From: Chamaelirium japonicum
Taxonomy: Eukaryota > Streptophyta > Magnoliopsida > Liliales > Melanthiaceae
Direction: 5' to 3'
NCBI GenBank assembly: GCA_947650365.1
Contig: CANTAL010000024.1
Location: 62,001 to 126,000, forward strand
DNA: 64,000 bases
In this document: in pieces, positions 1 through 64,000 of the stretch
Layout: each line of letters begins with the position of its first letter
How positions within the stretch are numbered: the first letter of the stretch is position 1
Translations under genes and position numbers: made by a program
The notes under the pieces: generated by a model
Told to the model about the DNA's origin: nothing
The model's input: the letters and a program-made list of their open reading frames with translations, nothing else
Database searches by the model: none

Positions 1-172
1 TAATTCATTCGCACGATCCATTCTAATTCATTCATACGAATCCATTCTATTTCATTCGTACGATCTATTCTATTTCATTCGTACGATCCATTCTAATTCC
101 TTCGTATGATCCATTCTAATTCATTCGCACAATCTATTCTAATTCATTCGTACGATCCATTCTAATTCATTG
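1..172 (-). repeat. Minus-oriented block at left edge
   Basis: Monomers read as TCCATTCTAATTCATTCG units. The window starts inside this block. It ends at a fold-back, TTCATTGTGCGAATGAA, where orientation turns to plus. Confidence 0.9.
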
Positions 173-1265
173 TGCGAATGAATTAGAATGGATCATACGA
201 ATGAATTGGAATGGATACATTCGTGCGAATGAATTAGAATGGATCTTATGAATGAATTAGAGTGGATACATTCATATAAATGAATTAGAATGGATCGTAC
301 GAATGAATTAGAATGGATACATTCGTACGAATGAATTAGCATCGATCGTACGAATGAAATAGAATGGATCGTACGAATGAATTAGAATGGATCGTGCGAA
401 TAAATTAGAATGGATCATACGAAGGAATTAGAATTGATCGTACGAATGAATTAGAATGGATCGTAGTAATGAATTAGAATGGATCGTACGAATGAATTAG
501 AATGGATCGTACGAATGAAATAGAATGGATCGTATGAATGAATTAGAATGGATCGTGCGAATGAATTAGAATGGATCATACGAATGAATTAGAATAGATT
601 GTGCGAATGAATTAGAATGGATCATGCGAATGAATTAGAATGGATCGTACGAATGAATTAGAATAGATTGTGCGAATGAATTAGAATGGATCGTACGAAT
701 GAATTAGAATGGATCGTACGAATGAATTAGACTGGATCGTATGAATGAATTAGAATGGATCGTGAGAATGAATTAGAATGGATCATACGAAGGAATTAGA
801 ATAGATCATACGAAGAAATTAGAATGGATCGTACGAATGAATTAAAATGGATCGTATGAATGAATTAGAATGGATCGTGCGAATGAATTAAAATGGATCG
901 TACGAAGGAATTAGAATGGATCATGCGAATGAATTAGAATAGATCATACGAAAGAATTAGAATGGATCGTACGAATGAATTAGAATGGATCGTACGAATG
1001 AATTAGAATGGATCGTATCAATGAATTAGAATGGATCGTGCGAATGAATTAGAATGGATCGTACGAAGGAATTAGAATAGATCATACGAAAAAATTAGAA
1101 TGGATCGTACGAATGAATTAGAATGGATCGTATGAATGAATTAGAATGGATCGTGCGAATGAATTAAAATGGATCGTACGAAGGAATTAGTATGGATCAT
1201 GCGAATGAATTAGAATAGATCATACGAATGAATTAGAATGGATCGTACGAATGAATTAGAATGGA
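173..1265 (+). repeat. Plus block with 12-monomer higher-order repeat
   Basis: This is a regular run of 23-bp units with a few 28-bp units between 205 and 330. From about 780 the variant order (CATACGAAGAAATT, then TAAAATGG, TATG, TGCG, TAAAATGG, AAGGAATT, CATGCG, AGATCATACG) repeats with its start at 804 and again at 1080, an offset of 276 bp or twelve monomers. The block ends GGATACATTCTAATTC, where a 28-bp unit is cut inside its insertion. Confidence 0.9.
688..710 (+). repeat. Reference 23-bp monomer
   Basis: This is an exact consensus copy: GGATCGTACGAAT then GAATTAGAAT. It contains an 8-bp perfect palindrome (TCGTACGA) and sites for GATC and GTAC. The plus strand has only two cytosines, both in CpG; the complementary strand has six, four of them in CHH context. 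The unit can loosely be parsed into 5-bp pieces (GAATG, AATTA, GAATG, GATCG, plus TAC), hinting at an older GAATG-like simple repeat; that parse is speculative. Confidence 0.95.
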
Positions 1266-1944
1266 TACATTCTAATTCATTCGTACGATCCATTATAATT
1301 CATTCATACGATCCATTCTAATTCATTCATATGATCCATTCTAATTCATTCGTACGGTATGATTCATTCTAATTCATTCGTACGATTCATTCTAATTCAA
1401 TCCATTCTAATTCATTCGTACGATCCATTCTAATACATTCGTACGATCCATTCTAATTCATTCATACGATTCATTCGTATCCATTCTAATTCATTCGTAC
1501 GATCTATTCTAATTCATTCGTACGATCCATTCTAATTCATTAATACGATCCAATCTAATTCATTCATACGATCCATTCTATTTTATTCGTACGATCCATT
1601 CTTACTCATTCGCACGATCCATTTTAATTCATTCGCATGATCCATTCTTATTCATTCGTACGATCCATTCTATTTCATTCATACGATCCATTCTAATTCA
1701 TTCATACGATCCATTCTAATTCATACGATCCATTCTAATTCATTCATACGATCCATTCTAATCCATTCGCACAAATGTAACCATTTTAATTCATTCGCAC
1801 TATCTATTCTAATTCATTCATACGATCAATTCTAATTCATTAGCATGATCCATTCTAATTCATTCGTACGATCTATTCTATTTCATTCGTACAATCCATT
1901 CTTACTCAACCGTATGATCCATTCTAATTCATTCGCACAAATAG
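1266..1944 (-). repeat. Minus block with CGTACGGTATGATTC tag
   Basis: The composite tag (second-type 28-bp unit plus GATTC monomer plus 15-bp unit) is at about 1352-1410. Around 1795-1925 lies the module CGCACTATC, TAGCATGATCC, GATCTATTCTATTTC, ACAATCC, CTTACTCAACCG, which recurs at 14890-15020 and 47320-47470. Confidence 0.9.
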
Positions 1945-2568
1945 TACGAATGAATTAGAATGGATACCTTCGTGCAAATGAATTAGAATGGATCGTACGA
2001 ATGAGTAAGAATGGATCGTACGAATGAATCGATCATATGAATGAATTAGAATGGATCGTTTGAGTGAATGCGAATGGATCGTGCGAATGAATTAGAATGG
2101 ATTGTACGAATGAATTAGAATGGATCGTATGAATGAATTAGAATGGATCGTACGAATGAATTAGAATGGATCGTACGAATGAATTAGAATGGACTGAATT
2201 AGAATGAATCGTACGAATGAATTAGAGTTGATACATTCGTGTGAATGAATTAAAATGGATAATACGAATGAGTAAGAATGGATCGTAGAATTAGAATGGA
2301 TCGTATGAATGAATTAGAATGGATCGTACGAATGAATTAGAATGGATACATTCGTGCGAATGAATTAGAATGGATCGTATGAATGAATTAGAATGGATCG
2401 TACGAAGGAATTAGAATGGATAGTACGAATGAATTAGAATGGATACCTTCGTGCAAATGAATTAGAATGGATCGTACGAATGAGTAAGAATGGATCGTAT
2501 GAATGAAATAGAATGGATCGTATGAATGAATTAGAATGGATTGTGCGAATGAATTAGAATGGATCTGG
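1945..2568 (+). repeat. Plus block with TTTGAGTGAATGCG and 18-bp units
   Basis: The first TTTGAGTGAATGCG variant is at 2058. The 18-bp-unit module is at 2221-2330, and ACCTTCGTGCAAATG at about 2445. The block ends in junction class B (GGATCTGGATCGTGTATCC). Confidence 0.9.
2344..2371 (+). repeat. Reference 28-bp monomer (ACATT insertion)
   Basis: The unit starts GGATACATTCGTGCGAAT and ends GAATTAGAAT, so it is the 23-bp monomer with ACATT inserted after GGAT and an A-to-G change in the core. The insertion completes a near-palindrome, ATTCG-TG-CGAAT. Sister forms have ACCTTCGTGCAAATG or CATTCGTGCAAAAG. It is dispersed throughout the window in both orientations, usually singly and not as a pure 28-bp array. 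Confidence 0.93.
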
Positions 2569-2942
2569 ATCGTGTATCCATTCTAACTCATTCGTACAAT
2601 CCAGATCCATTCTAATTCATTCGCACAATCTATTCTAATTCATTCGTAGGATCGTGCGAATGAATTAGAATGGATCGTGCGAATGAGTTAGAATGGATCG
2701 TACGAATGAATTAGAATGGATCGTACGAATGAATTAGAATGGATCGTACGAATGAATTAGAAAGGATACATTCGTACAAATGAATTAGAATGGATCGTAC
2801 GAATGAATTAGAGTGGATACATTCGTACAAATGAATTAGAATAGATCGTACGAATGAATTAGAATGGATACATTCGTGCGAATGAATTAGAATGGATCGT
2901 ACGAATGACTAAGAATGGATCGTAAGAATAAAATAGAATGTC
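2569..2942. repeat. Short minus insert (2569-2648) then plus run (2649-2942)
   Basis: The minus insert contains CAATCCAGATCC, which resembles the other strand of junction B, so the two class B arms lie within 40 bp of each other here. The return to plus is at TTCGTAGGATCGTGCG, a fusion also seen at 37165-37180. Confidence 0.85.
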
Positions 2943-4235
2943 GCACGAATGTATCCATTATAATTCATTCATACGATCCATTCTAATTCATTCATACGAT
3001 CCATTCTATTTCATTCGTACGATCCATTCTTACTCAATCGGACGATCCATTCTAATTCATTTGCACGAAGGTATCCATTCTAATTCATTCGTACTATCCA
3101 TTCTAATTCCTTCGTACGATCCATTCTAATTCATTCATACGATCCATTCTAATTCATTCGCACGATCCATTCTAATTCATTCATATGATCCATTCTATTT
3201 CATTCGTACGATCCATTCTTACTCATTCGTACGATCCATTCTAATTCATTTGCACGAATGATCCATTCTACTTCATTCGTACTATCTATTCTAATTCCTT
3301 CGTACGATCCATTCTAATTCATTCGAACGATCCATTCTAAGTCATACGTACGATCCATTCTAATTCATTCGTACGATCCATTCTAATTCATTCGTACGAT
3401 CCATTCTTACTCATTCGTACGATCCATTCGTATCCATTCGAATTCATTCGTACGATCTATTCTAATTCATTCGTACGATCCATTCTAATTCATTATTACG
3501 ATCCAATCTAATTCATTCAAACGATCCATTCTAATTCATTCGTACAATCCATTCTAATTCATTACTACGATCCATTCTAATTCATTCATACGATCCATTC
3601 TAATTCATTCGTACGATCCATTCTAATTCATTCGCACGATCTATTCTAATTCATTCATACGATCCACTCTAATTCATTCGTATGTATCCATTCTAATTCA
3701 TTCATACGATCCATTCTAATTCTACGATCCATTCTTACTCATTCGTATTATCCATTTTAATTCATTCACACGAATGTATCAACTCTAATTCATTCGTATG
3801 ATCCATTCTAATTCATTCGCACGAATGTATCCATTCTAATTCATTCGTACGATCCATTCTAATTCATTCGCACAATCTATTCTAATTCATTCATACGATC
3901 CATTCTAATTTATTCGCACGATCCATTCTAATTCATTCATACGATCCATTCTAATTTATTCATATGATCCATTCTAATTCATTCGCACGAATATATCCTT
4001 TCTAATTCATTCGTACGATCCAAATTCATTTATCCGTACGATCTATTCTATTTCATTCGTACGATCCATTCTTATCGTACGATCCATTCTAATTCATTCG
4101 TACGATCCATTCTAATTCATTCGTACGATTCATTCTAATTCAATCCATTCTAATTCATTCGTACGATCCATTCTATTTCATTCGTACGATCCATTCTTAC
4201 TCATTCGTACGATCCATTCGTATCCATTCTAATTC
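2943..4235 (-). repeat. Long minus block
   Basis: It opens after a broken class A junction (TAGAATGTCGCACGAATG). It contains GCACGAAGGTATCC (minus form of the ACCTT 28-mer) near 3063, a CATTCGTATCCATTC truncated unit near 3427, and the inverted copy of the 18-bp-unit module at 3715-3795. It ends TTCAATGGATCG. Confidence 0.9.
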
Positions 4236-4483
4236 AATGGATCGTACGAATGAGTAAGAATGGATCGTATGAATGAATTAGAATGGATCGTTTGAATGAA
4301 TTAGAATCGATCGTACGAATGAATTAGAATGGATCATGCGAATGAATTAGAATGGATCGTACGAATGAATTAGAATGGATCGTATGAATGAATTAGAATG
4401 GATCGTAGTAATGAATTAGAATAGATCGTACAAATGAATTAGAATGGATACGAATGGATCGTACGAATGAGTAAGAATGGATC
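4236..4483 (+). repeat. Plus block
   Basis: About eleven units, among them CGTTTGAATG and TAGTAATG variants. It ends GGATCTATTCTAATTC, an abrupt switch without a linker. Confidence 0.88.
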
Positions 4484-4806
4484 TATTCTAATTCATTCAT
4501 ACGATCCATTCTAATTCATTCGTACGATCCATTTTAATTCCTTCATATGATCCATTCTAATTCATTCGTACGGTATGATTCATTCTAATTCATTCGTACG
4601 ATTCATTCTAATTCAATCCATGCTAATTCATTCGTACGATCCATTCTAATTCATTCATACGATCCATTCTAATTCATTCACATGATCCATTCTAATTCAT
4701 TCATACGATCCATTCTATTTCATTCGTATGATCCATTCTAATTCATTCGTACGGTATGATTCATTCTAATTCATTCGTACGATTCATTCTAATTCATTCG
4801 TACGAT
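4484..4806 (-). repeat. Minus block with two copies of the GGTATGATTC tag
   Basis: The composite tag occurs twice, near 4570 and 4747, about 175 bp apart, so the module was duplicated locally. The block ends TACGATCGTACGAATG, a switch inside the CGATCG/CGTACG core. Confidence 0.88.
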
Positions 4807-5206
4807 CGTACGAATGAAATAGAATGGATCATACGAATGAATTAGAATGGATCGTATGAATGAATTAGAATGGATCGTGCGAATGAATTAGAATGGATCG
4901 TACGAATGAAATAGAATGGATTCACACGAATGTATCCATTCTAATTCATTCGTACGATCCATTCTATCTCATTCGTACAATCCATTCTATTTCATTCGTA
5001 CGATCCATTCTAATTCATTCATACGATCCATTCTAATTTATTCGCACGATTCATTCTAATTCATTCATACGATCCATTCTAATTCATTCATATGATCCAT
5101 TCTAATTCATTCGCACGATCCATTCTAATTCATTCGTACGATCCATTCTAATTCATGCATACGATCCATTCTAATTCATTCGTACGATCCATTCTAATTC
5201 TTTTGC
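4807..5206. repeat. Short plus run (4807-4925) and minus block (4926-5206)
   Basis: Plus turns to minus through a class A variant (GGATTCACACGAATGTATCC). The minus part ends TTTTGCACGAATGAATCAG, a near-palindromic return to plus. Confidence 0.86.
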
Positions 5207-5727
5207 ACGAATGAATCAGAATGGATCCTACGAATGAATTAGAATAGCGTGCGAATGAATTAGAATGGATCGTACGAATTAATTAGAATGGATCGTACGA
5301 ATGAATTAGAATAGATTGTGCGAATGAATTAGAATAGATTGTGCGCATGAATTAGAATGGATCGTACGAATGAATTAGCATGGATCGTACGAATGAATTA
5401 GAATGGATCGTACGAATGAATTAGAATGGATCGTATGAATGAATTAGAATGGATCGTAGTAATGAATTAGAATGGATCCTACGAATGAATTAGAAAAGCG
5501 TGCGAATGAATTAGAATGGATCGTACGAATGAATTAGAATGGATCGTATGAATGAATTAGAATAGATTGTACGAATGAAATAGAATAGATCGTACGAATG
5601 AAATAGAATGGATTCGTATGAATGAATTAGAATGGATCGTGCGAATGAATTAGAATGGATCGTACAGAAGAATTAGAATAGCGTGCGAATGAATTAGAAT
5701 GGATCGTATGAATGAATTAGAATAGAT
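5207..5727 (+). repeat. Plus block with 18-bp-like AGCGTGCG units
   Basis: Three units are shortened to AGAATAGCGTGCG or AGAAAAGCGTGCG (about 5247, 5492 and 5674), losing GATT before GTGCG. It ends AGATCCATTCTTACTC. Confidence 0.87.
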
Positions 5728-6058
5728 CCATTCTTACTCATTCGTACGATCCATTCGTATCCATTCTAATTCATTCGTACGATCTATTCTAATTCATTCG
5801 TACGATACATTCTAATTCATTAATACGATCCAATCTAATTCATTCATACGATCCATTCTAATTCATTCGTACGATCCATTCTAATTCATTCATATGATCC
5901 ATTCTAATTCATTCGTACGATCCATTCTAATTCCTTCGTACGATCCATTCTAATTCATTCATACGATCCATCCTAATTCATTCGCACGAATGTATCCATT
6001 TTAATTCATTCGTACAATCCATTCTATTTCATTCGTACGATCCATTCTTACTCATTCG
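5728..6058 (-). repeat. Minus block with CATTCGTATCC and ATCCTAATTC units
   Basis: It carries CGTATCCATTC (about 5756), TTAATACGATCCAATC (about 5818) and CATCCTAATTC (5969). The same variants appear together at 21540-21770 and 39940-40165. It ends at a CGTACG-centred fold-back. Confidence 0.88.
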
Positions 6059-6328
6059 TACGAATGAATTAGAATGGATCGTATGAATGAATTAGAATGG
6101 ATCGTGCGAATGAATTAGAATGGATCGTACGAATGAATTAGAATAGATTGTGCGAATGAATTAGAATGGATCGTACGAATGAATTAGAATGGATCGTACG
6201 AATGAATTAGACTAGATTGTGCGAATGGATTTGAATAGATCATACGATTGAGTAAGAATGGATTGTACGAATGAAATAGAATAGATCGTACGAATGAATT
6301 AGAATGGATCGTATGAATGAATTAGAAT

Positions 6329-6343
6329 GGATTGAATTAGAAT
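6329..6343 (+). repeat. 15-bp deleted monomer (GGATTGAATTAGAAT)
   Basis: Eight bases of the core (CGTACGAA) are missing, joining GGAT to TGAATTAGAAT. It is almost always followed by a GAATCGTACG monomer (GGAT changed to GAAT). The pair is a reliable tag for one higher-order module. Confidence 0.92.
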
Positions 6344-6450
6344 GAATCGTACGAATGAATTAGAATGGATCGTACGAATGAATTAGAATGGATCGTACGA
6401 ATGAATTAGAATGGATTGAATTAGAATGAATCATACGAATGAATTAGAAT

Positions 6451-6478
6451 GAATCATACCGTACGAATGAATTAGAAT
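6451..6478 (+). repeat. 28-bp monomer of second type (CATACCGTACG)
   Basis: The unit reads GAATCATACCGTACGAATG then AATTAGAAT. It looks like the end of one core (CATAC) fused to a complete CGTACG core. It occurs one to three monomers after the 15-bp deleted unit, for example at 9205-9232, 22995-23040, 43420-43440 and 49360-49385. In minus blocks it appears as CGTACGGTATGATTC. Confidence 0.9.
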
Positions 6479-7568
6479 AGATCATACGAAGGAATTAGAA
6501 TGGATCGTGCGAATAAATTAGAATGGATCGTATGAATGAATTAGAATAGATCGTGCGAATAAATTAGAATGGATCGTACGAATGAGTAAGAATGGATCGT
6601 GCGAATGAATTAGAATGGATCGTAAGAATGAATTAGAATGGATCGAACGAATGAATTAGAATGGATACATTCGTGCAAAAGAATTAGAATGGATTGTATG
6701 AATGAATTAGAATGGATCGTGCGAATGAATTAGAATGAATCGTACGAATGAATTAGAATGGATACATTCATGCGAAAGAATTAGAATAGATCGTATGAAT
6801 GAATTAGAATGGATCGTATGAATGAAATAGAATGGATCGTACGAATGAATTAGAATGGATCGTGCGAATGAATTAGAATGGATCGTACGAATGAATTAGA
6901 ATGGATCGTACGAAGGAATTAGAATGGATCGTACAAATGAATTAAAATAGATCGTACGAATGAATTAGAATGGATACGAATGGATCGTACGAATGAGTAA
7001 GAATGGATCGTACGAATGAAATAGAATGGATCGTACGAATGAATTAGAATGGATTGAATTAGAATGAATCGTATGATTGAATTAGAATGGATCGTACGAA
7101 TGAATTAGAATGGATCGTACGAATGAATTAGAATGGATTGAATTAGAATGGATCGTACGATAAGAATGGATCGTACGAATGAAATAGAATAGGTCATACG
7201 GATAAATGAATTTGGATCGTACGAATGAATTAGAAAGGATATTTTCGTGCAAATGAATTAGAATAGATCGTATGAATGAATTAGATCGGATCGTATTAAT
7301 GAATTAGAATATATCGTGCGAATGAATTAGAATGGATCATATAAAGAAATTAGAATGGATCGTACGAATGAATTAGAATGGATCGTATGAATGAATTAGA
7401 ATGGATCGTGCGAATGAATTAAAATGGATCGTACGAAGGAATTAGAATGGATCGTATGAATGAATTAGAATGGATCGTGCGAATGAATTAGAATCGATCG
7501 TACGAATGAATTAGAGTTGATACATTCGTGTGAATGAATTGAAATGGATAATACGAATGAGTAAGAAT

Positions 7569-7586
7569 GGATCGTAGAATTAGAAT
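7569..7586 (+). repeat. 18-bp deleted monomer (GGATCGTAGAATTAGAAT)
   Basis: Five bases are lost after CGTA. It sits in a distinctive order of variants beginning GAGTTGATACATTCGTGTG, then TAAAATGGATAATACG (or a close variant), then GAGTAAG, then this unit. The same order occurs at 2221-2330, 7510-7620 and 25265-25370, and inverted near 3715-3795, so four copies of one ancestral module remain visible. Confidence 0.88.
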
Positions 7587-7969
7587 GGATCGTATGAATG
7601 AATTAGAATGGATACATACGAATGAATTAGAATGGATCGTATGAATGAATTAGAATGGATCGTGCGAATGAATTAGAATGGATCGGACGAATGAATTTGA
7701 ATGGATCGTATGAATGAATTAGAATGGATCATAGTAATGAATTAGAATGGATCCTACGAATGAATTAGAATAGATTGTGCGAATGAATTAGAATGGATCT
7801 GGATCGAATGGATCGTACTAATGAATTAGAATGAATCGTACGAATGAATTAGAAGAGTGGATCGTATGAATGAATTAGAATCGATCGTACAAATGAATTA
7901 GAATGGATCATGCGAATGAATTAGAATGGATTGAATTAGAATGAATCGTACGAATGAGTAAGAATGGAT

Positions 7970-8108
7970 CCATTCTATTTCATTCGTACGATCCATTCTA
8001 ATTCATTCATACGATCCTTTCTAATTCCTTCGTACGAATGAATTAGACTAGATTGCATGAATGAATTAGAATAGATCATACGAATGAATTAGAATGGATT
8101 GTACGAAA
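7970..8108. repeat. Two short opposite blocks
   Basis: Minus 7970-8034 (about three units), then plus 8035-8108 (about three units). The first ends in the fold-back CCTTCGTACGAATG; the second ends in GTACGAAATGTATCC, a damaged class A junction. Confidence 0.83.
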
Positions 8109-9130
8109 TGTATCCATTCTAATTCATTCGTACGATCCATTCTAATTCATTCGTATGATCCATTCTTACTCATTCGTACGATCCAATCTAATTCATTCAT
8201 ACGATCCATTCTAATTCATTCGTACGTTCCATTCTAATTCATTCGTACGATCCATTCAAATTCATTAATACGATCCATTCTAATTCATTCGCACGATCCA
8301 TTCTAATTCATTCATACGATCCATTCTAATTCATTTGTACGATCCATTCTAATTCATTCGTACGATCCATTCTAATTCATTCGCACGAATGAATCCATTC
8401 TAATTCATTCGTATGATCCATTCTAATTCATTCGCATGAATGTATCCATTCTAATTCATTCGCACGATCCATTCTAATTCATTCGCACGATCCATTCTAA
8501 TTCATTCATACAATCCATTCTACTTCTTTTGCACGAATGTATCCATTCTAATTCATTCGTACGATCTATTCTAATTCATTCGTATGATCCATTCTAATTC
8601 ATTCGCACAATCCATTCTAATTCATTCACACTCATACGATTTATTCTAATTCATTCGCACGAATGTATCCGTTCTAATTCATTCGTACGATCCATTCTAA
8701 TTCATTCTCACAATCTATTCTAATTCATTCGAACAATCCATTCTAAGTCATTCGTACGATCCATTCTAATTCATTCGCACGATCCATTCGCATTCACTCA
8801 AACGATCCATTCTAATTCATTCATATGATCCATTCTAATTCATTCGCACGAATGTATCCATTCTAATTCATTCGTACGATCCATTCTAATTCATTCGTAC
8901 GATCCATTCTTACTCATTCGTACGATCCATTCTAATTCATTCGCACGACCCATTCTAATTCATTCATACAATCCATTCTACTTCTTTTGCACGAATGTAT
9001 CCATTCTAATTCATTCGTACGATTCATTCTAATTCATTCGTACGATCCATTCTATTTCATTCGCACGATCCATTCTAATTCATTCGCACGATCTATTCTA
9101 ATTCATTCATACGATCCATTCTAATTCATT
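8109..9130 (-). repeat. Minus block ending in a 78-bp perfect palindrome
   Basis: It holds TTGCACGAATGTATCC units near 8528 and 8987 and the minus TTTGAGTGAATGCG form (CATTCACTCAAACG, about 8790). Its right end and the next block form a palindrome, 9095-9172. Confidence 0.9.
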
Positions 9131-9172
9131 CGTACGAATGAATTAGAATGGATCGTATGAATGAATTAGAAT
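9095..9172. repeat. 78-bp perfect palindrome at a minus-to-plus switch
   Basis: The arms are 39 bp each, centred between 9133 and 9134, again with a shared CGTATG variant in both arms. Confidence 0.92.
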
Positions 9173-9637
9173 GGATTGAATTAGAATGAATCGTACGAAT
9201 GAATTAGAATGAATCATACCGTACGAATGAATTAGAATGGATCATACGAAGGAATTAGAATGGATCGTATGAATGAATTAGAGTGGATACATTCGTACAA
9301 ATGAATTAGAATAGATCGTACGAATGAATTAGAATGGATACATTCGTGCGAATGAATTAGAATGGATCGTATGAATGAATTAGATTGGATCGTATGAATT
9401 AATTAGAATGGATTGTATGAATTAGAATGGATACCTTCGTGCAAATGAAATAGAATGGATCGTACGAATGAATTAGAGTAGATTGTGCGAATGGATTAGA
9501 ATGGATCATAGGATCGTACGAATGAATTAGAATGGATCGTACGAATGAATTAGAATGGATCGTATGAATGAATTAGAATGGATCGTGCGAATGAATTAGA
9601 ATGGATCGTATGAATGAAATAGAATGGATTCGCACGA
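9131..9637 (+). repeat. Plus block, left copy of the 1434-bp-offset duplication
   Basis: The order 15-bp unit, CATACCGTACG unit, AAGGAATT, GAGTGG, two 28-bp units, then ACCTTCGTGCAAATG, GTAGATTGTG and the odd fusion GGATCATAGGATCG (about 9505) is reproduced at 10565-11072. It ends in class A. Confidence 0.9.
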
Positions 9638-9700
9638 ATGTATCCATTCTAATTTATTCGTACGATCCATTCTAATTCATTCGTACAATCCATTCTAATA
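9131..9700. repeat. Local duplication, copy 1 (offset 1434)
   Basis: CGTACGAATG at 9131 and CTAATA at 9695-9700 match 10565 and 11129-11134. The copy includes a class A junction and a 60-bp minus insert. Confidence 0.88.
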
Positions 9701-10028
9701 CGAATAAATTAGAATGGATCGTACGAAAGAATTAGAATGGATCGTATGAATGAATTAGAATGGATGGTGCGAATGAATTAGAATGGATCGTACGAATGAA
9801 TTAGAATTGATTGTGCGAATGAATTAGAATGGATTGTACGAATGAATTAGAATAGATCGTACTAATGAATTAGAATGGATCGTATGAATGAATTAGAATG
9901 GATCGTGCGAACGAATTAGAATGGATCGTACGAATGAAATAGAATGGATCGTATGAATGAATGAGAATGGATCGTGCGAATGAATTAGAATGGATAGTAT
10001 GAATGAATTAGAATGGATACCTTCGTGC
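9638..10028. repeat. 60-bp minus insert (9638-9698) then plus run (9699-10028)
   Basis: The insert of fewer than three monomers returns at CTAATACGAATAAATT. The plus run ends ACCTTCGTGCAAGTACGATCC, cut inside an ACCTT 28-mer. Confidence 0.88.
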
Positions 10029-10565
10029 AAGTACGATCCATTCTAATTCATTCATACGATCCATTCTAATTTATTCGTACGATCCATTCTAATTCATTCG
10101 TACGATCCATTCTAATTTATTCGCAAAATCTATTCTAATTCATTCATACGATCCATTCTAATTCATTCGCACGATCCATTCTAATTCATTCCTACGATCC
10201 ATTCTATTTCATTCGTACGATCCATTCTTACTCATTCGTACGATCCATTCTAATTCATTTGCACGAGGTTTCCATTCTAATTCATTCGTACTATCCATTC
10301 TAATTCCTTCATACGATCCATTCTAATTCCTTCGTACGATCCATTCTTATCGTACGATCCATTCTAATTCAATCCATTCTAATTCATTCGTACGATCCAT
10401 TCTAATTCATTCGTACGATCAATTCTAATTCATTCGTACGATTCATTCTAATTCAATCCATTCTAATTCATTCGTACGATCCATTCTATTTCATTCGCAC
10501 GATCCATTCTAATTCATTCGCACGATCCATTCTAATTCATTCATACGATCTATTCTAATTCATTC
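10029..10565 (-). repeat. Minus block, left copy of the 1711-bp-offset duplication
   Basis: Landmarks are GCACGAGGTTTCC (about 10261), CATTCTTATCGTACG (10341) and two TTCAATCC truncated units. Equivalent positions are about 1711 bp further right in 11740-12277. Confidence 0.9.
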
Positions 10566-11134
10566 GTACGAATGAATTAGAATGGATCGTATGAACGAAT
10601 ATGAATGGATTGAATTAGAATGAATCGTACGAATAAATTAGAATGAATCATACCGTACGAATGAATTAGAATGGATCATACGAAGGAATTAGAATGGATC
10701 GTATGAATGAATTAGAGTGGATACATTCGTACAAATGAATTAGAATGGATCGTACGAATGAATTAGAATGGATACATTCGTGCGAATGAATTAGAATGGA
10801 TCGTATGAATGAATTAGATTGGATCGTATGAATGAATTAGAATGGATTGTATGAATTATAATGGATACCTTCGTGCAAATGAAATAGAATGGATCGTACA
10901 AATGAATTAGAGTAGATTGTGCGAATGGATTAGAATGGATCATAGGATCGTACGAATGAATTAGAATGGATCGTACGAATGAATTAGAATGGATCATATG
11001 AATGAATTAGAATGGATCGTGCGAATGAATTAGAATGGATCGTACGAATGAAATAGAATGGATTCGCACGAATGTATCCATTCTAATTCATTCGTACGAT
11101 CCATTCTAATTCATTCGTACAATCCATTCTAATA
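10565..11134. repeat. Local duplication, copy 2 (offset 1434)
   Basis: Partner of 9131-9700. It differs by scattered substitutions such as GAACGAATATG near 10587. Confidence 0.88.
10566..11132. repeat. Plus block (10566-11072) plus 60-bp minus insert
   Basis: This is the right copy of the 1434-bp-offset duplication. It includes the GGATCATAGGATCG fusion, the class A junction at about 11060-11080 and the same short minus insert returning at CTAATACGAATG (11131). Confidence 0.9.
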
Positions 11135-11694
11135 CGAATGAATTAGAATGGATCGTACGAATGAATTAGTATGGATCGTATGAATGAATTAGAATGGATC
11201 GTGCGAATGAATTAGAATGGATCGTACGAATGAATTAGAATGGATCGTACGAATGAATTAGAATGGATCGTACGAATGAATTAGAATGGATCGTGTGAAT
11301 GAATTAGAATGGATCGTACGAATGAAATAGAATGGATCGTATGAATGAATTAGAATGGATCGTGCGAATGAATTAGAATGGATAGTACGAATGAATTAGA
11401 ATGGATACCTTCGTGCAAATGAATTAGAATGGATCGTACGAATGAGTAAGAATGGATCGTACGAATGAAATAGAATGGATCGTATGAATGAATTAGAATG
11501 GATCGTGCGAATGAATTAGAATGAATCGTACGAATGAATTAGAATAGATTGTGCGAATGAATAAGAATGGATCGTACGAATGAATTAGAATGGATCGTAC
11601 GAATGAATTAGAATGGATCGTATGAATGAATTAGAATGGATCGTGCGAATGAATTATATTGGATCGTACGAATGAATTAGAATGGATACATTCG
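11133..11694 (+). repeat. Plus block with AGTACG-ACCTT-GAGTAAG-GAAATAG module
   Basis: The ordered variants GATAGTACG, ACCTTCGTGCAAATG, GAGTAAG, GAAATAG, TATG, TGCG start near 11385. This order is the commonest higher-order module of the window. The block ends in class A (other orientation). Confidence 0.9.
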
Positions 11695-12277
11695 TGCGAA
11701 TCCATTCTATTTCATTCGTACGATCCATTCTAATTCATTCGCACGATCCATTCTAATTCATTCATACGATCCATTCTAATTCATTCGTACGATCCATTCT
11801 AATTCATTCGTACGATCCATTCTAATTCATTCGCACAATCTATTCTAATTCATTCGTACGATCCATTCTAATTCATTCGCACGATCCATTCTAATTCATT
11901 CATACGATCCATTCTATTTCATTCGTACGATCCATTCTTACTCATTCGTACGATCCATTCTAATTCATTTGTACGAAGGTATCCATTCTAATTCATTCGT
12001 ACTATCCATTCTAATTCCTTCGTACGATCCATTCTAATTCCTTCGTACGATCCATTCTTATCGTACGATCCATTCTAATTCAATCCATTCTAATTCATTC
12101 GTACGATCCATTCTAATTCATTCGTACGATCCATTCTAATTCATTCGTACGATTCATTCTATTTCAATCCATTCTAATTCATTCGTACGATCCATTCTAT
12201 TTCATTCGCACGATCCATTCTAATTCATTCGCACGATCCATTCTAATTCATTCATACGATCCATTCTAATTCATTCG
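11695..12277 (-). repeat. Minus block, right copy of the 1711-bp-offset duplication
   Basis: Matches 10029-10565 by fixed spacing of GCACGAAGG or GTACGAAGG, CATTCTTATCGTACG and TTCAATCC marks. It ends in the 86-bp perfect palindrome at 12236-12321. Confidence 0.9.
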
Positions 12278-12321
12278 TACGAATGAATTAGAATGGATCG
12301 TATGAATGAATTAGAATGGAT
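12236..12321. repeat. 86-bp perfect palindrome at a minus-to-plus switch
   Basis: The arms are 43 bp each with no spacer, centred between 12278 and 12279 in CGT|ACG. Both arms carry the CGTATG variant one monomer out. It ends where one side has GGATCG and the other GGATTG. Confidence 0.93.
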
Positions 12322-13829
12322 TGAATTAGAATGAATCGTACGAATGAATTAGAATGAATCATACCGTACGAATGAATTAGAATGGATCATACGAAGGAAT
12401 TAGAATGGATCGTACGAATGAATTAGAATGGATCGTACGAATGAATTAGAATGGATTGTACGAATGAAATAGAATAGATCGTACGAATGAATTAGAATGG
12501 ATCGTATGCATGAATTAGAATGGATCGTGCGAATGAATTAGAATGGATCGTACGAAAGAATACGAATGGATCGAACGAATGAATTAGAATGGATTCATTC
12601 GTGCGAATGAATTAGAATGGATCGTACGAATGAGTAAGAATGGATCGTACGAATGAATTAGAATGGATTGAATTAGAATGAATCGTACAAATGAATTAGA
12701 ATGGATCGTACGAATGAATTAGAATGGATTGAATTAGAATGGATCATACGAATGAATTAGAATAGATTGTACGAATGAATTAGAATGGATCGTACGAATG
12801 AATTAGAATAGATTGTGCTAATGAATTAGAATGGAACGTACGAATGAATTAGAATGGATCGTAGAATGGATCGTACGAATGAATTAGAATGGATCGTGCG
12901 AATAAATTAGAATGGATGGTATGAATGAATTAGAATGGATTGTATGAATGAATTAGAATGGATCGTGCGAATGAATTAGAATGGATCGTACGAATGAATT
13001 AGAATGGATCGTATGAATGAATTAGAATAGATTGTACGAATGAAATAGAATAGATCGTACGAATAAAATAGAATGGATTCGTATGAATGAATTAGAATGG
13101 ATCATGCGAATGAATTAGAATGGATCGTACGAATGAATTAGAAAAGATTATGCGAATGAATTAGAATGGATCGTACGAATGAATTAGAATGGATCGTACG
13201 AATGAATTAGAATAGATTGTGCGAATGAATTAGAATGGATCGTACGAATGAATTAGAATGGATCGTACGAATGAATTAGAATGGATCGTATGAATGAATT
13301 AGAATGGATCGTGCGAATGAATTAGAATGGATCGTACGAATGAAATAGAATGGATTCGCACGCATGTATCCGAATGGATCGTACGAAGGAATTAGAATGG
13401 ATCGTACGAAGGAATTAGAATGGATAGTACGAATGAATTAGAATGGATACCTTCGTGCAAATGAATTAGAATGGATCGTACGAATGAGTAAGAATGGATC
13501 GTACGAATGAAATAGAATGGATCGTATGAATGAATTAGAATGGATCGTGCGAATGAATTAGAATGGATCGTACGAATGAATTAGAATAGATTGTGCGAAT
13601 GAATTAGAATGGATCGTACGAATGAATTAGAATGGATCGTACGAATGAATTAGAATGGATCGTATGCATGAATTAGAATGGATCGTGCGAATGAATTGGA
13701 ATGGATCGTACGAATGAATTAGAATGGATTGTACGAAGGAATTTGAATGGATCGTATGAATGAATTAGAATGGATCGTGCGAATGAATTAGAATGGATCG
13801 TACGAATGAAATAGAATGGATTCGCACGA
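12278..13829 (+). repeat. Plus block containing a healed class A junction
   Basis: At 13350-13375 the class A sequence GGATTCGCACGCATGTATCC is followed by GAATGG and not CATTC, so plus orientation resumes after a half-monomer of minus. The same healed form is at 41525-41550. The block also has the tag module at 12315-12370, the ACCTT module at 13425-13600, and ends in a normal class A junction. Confidence 0.9.
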
Positions 13830-15766
13830 ATGTATCCATTCTAATTCATTCATACGATCCATTCTAATTCATTCATACGATCCATTCTATTTCATTCGTA
13901 CGATCCATTCTTACTCATTCGTACGATCCATTCTAATTCATTTGCATGAAGGTATCCATTCTAATTCATTCCTACTATCCATTCTAATTCCTTCGTACGA
14001 TCCATTCTAATTCCTTCGTACGATCCATTCTAATTCATTCGTAAGATCCATTCTAATTCATTCGTACGATCCATTCTACTTCCTTCGTATGATTCATTAT
14101 AATTCATTCGTACGGTATGATTCATTCTAATTCATTCGTACGATTCATTCTAATTAAATCCATTCTAATTCATTTGTACGATCCATTCTAATTCATTCGT
14201 ACGATCCATTCTAATTCATTCGTACGATTCATTCTAATTCAATCCATTCTAATTCATTCATACGGTCCATTCTTACTCATTCGTACGATCCATTCTAATT
14301 CATTCGCAGGAATGAATCCATTATAATTCATTCGTATGATCCATTCTAATTCATTCGCATGAATGTATCCATTCTAATTCATTCGTACGATCCATTCTAT
14401 CTCATTCGTACAATCCATTCTATTTCATTCGTGCGATCCATTCTAATTCATTCGCACGATCCATTCTAATTCATCTGCATGATCCATTCTAATTCATTCG
14501 TACGATCGATTCTAATTCATTCATACGATCCATTCTAATTCATTCACACGAATGTATCCATTCTAATTCATTCGTACGATCCATTCTAATTCATTTGTAC
14601 GATCCATTCTAATTCATTCATACGATCCATTCTAATTCATTCGTACGATCTATTCTATTTCATTCGTACAATCCTTTCTTACTCAATCGTATGATCCATT
14701 CTAATCCATTCGCACAATCTATTCTAATTCATTCGTACGATCCATTCTATTTCATTCGTACGATCCATTCTAATTCATACGATCCATTCTATTTCATTCA
14801 TACGATCCATTTTAATTCATTCGCACGATCCATTCTAATTCATTCATACGATCCATTCTAATTCATTTATACGATCCATTTTAATTCATTCGCACAATCT
14901 ATTCTAATTCATTCGTACGATCGATTCTAATTCATTAGCATGATCCATTCTAATTCATTCGTACGATCTATTCTATTTCATTCGTACAATCCATTCTTAC
15001 TCAATCGTATGATCCATTCTAATTCATTCGCACGAATGAATCCATTCGAATTCAGTCGTACAATCCTTTCTTACTCAATCATATGATCCATTCTAATCCA
15101 TTCGCACAATCTATTCTACTTTATTCGCATGATCCATTCTAATTCATTCGCAGGATCCATTCTAATTCATTCGTACGATCGATTCTAATTCATTCATATG
15201 ATCCATTCTAATTCATTCGCATGAATGTATCCATTCTAATTCATTCGTACGATCCATTCTAATTCATTCGCACGATCAATTCTAATTCATTCATACGATC
15301 CATTCTATTTCATTCGTACGATCCATTCTTACTCATTCGTACGATCCATCCTAATTCATTTGCACGAAGGTATCCATTCTAATTCATTCGTACTATCCAT
15401 TCTAATTCCTTCGTACAATCCATTCTAATTCCTTCGTACGATCCATTCTAAGTCATTCGTACGATCCATTCTAATTCCTTCGTACGATCCATTCTAATTC
15501 ATTCGTACGATCCATTCTAATTCATTCGTACGATCCATTCTAATTCCTTCGTATGATCCATTCTAATTCATTCGCACGATCCATTCTCCATTCTAATTCC
15601 TTCGTACGATCCATTCTAATTCCTTTGTATCCATTCTATTTCACTCATACGATCCATTCTAATTTATTCATACGATCCATTCTAATTCATTCGCACGATC
15701 CATTCTAATTCATTCATACAATCCATTCTAATTCATTCGTACGATCCATTCAAATTCATTCATACA
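13830..15766 (-). repeat. Long minus block
   Basis: GCATGAAGGTATCC is near 13945, the GGTATGATTC tag near 14113, and CTTACTCAATCG modules near 14690, 15000 and 15070. A short unit, CATTCTCCATTC, is at about 15584 (also at 22106). It ends TTCATACATGTACGAATG, a junction shared only with 32065-32082. Confidence 0.9.
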
Positions 15767-16618
15767 TGTACGAATGAATTAGAATGGATACATTCGTGCG
15801 AATGAATTAGAATGGATCGTATGAATGAATTAGGGATCGTATGCATGAATTAGAATGAATCGTGCGAATGAATTAGAATGGATCAAACGAATGAATTAGA
15901 ATGGATCGTACGAATGAATTAGAATGGATCGTACGAATGAATTAGAATGGATCGAACGAAGGAATTAGAATAGATCGTACGAAGAAATTAGAATGGATAG
16001 TACGAATGAATTAGAATGGATAGTACGAATGAATTAGAATGGATACCTTCGTGCAAATGAATTAGAATGGATCGTGCGAATAAATTAGAATGGATCGTGC
16101 GAATGAATTAGAATGGATCATGCGAATGAATTAGAATGGATCGTACGAATGAATTAGAATGGATACATTCGTGCAAAAGAATTAGAATGGATTGTATGAA
16201 TGAATTAGAATGGATCGTGCGAATGAATTAGAATGGATCGTGCGAAAGAATTAGAATGGATCGTACGAATGAATTAGAATGGATCGTAAGAATGAATTAG
16301 AATGGATCGTACGAATGAATTAGAAAGGATCTTCTGAATGAATTAGAATGGATCGTACGAATGAATTAAAATGGATCGTACGAAGGAATTAGAATGGATC
16401 ATGCGAATGAATTAGAATAGATCATACGAATGAATTAGAATGGATCGTACGAATGAATTAGAATGGATACATTCGTCCAAAAGAATTAGAATGGATTGTA
16501 TGAATGAATTAGAATGGATCGTTTGAGTGAATGCGAATGGATCGTGCGAATGAATTAGAATGGATTGTACGAATGAATTAGAATGGATCGTACGAATGAA
16601 TTAGAATGGATACATTCG
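15767..16618 (+). repeat. Plus block
   Basis: It includes GAATTAGGGATCG (about 15830, a shortened unit), CATTCGTGCAAAAG and CATTCGTCCAAAAG 28-mers, and TTTGAGTGAATGCG at about 16521. It ends in class A within the cassette shared with 27600, 28800, 39400, 40870 and 42010. Confidence 0.9.
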
Positions 16619-17061
16619 TGCGAATCCATTCTATTTCATTCGTATGATCCATTCTAATTCATTCGCACGATCCATTCTAATTCATTCTTACGATCCATTC
16701 TAATTCATTCGTACGATCCATTCTAATTCATTCGTACGATCCATTCTAATTCATTCGTACGATCCATTCTAATTCATTCGCACAATCTATTCTAATTCAT
16801 TCGAACGATCCATTCTAATTCATTCGTACGATCCATTCTAATTCATTCGCACGATCCATTCTAATTCATTCATACGATCCATTCTAATTCCTTCGTACGA
16901 TCCATTCTAATTCCTTCGTACGATCCATTCTAATTCATTAGTACGATCCATCCTAATTCATTCATACGATCCATTCTAATTCATTCGTATGATCCATTCT
17001 AATTCATTCGCACGAATGTATCCATTCTAATTCATTCGTACAATCCATTCTTACTCATTCG
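16619..17061 (-). repeat. Minus block
   Basis: Right half of the class A cassette (CACGATCC, CTTACG, three CGTACG, CACAATC, then GAACGATCC). It ends CGTAATGAATTAG, a switch with a core deletion. Confidence 0.88.
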
Positions 17062-17669
17062 TAATGAATTAGAATGGATACATTCGTGCAAAAGAATTAG
17101 AATGGATTGTATGAATGAATTAGAATTGATCGTGCAAATGAATTAGAATGGATTGTGCGAATGAATTAGAATGGATAACACGAATGAATTAGAATAGATC
17201 GTACGTATGAATTAGAATGGATACATTCGTGCGAATGAATTAGAATGGATTGTATGAATGAATTAGATTGGATCGTACGAATGAATTAGAATAGATTGTA
17301 TGAATTAGAATGGATACCTTCGTGCAAATGAAATAGAATGGATCGTACGAATAAATTAGAGTAGATTGTGCGAATGGATTAGAATGGATCATACGATTGA
17401 GTAAGAATGGATTATACGAATGAAATAGAATAGATCGTACGAATGAATTAGAATGGATCGTACGAATGAATTAGAATGGATCGTTCGAATGAATTAGAAT
17501 AGATTGTGCGAATGAATTAGAATGGATCGTACGAATGAATTAGAATGGATCGTACGAATGAATTAGAATGGATCGTACGAATGAATTAGAATGGATCGTA
17601 CGAATGAATTAGAATGGATCGTGCGAATGAATTAGAATGGATCGTACGAATGAAATAGAATGGATTCGC
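17062..17669 (+). repeat. Plus block
   Basis: It carries ACCTTCGTGCAAATG near 17318 and a CGATTGAGTAAG module near 17393. It ends in class A (GGATTCGCATGAATGTATCC). Confidence 0.88.
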
Positions 17670-18233
17670 ATGAATGTATCCATTCTACTTCATTCGTACG
17701 ATCCATTCTAATTCATTCGTACAATCCATTCTAATTCATTCGCACGATCCATTCACATTCACTCAAACGATCCATTCTAATTCATTCATACAATCCATTC
17801 GAATTCTTTTACACGAATGTATCCATTCTAATTCATTCGTACGATCCATTCTAATTCATTCGTATGATCTATTCTAATTCATTCGCATGATCCATTCTAA
17901 TTCCTTCGTACGATCCATTTTAATTCATTCGCACGATCTATTCTAATTCATTCATACGATCCATTCAAATTCATTCGTACGATCCATTCTAATTTCTTCG
18001 TATGATCTATTCTAATTCCTTCGTACGATCCATTCTAATTCATTCATACGATCTATTCTAATTCTTTTCGCACGAATGTATCCATTCTAATTCATTCGTA
18101 CGATCCATTCTAATTCCTTCGTACGATCCATATTCTAATTCATTCGTACGATCCATTCTAATTTATTCGTACAATCCATTCTAATTCATTCGCACGAATC
18201 TATCCATTCTAATTCATTCGTACGATCAATTCT
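17670..18233 (-). repeat. Minus block
   Basis: The minus TTTGAGTGAATGCG relative (CATTCACATTCACTCAAACG) is at about 17751, and TTCGCACGAATGTATCC units near 17810 and 18065. The ATATTC insertion variant (CCATATTCTAATTC) is at about 18127. It ends CAATTCTACGAATTAG. Confidence 0.88.
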
Positions 18234-18951
18234 ACGAATTAGAATGGATCGTATGAACGAATTAGAACGGATCGTGCGAATAAATTAAAATGGATCGTAT
18301 GAATGAATTAGAATAGATTGTGCGAATGAATTAGAATGGATCGTATGAATGAATTAGAATGGATACATTCGTGCGAATGAATTAAAATGGATCATACGAA
18401 TGAATTAGAATGGATCATATGAATGAATTAGAATGGATCGTACGAATGAATTAGAATGGATACATTCATGCGAATGAATTAGAATGGATCATACGAATGA
18501 ATTAGAATGGATTCATTCGTGCGAATGAATTAGAGTGGATCGTACGAATGAGTAAGAGTGGATCGTACGAATGAATTAGAATGGATTGAATTAGAATGAA
18601 TCGTACGAATGAATTAGAATGGATCGTACGAATGAATTAGAATGGATCGTACGAATGAAATAGAATGGATCGTATGAATGAATTAGAATGGATCGTGCGA
18701 ATGAATTAGAATGGATCGTACGAATGAATTAGAATAGATTGTGCAAATGAATTAGAATGGATCGTGCGAATGAATTAGAATGGATCGTACGAATGAATTA
18801 TAATAAATTGTGCGAATGAATTAGAATGGATCGTACGAATGAATTAGAATGGATCATACGAATGAATTAGAATGGATCGTATGAATGAATTAGAATGGAT
18901 CGTGCGAATGAATTAGAATGGATCGTACGAATGAAATAGAATGGATTCGCA
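18234..18951 (+). repeat. Plus block
   Basis: Contains GAACGAATTAGAACGG, CATTCATGCG and CATTCGTGCG 28-mers and a 15-bp unit near 18585. It ends in class A. Confidence 0.88.
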
Positions 18952-19321
18952 CGAATGTATCCATTCTAATTCATTCGTAAGATCCATTCTAATTCATTCG
19001 TACAATCCATTCTAATTCATTCGCACGATCCATTCTAATTCATTCATACGATCCATTCTATTTCATTCGTACGATCCATTCTTACTCATTCGTACGATCC
19101 ATTCTTACTCATTCGTACGATCCATTCTAATTCATTCGTACAACCCATTCTAATTCATTCGTACGATCCATTCTAATACATTCGCACAATCCATTCTAAT
19201 TCATTCGCACGATCCATTCTAATTCATTCATACGATCCATTCTAATCCATTCATATGATCCACTCTAATTCATTCATACGATCCATTCTAATTCATTCGT
19301 ACGATCCATTCTAATTCATTC
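18952..19321 (-). repeat. Minus block
   Basis: Two successive CTTACTCATTCG units are near 19079 and 19103. It ends ATTCGGATTGTGC, a switch closely matched by ATTCGGATCGTGC at 25994. Confidence 0.88.
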
Positions 19322-20885
19322 GGATTGTGCAAATGAATTAGAATGGATCTTACGAATGAATTAGAATGGAACGTATAGATTGTGCGAATGAATTAGAATG
19401 GATCGTACGAATGAATTAGAATGGATTGTACGAATGAATTAGAATGGATCATACGAATGAGTAAGAATGGATCGTACGAATGAAATAGAATGGATCGTAT
19501 GAATGAATTAGAATGGATACGTGCGAATGAATTAGAATTGATCGTACGAATGAATTAGAATAGATTGTGCGAATGAATGGATCGTACGAATGGATCGTAC
19601 GAATGAAATAGAAGAAAATGGATCGTACGAATGAATTGGAATGGATACATTCGTGCGAATGAATTAGAATTGATCGTACGAATGAAATAGAATGGATCGT
19701 GCGAATGAATGAGAATGGATCGTATGAATGAATTAGAGTGGATCATATGAATGAATTTGAATGGATCGTATGAATGAATTAGAATGGATCGTGCGAATGA
19801 ATTAGAATGGATCGTGCGAATGAATTAGAATGGATCGTACGAATGAATTAGAATGGGTCGTATGAATGAATTAGAATGGATCGTACGAATGAGTAAGAAT
19901 GGATCGTACGAATGGGTAAGAATGGATCGTACGAATGAAATAGAATGGATCGTATGAATGAATTAGAATGGATCGTGCGAATGAATTAGAATGGATTGTA
20001 CGAATGAATTAGAATGGATCGTACGAATGAATTAGAATGGATACATTCGTGCGAATGAATTAGAATGGATCATATGAATGAATTAGAATGGATCGTTTGA
20101 GTGAATGCGAATGGATCGTGCGAATGAATTAGAATGAATCGTACGAATGAATTAGAATAGATTGTGCGAATGAATTAGAATGGATCGTACGAATGAATTA
20201 GATTGGATCGTACGAATGAATTAGAATGGATCGTACGAATGAGTAAGAATGGATTGAATTAGAATGAATTAGAATGGATACATTCATGCAAAAGAATTAG
20301 AATGGATTGTATGAATGAAATTAGAATGGATCGTACGAATGAATTAGAATGGATCGTACGAATGAATTAGAATGGATCGTATGAATGAATTAGAATGGAT
20401 CGTACGAATGAGTAAGAATGGATCGTACGAATGAATTAGAATGGATTAAATTAGAATGAATTGTACGAATGAATTAGAATGGATCGTACGAATAAATTAG
20501 AATGGATCGTACGAATGAATTAGAATGGATCGTACGAAGGAATTAGAATGGATAGTACGAATGAATTAGAGTGGATACCTTTGTGCAAATGAATTAGAAT
20601 GGATCGTACGAATGAGTAAGAATGGATCGTACGAATGAAATAGAATGGATCGTATGAATGAATTAGAATGGATCATGCGAATGAATTAGAATGGATCATA
20701 CGAATGAATCAGAATAGATTGTGCGAATGAATTAGAATGGATCATACGAATGAATTAGATTGGATCGTACGAATGAATTAGAATGGATCATGCGAATGAA
20801 TTAGAATGGATCGTACGAATGAATTAGAATGGATCGTACGAAGGAATTAGAATGGATCGTACGAATGAATTAGAAAGGATACATT
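19322..20885 (+). repeat. Plus block ending in class C junction
   Basis: It has GGAACGTATAGATTGTG (about 19370, also at about 34890 and, as GGAACGTAAAG, at 26018), the AGAAGAAAATGG unit (about 19611), TTTGAGTGAATGCG at 20095 and the ACCTT module (as ACCTTTG) near 20560. It ends AAAGGATACATTCGAATTC. Confidence 0.9.
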
Positions 20886-22653
20886 CGAATTCATTCGTAC
20901 GATCCATTCTAATTCCTTCGTACGATCCATATTCTAATTCATTCGCACGATCCATTCTAATTTATTCATACGATCCATTGTAATTTATTCGCACGATCCA
21001 TTCTAATTCATTCGTACGATCCATTCTAATTCATTCGCACAATCTATTCTAATTCATTCGAACGATCCATTCTAATTCATTCGTACGATCCATTCTAATT
21101 CATTCGTACGATCTATTCTATTTCATTCGTACAATCCATTCTTACTCAATCGTGTAATCCATTCTAATCCATTCGCACAATCAACTCTAATTCATTCGTA
21201 CGATCCATTCTATTTCATTTTCACGAAGGTATCCATTCTAATTCATTCGTACGATCCATTCTAATTCCTTCGTATGATCCATTCTAATTCATTCGTACGA
21301 TCCATTCTAATTCATTCGCACGATCCATTCTAATTCATTCGTACGATCCATTCTATTTCATTCATACGATCCATTCTAATTCATTCATACGATCCATTCT
21401 AATTCATTCACACGATCCATTCTAATTCATTCGCATGATCCATTCTAATTCATTCGTACGATCGATTCTAATTCATTCATACGATCCATTCTAATTCATT
21501 CGCACGAATGTATCCATTCTAATTCATTCGTACGATCCATTCTAATTCATTCATACGATCCATCCTAATTCATTCGCACGAATGTATCCATTCTAATTCA
21601 TTCGTACAATCCATTCTATTTCATTCGTACAATCCATTCTTACTCATTTGTACGATCCATTCGTATCCATTCTAATTCATTCGTACGATCTATTCTAATT
21701 CATTCGTACGATCCATTCTAATTCATTAATACGATCCAATCTAATTCATTCATACGATCCATTCTAATTCATTCGTACGATCCATTCTAATTCATTCGCA
21801 CGATCCATTCTAATTCATTCGCACGATCCATTCTAATTCATTCATACGATCCATTCTAATTCATTCGTACGATCCATTCTAATTCATTCATACGATCCAT
21901 TCTAATTCATTCGTACGGTATGATTCATTCTAATTCATTCGTACGATTCATTCTAATTCAATCCATTCTAATTCATTCGTACGATCCATTCTAATTCATT
22001 CATACGATCCATTCTAATTCATTCATATGATCCATTCTAATTCATTCGTACGATCCATTCTAATTCCTTCGTACGATCCATTCTAATTCATTCGCACGAT
22101 CCATTCTCCATTCTAACTCCTTCGCACGATCCATTCTAATTCATTCGTATGATCCATTCTAATTCATTCGCACAATCTATTCTAATTCACTCAAACGATC
22201 CATTCTATTTCATTCGTACGATCCATTCTAATTCATTCGCACGAATGTATCCATTCCAATTCATTCGTACGATCCATTCTAATTCATTCGCACGATCCAT
22301 TCTAATTCATTCGTACGATCCATTCTAATTCATTCGTACGATCTATATTCTAATTCATTCGCACGATCCATTCTAATTCATTCATACGATCCATTCTAAT
22401 TTATTTGCACGATCCATTCTAATTCATTCGTACGATCTATTCTATTTCATTCGTACAATCCATTCTTACTCAATCGTACGATCCATTCTAATTCATTCGT
22501 ACGATTCATTCTAATTCAATCCATTCTAATTCATTCGTACTATCCATTCTAATTCCTTCGTACGATCCATTCAAATTCCTTCGTACGATCCATTCTAATT
22601 CATTCGTACGATCCATTCTAATTCATTCGTACTATCCTTTCTAATTCATTCGT
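20886..22653 (-). repeat. Long minus block
   Basis: It starts with the CCATATTC variant that follows every main class C junction. CTTACTCAATCG is near 21141, the CATCCTAATTC and CGTATCCATTC set at 21540-21770, the GGTATGATTC tag near 21915, and CATTCTCCATTC near 22106. Confidence 0.9.
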
Positions 22654-23928
22654 ACGAATGTATTAGAATGGATCGTACAAATGAATTAGAATGGATCGTA
22701 CGAAGGAATTAGAATGGATCGTACGAAGGAATTAGAATGGATAGTATGAATGAATTAGAATGGATTGAATTAGAATGAATCGTACGAATGAATTAGAATG
22801 GATCGTACGATTGAGTAAGAATGGATCGTACGAATGAATTAGAATGGATCGTATGAATGAATTAGAATGGATCGTACGAAGGAATTAGAATGGATCGTAC
22901 GAATGAATTAGAATGGATCGTATGAATGAATTAGACTGGATCGTACGAATGAATTAGAATGGATCGTACGAATGAATTAGAATGGATTGAATTAGAATGA
23001 ATCGTACGAATGAATTAGAATGAATCATACCGTACGAATGAATTAGAATGGATCATATGAATGAATTAGAATGGATCGTACGAATGAATTAGAATGGATC
23101 GTATGAATGAATTAGAATGGATCGTGCGAATGAATTAGAATGGATCGTGCGAATGAATTAGAATGGATCGTACGAATGAATTAGAATGGATCGTATGAAT
23201 GAATTAGATTGGATCGTATTAATGAATTAGAATGGATCGTACGAATGAATTAGAATAGATCGTACGAATGAATTAGAATGGATACATTCGTGCGAATGAA
23301 TTAGGATGGATCGTATGAATGAATTAGAATGGATCATACGAATAAATTAGAATGGATACATTCGTGCGAATGAATTAGAATGGATCGTATGAATGAATTA
23401 GAATCGATCGTACGAATGAATTAGAATGGATCATGCGAATGAACTAGAATAGATCGTGCGAATGAATTAGAATGGATCGTATGAATGAATTAGAATGGAT
23501 CGTATGAATGAAATAGAATGGATCGTACGAATGAATTAGAATGGATCGTGCGAATGAATTAGAATGGATCGTACTAATGAATTAGAATGGATCGTATGAA
23601 GGAATTAGAATGGATCGTATGCATGAATTAGAATGGATCGTGCGAATGAATTAGAATGGATCGTACGAATGAAATAGAATGGATTGTACGAATGAGATAG
23701 AATGGATAGTACGAATGAATTAGAACTGATACCTTCGTGCAAATGCATTAGAATGGATCGTACGAATGAGTAAGAATAGATCGTACGAATGAAATAGAAT
23801 GGATCGTATGAATGAATTAGAATGGATCGTGCGAATGAATTAGAATGGATCGTACGAATGAATTAGAATGGATTCTACGAATGAATTAGAATGGATCGTA
23901 CGAATGAATTAGAATGGATACATTCGTG
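22654..23928 (+). repeat. Plus block
   Basis: It opens at a CGTACG fold-back. The tag module is at 22985-23040 and ACCTTCGTGCAAATG near 23720. It ends in class A. Confidence 0.9.
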
Positions 23929-24573
23929 CGAATCCATTCTATTTCATTCGTACGATCCATTCTAATTCATTCGCACGATCCATTCTAATTCATTCATACG
24001 ATCCATTCTAAGTCATTCGTACGATCCATTCTAATTCATCCGTACGATCCATTCTAATTCATTCGCACAATCTATTCTAATTCATTCGTACGATCCATTC
24101 TAATTCATTCGCACGATCCATTCTAATTCATTCATACGATCCATTCTATTTCATTCGTACGATCCATTCTTACTCATTCGTACGATCCATTCTAATTCAT
24201 TTGCACGAAGGTATCCATTATAATTCATTCATACTATCCATTCTAATTCCTTCCTACGATCCATTCTAATTCCTTCGTACGATCCATTCTAATTCATTCG
24301 TACGATCCATTCTAATTCATTTGTACGATCCATTCTAATTCCTTCGTATGATCCATTCTAATTCATTCGTACGGTATGATTTATTCTAATTCATTCGTAC
24401 GATTCATTCTAATTCAATCCATTCTAATTCATTCGCACGATCCATTCTAATTTATGCGCACGAATGTATCCATTCTAATTCATTCGTACGATCCATTCTA
24501 ATTCATTCATACGATCTATTCTAATTCTTTCGCACGAATGTATCCATTCTAATTCATTCGTACGATCCATTCG
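23929..24573 (-). repeat. Minus block
   Basis: GCACGAAGGTATCC is near 24203, and the GGTATGATTTATTC tag near 24365. It ends CCATTCGTACGAATG, a fold-back after a truncated unit. Confidence 0.88.
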
Positions 24574-25745
24574 TACGAATGAATTAGAATGGATACATTC
24601 GTGCGAATGAATTAGAATGGATCATATGAAGGAATTATAATGTATCGTGCGAATGAATTAGAATGGATCGTACGAATGAATTAGAATAGATCGTGCGAAT
24701 GAATTAGAATAGATCGTACGAATGAATTAGAATGGATCGTACGAATGAATTAGAATGGATCGTACGAATGAATTAGAATGGATCGTATGAATGAATTAAT
24801 ATGGATCGTACGAATGAAATAGAATGGATAGTACGAATGAATTAGAATGGATACCTTCGTGCAAATGCATTAGAATGGATCGTACGAATGAGTTAGAATG
24901 GATCGTGCGATAAGAATGGATCGTACGGATAAATGAATTTGGATCGTGCTAATGAATTAGAATGGATCGTACGAATGAATTAGAATGGATCGTACGAATG
25001 AGTAAGAATGGATCGTACGAATGAAATATAATGGATCGTATGAATGAATTAGAATGGATCGTGCGAATGAATTAGAATGGATCGTACGAATGAATTAGAA
25101 TGGATACATTCGTGCGAATGAATTAGAATGGATCATACGAAGGAATTAGAATGGATCGTATGAATGAATTAGAATGGATCGTACGAATGAATTAGAATGG
25201 ATCGTACGAATGAATTAGAATGGATACATTCGTGCGAATGAATTAGAATGGATCATACGAATGAATTAGAGTTGATACATTCGTGTGAATGAATTAAAAT
25301 AGATAATACGAATAAGTAAAAATGGATCGTAGAATTAGAATGGATCGTATGAATGAATTAGAATGGATACATACGAATGAATTAGAATGGATCGTATGAA
25401 TGACTTAGAATGGATCGTGCGAATGAATTAGAATGGATCGTACGAATAAAATAGAATGGATCGTATGAATGAATTAGAATAGATTGTGCGAATGGATTAG
25501 AATGGATCATACGATTGAGTAAGAATGGATTGTACAAATGAAATAGAATAGATCGTACGAATGAATTAGAATGGATCGTATGAATGAATTAGAATGGATC
25601 GTGCGAATGAATTAGAATGGATCATACGAATGAATTAGAATGGATCGTATGAATGAATTAGAATGGATCGTAGTAACGAATTAAAATGGATCCTACGAAT
25701 GAATTAGAATAGATTGTGCGAATGAATTAGAATGGATCTGGATCG
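24574..25745 (+). repeat. Plus block with 18-bp-unit module and class B end
   Basis: It holds GATAAGAATGG and ACGGATAAATGAATTTGG shortened units (about 24907-24950), the 18-bp-unit module at 25265-25370, CGATTGAGTAAG near 25512 and CGTAGTAACG near 25672. It ends GGATCTGGATCGTGTATCC. Confidence 0.9.
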
Positions 25746-25997
25746 TGTATCCATTCTAATTCATTCGTACGACCCATTCTAATTCATTCGCACGATCCAT
25801 TCTAATTCATTCGTACGATCTAATCTATTTCATTCGTACAATCCATTCTAATTCATTCATACGATCCAATCTAATTCATTCATACGATCCATTCTAATTC
25901 ATTCATACGATCCATTCTAATTCATTCATATGATCCACTCTAATTCATTCATACGATCCATTCTAATTCATTCGTACGATCCATTCTAATTCATTCG
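25746..25997 (-). repeat. Minus block after class B
   Basis: It opens with CGTACGACCC, a G-to-A-type variant that follows class B junctions also at 37463, 44402, 50347 and 57551. It ends ATTCGGATCGTGC. Confidence 0.88.
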
Positions 25998-26759
25998 GAT
26001 CGTGCGAATGAATTAGAATGGAACGTAAAGATTGTGTGAATGAATTAGAATGGATCGTACGAATGAGTAAGAATGGATCGTACGAATGAAAAAGAATGGA
26101 TCGTATGAAAGAATTAGAATGGATACGTGCGAATGAATTAGAATTGATCGTACGAATGAATTAGAATAGATTGTGCGAATGAATTAGAATGGATCGTACG
26201 AATGAATTGGAATGGATACATTCGTGCGAATGAATTAGAATGGATCGTACGAATGAAATAGAATGGATCGTGCGAATAAATTAGAATGGATCGTACGAAT
26301 GAATTAGAATGGATCGTACGAATGACTTAGAATGGATCGTTCGAATGAATTATAATAGATTGTGCGAATGAATTAGAATGGATCGTACGAATGAATTAGA
26401 ACGGATACATTCGTGCGATTGAATTAGAATGGATCGTATGAGTGTGAATGAATTAGAATGGATTGTCCGAATGAATTAGAATGGATCGTACGAATGAATT
26501 AGAATGGATCGTACGAATGAATTAGAATGGATACATTCGTGCAAAAGAATTAGAATGGATTGTATGAATGAATTTGAATGGATTGTGCGAATGAATTAGA
26601 ATGGATCGTGCGAATGAATTAGAATGGATACATTCATGCGAATGAATTAGAATGGATCATACGAATGAATTAGAATGGATTCATTCGTACGATCCATTCT
26701 AATTATTTCCTACGATCCATTCTAATTAATTCGTACGATCCATTCTAATTCATTCGTAC
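25998..26759. repeat. Plus block (25998-26681) and 78-bp minus insert (26682-26759)
   Basis: The plus run carries GGAACGTAAAG and GTATGAGTGTGAATG (about 26430). The switch GGATTCATTCGTACGATCC lacks a linker. The minus insert has TTATTTCCTACG and TTAATTCG variants and ends in a fold-back with 23-bp perfect arms around 26757/26758. Confidence 0.87.
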
Positions 26760-27726
26760 GAATGAATTAGAATGGATCGTGCGATTGAATTAGAATGGAT
26801 CGTACGAATGAATTAGAATGGATCGTATGAATGAATTAGAAATGATCGTGCGAATGAATTAGAACGGATAGTGCGAATGAATTAGAATGGATCGTACGAA
26901 TGAATTAGAATGGATCGTATGAATGAATTAGATTGGATCGTATTAATGAATTAGAATGGATCGTACGAATGAATTAGAATGGATCGTATGAATGAATTAG
27001 AATGGATCGTATGAATGAATTAGAATAGATCGTACGAATGAATTAGAATGGATCGTATGAATGAATTAGAATGGATCGTCTGAATGAATTAGAATGGATC
27101 GTGCGAATAAATTAGAATGGATCGTATGAATGAATTAGAATAGACTATGCGAATGAGATAGAATGGATTGTACGAATAAGATAGAATGGATCGTACGAAT
27201 GAATTAGAATGGATACATTCATGCTAATGAATTAGAATGGATCATACGAATGAATTAGAATGGATTCATTCGTGCCAATGAATTAGAATGGATCGTACGA
27301 ATGAGTAAGAATGGATCGTACGAATGAATTAGAATGGATTGAATTAGAATGAATCGTACGAATGAATTAGAATGGATCGTACGAATGAATTAGAATGGAT
27401 CGTACGAATGAATTAGAATGGTTCAAATTAGAATGGATCGTGTGAATGAATTAGAATATGGATCGTACGAATGAATTAGAATGGATCGTGCGAATGAATT
27501 AGAATGGATCGTACGAATGAATTAGAATAGATTGTGCGAATGAATTAGAATGGATCGTACGAATGAATTAGAATGGATTGTACGAATGAATTAGAATGGA
27601 TCATATGAATGAATTAGAATGGATCGTTTGAGTGAATGCGAATGGATCGTGCGAATGAATTAGAATGGATTGTACGAATGAATTAGAATGGATCGTACGA
27701 ATGAATTAGAATGGATACATTCGTGC
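26760..27726 (+). repeat. Plus block, left copy of the 14,387-bp-offset duplication at its end
   Basis: GGTTCAAATTAG (27420) and AGAATATGGATCG lie in the segment 27400-27960 that matches 41790-42340. TTTGAGTGAATGCG is at 27626. It ends in class A. Confidence 0.9.
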
Positions 27727-27960
27727 GAATCCATTCTATTTCATTCATACGATCCATTCTAATTCATTCGCACAATCCATTCTAATTCATTCATACGATC
27801 CATTCTAATTCATTCGTACGATCCATTCTAATTCATTCGTACGATCCATTCTAATTCATTCGCACAATCTATTCTAATTCATTCGTACGATCCATTCTAA
27901 TTCATTCGCACGATCCATTCTAATTCATTCGCACGATCCATTCTAATTCATTCGTACGAT
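27400..27960. repeat. Dispersed duplication, copy 1 (offset 14,387)
   Basis: GGTTC at 27420, TTTGAG at 27626 and the class A switch at 27721 all have partners 14,387 bp to the right. Confidence 0.86.
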
Positions 27961-28371
27961 CCATTCTAATTCATTCGTACGATCCATTCTAATTCATTCG
28001 TACGATTCATTCTAATTCAATCCATTCTAATTCATTCGTACGATCCATTCTTACTCATTTGTACGATCCATTCTAATTCATTCGCACGAATGAATCCATT
28101 CTAATTCATTCGTATGATCCATTCTAATTCATTCGCATGAATGTATCCATTCCAATTCATTCGTACGATCCATTCTAATTCATTCATATGATCCATTCTA
28201 ATTCATTCGTATGATCCATTCTAATTCATTCACACGAATGTATCCATTCTAATTCATTCGTACGATCCATTCTAATTCATTCGCACAATCTATTCTAATT
28301 CATTCATACGATCCATTCTAATTTATTCGCACGATCCATTCTAATTCATTCATACGATCCATTCTAATTCG
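27727..28371 (-). repeat. Minus block
   Basis: Right half of the class A cassette, then a TTCAATCC short unit near 28016 and CACGAATGAATCC near 28084. It ends CTAATTCGTAGAATGG, with a core deletion at the switch. Confidence 0.88.
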
Positions 28372-28914
28372 TAGAATGGATCGTACGAATGAATTAGAAT
28401 GGATACATTCGTACGAATGAATTAGAATGGATTGTATGAATAAATTAGAATGGATCGTACGAATGAAGTAGAATATAGATCGTACGAAGGAATTAGAATG
28501 GATCGTACGAATGAATTAGAAAGGATACATTCGTGCGAAAGAATTAGAATAGATTGTATGAATGAATTAGAATGGATCGTACGAAGGAATTAGAATAGAT
28601 CATACGAAGAAATTAGAATGGATCGTACGAATGAATTAGAATGGATCGTATGAATGAATTAGAATGGATCGTGCGAATGAATTAAAATGGATCGTACGAA
28701 GGAATTAGAATGGATCATGCGAGGAATTAGAATAGATCATACGAATGAATTAGAATGGATCGTACGAATGAATTAGAATGGATACATTCGTGCAAAAGAA
28801 TTAGAATGGATAGTTTGAGTGAATGCGAATGGATCGTGCGAATGAATTAGAATGGATTGTACCAATGAATTAGAATGGATCGTACGAATGAATTAGAATG
28901 GATACATTCGTGCG
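28372..28914 (+). repeat. Plus block
   Basis: 28589-28800 repeats the variant order of the twelve-monomer module seen at 780-1265. TTTGAGTGAATGCG is at 28813. It ends in class A. Confidence 0.88.
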
Positions 28915-29449
28915 AATCCATTCTATTTCATTCGTACGATCCATTCTAATTCATTTGCACGATCCATTCTAATTCATTCGTACGATCCATTCTAATTTAT
29001 TCGTACGATCCATTCTAATTCATTCGCACAATCTATTCTAATTCATTCGAACGATCCATTCTAATTCATTCGTATGATCCATTCTAATTCATTCGTACGA
29101 TCTATTCTATTTCATTCGTACAATCCATTCTTACTCAATCGTATGATCCATTCTAATCCATTCGCACAATCTACTCTAATTCATTCGTACGATCCATTCT
29201 ATTTCATTTGCACGAAGGTATCCATTCTAATTCATACAATCCATTCTAATTCATTCATACGATCCATTCTAATTCATTCACATGAATGTATCCATTCTAA
29301 TTCATACGTACGATCTATTCAAATTCATTCGTACGATCCATTCTAATTCATTCGCACAATCCATTCTAATTCATTTGCACGATCCATTCTAATTCATTCA
29401 AACAATCCATTCTAATTCTTTTGCACGAATGTATCCATTCTAATTCATT
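28915..29449 (-). repeat. Minus block
   Basis: CTTACTCAATCG is near 29131 and GCACGAAGGTATCC near 29211, followed by the shortened CTAATTCATACAATCC. It ends TTCATTACGAATGAG, the same switch as at 46186. Confidence 0.88.
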
Positions 29450-29778
29450 ACGAATGAGTATGAATAGATTGTACGAATGAATTAGAATGGATACATTCGT
29501 GCGAATGAATTGGAATGGATCATACGAATGAATTAGAATGGATCGTACGAATGAATTAGATTGGATCATACGAAGGAATTAGAATGGATCGTACGAAGGA
29601 ATTAGAATGAATCGTATGAATGAATTAGAATGGATCGTGCGAATGAATTAGAATGGATCGTACGAATGAATTAGAATGGATCGTATGAATGAATTAGAAT
29701 GGATCGTAGTAATGAATTAGAATGGATCCTACGAATGAATTAGAATAGATTGTGCGAATGAATTAGAATGGATCTGGA
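29450..29778 (+). repeat. Plus block ending in class B
   Basis: It carries the CGTAGTAATG, CCTACG, GATTGTGCG series that precedes class B also at 25672-25745. Confidence 0.88.
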
Positions 29779-30283
29779 TCGTGTATCCATTCTAATTCAT
29801 TCGTACGTCCCATTCTAATTCATTCGTACGATCCATTCTAATTCATTCGCACGATCCATTCTAATTCATTCGCACGATCCATTCTAATTCATTCATACGA
29901 TCCATTCTAATTCATTCATATGATCCACTCTAATTCACTCATACGATCCATTCTAATTCAGTCGTACTATCCATTCTAATTCATTCATACAATCCATTCT
30001 AATTCTTTTGCACGAATGTATCCATTCTAATTCATTCGTACGATCCATTCTAATTCATTCATACGAATGGATCGTGCGAATGAATTAGAATGGATCGTAC
30101 GAATGAATTAGAATAGATTGTGCGAATGAATTAGAATGGATCATACGAAGGAATTAGATTGGATCGTACGAATGAATTAGAATGGATCGTGCGAATGAAT
30201 TAGAATGGATCGTACGAATGAATTATAATGGATCGTACGAAGGAATTAGAATGGATCGTACGAATGAATTAGAAAGGATACAT
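29779..30283. repeat. Minus block (29779-30062) and plus block (30063-30283)
   Basis: The minus block starts CGTACGTCCC and ends CATACGAATGGATCG. The plus block ends in class C. The last 130 bp plus the junction match 20757-20900 and 50985-51120. Confidence 0.87.
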
Positions 30284-30690
30284 TCGAATTCATTCGTACG
30301 ATCCATTCTAATTCCTTCGTACGATCCATATTCTAATTCATTCGCACGATCCATTCTAATTCATTCATACGATCCATTCTAATTTATTCGCACGATCCAT
30401 TCTAATTCATTCGTACGATCCATTCTAATTCATTCATACGATCCATTCTAATTCATTCATACGATCCATTCTAATTCATTCGCACGATCCATTCTAATTC
30501 ATTCACATGATCCATTCTAATTCATTCGTACGATCGATTCTAATTCATTCATACGATCCATTCTAATTCATTCGCACGAATGTATCCATTCTAATTCATT
30601 CGTACGATCAATTCTAATTCATTCATACGATCCGTCCTAATTCATTCGCACGAATGTATCCATTCTAATTCATTCGTAGGATCCATTCTT
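30284..30690 (-). repeat. Minus block after class C
   Basis: The CCATATTC variant is near 30327 and CGTCCTAATTC near 30633. It ends CCATTCTTACGAATG. Confidence 0.88.
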
Positions 30691-30950
30691 ACGAATGAAT
30701 TAGAATGGATCGTATGAATGAATTAGAATGGATCGTATGAATGAAATAGAATGGATCGTACTAATGAATTAGAATGGATCGTGTGAAGGAATTAGAATGG
30801 ATAGTACGAATGAATTAGAATGGATACCTTCGTGCAAATGAATTAGAATGGATCGTACAATTGAATTAGAATGGATCGTATGAATGAATTAGAATGGATC
30901 GTGCGAATGAATTAGAATGGATCGTACGAATGAAATAGAATGAATTCGCA
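30691..30950 (+). repeat. Plus block
   Basis: ACCTTCGTGCAAATG is near 30826, followed by CAATTGAATTAG. It ends in a class A variant (GAATTCGCACGAATGTATCC). Confidence 0.88.
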
Positions 30951-32072
30951 CGAATGTATCCATTCTAATTCATTCATACGATCCATTCTAATTCATTAGC
31001 ATAATCTATTCTAATTCATTCGCATGATCCATTCTAATTTATTCGTACGATCGATTCTAATTCATTCATACGATCCATTCTAATTCATTCGCACGAATGT
31101 ATCCATTCTAATTCATTCGTACAATCTATTCTAATTCATTCGAACGATCCATTCTAAGTCATTCGTACAATCCATTCTAATTCATTCGTACGATCCATTC
31201 TAATTCATTCACACGATCCATTCTATTTCATTCGTACAATCCATTCTATTTCATTCGTACGATCCATTCTAATTCATTCGCACGATCCATTCTAATTCAT
31301 TCGCACGATCCATTCTAATTCATTCATACGATCCATTCTATTTCATTCGTACGATCCATTCTTACTCATTCGTACGATCCATTCTATTTCATTTGCACGA
31401 AGGTATCCATTCTAATTCATTTGTACTATCCATTCTAATTCCATCGTACGATCCATTCTAATTCATTCGTACGATCCATTCTAATTCATTCGTACGATCC
31501 ATTCTAATTCATTCGTACGATCCATTCTAATTCCTTTGTATGATCCATTCTAATTCATTCGTACGGTATGATTCATTCTAATTCATTCGTACGATTCATT
31601 CTAATTCAATCCATGCTAATTCATTCGTACGATCCATTCTAATTCATTCATACGATCCATCCTAATTCATTCGCACGAATGTATCCATTCTAATTCATTC
31701 GTACAATCCATTCTATTTCATTCGTACGATCCATTCTTACTCATTCGTACAATCCATTCGTATCCATTCTAATTCATTCGTACGATCCATTCTAATTCAT
31801 TCGCACAATCTATTCTAATTCATTCGTACGATCAATTCTAATTCATTCGCACGTATCCATTCTAATTCATTCATACGATACATTCTATTTCATTAGTACG
31901 ATCCATTCTTACTCATTCGTACGATCCATTCTAATTCATTTGCACGAAGGTATCCATTCTAATTCATTCGTACGATCGATTCTAATTCATTCATACGATC
32001 CATTCTAATTCATTCGTATGAATGTATCAACTCTAATTCATTCGTACGATCCATTCTAATTCATTCATACAT
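30951..32072 (-). repeat. Minus block
   Basis: GCACGAAGGTATCC near 31396 and 31943, the GGTATGATTC tag near 31563, CATCCTAATTC at 31658, CGCACGTATCC (shortened) near 31848 and TATCAACTC near 32024. It ends TTCATACATGTACGAATG. Confidence 0.9.
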
Positions 32073-32743
32073 GTACGAATGAATTAGAATGGATACATTC
32101 GTGCGAATGAATTAGAATGGATCGTATGAATGAATTAGATTGGATCGTATGCATGAATTAGAATGGATCGTGCGAATGAATTAGAATGGATCGTACGAAT
32201 GAATTAGAATGGATCGAACGAATGAATTAGAATGGATACATTCGATCGAATAAATTAGAATGGATCGTATGAAAGAATTAGAATGGATCGTGCGAATGAA
32301 TTAGAATGGATCGTGCGAATGAATTTGAATGGATCGTACGAATGAATTAGAATGGATCGTACGAATGAATTAGAATGGATCGTACGAATGAATTAGAAAG
32401 GATACATTCGAATTCATTCGTACGATCCATTCTAATTCATTCGTACGATCTATATTCTAATTCATTCGCACGATCCATTCTAATTCATTCATACGATCCA
32501 TTCTAATTTATTCGCACGATCCATTCTAATTCATTCGTACGATCCATTCTAATTCATTCGCACAATCTATTCTAATTCACTCAAACGATCCATTCTAATT
32601 CATTCATATGATCCATTCTAATTCATTCGCACGAATGTATCCATTCTAATTCATTCGTATGAACCATTCTAATTCATTTGTACGAATGTATCCACTCTAA
32701 TTCATTCATACGATCCATTCTAATTCATTCGCACGAATGTATC
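32073..32743. repeat. Plus block (32073-32405) and minus block (32406-32743)
   Basis: The plus block ends in class C (AAAGGATACATTCGAATTC). The minus block has CACTCAAACG near 32577 and ends GTATCAATGGATCG. Confidence 0.88.
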
Positions 32744-35438
32744 AATGGATCGTACGAATGAATTAGAATTGATTGAATTAGAATGAATCGTACGAATGAA
32801 TTAGAATGGATCGTGCGAATGAATTAGAATGGATTGTACGAATGAATTAGAATGGATCGTATGAATGAATTAGATTGGATCGTATGAATGAATTAGAATG
32901 GATCGTGCGAATGAATTAAAATGGATCGTACGAATGAATTAGAATGGATCGATTGAATGAATTAGAATGGATCGTACTTATGAATTAGAATGGGTCATAC
33001 GAATGAAATAGAATGGATCGTACGAAGGAATTAGAAAGGATCGTACAAACGAATTAGAATGGATCGTATGAATGAAATAGAATAGATCGTACGAATGAAT
33101 TAGAATGGATCGTATGAATGAATTAGATTGGATCGTATGAATGAATTAGAATGGATTGTACGAATGAAATATATTAGATCGTACAAATGAATTAGAATGG
33201 ATCGTGCGAATGAATTAGAATGGGTCGTACGAATGAATTAGAATGGATCGTGCGAATGAATTAAAATGGATCGTATGAATGAAATAGAATGGATCGTATG
33301 AATTAGAATGGATCGTACGAATGAAATAGAATGGATCGTACGAATGAATTAGAATGGATCGTATGAGTGTGAATGAATTAGAATGGATTGTGCGAATGAA
33401 TTAGAATGGATCGTACGAATGAATTAGAATGGATCGTACGAAGGAATTAGAATGGATCGTACGAAGGAATTAGAATGGATAGTACGAATGAATTAGAATG
33501 GATACCTTCGAGCAAATAAATTAGAATGGGTCGTACGAATGAGTAAGAATGGATCATACGAATGAAATAGAATGGATCGTATGAATGAATTAGAATGGAT
33601 CGTGCGAATGAATTAGAATGGATCGTACGAATGAATTAGAATAGATTGTGCGAATGAATTAGAATGGATCGTACGAATGAATTAGAATGGATCGTACGAA
33701 TGAATTAGAATGGATCGTATGAATGAATTAGAATGGATCGTGCGAATGAATTAGAATGGATCGTGCGAATGAAATAGAATGGATCGTACGAATGAATTAG
33801 AATGGATTGAATTAGAATGAATCGTACGAATGAATTAGAATGGATCGTACGAATGAATTAGAATGGATCGTACGACTGAATTAGAATGGATTGAATTAGA
33901 ATGGATCGTACGATAAGAATGAATCGTACAAATGAAATAGAATAGATCGTACGGATAAATGAATTTGGATCGTACGAATGAATTAGAAAGGATATATTCG
34001 TGCGAATGAATTAGAATAGATCGTATGAATGAATTAGATTTGATCGTATTAATGAATTAGAATTGATCGTGCGAATGAATTAGAAAGGATCGTACGAATG
34101 AATTAGAATGGATAGATTCGTACGAATGAATTTGAATGGATCGTATGAATGAATTAGAATGGATCGTTCGAATGAATTATAATAGATTGTGCGAATGAAA
34201 TAGAATAGATTGTACGAATGAATTAGAATGAATCGTACGAATGAATTAGAATGAATCATACCGTACGAATGAATTAGAATGGATCATACGAAGGAATTAG
34301 AATGGATCGTGCGAATAAATTAGAATGGATCGTATGAATGAATTAGAATAGATTGTGCGAATGGATTAGAATGGATCATACGATTGAGTAAGAATGGATT
34401 GTACGAATGAAATAGAATAGATCGTACGAATGAATTAGAATGGATCATGCTAATGAATTAGAATTGATCGTACGAATGAATTAGAATAGATTGTGCGACT
34501 AAATTAAAATGGATTGTATAAATGAATTAGAATGGATCGTATGAATGAATTAGAATGGATCGTGCAAATATATTAAAATGGATCGTATGAATGAAATAGA
34601 ATGGATCGTATGAATTAGAATGGATCGTACGAATGAAATAGAATGGATCGTACGAATGAATTAGAATAGATTGTGCGAATGGATTAGAATGGATCATACG
34701 ATTGAGTAAGAAAGGATTGTACAAATGAAAAAGAATAGATCGTACGAATGAATTAGAATGGATCGTATGAATGAATTAGAAAGGATCGTTCGAATGAATT
34801 AGAATAGATTGTGCGAATGAATTAGAATGGATCGTACGAATGAATTAGAATGGATCGTGCGAATAAATTAGAATATATCTTACGAATGAATTAGAATGGA
34901 ACGTATAGATTGTGCGAATGAATTAGAATGGATCGTACGAATGAATTAGTATGGATCGTACGAATGAATTAGAATGGATCGTACAAATGAGTAAGAATGG
35001 ATCGTACGAATGAAATAGAATGGATCGTATGAATGAATTAGAATGGATACGTGCGAATGAATTAGAATTGATCGTACGAATGAATTAGAATAGATTATGC
35101 GAATGAATTAGAATGGATCGTACGAATGAATTGGAATGGATACATTCGTGCGAATGAATTAGAATAGATCGTACGAATGAAATAGAATGGATCGTGCGAA
35201 TGAATTAGAATGGATCGTACGAATGAATTAGAATGGATCGTGCGAATGAATTAGAATGGATCGTATTAATGAATTTGAATGGATCGTACGAATGAATTAG
35301 AATGGAACGTACGAATGAATTAGAATGGATCGTAGAATGGATTGTATGAATGAATTAGATTGGATCGTACGAATGTGTAAGAATGGATCATATGAATGAA
35401 TTAGAATGGATCGTACGAATGAATTAGAATGGATACAT
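32744..35438 (+). repeat. Longest single-orientation block (about 2.7 kb)
   Basis: It contains the ACCTTCGAGCAAATAA unit near 33500, the ACGGATAAATGAATTTGG short unit near 33952, a CATACCGTACG unit near 34255, CGATTGAGTAAG modules near 34380 and 34698 and GGAACGTATAG near 34890. The 34360-34500 variant order recurs at 36670-36870 and 61090-61290. It ends GGATACATTTCGTACG. Confidence 0.92.
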
Positions 35439-35583
35439 TTCGTACGATCCATTCTAATTCATTCGTACGATCTATTCTAATTCATTCATGCAATCCATTC
35501 TAATGAATTAGAATGAATTAGAATGGATCGTACGAATGTATCCACTCTAATTCATTCATACGATCCATTCTAATTCATTCGCA
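35439..35583. repeat. Three very short alternating runs
   Basis: Minus 35439-35495, plus 35496-35530, minus 35531-35583, each one to three monomers. One switch is simply CCATTCTAATGAATTAG, and the last is the near-palindrome TTCGCACGAATGAATTAG. Confidence 0.82.
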
Positions 35584-35838
35584 CGAATGAATTAGAATGG
35601 ATTATGCGAATGAACTAGAATGGATCGTACGAATGAATTAGAATGGATCGTACGAATGAATTAGAATGGATACATTCGTGCAAAAGAATTAGAATGGATT
35701 GTATGAATGAATTAGAATGGATCGTGCGAATGAATTAGAATGGATCGTGCGAATGAATTAGAATGGATCGTATGAATGAATTAGAATGGATCGTGCGAAT
35801 GAATTAGAATGGATCGTACGAATGAAATAGAATGGATT
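35584..35838 (+). repeat. Plus block
   Basis: About eleven units, one of them a CATTCGTGCAAAAG 28-mer. It ends in class A. Confidence 0.88.
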
Positions 35839-36300
35839 CGCACGAATGTATCCATTCTAATTCATTCATACGATCCATTCTAATTCATTCGTACGATCCA
35901 TTCTAATTCATTCGTACGATCCATTCTAATTCATTCGTACAATCTATTCTAATTTATTCGTATGATCCATTCTAATTCAATCCATTCTAATTCAATCGTA
36001 CGATCCATTCTAATTCATTCGTACGATCTATTCTAATTCATTCGTACGATTCATTCTAATTCAATCCATTCTAATTCATTCGTACGATCCATTCTTACTC
36101 ATTCGTACGATCCATTCTAATTCATTCGCACGAATGAATCCATTCTAATTCATTCGTATGATCCATTCTAATTCATTCGCACGAATATATCACACGATCC
36201 ATTCTAATTCATTAGCACGATCCATTCTAATTCATTCGTACGATCCATTCTAATTCATTTATACGATCCAATCTAATTCATTCATATGATCCATTCTAAT
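35839..36300 (-). repeat. Minus block
   Basis: Two TTCAATCC short units are at 35978 and 36061. The fusion CACGAATATATCACACGATCC is near 36180. It ends CCATTCTAATCGTGCG. Confidence 0.87.
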
Positions 36301-37117
36301 CGTGCGAATAAATTAGAATGGATCGTACGAATGAGTAAGAATGGATCGTACTAATGAATTAGAATGGATTGAATTAGAATGAATCGTACGAATGAATTAG
36401 AATGGATCGTACGAATGAATTAGAATGGATCGTATGAATGAATTAGAATGGATCGTACGAATGAATTAGAATGGATCGTACGAAGGAATTAGAATGGGTC
36501 GTACGAAGGAATTAGAATGGATAGTACGAATGAATTAGAATGGATAGTACGAATGAATTAGAATGGATCGTGCGAATGAAGTAAAATGGATCGTATGAAT
36601 GAAATAGAATGGATCGTATGAATTAGAATGGATCGTATGAATGAAATAGAATGGATCGTTCGAATGAATTAGAATAGATTGTGTGAATGGATTAGAATGG
36701 ATCATACAATTGAGTAAGAATGGATTGTACGAATGAAATAGAATAGATCGTACGAATGAATTAGAATGGATCATGCTAATGAATTAGAATTGATCGTACG
36801 AATGAATTAGAATAGATTGTGCGAATGAATTAGAATGGATCGTACGAATGAATTGGAATGGATACATTCGTGCGAATGAATTAGAATGGATCGTATGAAT
36901 TAGAATGGATCGTACGATTGAGTAAGAATGGATTGTACGAATGAAATAGAATAGATCGTACGAATGAATTAGAATGGATCATGCTAATGAATTAGAATTG
37001 ATTGTATGAATGAGTAAGAATGGATCGTACGAATGAAATAGAATGGATCGTATGAATGAATTAGAATGGATCGTACGAATATATTAGAATGGGTCGTACG
37101 AATGAATTAGAATGGAT
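36301..37117 (+). repeat. Plus block ending in class B, other orientation
   Basis: CAATTGAGTAAG near 36709 and CGATTGAGTAAG near 36913 mark two module copies. It ends GGATACACGATCCAGATCC. Confidence 0.89.
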
Positions 37118-37693
37118 ACACGATCCAGATCCATTCTAATTCATTCGCACAATCTATTCTAATTCATTCGTAGGATCGTGCGAATGAATTAGAATGGATC
37201 GTGCGAATGAATTAGAATGGATCGTACGAATGAATTAGAATGGATCGTACGAACGAATTAGAAAGGATACATTCGAATTCATTCGTACGATCCATTCTAA
37301 TTCCTTCGTACGATCCATATTCTAATTCATTCGCACGATCCATTCTATTTCCTTCGTACGATCGTATGAATGAATTAGAATGGATCGTATGAATGAAATA
37401 GAATGGATCGTACGAATAAATTAGAATGGATCTGGATCGTGTATCTATTCTAATTCATTAGTACGACCCATTCTAATTCATTCGCACGATCCATTCTAAT
37501 TCATTCGTACGATCCATTCTAATTCATTCGTATGATTCATTCTAATTCAATCCATTCTAATTCATTCGTACGATCCATTCTAATTCATTCGTACGATCCA
37601 TTCTAATTCATTCGTACGATCCATTCTAATTCCTTATGGATCGTGCGAATGAATTAGAATGGATCGTACGAATGAAATAGAATGGATTCGCAC
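37118..37693. repeat. Highly fragmented mosaic: six runs in 576 bp
   Basis: Minus 37118-37171, plus to 37268, minus to 37360, plus to 37436, minus to 37635, plus to 37693. Class B (both orientations), class C and class A junctions all occur inside this short stretch. Confidence 0.87.
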
Positions 37694-39168
37694 GAATGTA
37701 TCCTTTCTAATTCATTCGTACGATCCATTCTAATTCATTCGTACGATCCATTCTAATTCATTTGTACGAATGTATCCACTCTAATTCATTCATACGATCC
37801 ATTCTAATTCATTCGCACGAATGTATCCATTCCAATTCATTCGTACGATCCATTCTAATTCATTCGCACGAATGTATCCATTCCAATTCATTCGTACGAT
37901 CCATTCTAATTCATTCGCACAATCTATTCTAATTCATTCATACGATCCATTCTAATTCATTCGTACGATCCATTCTAATTCATTCGTACGATCCATTCTG
38001 ATTCATTCGCACAATCTATTCTAATTCATTCGTACGATCAATTCTAATTCATTCGCACAATCCATTCTATTTCATTCGTACGATCCATTCTTACTCATTC
38101 GTACGATCCATTCATATCCATTCTAATTCATTCGTACGATCCATTCTATTTCATTCGTACGATCCATTCTAATTCTTACGATCCATTCTATTTCATTCAT
38201 ACGATCCATTTTAATTCATTCGCATGATCCATTCTAATTTATTCATACGATCCATTCTAATTCATTCGCACGATCCATTCTAATTCATTCGTACGATCCA
38301 TTCTAATTCATTTATACGATCCAATCTAATTCATTCATACAATCCATTCTTATTCATTTGCACGAATTTATCCATTCTTATTCATTCGTACGATCCATTA
38401 TAATTCATTCGCACAATCTATTCTAATTCATTCGCACAATCTATTCTAATTTATTCGTACGATCCATTCGAATTCATTCGTACGATCCATTCGAATTCAT
38501 TCGTACGATTCATTCTAATTCAATCCATTCTAATTCATTCGTACGATCCATTCTTACTCATTCGTACGATCCATTCTAATTCATTCGCACGATCCATTCT
38601 AATTCATTAATACGATCCATTGTATCCATTCTAATTCATTCATACAATCTATTCTAATTCATTCGTACGATCCATTCTAATTCATTCGTACAATCCATTC
38701 TATTTCATTCGCACTATCCATTCTAATTCATTCACACTCATACGATCCATTCTAATTCATTCGCACGAATATATCCGTTCTAATTCATTCGTACGATCCA
38801 TTCTAATTCATTCATACGATCTGTTCTAATTCTTTCGCACGAATGTATCCATTCTAATTCATTCGTACGATCCATTCTAATTCATTAGCACGATCCATTC
38901 TAATTCATTCGTACGATCCATTCTAATTCATTCGCACAATCTATTCTAATTCATTCGTACGATCCATTCTAATTCATTCATACGATCCATTCTAATTCAT
39001 TCGCACGATCCATTCTAATTCATTCCAATCTAATTCATTCATACGATCCATTCTACGATCCATTCTAATTTATTCGTACGTTCCATTCTAATTCATTAGC
39101 ACGATCAATGGTAATTTATTCGTACGATCCATTATAATTCATTCGTACTATCCATTCTTACTCATTCG
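37694..39168 (-). repeat. Minus block
   Basis: Notable units are GTATCCATTCCAATTC twice (37830 and 37877), CTTACGATCC (about 38174), CACACTCATACG (about 38730) and CCATTCCAATC (about 39020). It ends in a CGTACG fold-back followed by AAGGAATT. Confidence 0.89.
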
Positions 39169-39507
39169 TACGAAGGAATTAGAATGGATCGTAAGAAGGA
39201 ATTAGAATGGATAGTACGAATGAATTAGAATGGATACCTACGTGCAAATGAATTAGAATGGATCGTACGAATGAGTAAGAATGGATCGTACGAATGAAAT
39301 AGAATGGATCGTATGAATGAATTAGAATGGATCGTGCGAATGAATTAGAATGGATTCATTCGTGCGAATGAATTAGAATGGATCATATGAATGAATTAGA
39401 ATGGATCATTTGAGTGAATGCGAATGGATCGTGCGAATAAATTAGAATGGATTGTACGAATGAATTAGAATGGATCGTACGAATGAATTAGAATGGATAC
39501 ATTCGTG
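39169..39507 (+). repeat. Plus block
   Basis: The ACCTACGTGCAAATG module is near 39234, and TTTGAGTGAATGCG (as CATTTGAG) near 39407. It ends in class A. Confidence 0.89.
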
Positions 39508-40745
39508 CGAATCCATTCTATTTCATTCGTACGATCCATTCTAATTCATTCGCATGATCCATTTTAATTCATTCATACGATCCATTCTAATTCATTCGTA
39601 CGATCCATTCTAATTCATTCGTACGATCCATTCTAATTCATTCGCACGATCCATTCTAATTCATTCGTACGATCCATTCTAATTCATACGAATAAATTAG
39701 AATAGATTCTAATTCCTTCGTACGATCCATTCTAATTCCTTCGTACGATCCATTCTAATTCATTCGTACGATCTATTCTAATTCATTCATACGATCCATT
39801 CTAATTCATTCGCACGATCCATTCTAATTCATTCGCATGATCCATTCAAATTCATTCGTAAAATCGATTCTAATTCATTCATACGATCCATTCTAATTCA
39901 TTCACACGAATATATCCATTCTAATTCATTCGTACGATCCATTCTAATTCATTCATACGATCCATCCTAATTCATTCGCACGAATGTATCCATTCTAATT
40001 CATTCGTACAATCCATTCTATTTCATTCGTATGATCCATTCTTACTCATTCGTACGATCCATTCGTATCCATTCTAATTCATTCGTATGATCTATTCTAA
40101 TTCATTCGTACGATCCATTCTAATTCATTAATACGATCCAATCTAATTCATTCATACGATCCATTCTAATTCATTCGTACGATCCATTCTATTTCATTTG
40201 CACGAAGGTATCCATTCTAATTCATTCGTACTATCCATTCTAATTCCTTCGTACGATCCATTCTAATTCATTCGTACGATCCATTCTAATTCATTCGCAC
40301 GATCCATTCTAATTTATTCGTACGATCCATTCTAATTCATTCATACGATCCATTCTAATTCATTCGTACGATCCATTCTAATTCCTTCGTATCCATTCTA
40401 ATTCACTCGTACGATCCATTCTAATTCATTTATACGAATCATTTTAATTCATTCGCATAATCTATTCTAATTCATTCGTACGATCAATTCTAATTCATTC
40501 GCACGATCCATTCTAATTCATTCGTACGATCCATTCTATTTCATTCGTACGATCCATTCTTACTCATTTGTACGATCCATTCTAATTCATTCGCACGATC
40601 CATTCTAATTTATTCGCACGATCCATTCTAATTCATTCGTACGATCCATTCTAATTCCTTCGTATGATCCATTCTAACTCATTCGCACGATCCATTCTAA
40701 TTCATTCTCACAATCTATTCTAATTCATTCGTACAATCCATTCTA
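39508..40745 (-). repeat. Minus block with an 18-bp plus insert
   Basis: At about 39688-39705 less than one monomer of plus sequence (AATAAATTAGAATAG) interrupts the block. CATCCTAATTC (39963) and CGTATCCATTC (about 40063) belong to a segment matching 21540-21770. It ends CCATTCTAATTAGAATGG. Confidence 0.88.
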
Positions 40746-41244
40746 ATTAGAATGGATCATATGAATGAATTAGAATGGATCGTGCGAATGAATTAGAATG
40801 GATCGTACGAATGAAATAGAATGGATACATTCGTGCGAATGAATTAGAATGGATCATATGAATGAATTAGAATGGATCGTTTGAGTGAATGCGAATGGAT
40901 CGTGCGAATGAATTAGAATGGATTGTACGAATGAATTAGAATTGATCGTACGAATGAATTAGAATGAATACATTCGTGCGAATCCATTCTATTTCATTCG
41001 TACGATCCATTCTAATTCATTCGCAAGATCCATTCTAATTCATTCATACGATCCATTCTAATTCATTCGTACGACCCATTATAATTCATTCGTACGATCC
41101 ATTCTAATTCATTCGCACAATCTATTCTAATTCATTCGTACGATCCATTCTAATTTATTCGCATGAATTATCCATTCTAATTCATTCGTACGATCCATTC
41201 TATCTCATTCGTACAATCCATTCTATTTCATTCGTACGATCCAT
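40746..41244. repeat. Plus block (40746-40981) and minus block (40982-41244)
   Basis: TTTGAGTGAATGCG is at 40879. The class A switch has GAATACATTCG in place of GGATACATTCG. The minus block ends CGATCCATCGTGCG. Confidence 0.88.
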
Positions 41245-42112
41245 CGTGCGAATGAATTAGAATGGATCGTAAGAATGAATTAGAATGGATCGTACGAAGG
41301 AATTAGAATGGATCGTATGAATGAATTAGAATGGATCGTGCGAATGAATTAGAATAGATCGTACGAATGAAATAGATTGGTAGAATGGATCGTGCGAATG
41401 AATTAGAATGGATCGTACGAATGAGTAAGAATGGATCGTACGAATGAATTAGAATGGATCGTATGAATGAATTAGAATGGATCGTGCGAATGAATTAGAA
41501 TGGATCGTACGAATGAAATAGAATGGATTCGCACGAATGTATCCGAATGGATTGTACGAAGGAATTAGAATGGATCGTACGAAGGAATTAGAATGGATAG
41601 TACGAATGAATTAGAATGGATACCTTCGTGCAAATGAATTAGAATGGATCGTACGAATGAGTAAGAATGGATCGTACGAATGAATTAGAATGGATCGTGC
41701 GAATGAATTAGAATGGATCGTACGAATGAATTAGAATAGATTGTGCGAATGAATTAGAATGGATCGTATGAATGAATTAGAATGGATTGTACGAATGAAT
41801 TAGAATGGTTCGAATTAGAATGGATCGTGCGAATGAATTAGAATATGGATCGTACGAATGAATTAGAATGGATCGTGCGAATGAATTAGAATGGATCGTA
41901 CGAATAAATTAGAATAGATTGTGCGAATGAATTAGAATGGATCGTACGAATGAATTAGAATGGATCGTACGAATTAATTAGAATGGATCATATGAATGAA
42001 TTAGAATGGATCGTTTGAGTTAATGCGAATGGATCGTGCGAATGAATTAGAATGGATTGTATGAATGAATTAGAATGGATCGTACGAATGAATTAGAATG
42101 GATACATTCGTG
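41245..42112 (+). repeat. Plus block with a healed class A junction
   Basis: The healed junction is at 41525-41550 (GTATCCGAATGG, as at 13370). The ACCTT module is near 41620 and GGTTCGAATTAG at 41807. TTTGAGTTAATGCG is at 42013. It ends in class A. Confidence 0.9.
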
Positions 42113-42340
42113 CGAATCCATTCTATTTCAATCGTACGATCCATTCTAATTCATTCACACGATCCATTCTAATTCATTCATACGATCCATTCTAATTCAT
42201 TCGTACGATCCATTCTAATTCATTCGTACGATCCATTCTAATTCATGTGCACAATCTATTCTAATTCATTCATACGATCCATTCTAATTCATTCGCATGA
42301 TCCATTCTAATTCATTCGTACGATCCATTCTAATTCATTC
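41790..42340. repeat. Dispersed duplication, copy 2 (offset 14,387)
   Basis: Partner of 27400-27960; GGTTC at 41807, TTTGAG at 42013, class A at 42108. The exact offset over three landmarks argues against chance similarity of monomers. Confidence 0.86.
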
Positions 42341-42528
42341 GTACGATCTATATTCTAATTCATTCGCACGATCCATTCTAATTCATTCATACGATCCATT
42401 CTAATTTATTCGCACGATCCATTCTAATTCATTCATACGATCTATTCTATTTCATTCGTACAATCCATTCCTACTCAATCGTATGATCCATTCTAATCCA
42501 TTCGCACAATCTATTCGTACGATTCATT
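42113..42528 (-). repeat. Minus block
   Basis: Right end of the 14,387-bp-offset duplication. CCTACTCAATCG is near 42470. It ends ATTCATTCGTATGCATG. Confidence 0.88.
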
Positions 42529-44131
42529 CGTATGCATGAATTAGAATGGATCGTGCGAATGAATTAGAATAAATTAGAATGGATCGTACGAATGAATTAG
42601 AATGGATCGTGCGAATGAATTAGAATGGATCGTGCGAATGAATTAGAATGGATCGTATGAATAAATTAGAATGGATCGTGCGAATGAATTAGAATGGATC
42701 GTACGAATGAATTAGAATGGATACATTCGTGCGAAGAATTAGAAAAGATCGTATGAATGAATTAGAATGGATCGTATGAATGAAATAGAATGGATCGTAC
42801 GAATGAATTAGAATGGATCGTGCGAATGAATTAGAATGGATCGTGCGAATGAATTAGAATGGATCGTACGAAGGAATTAGAATGGATCGTACGAATGAAT
42901 TAGAATAGATCGTACGAATGAATTAGAATGGATACGAATGGATCGTACGAATGAGTAAGAATGGATCGTACGAATGAATTAGAATGGATTGAATTAGAAT
43001 GAATCGTACGAATGAATTAGAATGGATCGTACGAATGAAATAGAATGGATCGTATGAATGAATTAGAATGGATCGTACGAATGAATTAGAATGGATTGTA
43101 CGAATGAATTAGAATGGATCGTACGAATGAAATAGAATGGATCATACGAATGAAATAGAATGGATCGTACGAATGAATTAGAATAGATTGTGCGAATGGA
43201 TTAGAATGGATCATACGATTGAATAAGAATGGATTGTACGAATGAAATAGAATAGATCATACGAATGACTTAGAATGGATCGTATGAATGAATTAGAATG
43301 GATTGAATTAGAATGAATCGTACGAATGAATTAGAATGGATCGTACGAATGAATTTTAATGGATCGTACGAATGAATTAGAATGGATTGAATTAGAATGA
43401 ATCGTACGAATGAATTAGAATGAATCATACCGTACGAATGAATTAGAATGGATCATACGAAGGAATTAGAATGGATCGTGCGAATAAATTAGAATGGATC
43501 GTATGAATGAATTAGATTAGAATGGATCGTACGAATGAGTAAGAATGGATCGTACGAATGAAATAGAATGGATCGTACGAATGAATTAGAATAGATTGTG
43601 CGAATGGATTAGAATGGATCATACGATTGAGTAAGAATGGATTGTACGAATGAAATAGAATAGATCGTACGAATGAATTAGAATGGATCGTATGAATGAA
43701 TTAGAATGGATTGTACGAATGAAATAGAATGGATCGTATGAATGAATTAGAATGGATCGTTTGAGTGAATGCGAATGGATCGTGCGAATGAATTAGAATG
43801 AATTGTACGAATGAAATAGAATGGATCGTATGAATGAATTAGAATGGATTGAATTAGAATGAATCGTACGAATGAATTAGAATGAATCATACCGTACGAA
43901 TGAATTAGAATGGATCGTACGAATGAATTAGAATGGATCGTACGAATGAATTAGAATGGATCGTACGAATGAATTAGAATGGATCGTGCGAATGAATTAG
44001 AATGGATCGTACGAATGAATTAGAATAGATTGTGCGAATGAATAAGAATCGATCATACGAAGAAATTAGAATGGATCGTACGAATGAATTAGAATGGATC
44101 GTATGAATGAATTAGAATGGATACATTCGTG
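42529..44131 (+). repeat. Plus block, includes left copy of the 5945-bp-offset duplication
   Basis: From about 43130 the sequence is reproduced at 49075 onward. Marks are CGATTGAATAAG, two composite tags (43385 and 43850), ATTAGATTAGAATGG (43511) and TTTGAGTGAATGCG (43759). It ends in class A. Confidence 0.92.
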
Positions 44132-44580
44132 CGAATCCATTCTATTTCATTCGTACGATCCATTCTAATTCATTCGCACGATCCATTCTTACTCATTCGT
44201 ACGATCCATTCTAATTCATTCGTACGATCCATTCTAATTCATTCGTACGATCCATTCTAATTCAATCCATGCGAATGAATACGAATAGATTAGAATGAAT
44301 CGTACGAATGAATTAGATTGGATCCTACGAATGAATTAGAATAGATTGTGCGAATGAATTAGAATGGATCTGGATCGTGTATCCATTCTAATTCATTCGT
44401 ACGACCCATTCTAATTCATTCGTACGATCCATTCTAATTCATTCGCACGATCCATTCTAATTCATTCATACGATCCATTCTAATTTATTCATATAATCCA
44501 TTCTAATGGATCGTGCGAATGAATTAGAATGGATCGTACGAATGAATTGGAATGGATACATTCGTGCGAATGAATTATAA
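43130..44580. repeat. Segmental duplication, copy 1 (offset 5945)
   Basis: Landmarks at 43511, 43759, 44271 and 44501 each have a counterpart exactly 5945 bp to the right. The segment spans four orientation blocks and one junction each of classes A and B. Similarity fades before 43130 and after about 44620. Confidence 0.9.
44132..44505. repeat. Minus (44132-44269), plus (44270-44372), minus (44373-44505)
   Basis: Three switches in 375 bp: TTCAATCCATGCGAATG, class B, and CCATTCTAATGGATCG. All are copied exactly in position at 50078-50450. Confidence 0.9.
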
Positions 44581-45749
44581 TGGATCATGCGAATGAATTA
44601 GAATGGATCGTACGAATAAATTAGAATAGATTGTGCGAATGAATTAGAATGGATCGTACGAATGAATTAGAATGGATCGTACGAATGAAATAGAATGGAT
44701 CGTATGAATGAATTAGAATGGATCGTGCGAATGAATTAGAATGGATCGTACGAATGAAATTGAATGGATTCGCACGAATGTATCCATTCTAATTCAATGG
44801 ATCGTGCGAATGAATTAGAATGGATCGTACGAATGAATTACAATGGATCGTACGAAGGAATTAGAAAGGATCGTACGAATGAATTAGAATAGATCGAACG
44901 AATGAATTAGAATGGATACATTCGTGCAAAAGAATTAGAATGGATTGAATGAATGAATTAGAATGGATCGTGCGAATGAATTAGAATGGATCGTACGAAT
45001 GAATTAGAATGGATTGTGCGAATGAATTAGAATGGATCGTAGGAATGAATTAGAAAGGATATATTCGTGCGAATGAATTAGAATAGATCGTATGAATGAA
45101 TTAGAATGAATCATACCGTACTAATGAATTAGAATGGATCATACGAAGGAATTAGAATGGATCATATGAATGAATTATAATGGATCTTACGAATGAATTA
45201 GAATGGATCGTATAAATTAGAATGGATCGTACGAAGGAATTAGAATGGATCGTATGAATGAATTAGATTGGATCGTATTAATGAATTTGAATGGATCGTA
45301 TGAATGAATTAGATTGGATTGTATGAATGAATTAGAATGGATCTTGCGAATGAATTAGAATGGATCGTACGAATGAAAAAGGATGGATTGTATGAATGAA
45401 TTAGAATAGATCATGCGAATGAATTAGAACGGATCGTACGAATGAATTAGAATGGATCATATGAATGAATTAGAATGGATCGTACGTATGAATTAGAATG
45501 GATCATGCGAATGAATTAGAATAGATCGTATGAATGAATTAGAGTAGATACATTCATACGAAGGAATTAGAATGGATCGTACGAATGAATTAGAATGGAT
45601 TATATGAATGAATTAGAATGGATCGTACGAATGAATTAGAATGGATACATTCGTGCGAAAGAATTAGAATGGATTGTACGAATAAATTAGAATGGATCTT
45701 ACGAATGAATTAGAATAGATTGTACGAATGAATTACAATGGATCGTACG
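44506..45749 (+). repeat. Plus block with a 20-bp minus fragment
   Basis: A class A junction at about 44768 enters minus for one monomer and returns at TTCAATGGATCG (44790). A CATACCGTACTAATG unit is near 45112. It ends GATCGTACGTCTAATTC. Confidence 0.88.
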
Positions 45750-46190
45750 TCTAATTCATTCGTACGATCCATTCTAATTCATTCATACAATCCATTCTAC
45801 TTCTTTTGCACGAATGTATCCATTCTAATTCATTCGTACGATCCATTCTAATTCCTTTGTACGATCCATTCTAATTCCTTCGAACGATCCATTCTAATTC
45901 ATTCCCATGAATGTATCCATTCTAATTGATACGTACGATCCATTCTATTTCGTTCGTATGATCCATTCTTACTCATTCGTACGATCCAATTTAATTCATT
46001 CAAACGATCCATTCTAATTCATTCGTACGTTCCATTCTAATTCATTAGCACGATCAATGCTAATTCATTCGTACGATCCATTCTATTTCATTCACACGAT
46101 CCATTCTAATTCATTTGCACGACCCATTCTAATTCATTCATACAATCCATTCTAATTCTTTTTCACGAATGTATCCATTCTAATTCATTA
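45750..46190 (-). repeat. Minus block
   Basis: TTGCACGAATGTATCC and TTTCACGAATGTATCC are near 45805 and 46162. TTAGCACGATCAATGC is near 46043 (also at about 39096). It ends TTCATTACGAATGAG. Confidence 0.88.
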
Positions 46191-46669
46191 CGAATGAGTA
46201 AGAATGGATTGTACGAATGAATTAGAATGGATACATTCGTGCGAATGAATTAGAATGGATCATACGAATGAGTAAGAATGGATCGTACGAATGAAATAGA
46301 ATGGATTGTACGAATGAATTAGAATGGATCGTACGAATGAATTAGCATTGATCGTGCTAATGAATTAGAATGGAACGTACGAATGAATTAGAATGGATCG
46401 TAGAATGGATCGTATGAATGAATTAGATTCGATCGTACGAATGAGTAAAAATGGATCATACGAATGAAATAGAATGGATCGTACGTATCAATTAGAATGG
46501 ATACATTTATGGGAATGAATTAGAATGGATCGTACGAAGGAATTAGAATGGATCGTACGAAGGAATTAGAATGGATCGTACGAATGAATTAGAATGGATA
46601 CATTCGTGCAAAAGAAGTAGAATGGATTGTATGAATGAATTAGAATGGATCGTACGAATGAATTAGACG
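46191..46669 (+). repeat. Plus block
   Basis: It includes CGTAGAATGG short units and TTATGGGAATG. It ends GAATTAGACGTACGATCC, a switch deleted for the GGAT box. Confidence 0.88.
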
Positions 46670-48780
46670 TACGATCCATTCTAATTCATTCGTACAATCT
46701 ATTCTAATTCATTCGTACGATCCATTCTAATTTATTCGTACAATCCATTCTAATTCATTCGCATGAATGTATCCATTCTAATTCATTCGTACGATCCATT
46801 CTAATTCATTCGTACGATCCATTCTAATTCATTCATATGATCCATTCTAATTCATTCGTACGATCCATTCTAATTCATTCGTACGATCCATTCTAATTCA
46901 TTCGTACGATCCATTCTAATTCATTCGTACGATCCATTCTAATTTATTCGTACGATCCATTCTAATTCATTCGTACGATCCATTCTTACTCATTCGTACG
47001 ATCCATTCTAATTCATTCGTACAATCAATTCTAATTTATTCGTACGATCCATTCTAATATATTCGTACAATCCATTCTAATTCATTTGTACAATCCTTTC
47101 TTACTCAATCGTATGATCCATTCTAATCCATTCGCACAATCTATTCTAATTCATTCGTACGATTCATTCTAATTCAATCTATTCTAATTCATTCGTACGA
47201 TCCATTCTAATTCATTTGTACGAATGTATCCACTCTAATTCATTCATACGATCCATTCTAATTCATTCGCACGAATGTATCCATTCCAATTCATTCGTAT
47301 GATCCATTCTAATTCATTCGCACAATCTATTCTAATTCATTCGTACAATCAATTCTAATTCATTAGCATGATCCATTCTAATTCATTCGTACGATCTATT
47401 CTATTTCATTCGTACAATCCATTCTTACTCAATCATATGATCCATTCTAATCCATTCGCACAATCTATTCATACGATCCTTTCTAATTCATTCGTACGAT
47501 CCATTCTAATTCCTTCGTACGATCCATTCTAATTCAATTGTACGATCCATTCTAATTCATTCGCACGATCCATTCTAATTCATGCATACGATCCATTCTA
47601 ATTCATTCGTACGATCCATTCTAATTCATTCGTACGATCCATTCTAATTCATTCGCACGATCCATTCTAATTCATTCATACGATCCATTCTATTTCATTC
47701 GTACGATCCATTCTTACTCATTCGTACGATCCATTCTAATTCATTTGCACGAAGGTATCCATTCTAATTCATTCGTACTATCCATTCTAATTCCTTCATA
47801 CGATCCATTCTAATTCCTTCGTACGATCCATTCTAATTCATTCGCTCGATCCATTCTAATTCATTAATACGATCCAATCTAATTCATTTATATGATCTAT
47901 TCTAATTCATTCGCACGAATATATCCTTTCTAATTCATTCGTACGATCCATTCTAATTCATTCACACAATCTATTCTAATTCATTAGTACGATCCATTCT
48001 AATTCATTCGTACGGTATGATTCATTCTAATTCATTCGTACGATTCATTCTAATTCAATCCATTCTAATTCATTCGTACGATCCATTCTAATTCATTTGT
48101 ACGATCCATTCTAATTCATTCGTACGATTCAGTCTAATTCAATCCATTCTAATTCATTCGTACAATCCATTCTTACTCATTCGTACGATCCATTCTAATT
48201 CATTCGCACGAATAAATCCATTCTAATTCATTCGTATGATCCATTCTAATTCATTAGCATGAATATATCCATTCTAATTCATTCGTACGATCCATTCTAT
48301 CTCATTCGTACAATCCATTCTATTTCATTCGCACAATCTATTCTAATTCATTCATACGATCCATTCTAATTGATTCGCACGATCCATTCTAATTTATTCA
48401 TACGATCCATTCTAATTCATTCATATGATCCATTCTAATTCATTCGCACGATCCATTCTTACTCATTCGTACGATTCATTCTAATTCATTCCCACGATCC
48501 ATTCTATCTCATTCGTACGATCTATTCTAATTCATTCGCACGAATATATCCTTTCTAATTCATTCGCACAATCTATTCTAATTCATTCATACGATCCATT
48601 CTAATTTATTCGCACGATCCATTCTAATTCATTCATACGATCCATTCTAATTCATTCGTACGATCCATTCTAATTCATTCGTACGATCCATTCTAATTCA
48701 TTCGCACAATCTATTCTAATTCATTAGTACGATCCATTATAATTCATTCGCACAATCTATTCTAATTCTAATACATTCGT
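46670..48780 (-). repeat. Second-longest block (about 2.1 kb), minus
   Basis: CTTACTCAATCG modules are near 47100 and 47425, GCACGAAGGTATCC near 47747, the GGTATGATTC tag near 48013 and CACGAATATATCC near 47922 and 48540. It ends CTAATTCTAATACATTCG. Confidence 0.91.
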
Positions 48781-50077
48781 ACAAATGGATTAGAATGGAT
48801 CGTACGAATGAATTAGAATGGATACATTCGTGCGAATGAATTAGAATAGATCGTATGAATGAATTAGATTGGATCGTATGAATGAGTTAGAATGGATTGT
48901 ATGAATTAGAATAGATACCTTCGTGCAAATGAAATAGAATGGATCATACGAATGAATTAGAGTAGATTGTGCGAATGGATTAGAATGGATCGTACGAAGG
49001 AATTAGAATGGATAGTACGAATGAATTAGAATGGATACCTTCGTGCAAATGAATTAGAATGGATCGTACGAATGAGTAAGAATGGATCGTACGAATGAAA
49101 TAGAATGGATCGTACGAATGAATTAGAATAGATTGTGCGAATGGATTAGAATGGATCATACGATTGAGTAAAAATGGATTGTACGAATGAAATAGAATAG
49201 ATCGTCAGAATGAATTAGAATGGATCGTATGAATGAATTAGAATGGATTGAATGAGAATGAATCGTACGAATGAATAAGAATGGATCGTACGAATGAATT
49301 AGAATGGATCGTACGAATGAATTAGAATGGATTGAATTAGAATGAATCGTATGAATGAATTAGAATGAATCATACCGTACGAATGAATTAGAATGGATCA
49401 TACGAAGGAATTAGAATGGATCGTGCGAATAAATTAGAATGGATCGTATGAATGAATTAGATTAGAATGGATCGTACGATTGAGTAAGAATGGATCGTAC
49501 GAATGAAACAGAATGGATCGTACTAATGAATTAGAATAGATTGTGCGAATGGATTAGAATGGATCATACGATTGAGTAAGAATGGATTGTATGAATGAAA
49601 TAGAATAGATCGTACGAATGAATTAGAATGGATCGTATGAATGAATTAGAATGGATTGTACGAATGAAATAGAATGGATCGTATGAATGAATTAGAATGG
49701 ATCGTTTGAGTGAATGCGAATGGATCGTGGGAATGAATTAGAATGGATTGTACGAATGAAATAGAATGGATCGTATGAATGAATTAGAATGGATTGAATT
49801 AGAATGAATCGTACGAATGAATTAGAATGAATCATACCGTACGAATGAATTAGAATGGATCGTACGAATGAATTAGAATGGATCGTACGAATGAATTAGA
49901 ATGGATCGTACGAAAGAATTAGAATGGATCGTGCGAATGAATTAGAATGGATCGTACGAATGAATTAGAATAGATTGTGCGAATGAATAAGAATAGATCA
50001 TACGAAGAAATTAGAATGGATCGTACGAATGAATTAGAATGGATCGTATGAATGAATTAGAATGGATACATTCGTAC
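48781..50077 (+). repeat. Plus block, includes right copy of the 5945-bp-offset duplication
   Basis: Two ACCTTCGTGCAAATG units (about 48917 and 49038) come first; the duplicate begins near 49075. It ends in class A with CGTACG in place of CGTGCG. Confidence 0.92.
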
Positions 50078-50525
50078 GAATCCATTCTATTTCATTCGTA
50101 CGATCCATTCTAATTCATTCGCACGATCCATTCTTACTCATTTGTACGATCCATTCTAATTCATTCGTACGATCCATTCTAATTCATTCGTACGATCCAT
50201 TCTAATTCAATCCATGCGAATGAATACGAATGGATTAGAATGAATCGTAGGAATGAATTAGATTGGATCCTACGAATGAATTAGAATAGATTGTGCGAAT
50301 GAATTAGAATGGATCTGGATCGTGTATCCATTCTAATTCATTCGTACGACCCATTCTAATTCATTCGTACGATCCATTCTAATTCATTCGCACGATCCAT
50401 TCTAATTCATTCATACGATCCATTCTAATTCATTCATACAATCCATTCTAATGGATCGTGCGAATGAATTAGAATGGATCGTACGAATGAATTGGAATGG
50501 ATACATTCGTGCGAATGAATTATAA
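49075..50525. repeat. Segmental duplication, copy 2 (offset 5945)
   Basis: Partner of 43130-44580. Differences seen are scattered single-base changes (for example CGATTGAGTAA for CGATTGAATAA, CATTCGTACG for CATTCGTGCG); no net indel over about 1.45 kb. Confidence 0.9.
50078..50450. repeat. Minus, plus, minus runs duplicated from 44132-44505
   Basis: Boundaries at 50215, 50317 and 50450 are each 5945 bp from their counterparts, with no net length change. Confidence 0.9.
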
Positions 50526-50876
50526 TGGATCGTGCGAATGAATTAGAATGGATCGTACGAATGAATTAGAATGGGTCGTACGAATGATGGATCGTACGAA
50601 TGAGTAAGAATGGATCGCACGAATGAATTAGAATGGATCGTACGAATGAATTAGAATGGATAGTACGAATGAATTAGAATGGATACCTTCGTGCAAATGA
50701 ATTAGAATGGATCGTACGAATGAGTAAGAATGGATCGTACGAATGAATTAGAATGGATCGTACGAATGAAATAGAATGGATTCGCACGAATGAAATAGAA
50801 TGGATTCGCACGAATGTATCCATTCTAATTCATTCATACGATCCATTCTAATTCATTCGTACGATCCATTCTAATG
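50451..50876. repeat. Plus block (50451-50812) and 64-bp minus insert
   Basis: The similarity to 44506 onward ends near 50565, with GGGTCGTACGAATGATGG. The class A sequence is doubled (GGATTCGCACGAATGAAATAG, then GGATTCGCACGAATGTATCC). The insert ends CTAATGATTCGTACGAATG. Confidence 0.87.
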
Positions 50877-51359
50877 ATTCGTACGAATGAATTAGAATGG
50901 ATCGTACGAATGAATTAGAATGGATCGTACGAAGGAATTAGAATGGATCGTACGAAGGAATTAGAATAGATAGTACGAATGAATTAGATTGGATCGTACG
51001 AATGAATTAGAATGGATCGTGCGAATGAATTAGAATGGATCGTACGAATGAATTAGAATGGATCGTACGAAGGAATTAGAATGGATCGTACGAATGAATT
51101 AGAAAGGATACATTCGAATTCATTCGTACGATCCATTCTAATTCCTTCGTACGATCCATATTCTAATTCATTCGCACGATCCATTCTAATTCATTCATAC
51201 GGTCCATTCTAATTTATTCGCACGATCCATTCTAATTCATTCGTACGATCCATTCTAATTCATTCGCACAATCTATTCTAATTCATTCGAACGATTCATT
51301 CTAATTCATTCGCACGATCCATTCTAATTCATTCATACGATCCATTCTATTTCATTCGT
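50877..51359. repeat. Plus block (50877-51109) and minus block (51110-51359) joined by class C
   Basis: Class C is near 51104. The 250 bp around it match 20757-21070 and 30155-30430, including TTATAATGG (as in 30230) and CCATATTC. Confidence 0.88.
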
Positions 51360-52072
51360 ACGAAGGAATTAGAAAGGATCGTACGAATGAATTAGAATGG
51401 ATCGTGCGAATGAATTAGAATATAGATCGTACGAATGAATTAGAATGGATCGTACGAATGAATTCGAATGTATCCTTTCTAATTCTTTCGTACGATCCAT
51501 TCTAATTCATTCGTACGATCCTTTCTAATTCCTTCGTACGAATGAAATAGAATGGATCATATGAATGAATTAGAATGGATCGTGTGAATGAATTAGAATG
51601 GATCGTTCGAATGAATTAGAATAGATTGTGCGAATGAATTAGAATGGATCGTACGAATGAATTAGAATGGATCGTGCGAATAAATTAGAATGGATCGTAT
51701 GAATGAATTAGAATGGATCGTGCGAATGAATTAGAATATGGATCGTACGAAGGAATTAGAATGGATCGTACGAATGAATTCGAATGTATCCTTTCTAATT
51801 CATTCGTACAATCCATTCTAATTTCTTCGTACGATCCATTCTAATTCATTCATACGATCCTTTCTAATTCATTCGCACGATCCATTCTAATTCATTCGTA
51901 CGATCCATTCTAATTCATTCGTACGATCCATTCTAATTCCTTCATACGATCCATTCTAATTCATTCGTACGATCCATTCTAATTCATTCGTACGATCCAT
52001 TCTAACTCATTCGCACGATCCATTCTAATTCATTCATACGATCCATTCTAATTCATTCGTACGATCCATTCG
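51360..52072. repeat. Four alternating runs with inverted class C junctions
   Basis: Plus to 51463, minus to 51538, plus to 51780, minus to 52072. Both plus-to-minus switches read GAATTCGAATGTATCCTTT, the reverse complement of class C; they are about 318 bp apart. Confidence 0.87.
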
Positions 52073-53298
52073 TATGAATTAGAATGGATCGTACGAATAA
52101 ATTAGAATGGATCGTACGAAGGAATTAGAATGGATCATATGAATGAATTAGAATGGATCGTGCGAATGAATTAGAATGGATCGTACGAATGAAATAGAAT
52201 GGATTGTATGAATTAGAATGGATCGTATGAATGAAATAGAATGGATCGTATGAATTAGAATGGATCGTACGAATGAAATAGAATGGATCGTACGAATGAA
52301 TTAGAATAGATTGTGCGAATGGATTAGAATGGATCATACGATTGAGTAAGAAAGGATTGTACGAATGAATTAGAATGGATTGTACGAATAAATTAGAATG
52401 GATCGTACGAATGAATTAGAATAGACTGTACGAATGAATTAGAATGGATCGTACGAATGAGTAAGAATGGATCGTACGAATGAATTAGAATGGATTGAAT
52501 TAGAATGGATTCTACGAATAAATTAGAATGGATCGTACGAATGAATTAGAATAGATCGTACGAAAGAATTAGAATGGATCGTACGAATGAATTAGAATGG
52601 ATCGTACGAAGGAATTAGAATGGATCGTACGAAGGAATTAGAATGGATAGTACGAATGAATTAGAATGGATACCTTCATGCAAATGAATTAGAATGGATC
52701 GTACAAATGAGTAAGAAAGGATCGTACGAATGAAATAGAATGGATCGTGCGAATGAATTAGAATGGATCGTACGAATGAATTAGAATAGATTGTGCGAAT
52801 GAATTAGAATGGATCGTACGAATGAATTAGAATGGGTCGTACGAATGAATTAGAATGGATCGTATGAATGAAATAGAATGGATCGTGCGAGTGAATTAGA
52901 ATGGATCGTACGAATGAAATAGAATGGATCGTGCGAATTAATTAGAGTGGATCGTACGAATGAATTAGAATAGATTGTGCGAATGAATTAGAATGGATCG
53001 TACGAATGAATTAGAATGGATCATATGAATGAATTAGAATGGATCGTATGAATGAATTAGAATGGATCGTACGAGTGAATTAGAATGGATCGTACGAATG
53101 AAATAGAATGGATTCGCACGAATAAATTAGAATGGATCTGGGTCGTGTATCCATTCTAATTCAATGGATCGTACGAAGGAATTAGAATGGATCGTGCGAA
53201 TAAATTAGAATGGATCGTATGAATGAATTAGAATGGATCGTGCGAATGAATTAGAATATGGATCGTACGAAGGAATTAGAATGGATCGTACGAATGAA
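52073..53298 (+). repeat. Plus block with one minus fragment (53146-53163)
   Basis: CGATTGAGTAAG is near 52338 and the ACCTTCATGCAAATG module near 52670. A class B variant (GGATCTGGGTCGTGTATCC) at about 53135-53153 gives under one minus monomer before TTCAATGGATCG. It ends in a GAATTC-centred palindrome. Confidence 0.89.
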
Positions 53299-53339
53299 TT
53301 CATTCGTACGATCCATTCTAATTCATTCGTACGATCCAT
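53258..53339. repeat. 82-bp near-perfect palindrome at a plus-to-minus switch
   Basis: It is centred in GAA|TTC (53298/53299). The inner 26 bp of each arm are perfect, then one mismatch, then 14 more matching bases. It is the only strong zero-spacer palindrome I found at a switch of this polarity. Confidence 0.9.
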
Positions 53340-54054
53340 TCTTACTCATTCGTATGATCTATTCTAATTCATTCGTACGATCCATTCTTACTCATTCGTA
53401 CGATCGATTCTAATTCATTCATACGATCCATTCTAATTCATTCGTACGATCTAGTCTAATTCATGCGCACAATCTATTCTAATTCATTCGCACGATCCAT
53501 TCTAATTCTTTTGCACGAATGTATCCATTCTAATTCAATCGTACGATCCATTCTAATTCATTCGTACGATCCATTCTAATTCATTCGCACGATCCATTCT
53601 AATTCATTCATACAATCTATTCTAATTCATTCGTACGATCCATTCTAATTCATTCGTGCGATCCATTCTAATTCATTCGTATGATCCATTCTTACTCATT
53701 CGTACGATCCAATCTAATTCATTCATACGATCCATTCTACGATCCATTCTAATTCATTCGTACGTTCCATTCTAATTCATTCGTACAATTCATTCTAATT
53801 CAATCCATTCTAATTCATTCGTACGATCCATTCTTACTCATTCGTATGATCCATTCTAATTCATTCGCATGATCCATTCTAATTCATTAATACGATCCAT
53901 TCTAATTCATTCGCACGATCCATTCTAATTCATTCACACAATCCATTCTATTTCATTCGTACGATCCATTCTAATTCATTCGCATGAAGGTATCCATTCT
54001 AATTCATACAATCCATTCGCACGATCCATTGAATTAGAATGGATACATTCGTGT
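53299..54054. repeat. Minus block (53299-54029) and 25-bp plus fragment
   Basis: It includes CGTGCGATCC and a TTCAATCC unit near 53801. The plus fragment lies between CCATTGAATTAG and class A (as CATTCGTGTGAATCC). Confidence 0.86.
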
Positions 54055-55391
54055 GAATCCATTCTATTTCATTCATACGATCCATTCTAATTCATTCACG
54101 CGATCCATTCTAATTCATTCGTACGATCCATTCTAATTCATTCATACGATCCATTCTAATTTATTCGCACGATCCATTCTAATTCATTCATACGATCCAT
54201 TCTAATTCATTCATATGATCCATTCTAATTCCTTCGTACGATCCATTCTATTTCATTCGTACGATCCATTCTAATTCATTCATACGATCCATTCGTATCC
54301 ATTCTAATTCATTTGTACGATCAATTCTAATTCATTCGTACGATCCATTCTAATTCCTTCGTATGATCCATTCTAATTCATTCATACGATCCATTCTAAT
54401 TCATTCGTACGATCCATTCTAATTCATTCGCACGATCCATTCTAATTCATTCGCACGATCCATTCTAATTCATTCGTACGATTCATTCTAATTCAATCCA
54501 TTCTAATTCATTCGTACGATCCATTCTTACTCATTCGTACGATCCATTCTAATTCATTCGCACGATCCATTCTAATTCATTAATACGATCCATTCTAATT
54601 CATTCGCACGATCCATTCTAATTCATTCACACAATCCATTCTATTTCATTCGTAAGATCCAGTCTAATTCATTCGCACGAAGGTATCCATTATAATTCAT
54701 ACAATCCATTCTAATTCATTCATACGATCCAATCTAATTCATTCATACGATCCATTCTAATTCATTCGCATGAATGTATCCATTCTAATTCATTCGTACG
54801 ATCCATTCTAATCCATTTGTACGAATGTATCCACTCTAATTCATTCATAGGATCCATTCTAATTCATTCGCACGAATGTATCCATTCCAATTCATTCGTA
54901 CGATCCATTCTAATTCATTCATACGATCCATTCTATTTCATTCGTACGATCCATTCTTACTCATTCGTACGATCCATCCTAATTTATTTGCACGAAGGTA
55001 TCCATTCTAATTCTTCGCACGAATGTATCCTTTCTAATTCATTCGTACGATCCATTCTAATTCATTCGTACGATCCATTCTAATTCATTCGCACAATCTA
55101 TTCTAATTCATTCGTACGATCCATTCTAATTCATTCGCACGATCCATTCTAATTCATTCATACGATCCATTCTATTTCATTCGTACGATCCATTCTTACT
55201 CATTCGTACGATCCATTCTAATTCATTTGCACGAAGATATCCATTCTAATTCAATCGTACTATCCATTCTAATTCATTCGTACGATCCATTCTATTTCAT
55301 TCGTACGATCCATTCTATTTCATTCATATGATCCATTCTAATTCATTCGTACGATCCATTCTTACTCATTCGTACGATCCATTCTAATTCA
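54055..55391 (-). repeat. Minus block
   Basis: GCACGAAGGTATCC forms are near 54675, 54990 and 55230. Near 55008 a unit is cut to CTAATTCTTCGCACG. It ends TTCATTTAGAATGG. Confidence 0.89.
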
Positions 55392-55779
55392 TTTAGAATG
55401 GTTACATTCGTGCGAATGAATTAGAATGGATCGTATGAATGAATTAGAATCGATCGTACGAATGAATTAGAATGGATCATGCGAATGAATTAGAATGGAT
55501 CGTACGAATGAATTAGAATGGATCATGCGAATGAATTAGAATGGGTCGTACGAATGAATTAGAATGGATACACGATCCAGATCCATTCTAATTCATTCGC
55601 ACAATCTATTCTAATTCATTCGTAGGATCCATTCTAATTCATTACTACGATCCATTCTAATTCATTCGCACGATCCATTCTAATTCATTCGCATTATCCA
55701 TTCTAATTCATTCGTACGATCGATTCTAATTCATTCATACGATCCATTTTAATTCATTCGCACGAATGTATCCATTCTA
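55392..55779. repeat. Plus run (55392-55571) and minus run (55572-55779)
   Basis: Start of the left copy of the ~2336-bp-offset duplication. The switches are class B (GGATACACGATCCAGATCC) and CATTCTAAATGG. Confidence 0.89.
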
Positions 55780-56640
55780 AATGGATTAGAATGGATCGTA
55801 CGAATGAGTAAGAATGGATCGTGCGAATGAATTAGAATGGATCATATGAATGAATTAGAATGGATTGTATGAATGAATTAGAATGGATCGTGCGAATAAG
55901 TTAGAATGGATCGTATGAATGAATTAGAATCGATCGTATGAATGAATTAGAATGGATCGTGCGAATGAATTAGAATGGATCGTGCGAATGAATTAGAATG
56001 GATCGTACGAATGAAATAGAATGGATTGTACGAATGAGATAGAATGGATCGTACGAATGACTTAGAATGGATTTCATGCGAATGAATTAGAATGGATCAT
56101 ACGAATGAATTAGAATGGATTCATTCGTGCGAATGAATTAGAATGGATCGTACGAATAAGTAAGAATGGATCGTACGAATGAATTAGAATGGATTGAATT
56201 AGAATGAATCGTACGAATGAAGTAGAATGGATCGTACGAATGAATTAGAATGGATCGTACGAATGAATTAGATTGGATTGAATTAGAATGAATCGTACGA
56301 ATGAATTAGAATGAATCATACCGTACGAATGAATTAGAATGGATCATACGAAGGAATTAGAATGGATCGTGCGAATAAATTAGAATGGATCGTATGAATG
56401 AATTAGAATAGATCGTACGAATGAATTAGAATGGATCGTACGAATGAATTAGAATGGATACATTCGTGCGAATGAATTAGAATGGATCGTATGAATGAAT
56501 TAGATTGGATCGTATGCATGAATTAGAATGGATCGTGCGAATGAATTAGAATGGATCGTACGAATGAATTAGAATGGATCGAACGAATGAATTTGAATGG
56601 ATACATTCGTGCAAAAGAATTAGAATGGATTGTATGAATG
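55392..56640. repeat. Segmental duplication, copy 1 (offset about 2336)
   Basis: TTTAGAATGG at 55393 pairs with 57730, ATTCTAAATG at 55774 with 58111, and GCAAAAGAAT at 56611 with 58946 (offsets 2337, 2337, 2335). It includes a class B switch and its return. Confidence 0.9.
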
Positions 56641-57484
56641 AATTAGATTGGATCGTATGAATGAATTAGAATGGATTGTATGAATTAGAAAGGATACCTT
56701 CGTGCGAATGAATTAGAATGGATCGTACGAATGAAATAGAATAGATTGTGTGAATGAATTAGAATGGATCGTGCGAATGAATTAGAATGGATCGTATTAA
56801 TGAATTAGAATGGATCGTGCGAATGAATTAGAATGGATCGTACAAATGAGTAAGAATGGATCGTACGAAAGAATTAGAATGGATTGAATTAGAATGAATC
56901 GTACGAATGAATTAGAATGGATCGTGCGAATGAATTAGAATGGATCGTACGAATGAATTAGAATGGATCGTATGAATGAGTAAGAATGGATCGTACGAAT
57001 GAATTAGAATGGATTGTACGAATGAAATAGAATAGATCGTACGAATGAATTAGAATGGATCATGCTAATGAATTAGAATTGATCGTACGAATGAATAGAA
57101 TGGATCGTACGAATGAATTAGAATGGATCGTACGAATGAATTAGAATGGATTGAATTAGAATGAATCGTACGAATGAATTAGAATGAATCATACCGTACG
57201 AATGAATTATAATGGATCATACGAAGGAATTAGAATGGATCGTACGAATGAATTAGAATGGATCGTACGAATGAATTAGAATGGATAGTACGAAGGAATT
57301 AGAATGGATCGTACGAAGGAATTAGAATGGATAGTACGAATGAATTAGAATGGATACCTTCGTGCAAATGAATTAGAATGGATCGTACGAATAAGTAAGA
57401 ATGGATCGTACGAATGAAATAGAATGGATCGTATGAATGAATTAGAATGGATCGTATGAATGAATTAGAATGGATACATTTGTG
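55780..57484 (+). repeat. Plus block
   Basis: Left copy of the duplication continues to about 56640. Tag modules are at 56275-56330 and 57150-57200, GAATGAATAGAATGG (one base pair lost from AATTAG) near 57090 and ACCTTCGTGCAAATG near 57355. It ends in class A. Confidence 0.9.
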
Positions 57485-58116
57485 CGAATCCATTCTATTT
57501 CATTCGTACGGTATGGATCTGGATTGTGTACCCGTTCTAATTCATTCGTACGACCCATTCTAATTCATTCGCACGATCCATTCTAATTCATTCGTACGAT
57601 CAATTCTAATTCATTAGCATGATCCATTATAATTCATTCGTACGATCTATTCTATTTCATTCATACAATCCATTCTAATTCTTTCGCATGATCCATTCTT
57701 ACTCATTCATACGATCCATTCTAATTCATTTAGAATGGATACATTCGTGCGAATGAATTAGAATGGATCGTATGAATGAATTAGAATCGATCGTACGAAT
57801 AAATTAGAATGGATCATGCGAATGAATTAGAATGGATCGTACGAATGAATTAGAATGGATCGTGCGAATGAATTAGAATGGGTCGTACGAATGAATTAGA
57901 ATGGATACACGATCCAGATCCATTCTAATTCATTCGCACAATCTATTGTAATTCATTCGTAGGATCCATTCTAATTCATTACTACGATCCATTCTAATTC
58001 ATTCGCACGATCCATTCTAATTCATTCGCATGATCCATTCTAATTCATTCGTACGATCGATTCTAATTCATTCATACGATCCATTCTAATTCATTCGCAC
58101 GAATGTATCCATTCTA
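57485..58116. repeat. Minus (57485-57728), plus (57729-57909), minus (57910-58116)
   Basis: A 17-bp plus fragment at 57512-57528 (GGTATGGATCTGGATTGTG) is a class B relic. The plus and second minus runs copy 55392-55779. Confidence 0.88.
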
Positions 58117-58975
58117 AATGAATTAGAATGGATCGTACGAATGAGTAAGAATGGATCGTGCGAATGAATTAGAATGGATCATATGAATGAATTAGAATGG
58201 ATCGTATGAATGAATTAGAATGGATCGTGCGAATAAATTAGAATGGATCGTATGAATGAATTAGAATCGATCGTACGAATGAATTAGAATGGATCATGCG
58301 AATGAATTAGAATGGATCGTGCGAATGAATTAGAATGGATCGTACGAATGAAATAGAATGGATTGTACGAATGAGATAGAATGGATCGTACGAATGACTT
58401 AGAATGGATAATTCATGCGAATGAATTAGAATGGATCATACGAATGAATTAGAATGGATTCATTCGTGCGAATGAATTAGAATGGATCGTACGAATAAGA
58501 ATGGATCGTACGAATGAATTAGAATGGATTGAATTAGAATGAATCGTACAAATGAATTAGAATGGATCGTACGAATGAATTAGAATGGATCGTACGAACG
58601 AATTAGAATGGATTGAATTAGAATGAATCGTACGAATGAATTAGAATCAATCATACCGTACGAATGAATTAGAATGGATCATATGAAGGAATTAGAATGG
58701 ATCGTGCGAATAAATTAGAATGGATCGTATGAATGAATTAGAATAGATCGTATAAATGAATTAGAATGGATCGTACGAATGAATTAGAATGGATACATTC
58801 GTGCGAATGAATTAGAATGGATCATATGAATGAATTAGATTGGATCGTATGCATGAATTAGAATGGATCGTGCGAATTAATTAGAATGGATCGTACGAAT
58901 GAATTAGAATGGATCGAACGAATGAATTAGAATGGATACATTCGTGCAAAAGAATTAGAATGGATTGTATGAATG
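57729..58975. repeat. Segmental duplication, copy 2 (offset about 2336)
   Basis: Partner of 55392-56640, with small indels (for example CGAATAAGAATGG near 58494 where copy 1 has CGAATAAGTAAG). Confidence 0.9.
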
Positions 58976-59951
58976 AATTAGAATGGATCGTGCGAATGAA
59001 TTAGAATGGATCGTACGAATGAATTAGAATGGATACATTCGCGCGAATGAATTAGAATGGATCGTATGAATGAATTAGATTGGATCTTATGCATGAATTA
59101 GAATGGATCGTGCGAATGAATTAGAATGGATCGTACGAATGAATTAGAATGGATCGAACGAATGAATTAGAATGGATCGTACGAATAAGTAAGAATGGAT
59201 CGTACGAATAAATTAGAATGGATCGTGCGAATGAATTAGAATATTGATCGTACAAATGAATTAGAATGGATCGTATGAATAAATTAGAATGGATCGTGCG
59301 AATGAGTTAGAATGGATCGTACGAATGAATTAGAATGGATCGTGCGAATGAATTAGAATGGATTGTACGAATGAATTAGAATGGATTGAATTAGAATGAA
59401 TCGTACGAATGAATTAGAATAGATCGTATGAATGAATTAGAATGGATCGTACGAATGAATTAGAATGGATCGTGCTAATGAATTTGAATGGATCGTGCGA
59501 ATGAATTAAAATGGATCATATGAATGAAATAGAATGGATCGTATGAATTAGAATGGATCGTACGATTGAGAAAGAATGGATCGTACGAATAAAATAGAAT
59601 GGATCGTATGAATGAATTAGAATGGATCGTGCGAATGAATTAGAATGGATCATGCGAATGAATTAGAATGGATCGTGCGAATGAATTAGAATGGATCGTA
59701 CGAATGAATTAGAATGGATTGTACGAATGAATTAGAATGGATTGAATTAAAATGGATCGTACGATAAGAATGGATCGTACGAAGGAATTAGAATGGATCG
59801 TACGAAGGAATTAGAATGCATAGTACGAATGAATTAGAATGGATACCTTCGTGCAAATGAATTAGAATGGATCGTACGAATGAGTAAGAATGGATCGTAC
59901 GAATGAATTAGAATGGATCGTACGAATGAATTAGAATGGATACATTCGTGC
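58117..59951 (+). repeat. Plus block
   Basis: 58117 to about 58975 is the right copy of the duplication. It continues with CATTCGCGCG near 59034, AGAATATTGATCG near 59240, and an ACCTT module near 59845. It ends in class A. Confidence 0.9.
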
Positions 59952-60756
59952 GAATCCATTCTATTTCATTCGTACGATCCATTCTAATTCATTCGCACGA
60001 TCCATTCTAATTCATTCATACGATCCATTCTTATCGTACGATCCATTCTAACTCAATCCATCCTAATTCATTCGTACGATCCATTCTAATTCATTCGTAC
60101 GATCCATTCTAATTCCTTCGTACGATCCATTCTAATTCCTTCGTACGATCCATTCTTATCGTACGATCCATTCTTATCGTACGATCCATTCTAATTCAAT
60201 CCATTCTAATTCATTCGTACGATCCATTCTAATTCATTCGTACGATCCATTCTAATTCATTCGAACGATCCATTCTAATTCATTCGCATGATCCATTCTA
60301 ATTCATTCGCACGATCCATTCTAATTCATTCATACGATCCATTCTATTTCATTCGTACGATCCATTCTTACTCAATCGTACGATCCATTCTAATTCATTT
60401 GCACGAAGGTATCCATTCTAATTCATTCGTACTATCCATTCTAATTCCTTCGTACGATCCATTCTAATTCCTTCGTACGATCCATTCTAATTCATTCGTA
60501 CGATCCATTCTAATTCATTCGTACGATCCATTCTAATTCCTTCGTATGATCCATTCAAATTCATTCGCACGAATCTATCCATTCTAATTCATTCGTACGA
60601 TCCATTCTAATTCATTCGCACGATCCATTCTAATTCATTAATTCGATCCAATCTAATTCATTCATACGATCCATTCTAATTCATTCGCACGAATGTATCT
60701 ATTCCAATTCATTCGTACGATCCATTCTAATTCATTCGTACGATCTATTCTAATTC
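59952..60756 (-). repeat. Minus block
   Basis: CATTCTTATCGTACG appears three times (60026, 60151 and 60170), linking it to the 10341 and 12052 copies. GCACGAAGGTATCC is near 60401. It ends CTAATTCGAATGGATACG. Confidence 0.89.
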
Positions 60757-61287
60757 GAATGGATACGAAGGAATTAGAATGGATCGTACGAATGAATTAG
60801 AATGGATTGAATTAGAATGAATCGTACGAATGAATTAGAATGGATCATACGAATGAATTAGAATGGATCGTATCAATGAAATAGAATGGATCGTATGAAT
60901 GAATTAGAATGGATCGTGCGAATGAATTAGAATGGATCGTACGAATGAATTAGAATGGATCGTATGAATGAATTAGAATGGATCGTGCGAATAAATTAGA
61001 ATGGATCGTATGAATGAATTAGAATGGATCGCACGAATTAGAATGGATCGTACGAATGAAATAGAATGGATCGTACGAATGAATTAGAATAGATTGTGCG
61101 AATGGATTAGAATGGATCATACGATTGAGTAAGAATGGATTGTACGAATGAAATAGAATAGATCGTACGAATGAATTAGAATGGATCATGCTAATGAATT
61201 AGAATTGATCGTACGAATGAATTAGAATAGATTGTGCGAATGAATTAGAATGGATAGTACGAATGAATTGGAATGGATACATTCGTG
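60757..61287 (+). repeat. Plus block
   Basis: 61090-61290 repeats the CGATTGAGTAAG, GAAATAG, CATGCTAATG, ATTGATCG, GATTGTGCG order of 34360-34500 and 36670-36870. It ends in class A. Confidence 0.89.
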
Positions 61288-62807
61288 CGAATCCATTCTA
61301 TTTCATTCGTACGATCCATTCTAATTCATTACTACGATCCATTCTAATTCACTCGTACGATCCATTCTAATTCATTCGTACGATCCATTCTAATTCATTC
61401 GCACGATCCATTCTAATTCATTCATACGATCCATTCTAATTCATTCATACGATCCATTCTAATTCATTCGTACTATCCATTCTAATTCCTTCGTACGATC
61501 CATTCTAATTCATTCGTACGATCTATTCTAATTCATTCGTACGATCCATTCTTACTCATTCGTACGATCCATTCTAATTCATTTGCACGAAGGTATCCAT
61601 TCTAATTCATTCGTACTATCCATTCTAATTCCTTCGTACGATCCATTCTTATCGTACGATCCATTCTAATTCAATCCATTCTAATTCATTCGTACGATCC
61701 ATTCTAATTCATTCGTACGATCCATTCTAATTCATTTGCACGATCCATTCTAATTCATTCGCATGATCCATTCTAATTCATTCGCACAATCCATTCTAAT
61801 TCATTCATACGGTCCATTCTATTTCATTCGTACGATCCATTCTAACTCAATCGTACGATCCATTCTAATTCATTTGCACGAAGGTATCCATTCTAATTCA
61901 TTCGTACTATCCATTCTAATTCCTTCGTACGATCCATTCTAATTCCTTCGTACGATCCATTCTAATTCATTCGTACGATCCATTCTAATCCATTTGTACG
62001 AATGTATCCACTCTAATTCATTCATACGATCCATTCTAATTCATTCGTACGATCCATTCTAATTCATTCGTACGATCCATGCTAATTCATTCGCACAATC
62101 TATTCTAATTCATTCGTACGATCCATTCTAATTCATTCGCATGATCCATTCGCATTCACTTAAACGATCCATTCTAATTCATTCATATGATCCATTCTAA
62201 TTCATTCGCACGAATGTATCCATTCAATCCATTCTAATTCATTCGTACGATCCATTCTAATTCATTCGTACGATCCATTCTAATTCCTTCGTATGATCCA
62301 TTCTAATTCATTCGTACGGTATGATTCATTCTAATTCATTCGTACGATTCATTCTAATTCAATCCATTCTAATTCATTCATATAATCTGGATCGTGTATC
62401 CATTCTAATTCATTCGTACGATCAATTCTAATTCATTCGCACGTATCCATTCTAATTCATTCATACGATCCATTCTATTTCATTCGTACGATCCATTCTT
62501 ACTTATTCGTACAATCCATTCTAATTCATTCGTACGATCCATTCTAATTCATTCGTACGTTCCATTCTAATTCATTCGTACGATCCATTCAAATTCTTTA
62601 ATACGATCCATTCTAATTCATTCGCATGATCCATTCTAATTCATTCATATGATCCATTCTAATTCATTCGTACGATCCATTCTAATTCATTCGTACGATC
62701 CATTCTAATTCATTCGCACGAATGAATCCATTCTAATTCATTTGTACGATCGATTCTAATTCATTCATACGATCCATTCTAATTCATTCGCACGAATGTA
62801 TCCATTC
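61288..62807 (-). repeat. Minus block
   Basis: GCACGAAGGTATCC near 61585 and 61877, CATTCTTATCG near 61644, CATTCACTTAAACG near 62153, the tag near 62318, and a class B relic (AATCTGGATCGTGTATCC) near 62386. The right 60 bp match 58050-58110. Confidence 0.89.
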
Positions 62808-63108
62808 TAAATGAATTAGAATGGATCGTACAAATGAGTAAGAATGGATCGTGCGAATGAATTAGAATGGATCATATGAATGAAATAGAATGGATCGTAT
62901 GAATGAATTAGAATGGATCGTGCGAATAAATTAGAACGGATCGTACGAATGAATTAGAATGGATCATGCGAATGAATTAGAATGGATCGTATGAATGAAT
63001 TAGAATGGATCGTGCGAATGAATTAGAATAGATCATACGAACGAATTAGAATGGATCGTACGAATGAATTAGAATGGATTGAATTAGAATGGATCGTACG
63101 AATGAATT
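62808..63108 (+). repeat. Plus block, partial third copy of the 58117 segment
   Basis: Starts CATTCTAAATGAATTAG (62804), 4693 bp from its counterpart at 58111, and keeps the same variant order for about 120 bp. It ends GAATTCCAATGTATCC. Confidence 0.87.
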
Positions 63109-63693
63109 CCAATGTATCCATTCTAATTCATTCATATGATCCATTCTATCTCATTCGTAAAATCCATTCTAATTCATTCGTACGATCCATTCTAATTCAT
63201 TCGCACGATCCATTCTAATTCATTCGTACGAATGTATCGTGCGAATGAGATAGAATGGATCATACGATTGAATTAGAATGTATACATTCGAATTCATTCG
63301 TACGATCCATTCTAATTCAATCCATTCTAATTCATTCGTACGATCCATTCTAATTCATTCGTATGATCTATTCTAATTCATTCGCACGATCCATTCTAAT
63401 TCATTCGTACGATCCATTCTAATTCATTCGCATGATCCATTCTAATTCATTCGTACGATCCATTCTAATTCATTCGCACGATCCATTCTAATTCAATCAT
63501 ACGATCCATTCTAATTCCTTCGTACGATCCATTCTAATTCATTTGTACGATCGATTCTAATTCATTCGCACGATCCATTCTAATTCATTCATACGATCCA
63601 TTCTAATTCATTCGTACGATCCATTCTAATTCATTTGCACGAAGGTATCCATTCTAATTCATTCGTACTATCCATTCTAATCCATTCGCACGA
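63109..63693. repeat. Minus (63109-63232), plus (63233-63285), minus (63286-63693)
   Basis: The middle run is about two monomers. Its right end is a class C variant (GTATACATTCGAATTC). The last run ends at TTCGCACGAATGAATTAG. Confidence 0.86.
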
Positions 63694-64000
63694 ATGAATT
63701 AGAATGGATTGTACGAATGAATTAGAATGGATCGTACGAATGAATTAGAATGGATCGTACGAAGGAATTAGAATGGATCGTACGAATGAATTAGAATGGA
63801 TTGAATTAGAATGAATCGTACGAATGAATTAGAATGAGTCATACCATACGAATGAATTAGAATGGATCATACGAATGAAATAGAATGGATCGTATGAATG
63901 AATTAGAATGGATCATGCGAATGAATTAGAATGGATCGTACGAATGAAATAGAATGGATTCGCACGAATGTATCCATTCTAATTCATTCGCACGATCCAT
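63694..64000. repeat. Plus block (63694-63965) and right edge in minus
   Basis: It has a 15-bp unit near 63806 and CATACCATACG near 63840. A class A junction at about 63957 turns to minus; the array continues past the window. Confidence 0.88.

What the first reader, a model, noticed from the sequence alone, without database searches (positions are those of the whole stretch)
1..64000. About 120 strand switches in 64 kb
Orientation reverses on average every ~530 bp, with runs from under one monomer (39688-39705) to 2.7 kb (32744-35438), and near balance (about 55% plus, 45% minus). Most well-known centromere satellites stay head-to-tail for tens of kilobases or more. Here inversion seems part of how the array is built.
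Basis: seen in the sequence. Interest (0 to 1): 0.75.

Follow-up and report, generated by a model that had tools for sequence, protein, structure and literature searches.

The report
Orientation-flipping plant centromere satellite (Chio)
The stretch is a piece of the 23-bp centromere satellite of the plant Chionographis japonica, whose repeats really do flip strand about every half kilobase; this was already published in outline, and the added detail is that many flips are copies of older junctions spread between arrays rather than separate inversions.

Summary
In detail: a two-orientation HMM strand switches (114-150 with other penalties), 55.4% plus, mean run 520 bp, longest 32744-35438. Run lengths fit an exponential; three simulated head-to-tail arrays gave none.

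The genome matches the Chionographis japonica assembly of Kuo et al. 2023, and the array their CENH3-bound Chio1 (23 bp)/Chio2 (28 bp) satellite. Mixed orientation was published there and called "frequently alternating" in 2025. The headline is already known.

Added here: these are not 122 independent inversions. The same switch spacing recurs on five contigs; a 401-bp piece with three switches sits at 97-100% in 40 of 40 scored places, its own included, on 15 contigs. In this array 55 of 61 tail-to-tail (+-) junctions use three registers; head-to-head (-+) use 18. A sample of C1 lacks that contrast. Calibrated patterns suggest roughly 0.4 million switches genome-wide.

Best reading: switch-bearing blocks are copied by homology-guided exchange, sometimes closed by a new -+ seam. 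An assembly artefact is very unlikely; raw reads were not seen.

The parts
1..64000 (.). Chio1/Chio2 satellite array, 23-bp unit GAATGAATTAGAATGGATCGTAC, both orientations, no non-satellite DNA called inside the window
   Evidence: TRF, HMM; window = C36:62001-126000; held C36 stretches on both sides show the satellite from C36:1 to about C36:126183
32744..35438 (+). longest single-orientation run (2,695 bp)
   Evidence: HMM
39687..39707 (+). one of six called runs shorter than one monomer
   Evidence: HMM
11680..11707 (+). example of +- junction family F0 (GAATGGATACATTCGTGCGAATCCATTC); 18 exact copies in the window (10 forward, 8 reverse)
   Evidence: 12,282 exact copies genome-wide
2557..2583 (+). 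example of +- junction family F17 (GAATGGATCTGGATCGTGTATCCATTC); 10 copies in the window at <=1 mismatch (7 forward, 3 reverse)
20877..20897 (+). example of +- junction family F10a (GGATACATTCGAATTCATTCG); 10 copies in the window at <=1 mismatch
12267..12290 (.). example of dyad-centred -+ junction (TAATTCATTCGTACGAATGAATTA); this is the commonest -+ register (14 of 61)
   Evidence: its 22-mer core has 4,823 sites genome-wide
44124..44504 (.). triple run 144-/113+/124-, repeated 5,945 bp further on at 50069-50449
   Evidence: same run lengths in both copies; exact repeats at 5,945-bp distance and a 1,540-bp direct block pair at that distance, 97.7% identical
50069..50449 (.). second copy of the triple run; piece 50000-50400 (three switches) occurs at 97-100% in 40 of 40 scored places on 15 contigs, its own place included
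9132..9698 (.). run pair 509+/58-, repeated at 10566-11132
1000..1400 (+). 401-bp piece with one switch (1267/1268); 9 full-length places at 98-100% (its own included) on C36, C14, C12, C3, C4, C2
   Evidence: 40 of 1,797 candidates scored

Best explanation
The window is part of a Chio1/Chio2 centromere array of holocentric Chionographis japonica. SHOWN: orientation alternates at random-looking intervals of about 0.5 kb; junctions recur as families; blocks of several hundred to about 5,000 bp carrying their switches are present in direct and inverted copies on the same contig (>=96%), and shorter ones on other chromosomes (97-100%). INFERRED: switches arise rarely, then spread because homology-guided repair (gene conversion, break-induced replication or unequal exchange) copies a block from another array, passing through an existing +- junction. 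When the copied tail is not resolved in register, it is closed by a new -+ seam, preferentially at microhomology such as the TCGTACGA dyad. The 28-bp Chio2 monomer (GAATGGATACATTCGTGCGAATGAATTA) shares its first 22 bases with the main +- junction, so Chio2 looks like a minimal double switch and a likely relative or source of that junction.
For: Identity: C1-C12 lengths add to 1,090.67 Mb with C8 = 81,106,678, against 1,090.73 Mb and N50 81.11 Mb in Kuo et al.; plant-type telomere at C3:1. Copying: eight loci on 5 contigs (C36 x3, C14 x2, C12, C3, C4) share runs of 226/1096/673 bp; one search gives 40 of 40 scored places at 97-100% (2,368 candidates, 40 scored); one search gives 43 direct and 27 inverted block pairs of >=800 bp on C36. 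Core versus seam in this array: +- registers 31, 13 and 11 of 61, -+ in 18 registers, Simpson 0.338 against 0.099, 0 of 5,000 permutations; seen again on C36 outside the window (0.309 against 0.120). In 154 kb of C36 outside the window a +- junction has a median of 17 copies with <=2 edits in 64 bp (10 of 60 have none), a -+ junction 1 (24 of 61 have none), random in-run positions 26. -+ register use follows available microhomology (Spearman 0.53 in the window, P 0.010; 0.64 in the other held satellite, P 0.001), +- does not significantly (0.16, P 0.46; 0.39, P 0.06). GGATAC lies within 25 bp of 49 of 61 +- junctions, 16 of 61 -+, 11.8% of background positions. Natural experiment: the C12 copy (L005) differs from L001 by one clean 209-bp insert carrying an F0 +- junction (188 bp at 95-97% to other F0 copies) and a new -+ seam; none of the other six loci compared with L001 has it.
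Against: The +-/-+ contrast is not general: in C1:1.365-1.468 Mb both kinds fall in few families (47 +- sites, Simpson 0.193; 24 -+ sites, 0.281, at 1 edit; 0.517 against 0.281 at 3 edits). Its size depends on how families are cut: the ratio of family concentrations is 5.5 at <=4 edits per 64 bp, but 1.95 at <=6 and gone at <=8, where single linkage merges most -+ junctions. The polarity of the 209-bp difference is not certain: a deletion between direct monomers would give the same alignment, and the tree is nearly a star. It is a single case. In one search, where near-identical blocks differ by an indel, three distinct joins were +- as well as six -+. -+ registers inside and outside the window are themselves partly related by descent, so the microhomology correlation is not from independent events. 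No raw reads, CENH3 data or polymorphism were available.
Confidence: 0.63

Rival explanations
1. Assembly or fold-back read artefact: chimeric reads or mis-joins create false strand switches.
For: Fold-back artefacts exist in long-read data (general knowledge); raw reads were not examined.
Against: The same switches at the same spacing recur on several contigs. Arms flanking a junction are 86.5% alike, mismatched arms 86.7% (P 0.72, 70 of 122 junctions tested); split by kind, 89.2% against 88.9% for 34 +- and 83.9% against 85.5% for 36 -+, and only 1 of 70 reaches 97%, whereas fold-backs should give near-identical arms. A junction 28-mer occurs 12,282 times. Mixed orientation was published from a HiFi plus Hi-C assembly, which is the same assembly, so this is not independent.
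Confidence: 0.02
2. Many independent local inversions: each switch pair is its own inversion, with no special role for copying.
For: Run lengths are exponential, as random breakpoints would give; -+ junctions in this array are diverse.
Against: Junction families and shared blocks. Each inversion makes one junction of each kind, so both kinds should be about equally diverse; 192 symmetric copy/delete/invert simulations in 12 settings (three of them near the observed switch number) gave concentration ratios between 0.32 and 2.22, against 5.5 observed at <=4 edits. At <=6 edits the observed ratio, 1.95, lies inside the simulated range, so this comparison is weak; the shared blocks are the stronger argument.
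Confidence: 0.11
3. In-place homogenisation: switches are old and fixed in place, and +- cores were made alike by gene conversion between existing +- junctions, without adding switches.
For: F0 occurs about equally in both orientations (6,157 and 6,125 genome-wide), as flipping or conversion between inverted arms would give; in the C1 sample both kinds fall in few families.
Against: Stretches including several switches are shared between chromosomes, and the C12 copy differs by an added (or lost) switch pair.
Confidence: 0.18
4. Selection for alternating orientation, for example because hairpins or cruciforms at junctions help CENH3 loading.
For: The Chio and Chama papers raise hairpin-forming dyads as possible, untested centromere cues; the Tribolium madens paper proposes a chromatin role for its inverted satellite arrays.
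Against: Exponential run lengths show no preferred spacing; the sister genus does without switching; no functional data here.
Confidence: 0.06

Closest known systems
Chio1/Chio2 holocentromere satellite of Chionographis japonica (Kuo et al. 2023, PMC10264360; Kuo et al. 2025, PMC12722358)
   Same: Same genome; 23-bp unit with the TTCGTACGA motif, 28-bp variant, mixed forward and reverse arrays
   Different: Nothing in kind. In the sections and passages I saw there is no junction anatomy, switch count or run-length analysis (word searches: junction and template switch 0 times in the 2023 main text, junction and breakpoint 0 times in the 2025 main text). Figures and supplements were not readable
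Chama satellite of Chamaelirium luteum (PMC12722358)
   Same: Sister genus; shares the 9-bp TTCGTACGA dyad
   Different: 60-bp unit, homogeneous, consistently oriented with higher-order structure over hundreds of kilobases, no retrotransposons in the arrays
TmSat1/TmSat2 macro-dyad arrays of Tribolium madens (PMC13081366)
   Same: Putative (peri)centromeric satellite arrays that change orientation; two predominant, conserved inversion-site types reported for TmSat1 (INV_1a, INV_1b)
   Different: Much longer units; mostly two subarrays per array forming near-symmetric palindromes of kilobases to tens of kilobases; here runs are exponential with median 330 bp and arms are not preferentially alike

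Membership tests
Chio1/Chio2 satellite | 23-bp monomer containing TTCGTACGA | tested here: met
   TRF and HMM consensus; the minus strand reads CATTCGTACGATCC; motif
Chio1/Chio2 satellite | 28-bp variant differing by a 5-bp indel and one substitution | tested here: met
   GAATGGATACATTCGTGCGAATGAATTA differs from the 23-bp unit by ACATT and A to G; 44 exact copies of the 28-mer starting one base later in the window, 428,477 genome-wide; published definition. The published letters were not seen (figure only)
Chio1/Chio2 satellite | comes from the C. japonica assembly: 12 scaffolds, 1,090.73 Mb, N50 81.11 Mb | tested here: met
   12 contigs of 69.9-137.3 Mb adding to 1,090.67 Mb, C8 = 81.107 Mb, C13 only 3.9 Mb. 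Contig number (3,253) and total (1,518.7 Mb) differ a little from the published primary contigs (3,786; 1,526.1 Mb before scaffolding)
[quoted passage not shown]
Chio1/Chio2 satellite | CENH3 enrichment | not testable with these tools
   reported by Kuo et al. for the family; not measured for this contig here
Macro-dyad satellite arrays (Tribolium type) | two near-symmetric subarrays of kilobase length around an inversion site | tested here: not met
   median run 330 bp, exponential lengths; own arms no more alike than mismatched arms
Macro-dyad satellite arrays (Tribolium type) | few conserved inversion-site types | tested here: inconclusive
   met for +- junctions in this array, less so for -+; both kinds few in the C1 sample

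The most novel reading that the evidence does not exclude
Strand switches in Chio arrays behave as heritable, copied modules: a small set of tail-to-tail cores, the main one sharing most of its sequence with the hairpin-bearing Chio2 monomer, is spread between the centromere units of different chromosomes by repair synthesis. Each copying event can leave a head-to-head seam set by microhomology at the TCGTACGA dyad, so that junctions are a readable record of template switching during centromere spread in a holocentric plant.
Probability: 0.27. Interest if true: 0.6.

Novelty: already known. Interest (0 to 1): 0.36.

Why it matters
How C. japonica spread about 100 centromere units along 12 chromosomes is stated to be unknown. 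Junctions are recognisable marks inside an otherwise monotonous satellite, so a catalogue of them could trace which centromere units exchanged DNA, in what direction and how often. It also corrects a natural misreading: some 122 switches do not mean 122 inversions.

Tried and rejected
Rejected: (1) that the C1 unit is unidirectional. One search listed its first 100 exact Chio2 28-mers, all plus, over C1:1,368,418-1,467,624, but one search then showed +- pattern matches there about every 2 kb, so that reading was dropped. (2) That dyad-centred +- junctions (AATGGATCGTACGATCCATT) never form: none in the window at <=2 mismatches, but 6,047 sites genome-wide, so absence from 64 kb means little. 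(3) That exchange is confined to chromosome-end units: suggested (C2, C3, C4, C12, each about 2 Mb from an end), not kept after one search added inner sites on C6 and C9. (4) That the core/seam contrast is general: contradicted. (5) First simulation (70 runs) gave about 1,350 switches per 64 kb, ten times too many, and was replaced. (6) Exact scans of genome contigs and viral contigs for a 30-base piece of the unit found nothing. (7) In one search the 1e-9 setting crashed the script; the other three settings stand. There the axis was read 3-20 bp away from each junction, which shifts register labels and splits the counts differently (27, 14, 13 of 61) without changing the contrast (Simpson 0.297 against 0.099).

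The odds were lowered for this: best explanation from 0.66 to 0.63, novel case from 0.30 to 0.27, the rivals of independent inversions, in-place homogenisation and selection each raised by 0.01.

Rows dropped before counts: one +- junction at the window end (60 of 61 used); 52 of 122 junctions with an arm under 130 bp, 3 longer overlapping +- matches of the 50 listed up to C1:1,468,354, and all later listed rows.
Full report
WHAT IT IS. The whole window is a 23-bp satellite, GAATGAATTAGAATGGATCGTAC, read in both orientations. It is C36:62001-126000 of a 1.519-Gb genome in 3,253 contigs. C3 begins with CCCTAAA telomere repeats, so the organism is a plant. The twelve large contigs add to 1,090.67 Mb and C8 is 81,106,678 bp; Kuo et al. 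2023 give 12 scaffolds, 1,090.73 Mb, N50 81.11 Mb for Chionographis japonica (PMC10264360; abstract, sections 8 and 14 and found passages seen). [quoted passage not shown] A 2025 paper (PMC12722358; found passages and section 12 seen) refers to the "frequently alternating orientation" of Chio arrays and contrasts it with consistently oriented Chama arrays in the sister genus. I recalled the Chionographis link from memory first and then tested it with these calls.

THE OBSERVATION. Run lengths are exponential, and simulated head-to-tail arrays give no switches. Elsewhere on C36 there are 295 switches in 154,420 bp and, in ten short samples of other contigs, five of them copies of one another, 49 in 27,005 bp. 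Two gapped patterns were calibrated on the window: 42 of 61 +- and 30 of 61 -+ junctions found, no false hits. Genome-wide they match 147,544 sites (reversed control 1) and 95,102 sites (control 98). Scaled by the calibration this is about 214,000 and 193,000, roughly 0.4 million switches; with 16.11% of the genome as cluster CL1, about one per 0.5-0.6 kb. The scaling is rough: it rests on one window, and some nested matches are counted twice.

NOT AN ARTEFACT. A 401-bp piece spanning a switch occurs full length at 98-100% in nine places, its own included, on six contigs (40 of 1,797 candidates scored). Eight 3.4-kb loci from five of these contigs all show runs of 226, 1096 and 673 bp in the same order or its mirror image; beyond these runs they differ more, L008 most of all. 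Over the first 2,480 aligned bases pairs differ at 11 to 43 positions. Arms on the two sides of a junction are no more alike than arms of different junctions (86.5% against 86.7%; the same when the two kinds are tested apart), so they look neither like fresh palindromes nor like fold-back reads. Raw reads were not available.

JUNCTION ANATOMY. For each switch I took the reflection register of the 23-bp unit. The 61 +- (tail-to-tail) junctions use 8 registers, with 31, 13 and 11 in three of them; the 61 -+ (head-to-head) use 18, with 14 in the commonest, which is centred on the TCGTACGA dyad. Simpson concentration 0.338 against 0.099, 0 of 5,000 label permutations. The contrast survives other switch penalties and removal of runs under 46 bp, and reappears in C36 outside the window (0.309 against 0.120) and in the samples of other contigs (0.398 against 0.156). 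A 64-bp +- junction of the window has a median of 17 copies with <=2 edits in 154 kb of C36 outside it (10 of 60 have none); a -+ junction has a median of 1 (24 of 61 have none); random in-run positions have 26. Measured as families of similar junctions the contrast depends on the cut: concentrations 0.239 and 0.043 at <=4 edits per 64 bp, 0.292 and 0.150 at <=6, 0.517 and 0.576 at <=8, where single linkage merges most -+ junctions. With the two calibrated patterns it is 0.297 against 0.040 at 1 edit and 0.363 against 0.201 at 3 edits over C36:1-250000. Symmetric copy/delete/invert simulations gave ratios of 0.32 to 2.22 in 192 runs, below the observed 5.5 at <=4 edits but not below the 1.95 at <=6, so they do not settle the matter.

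LINK TO CHIO2. The main +- junction, F0, is GAATGGATACATTCGTGCGAATCCATTC. Chio2 is GAATGGATACATTCGTGCGAATGAATTA: the two share their first 22 bases and then part, F0 into the minus strand, Chio2 back to plus. Read this way, the 5-bp difference between Chio2 and Chio1 is a tiny double switch around the dyad. GGATAC lies within 25 bp of 49 of 61 +- junctions, 16 of 61 -+ and 11.8% of background positions. The likeness is read from the sequence; the order of events is inference. F0 has 12,282 exact copies (6,157 forward, 6,125 reverse, reversed control 0), yet all of the roughly 79 listed on C2:1.65-2.24 Mb point one way, so locally it seems to be amplified in direct orientation.

HOW SWITCHES SPREAD. 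Of the window, 79% is covered by >=96%, >=250-bp copies elsewhere in the DNA held, and 82 of 122 junctions are spanned by such copies. Blocks reach 5,088 bp at 99.1% in inverted orientation. Window 50000-50400, with three switches, is present at 97-100% in 40 of 40 scored places (its own included) on C2, C3, C4, C6, C9, C11, C12 and eight unplaced contigs (2,368 candidates). The C12 locus L005 differs from L001 by one clean 209-bp insert: it begins in plus sequence, runs through an F0 junction into a minus arm (188 bp at 95-97% to other F0 copies) and ends in a new -+ join TTTATTC|GAATGAATTAG. None of the other six loci compared with L001 has it. The longest branches are L008 and L006, which favours insertion in L005, but the tree is nearly a star, so deletion in the others is not excluded. 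-+ registers follow the longest microhomology available at each register (Spearman 0.53, P 0.010 in the window; 0.64, P 0.001 in the other held satellite); +- do not significantly (0.16, P 0.46; 0.39, P 0.06). In one search, among 26 printed indel differences between near-identical blocks (42 candidates before merging, many at the same places), the partner with less DNA has a -+ junction at the join in six distinct cases and a +- in three.

AGAINST IT. The contrast is not a law: in C1:1.365-1.468 Mb, from pattern listings, 47 +- sites give 14 families (Simpson 0.193) and 24 -+ sites 7 families (0.281) at 1 edit; at 3 edits 6 families (0.517) and 7 (0.281). There both junction kinds fall in few families, largely with other sequences than on C36. 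What holds in both places is that junctions come in families. The core-plus-seam history is best supported for C36 and its relatives, and rests on one probable insertion.

COMPARISON. Closest in kind beyond Chio itself is Tribolium madens (PMC13081366, found passages seen), where satellite arrays change orientation at a few conserved inversion sites. Those arrays are mostly two-armed palindromes of kilobases to tens of kilobases, unlike the short exponential runs here. In six paper searches (listings only) and in the parts of the two Chio papers that I saw there was no junction analysis of Chio; figures and supplements were not available.

VERDICT. Real, and already published as a phenomenon. 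The added content is quantitative and anatomical: junction families, block copying between chromosomes, the Chio2 likeness, and one probable case of a switch pair being added.

Noticed in passing
just past the window: C36:126184-140000 (L016:6184-10000, L017): The array is interrupted by non-satellite DNA holding a retrotransposon: a 1,005-aa ORF with reverse transcriptase, RNase H and integrase domains in Ty3/gypsy order. Two more non-satellite inserts lie at C36:150177-157766 (gag domain found) and about C36:213902-223891 (not examined).
   Followed up: partly
C1:1,368,418-1,467,624: The first 100 listed exact Chio2 28-mers are all on the plus strand although +- pattern matches occur about every 2 kb there; exact Chio2 seems confined to one orientation in that array.
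   Followed up: partly
C2:1,652,901-2,244,433: All of the roughly 79 listed F0 junctions point the same way, whereas the window has 10 forward and 8 reverse.
   Followed up: no
C1:1,545,281-1,557,111: Junction strings repeat at spacings of 5,981 and 2,904 bp, suggesting a higher-order repeat with switches built into the unit.
   Followed up: no
window 6434, 10626, 12337, 14087, 43403, 49348, 58629: A second 28-bp variant unit (CGTACGAATGAATTAGAATGAATCATAC and close forms), with its extra bases at a different place from Chio2, recurs as isolated two-copy tandems.
   Followed up: no
C2:103,409,416-103,431,615: 33 listed matches, many overlapping, to TTAGGG x5 in a plant whose chromosome end reads CCCTAAA: interstitial arrays of the vertebrate-type telomere repeat.
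   Followed up: no
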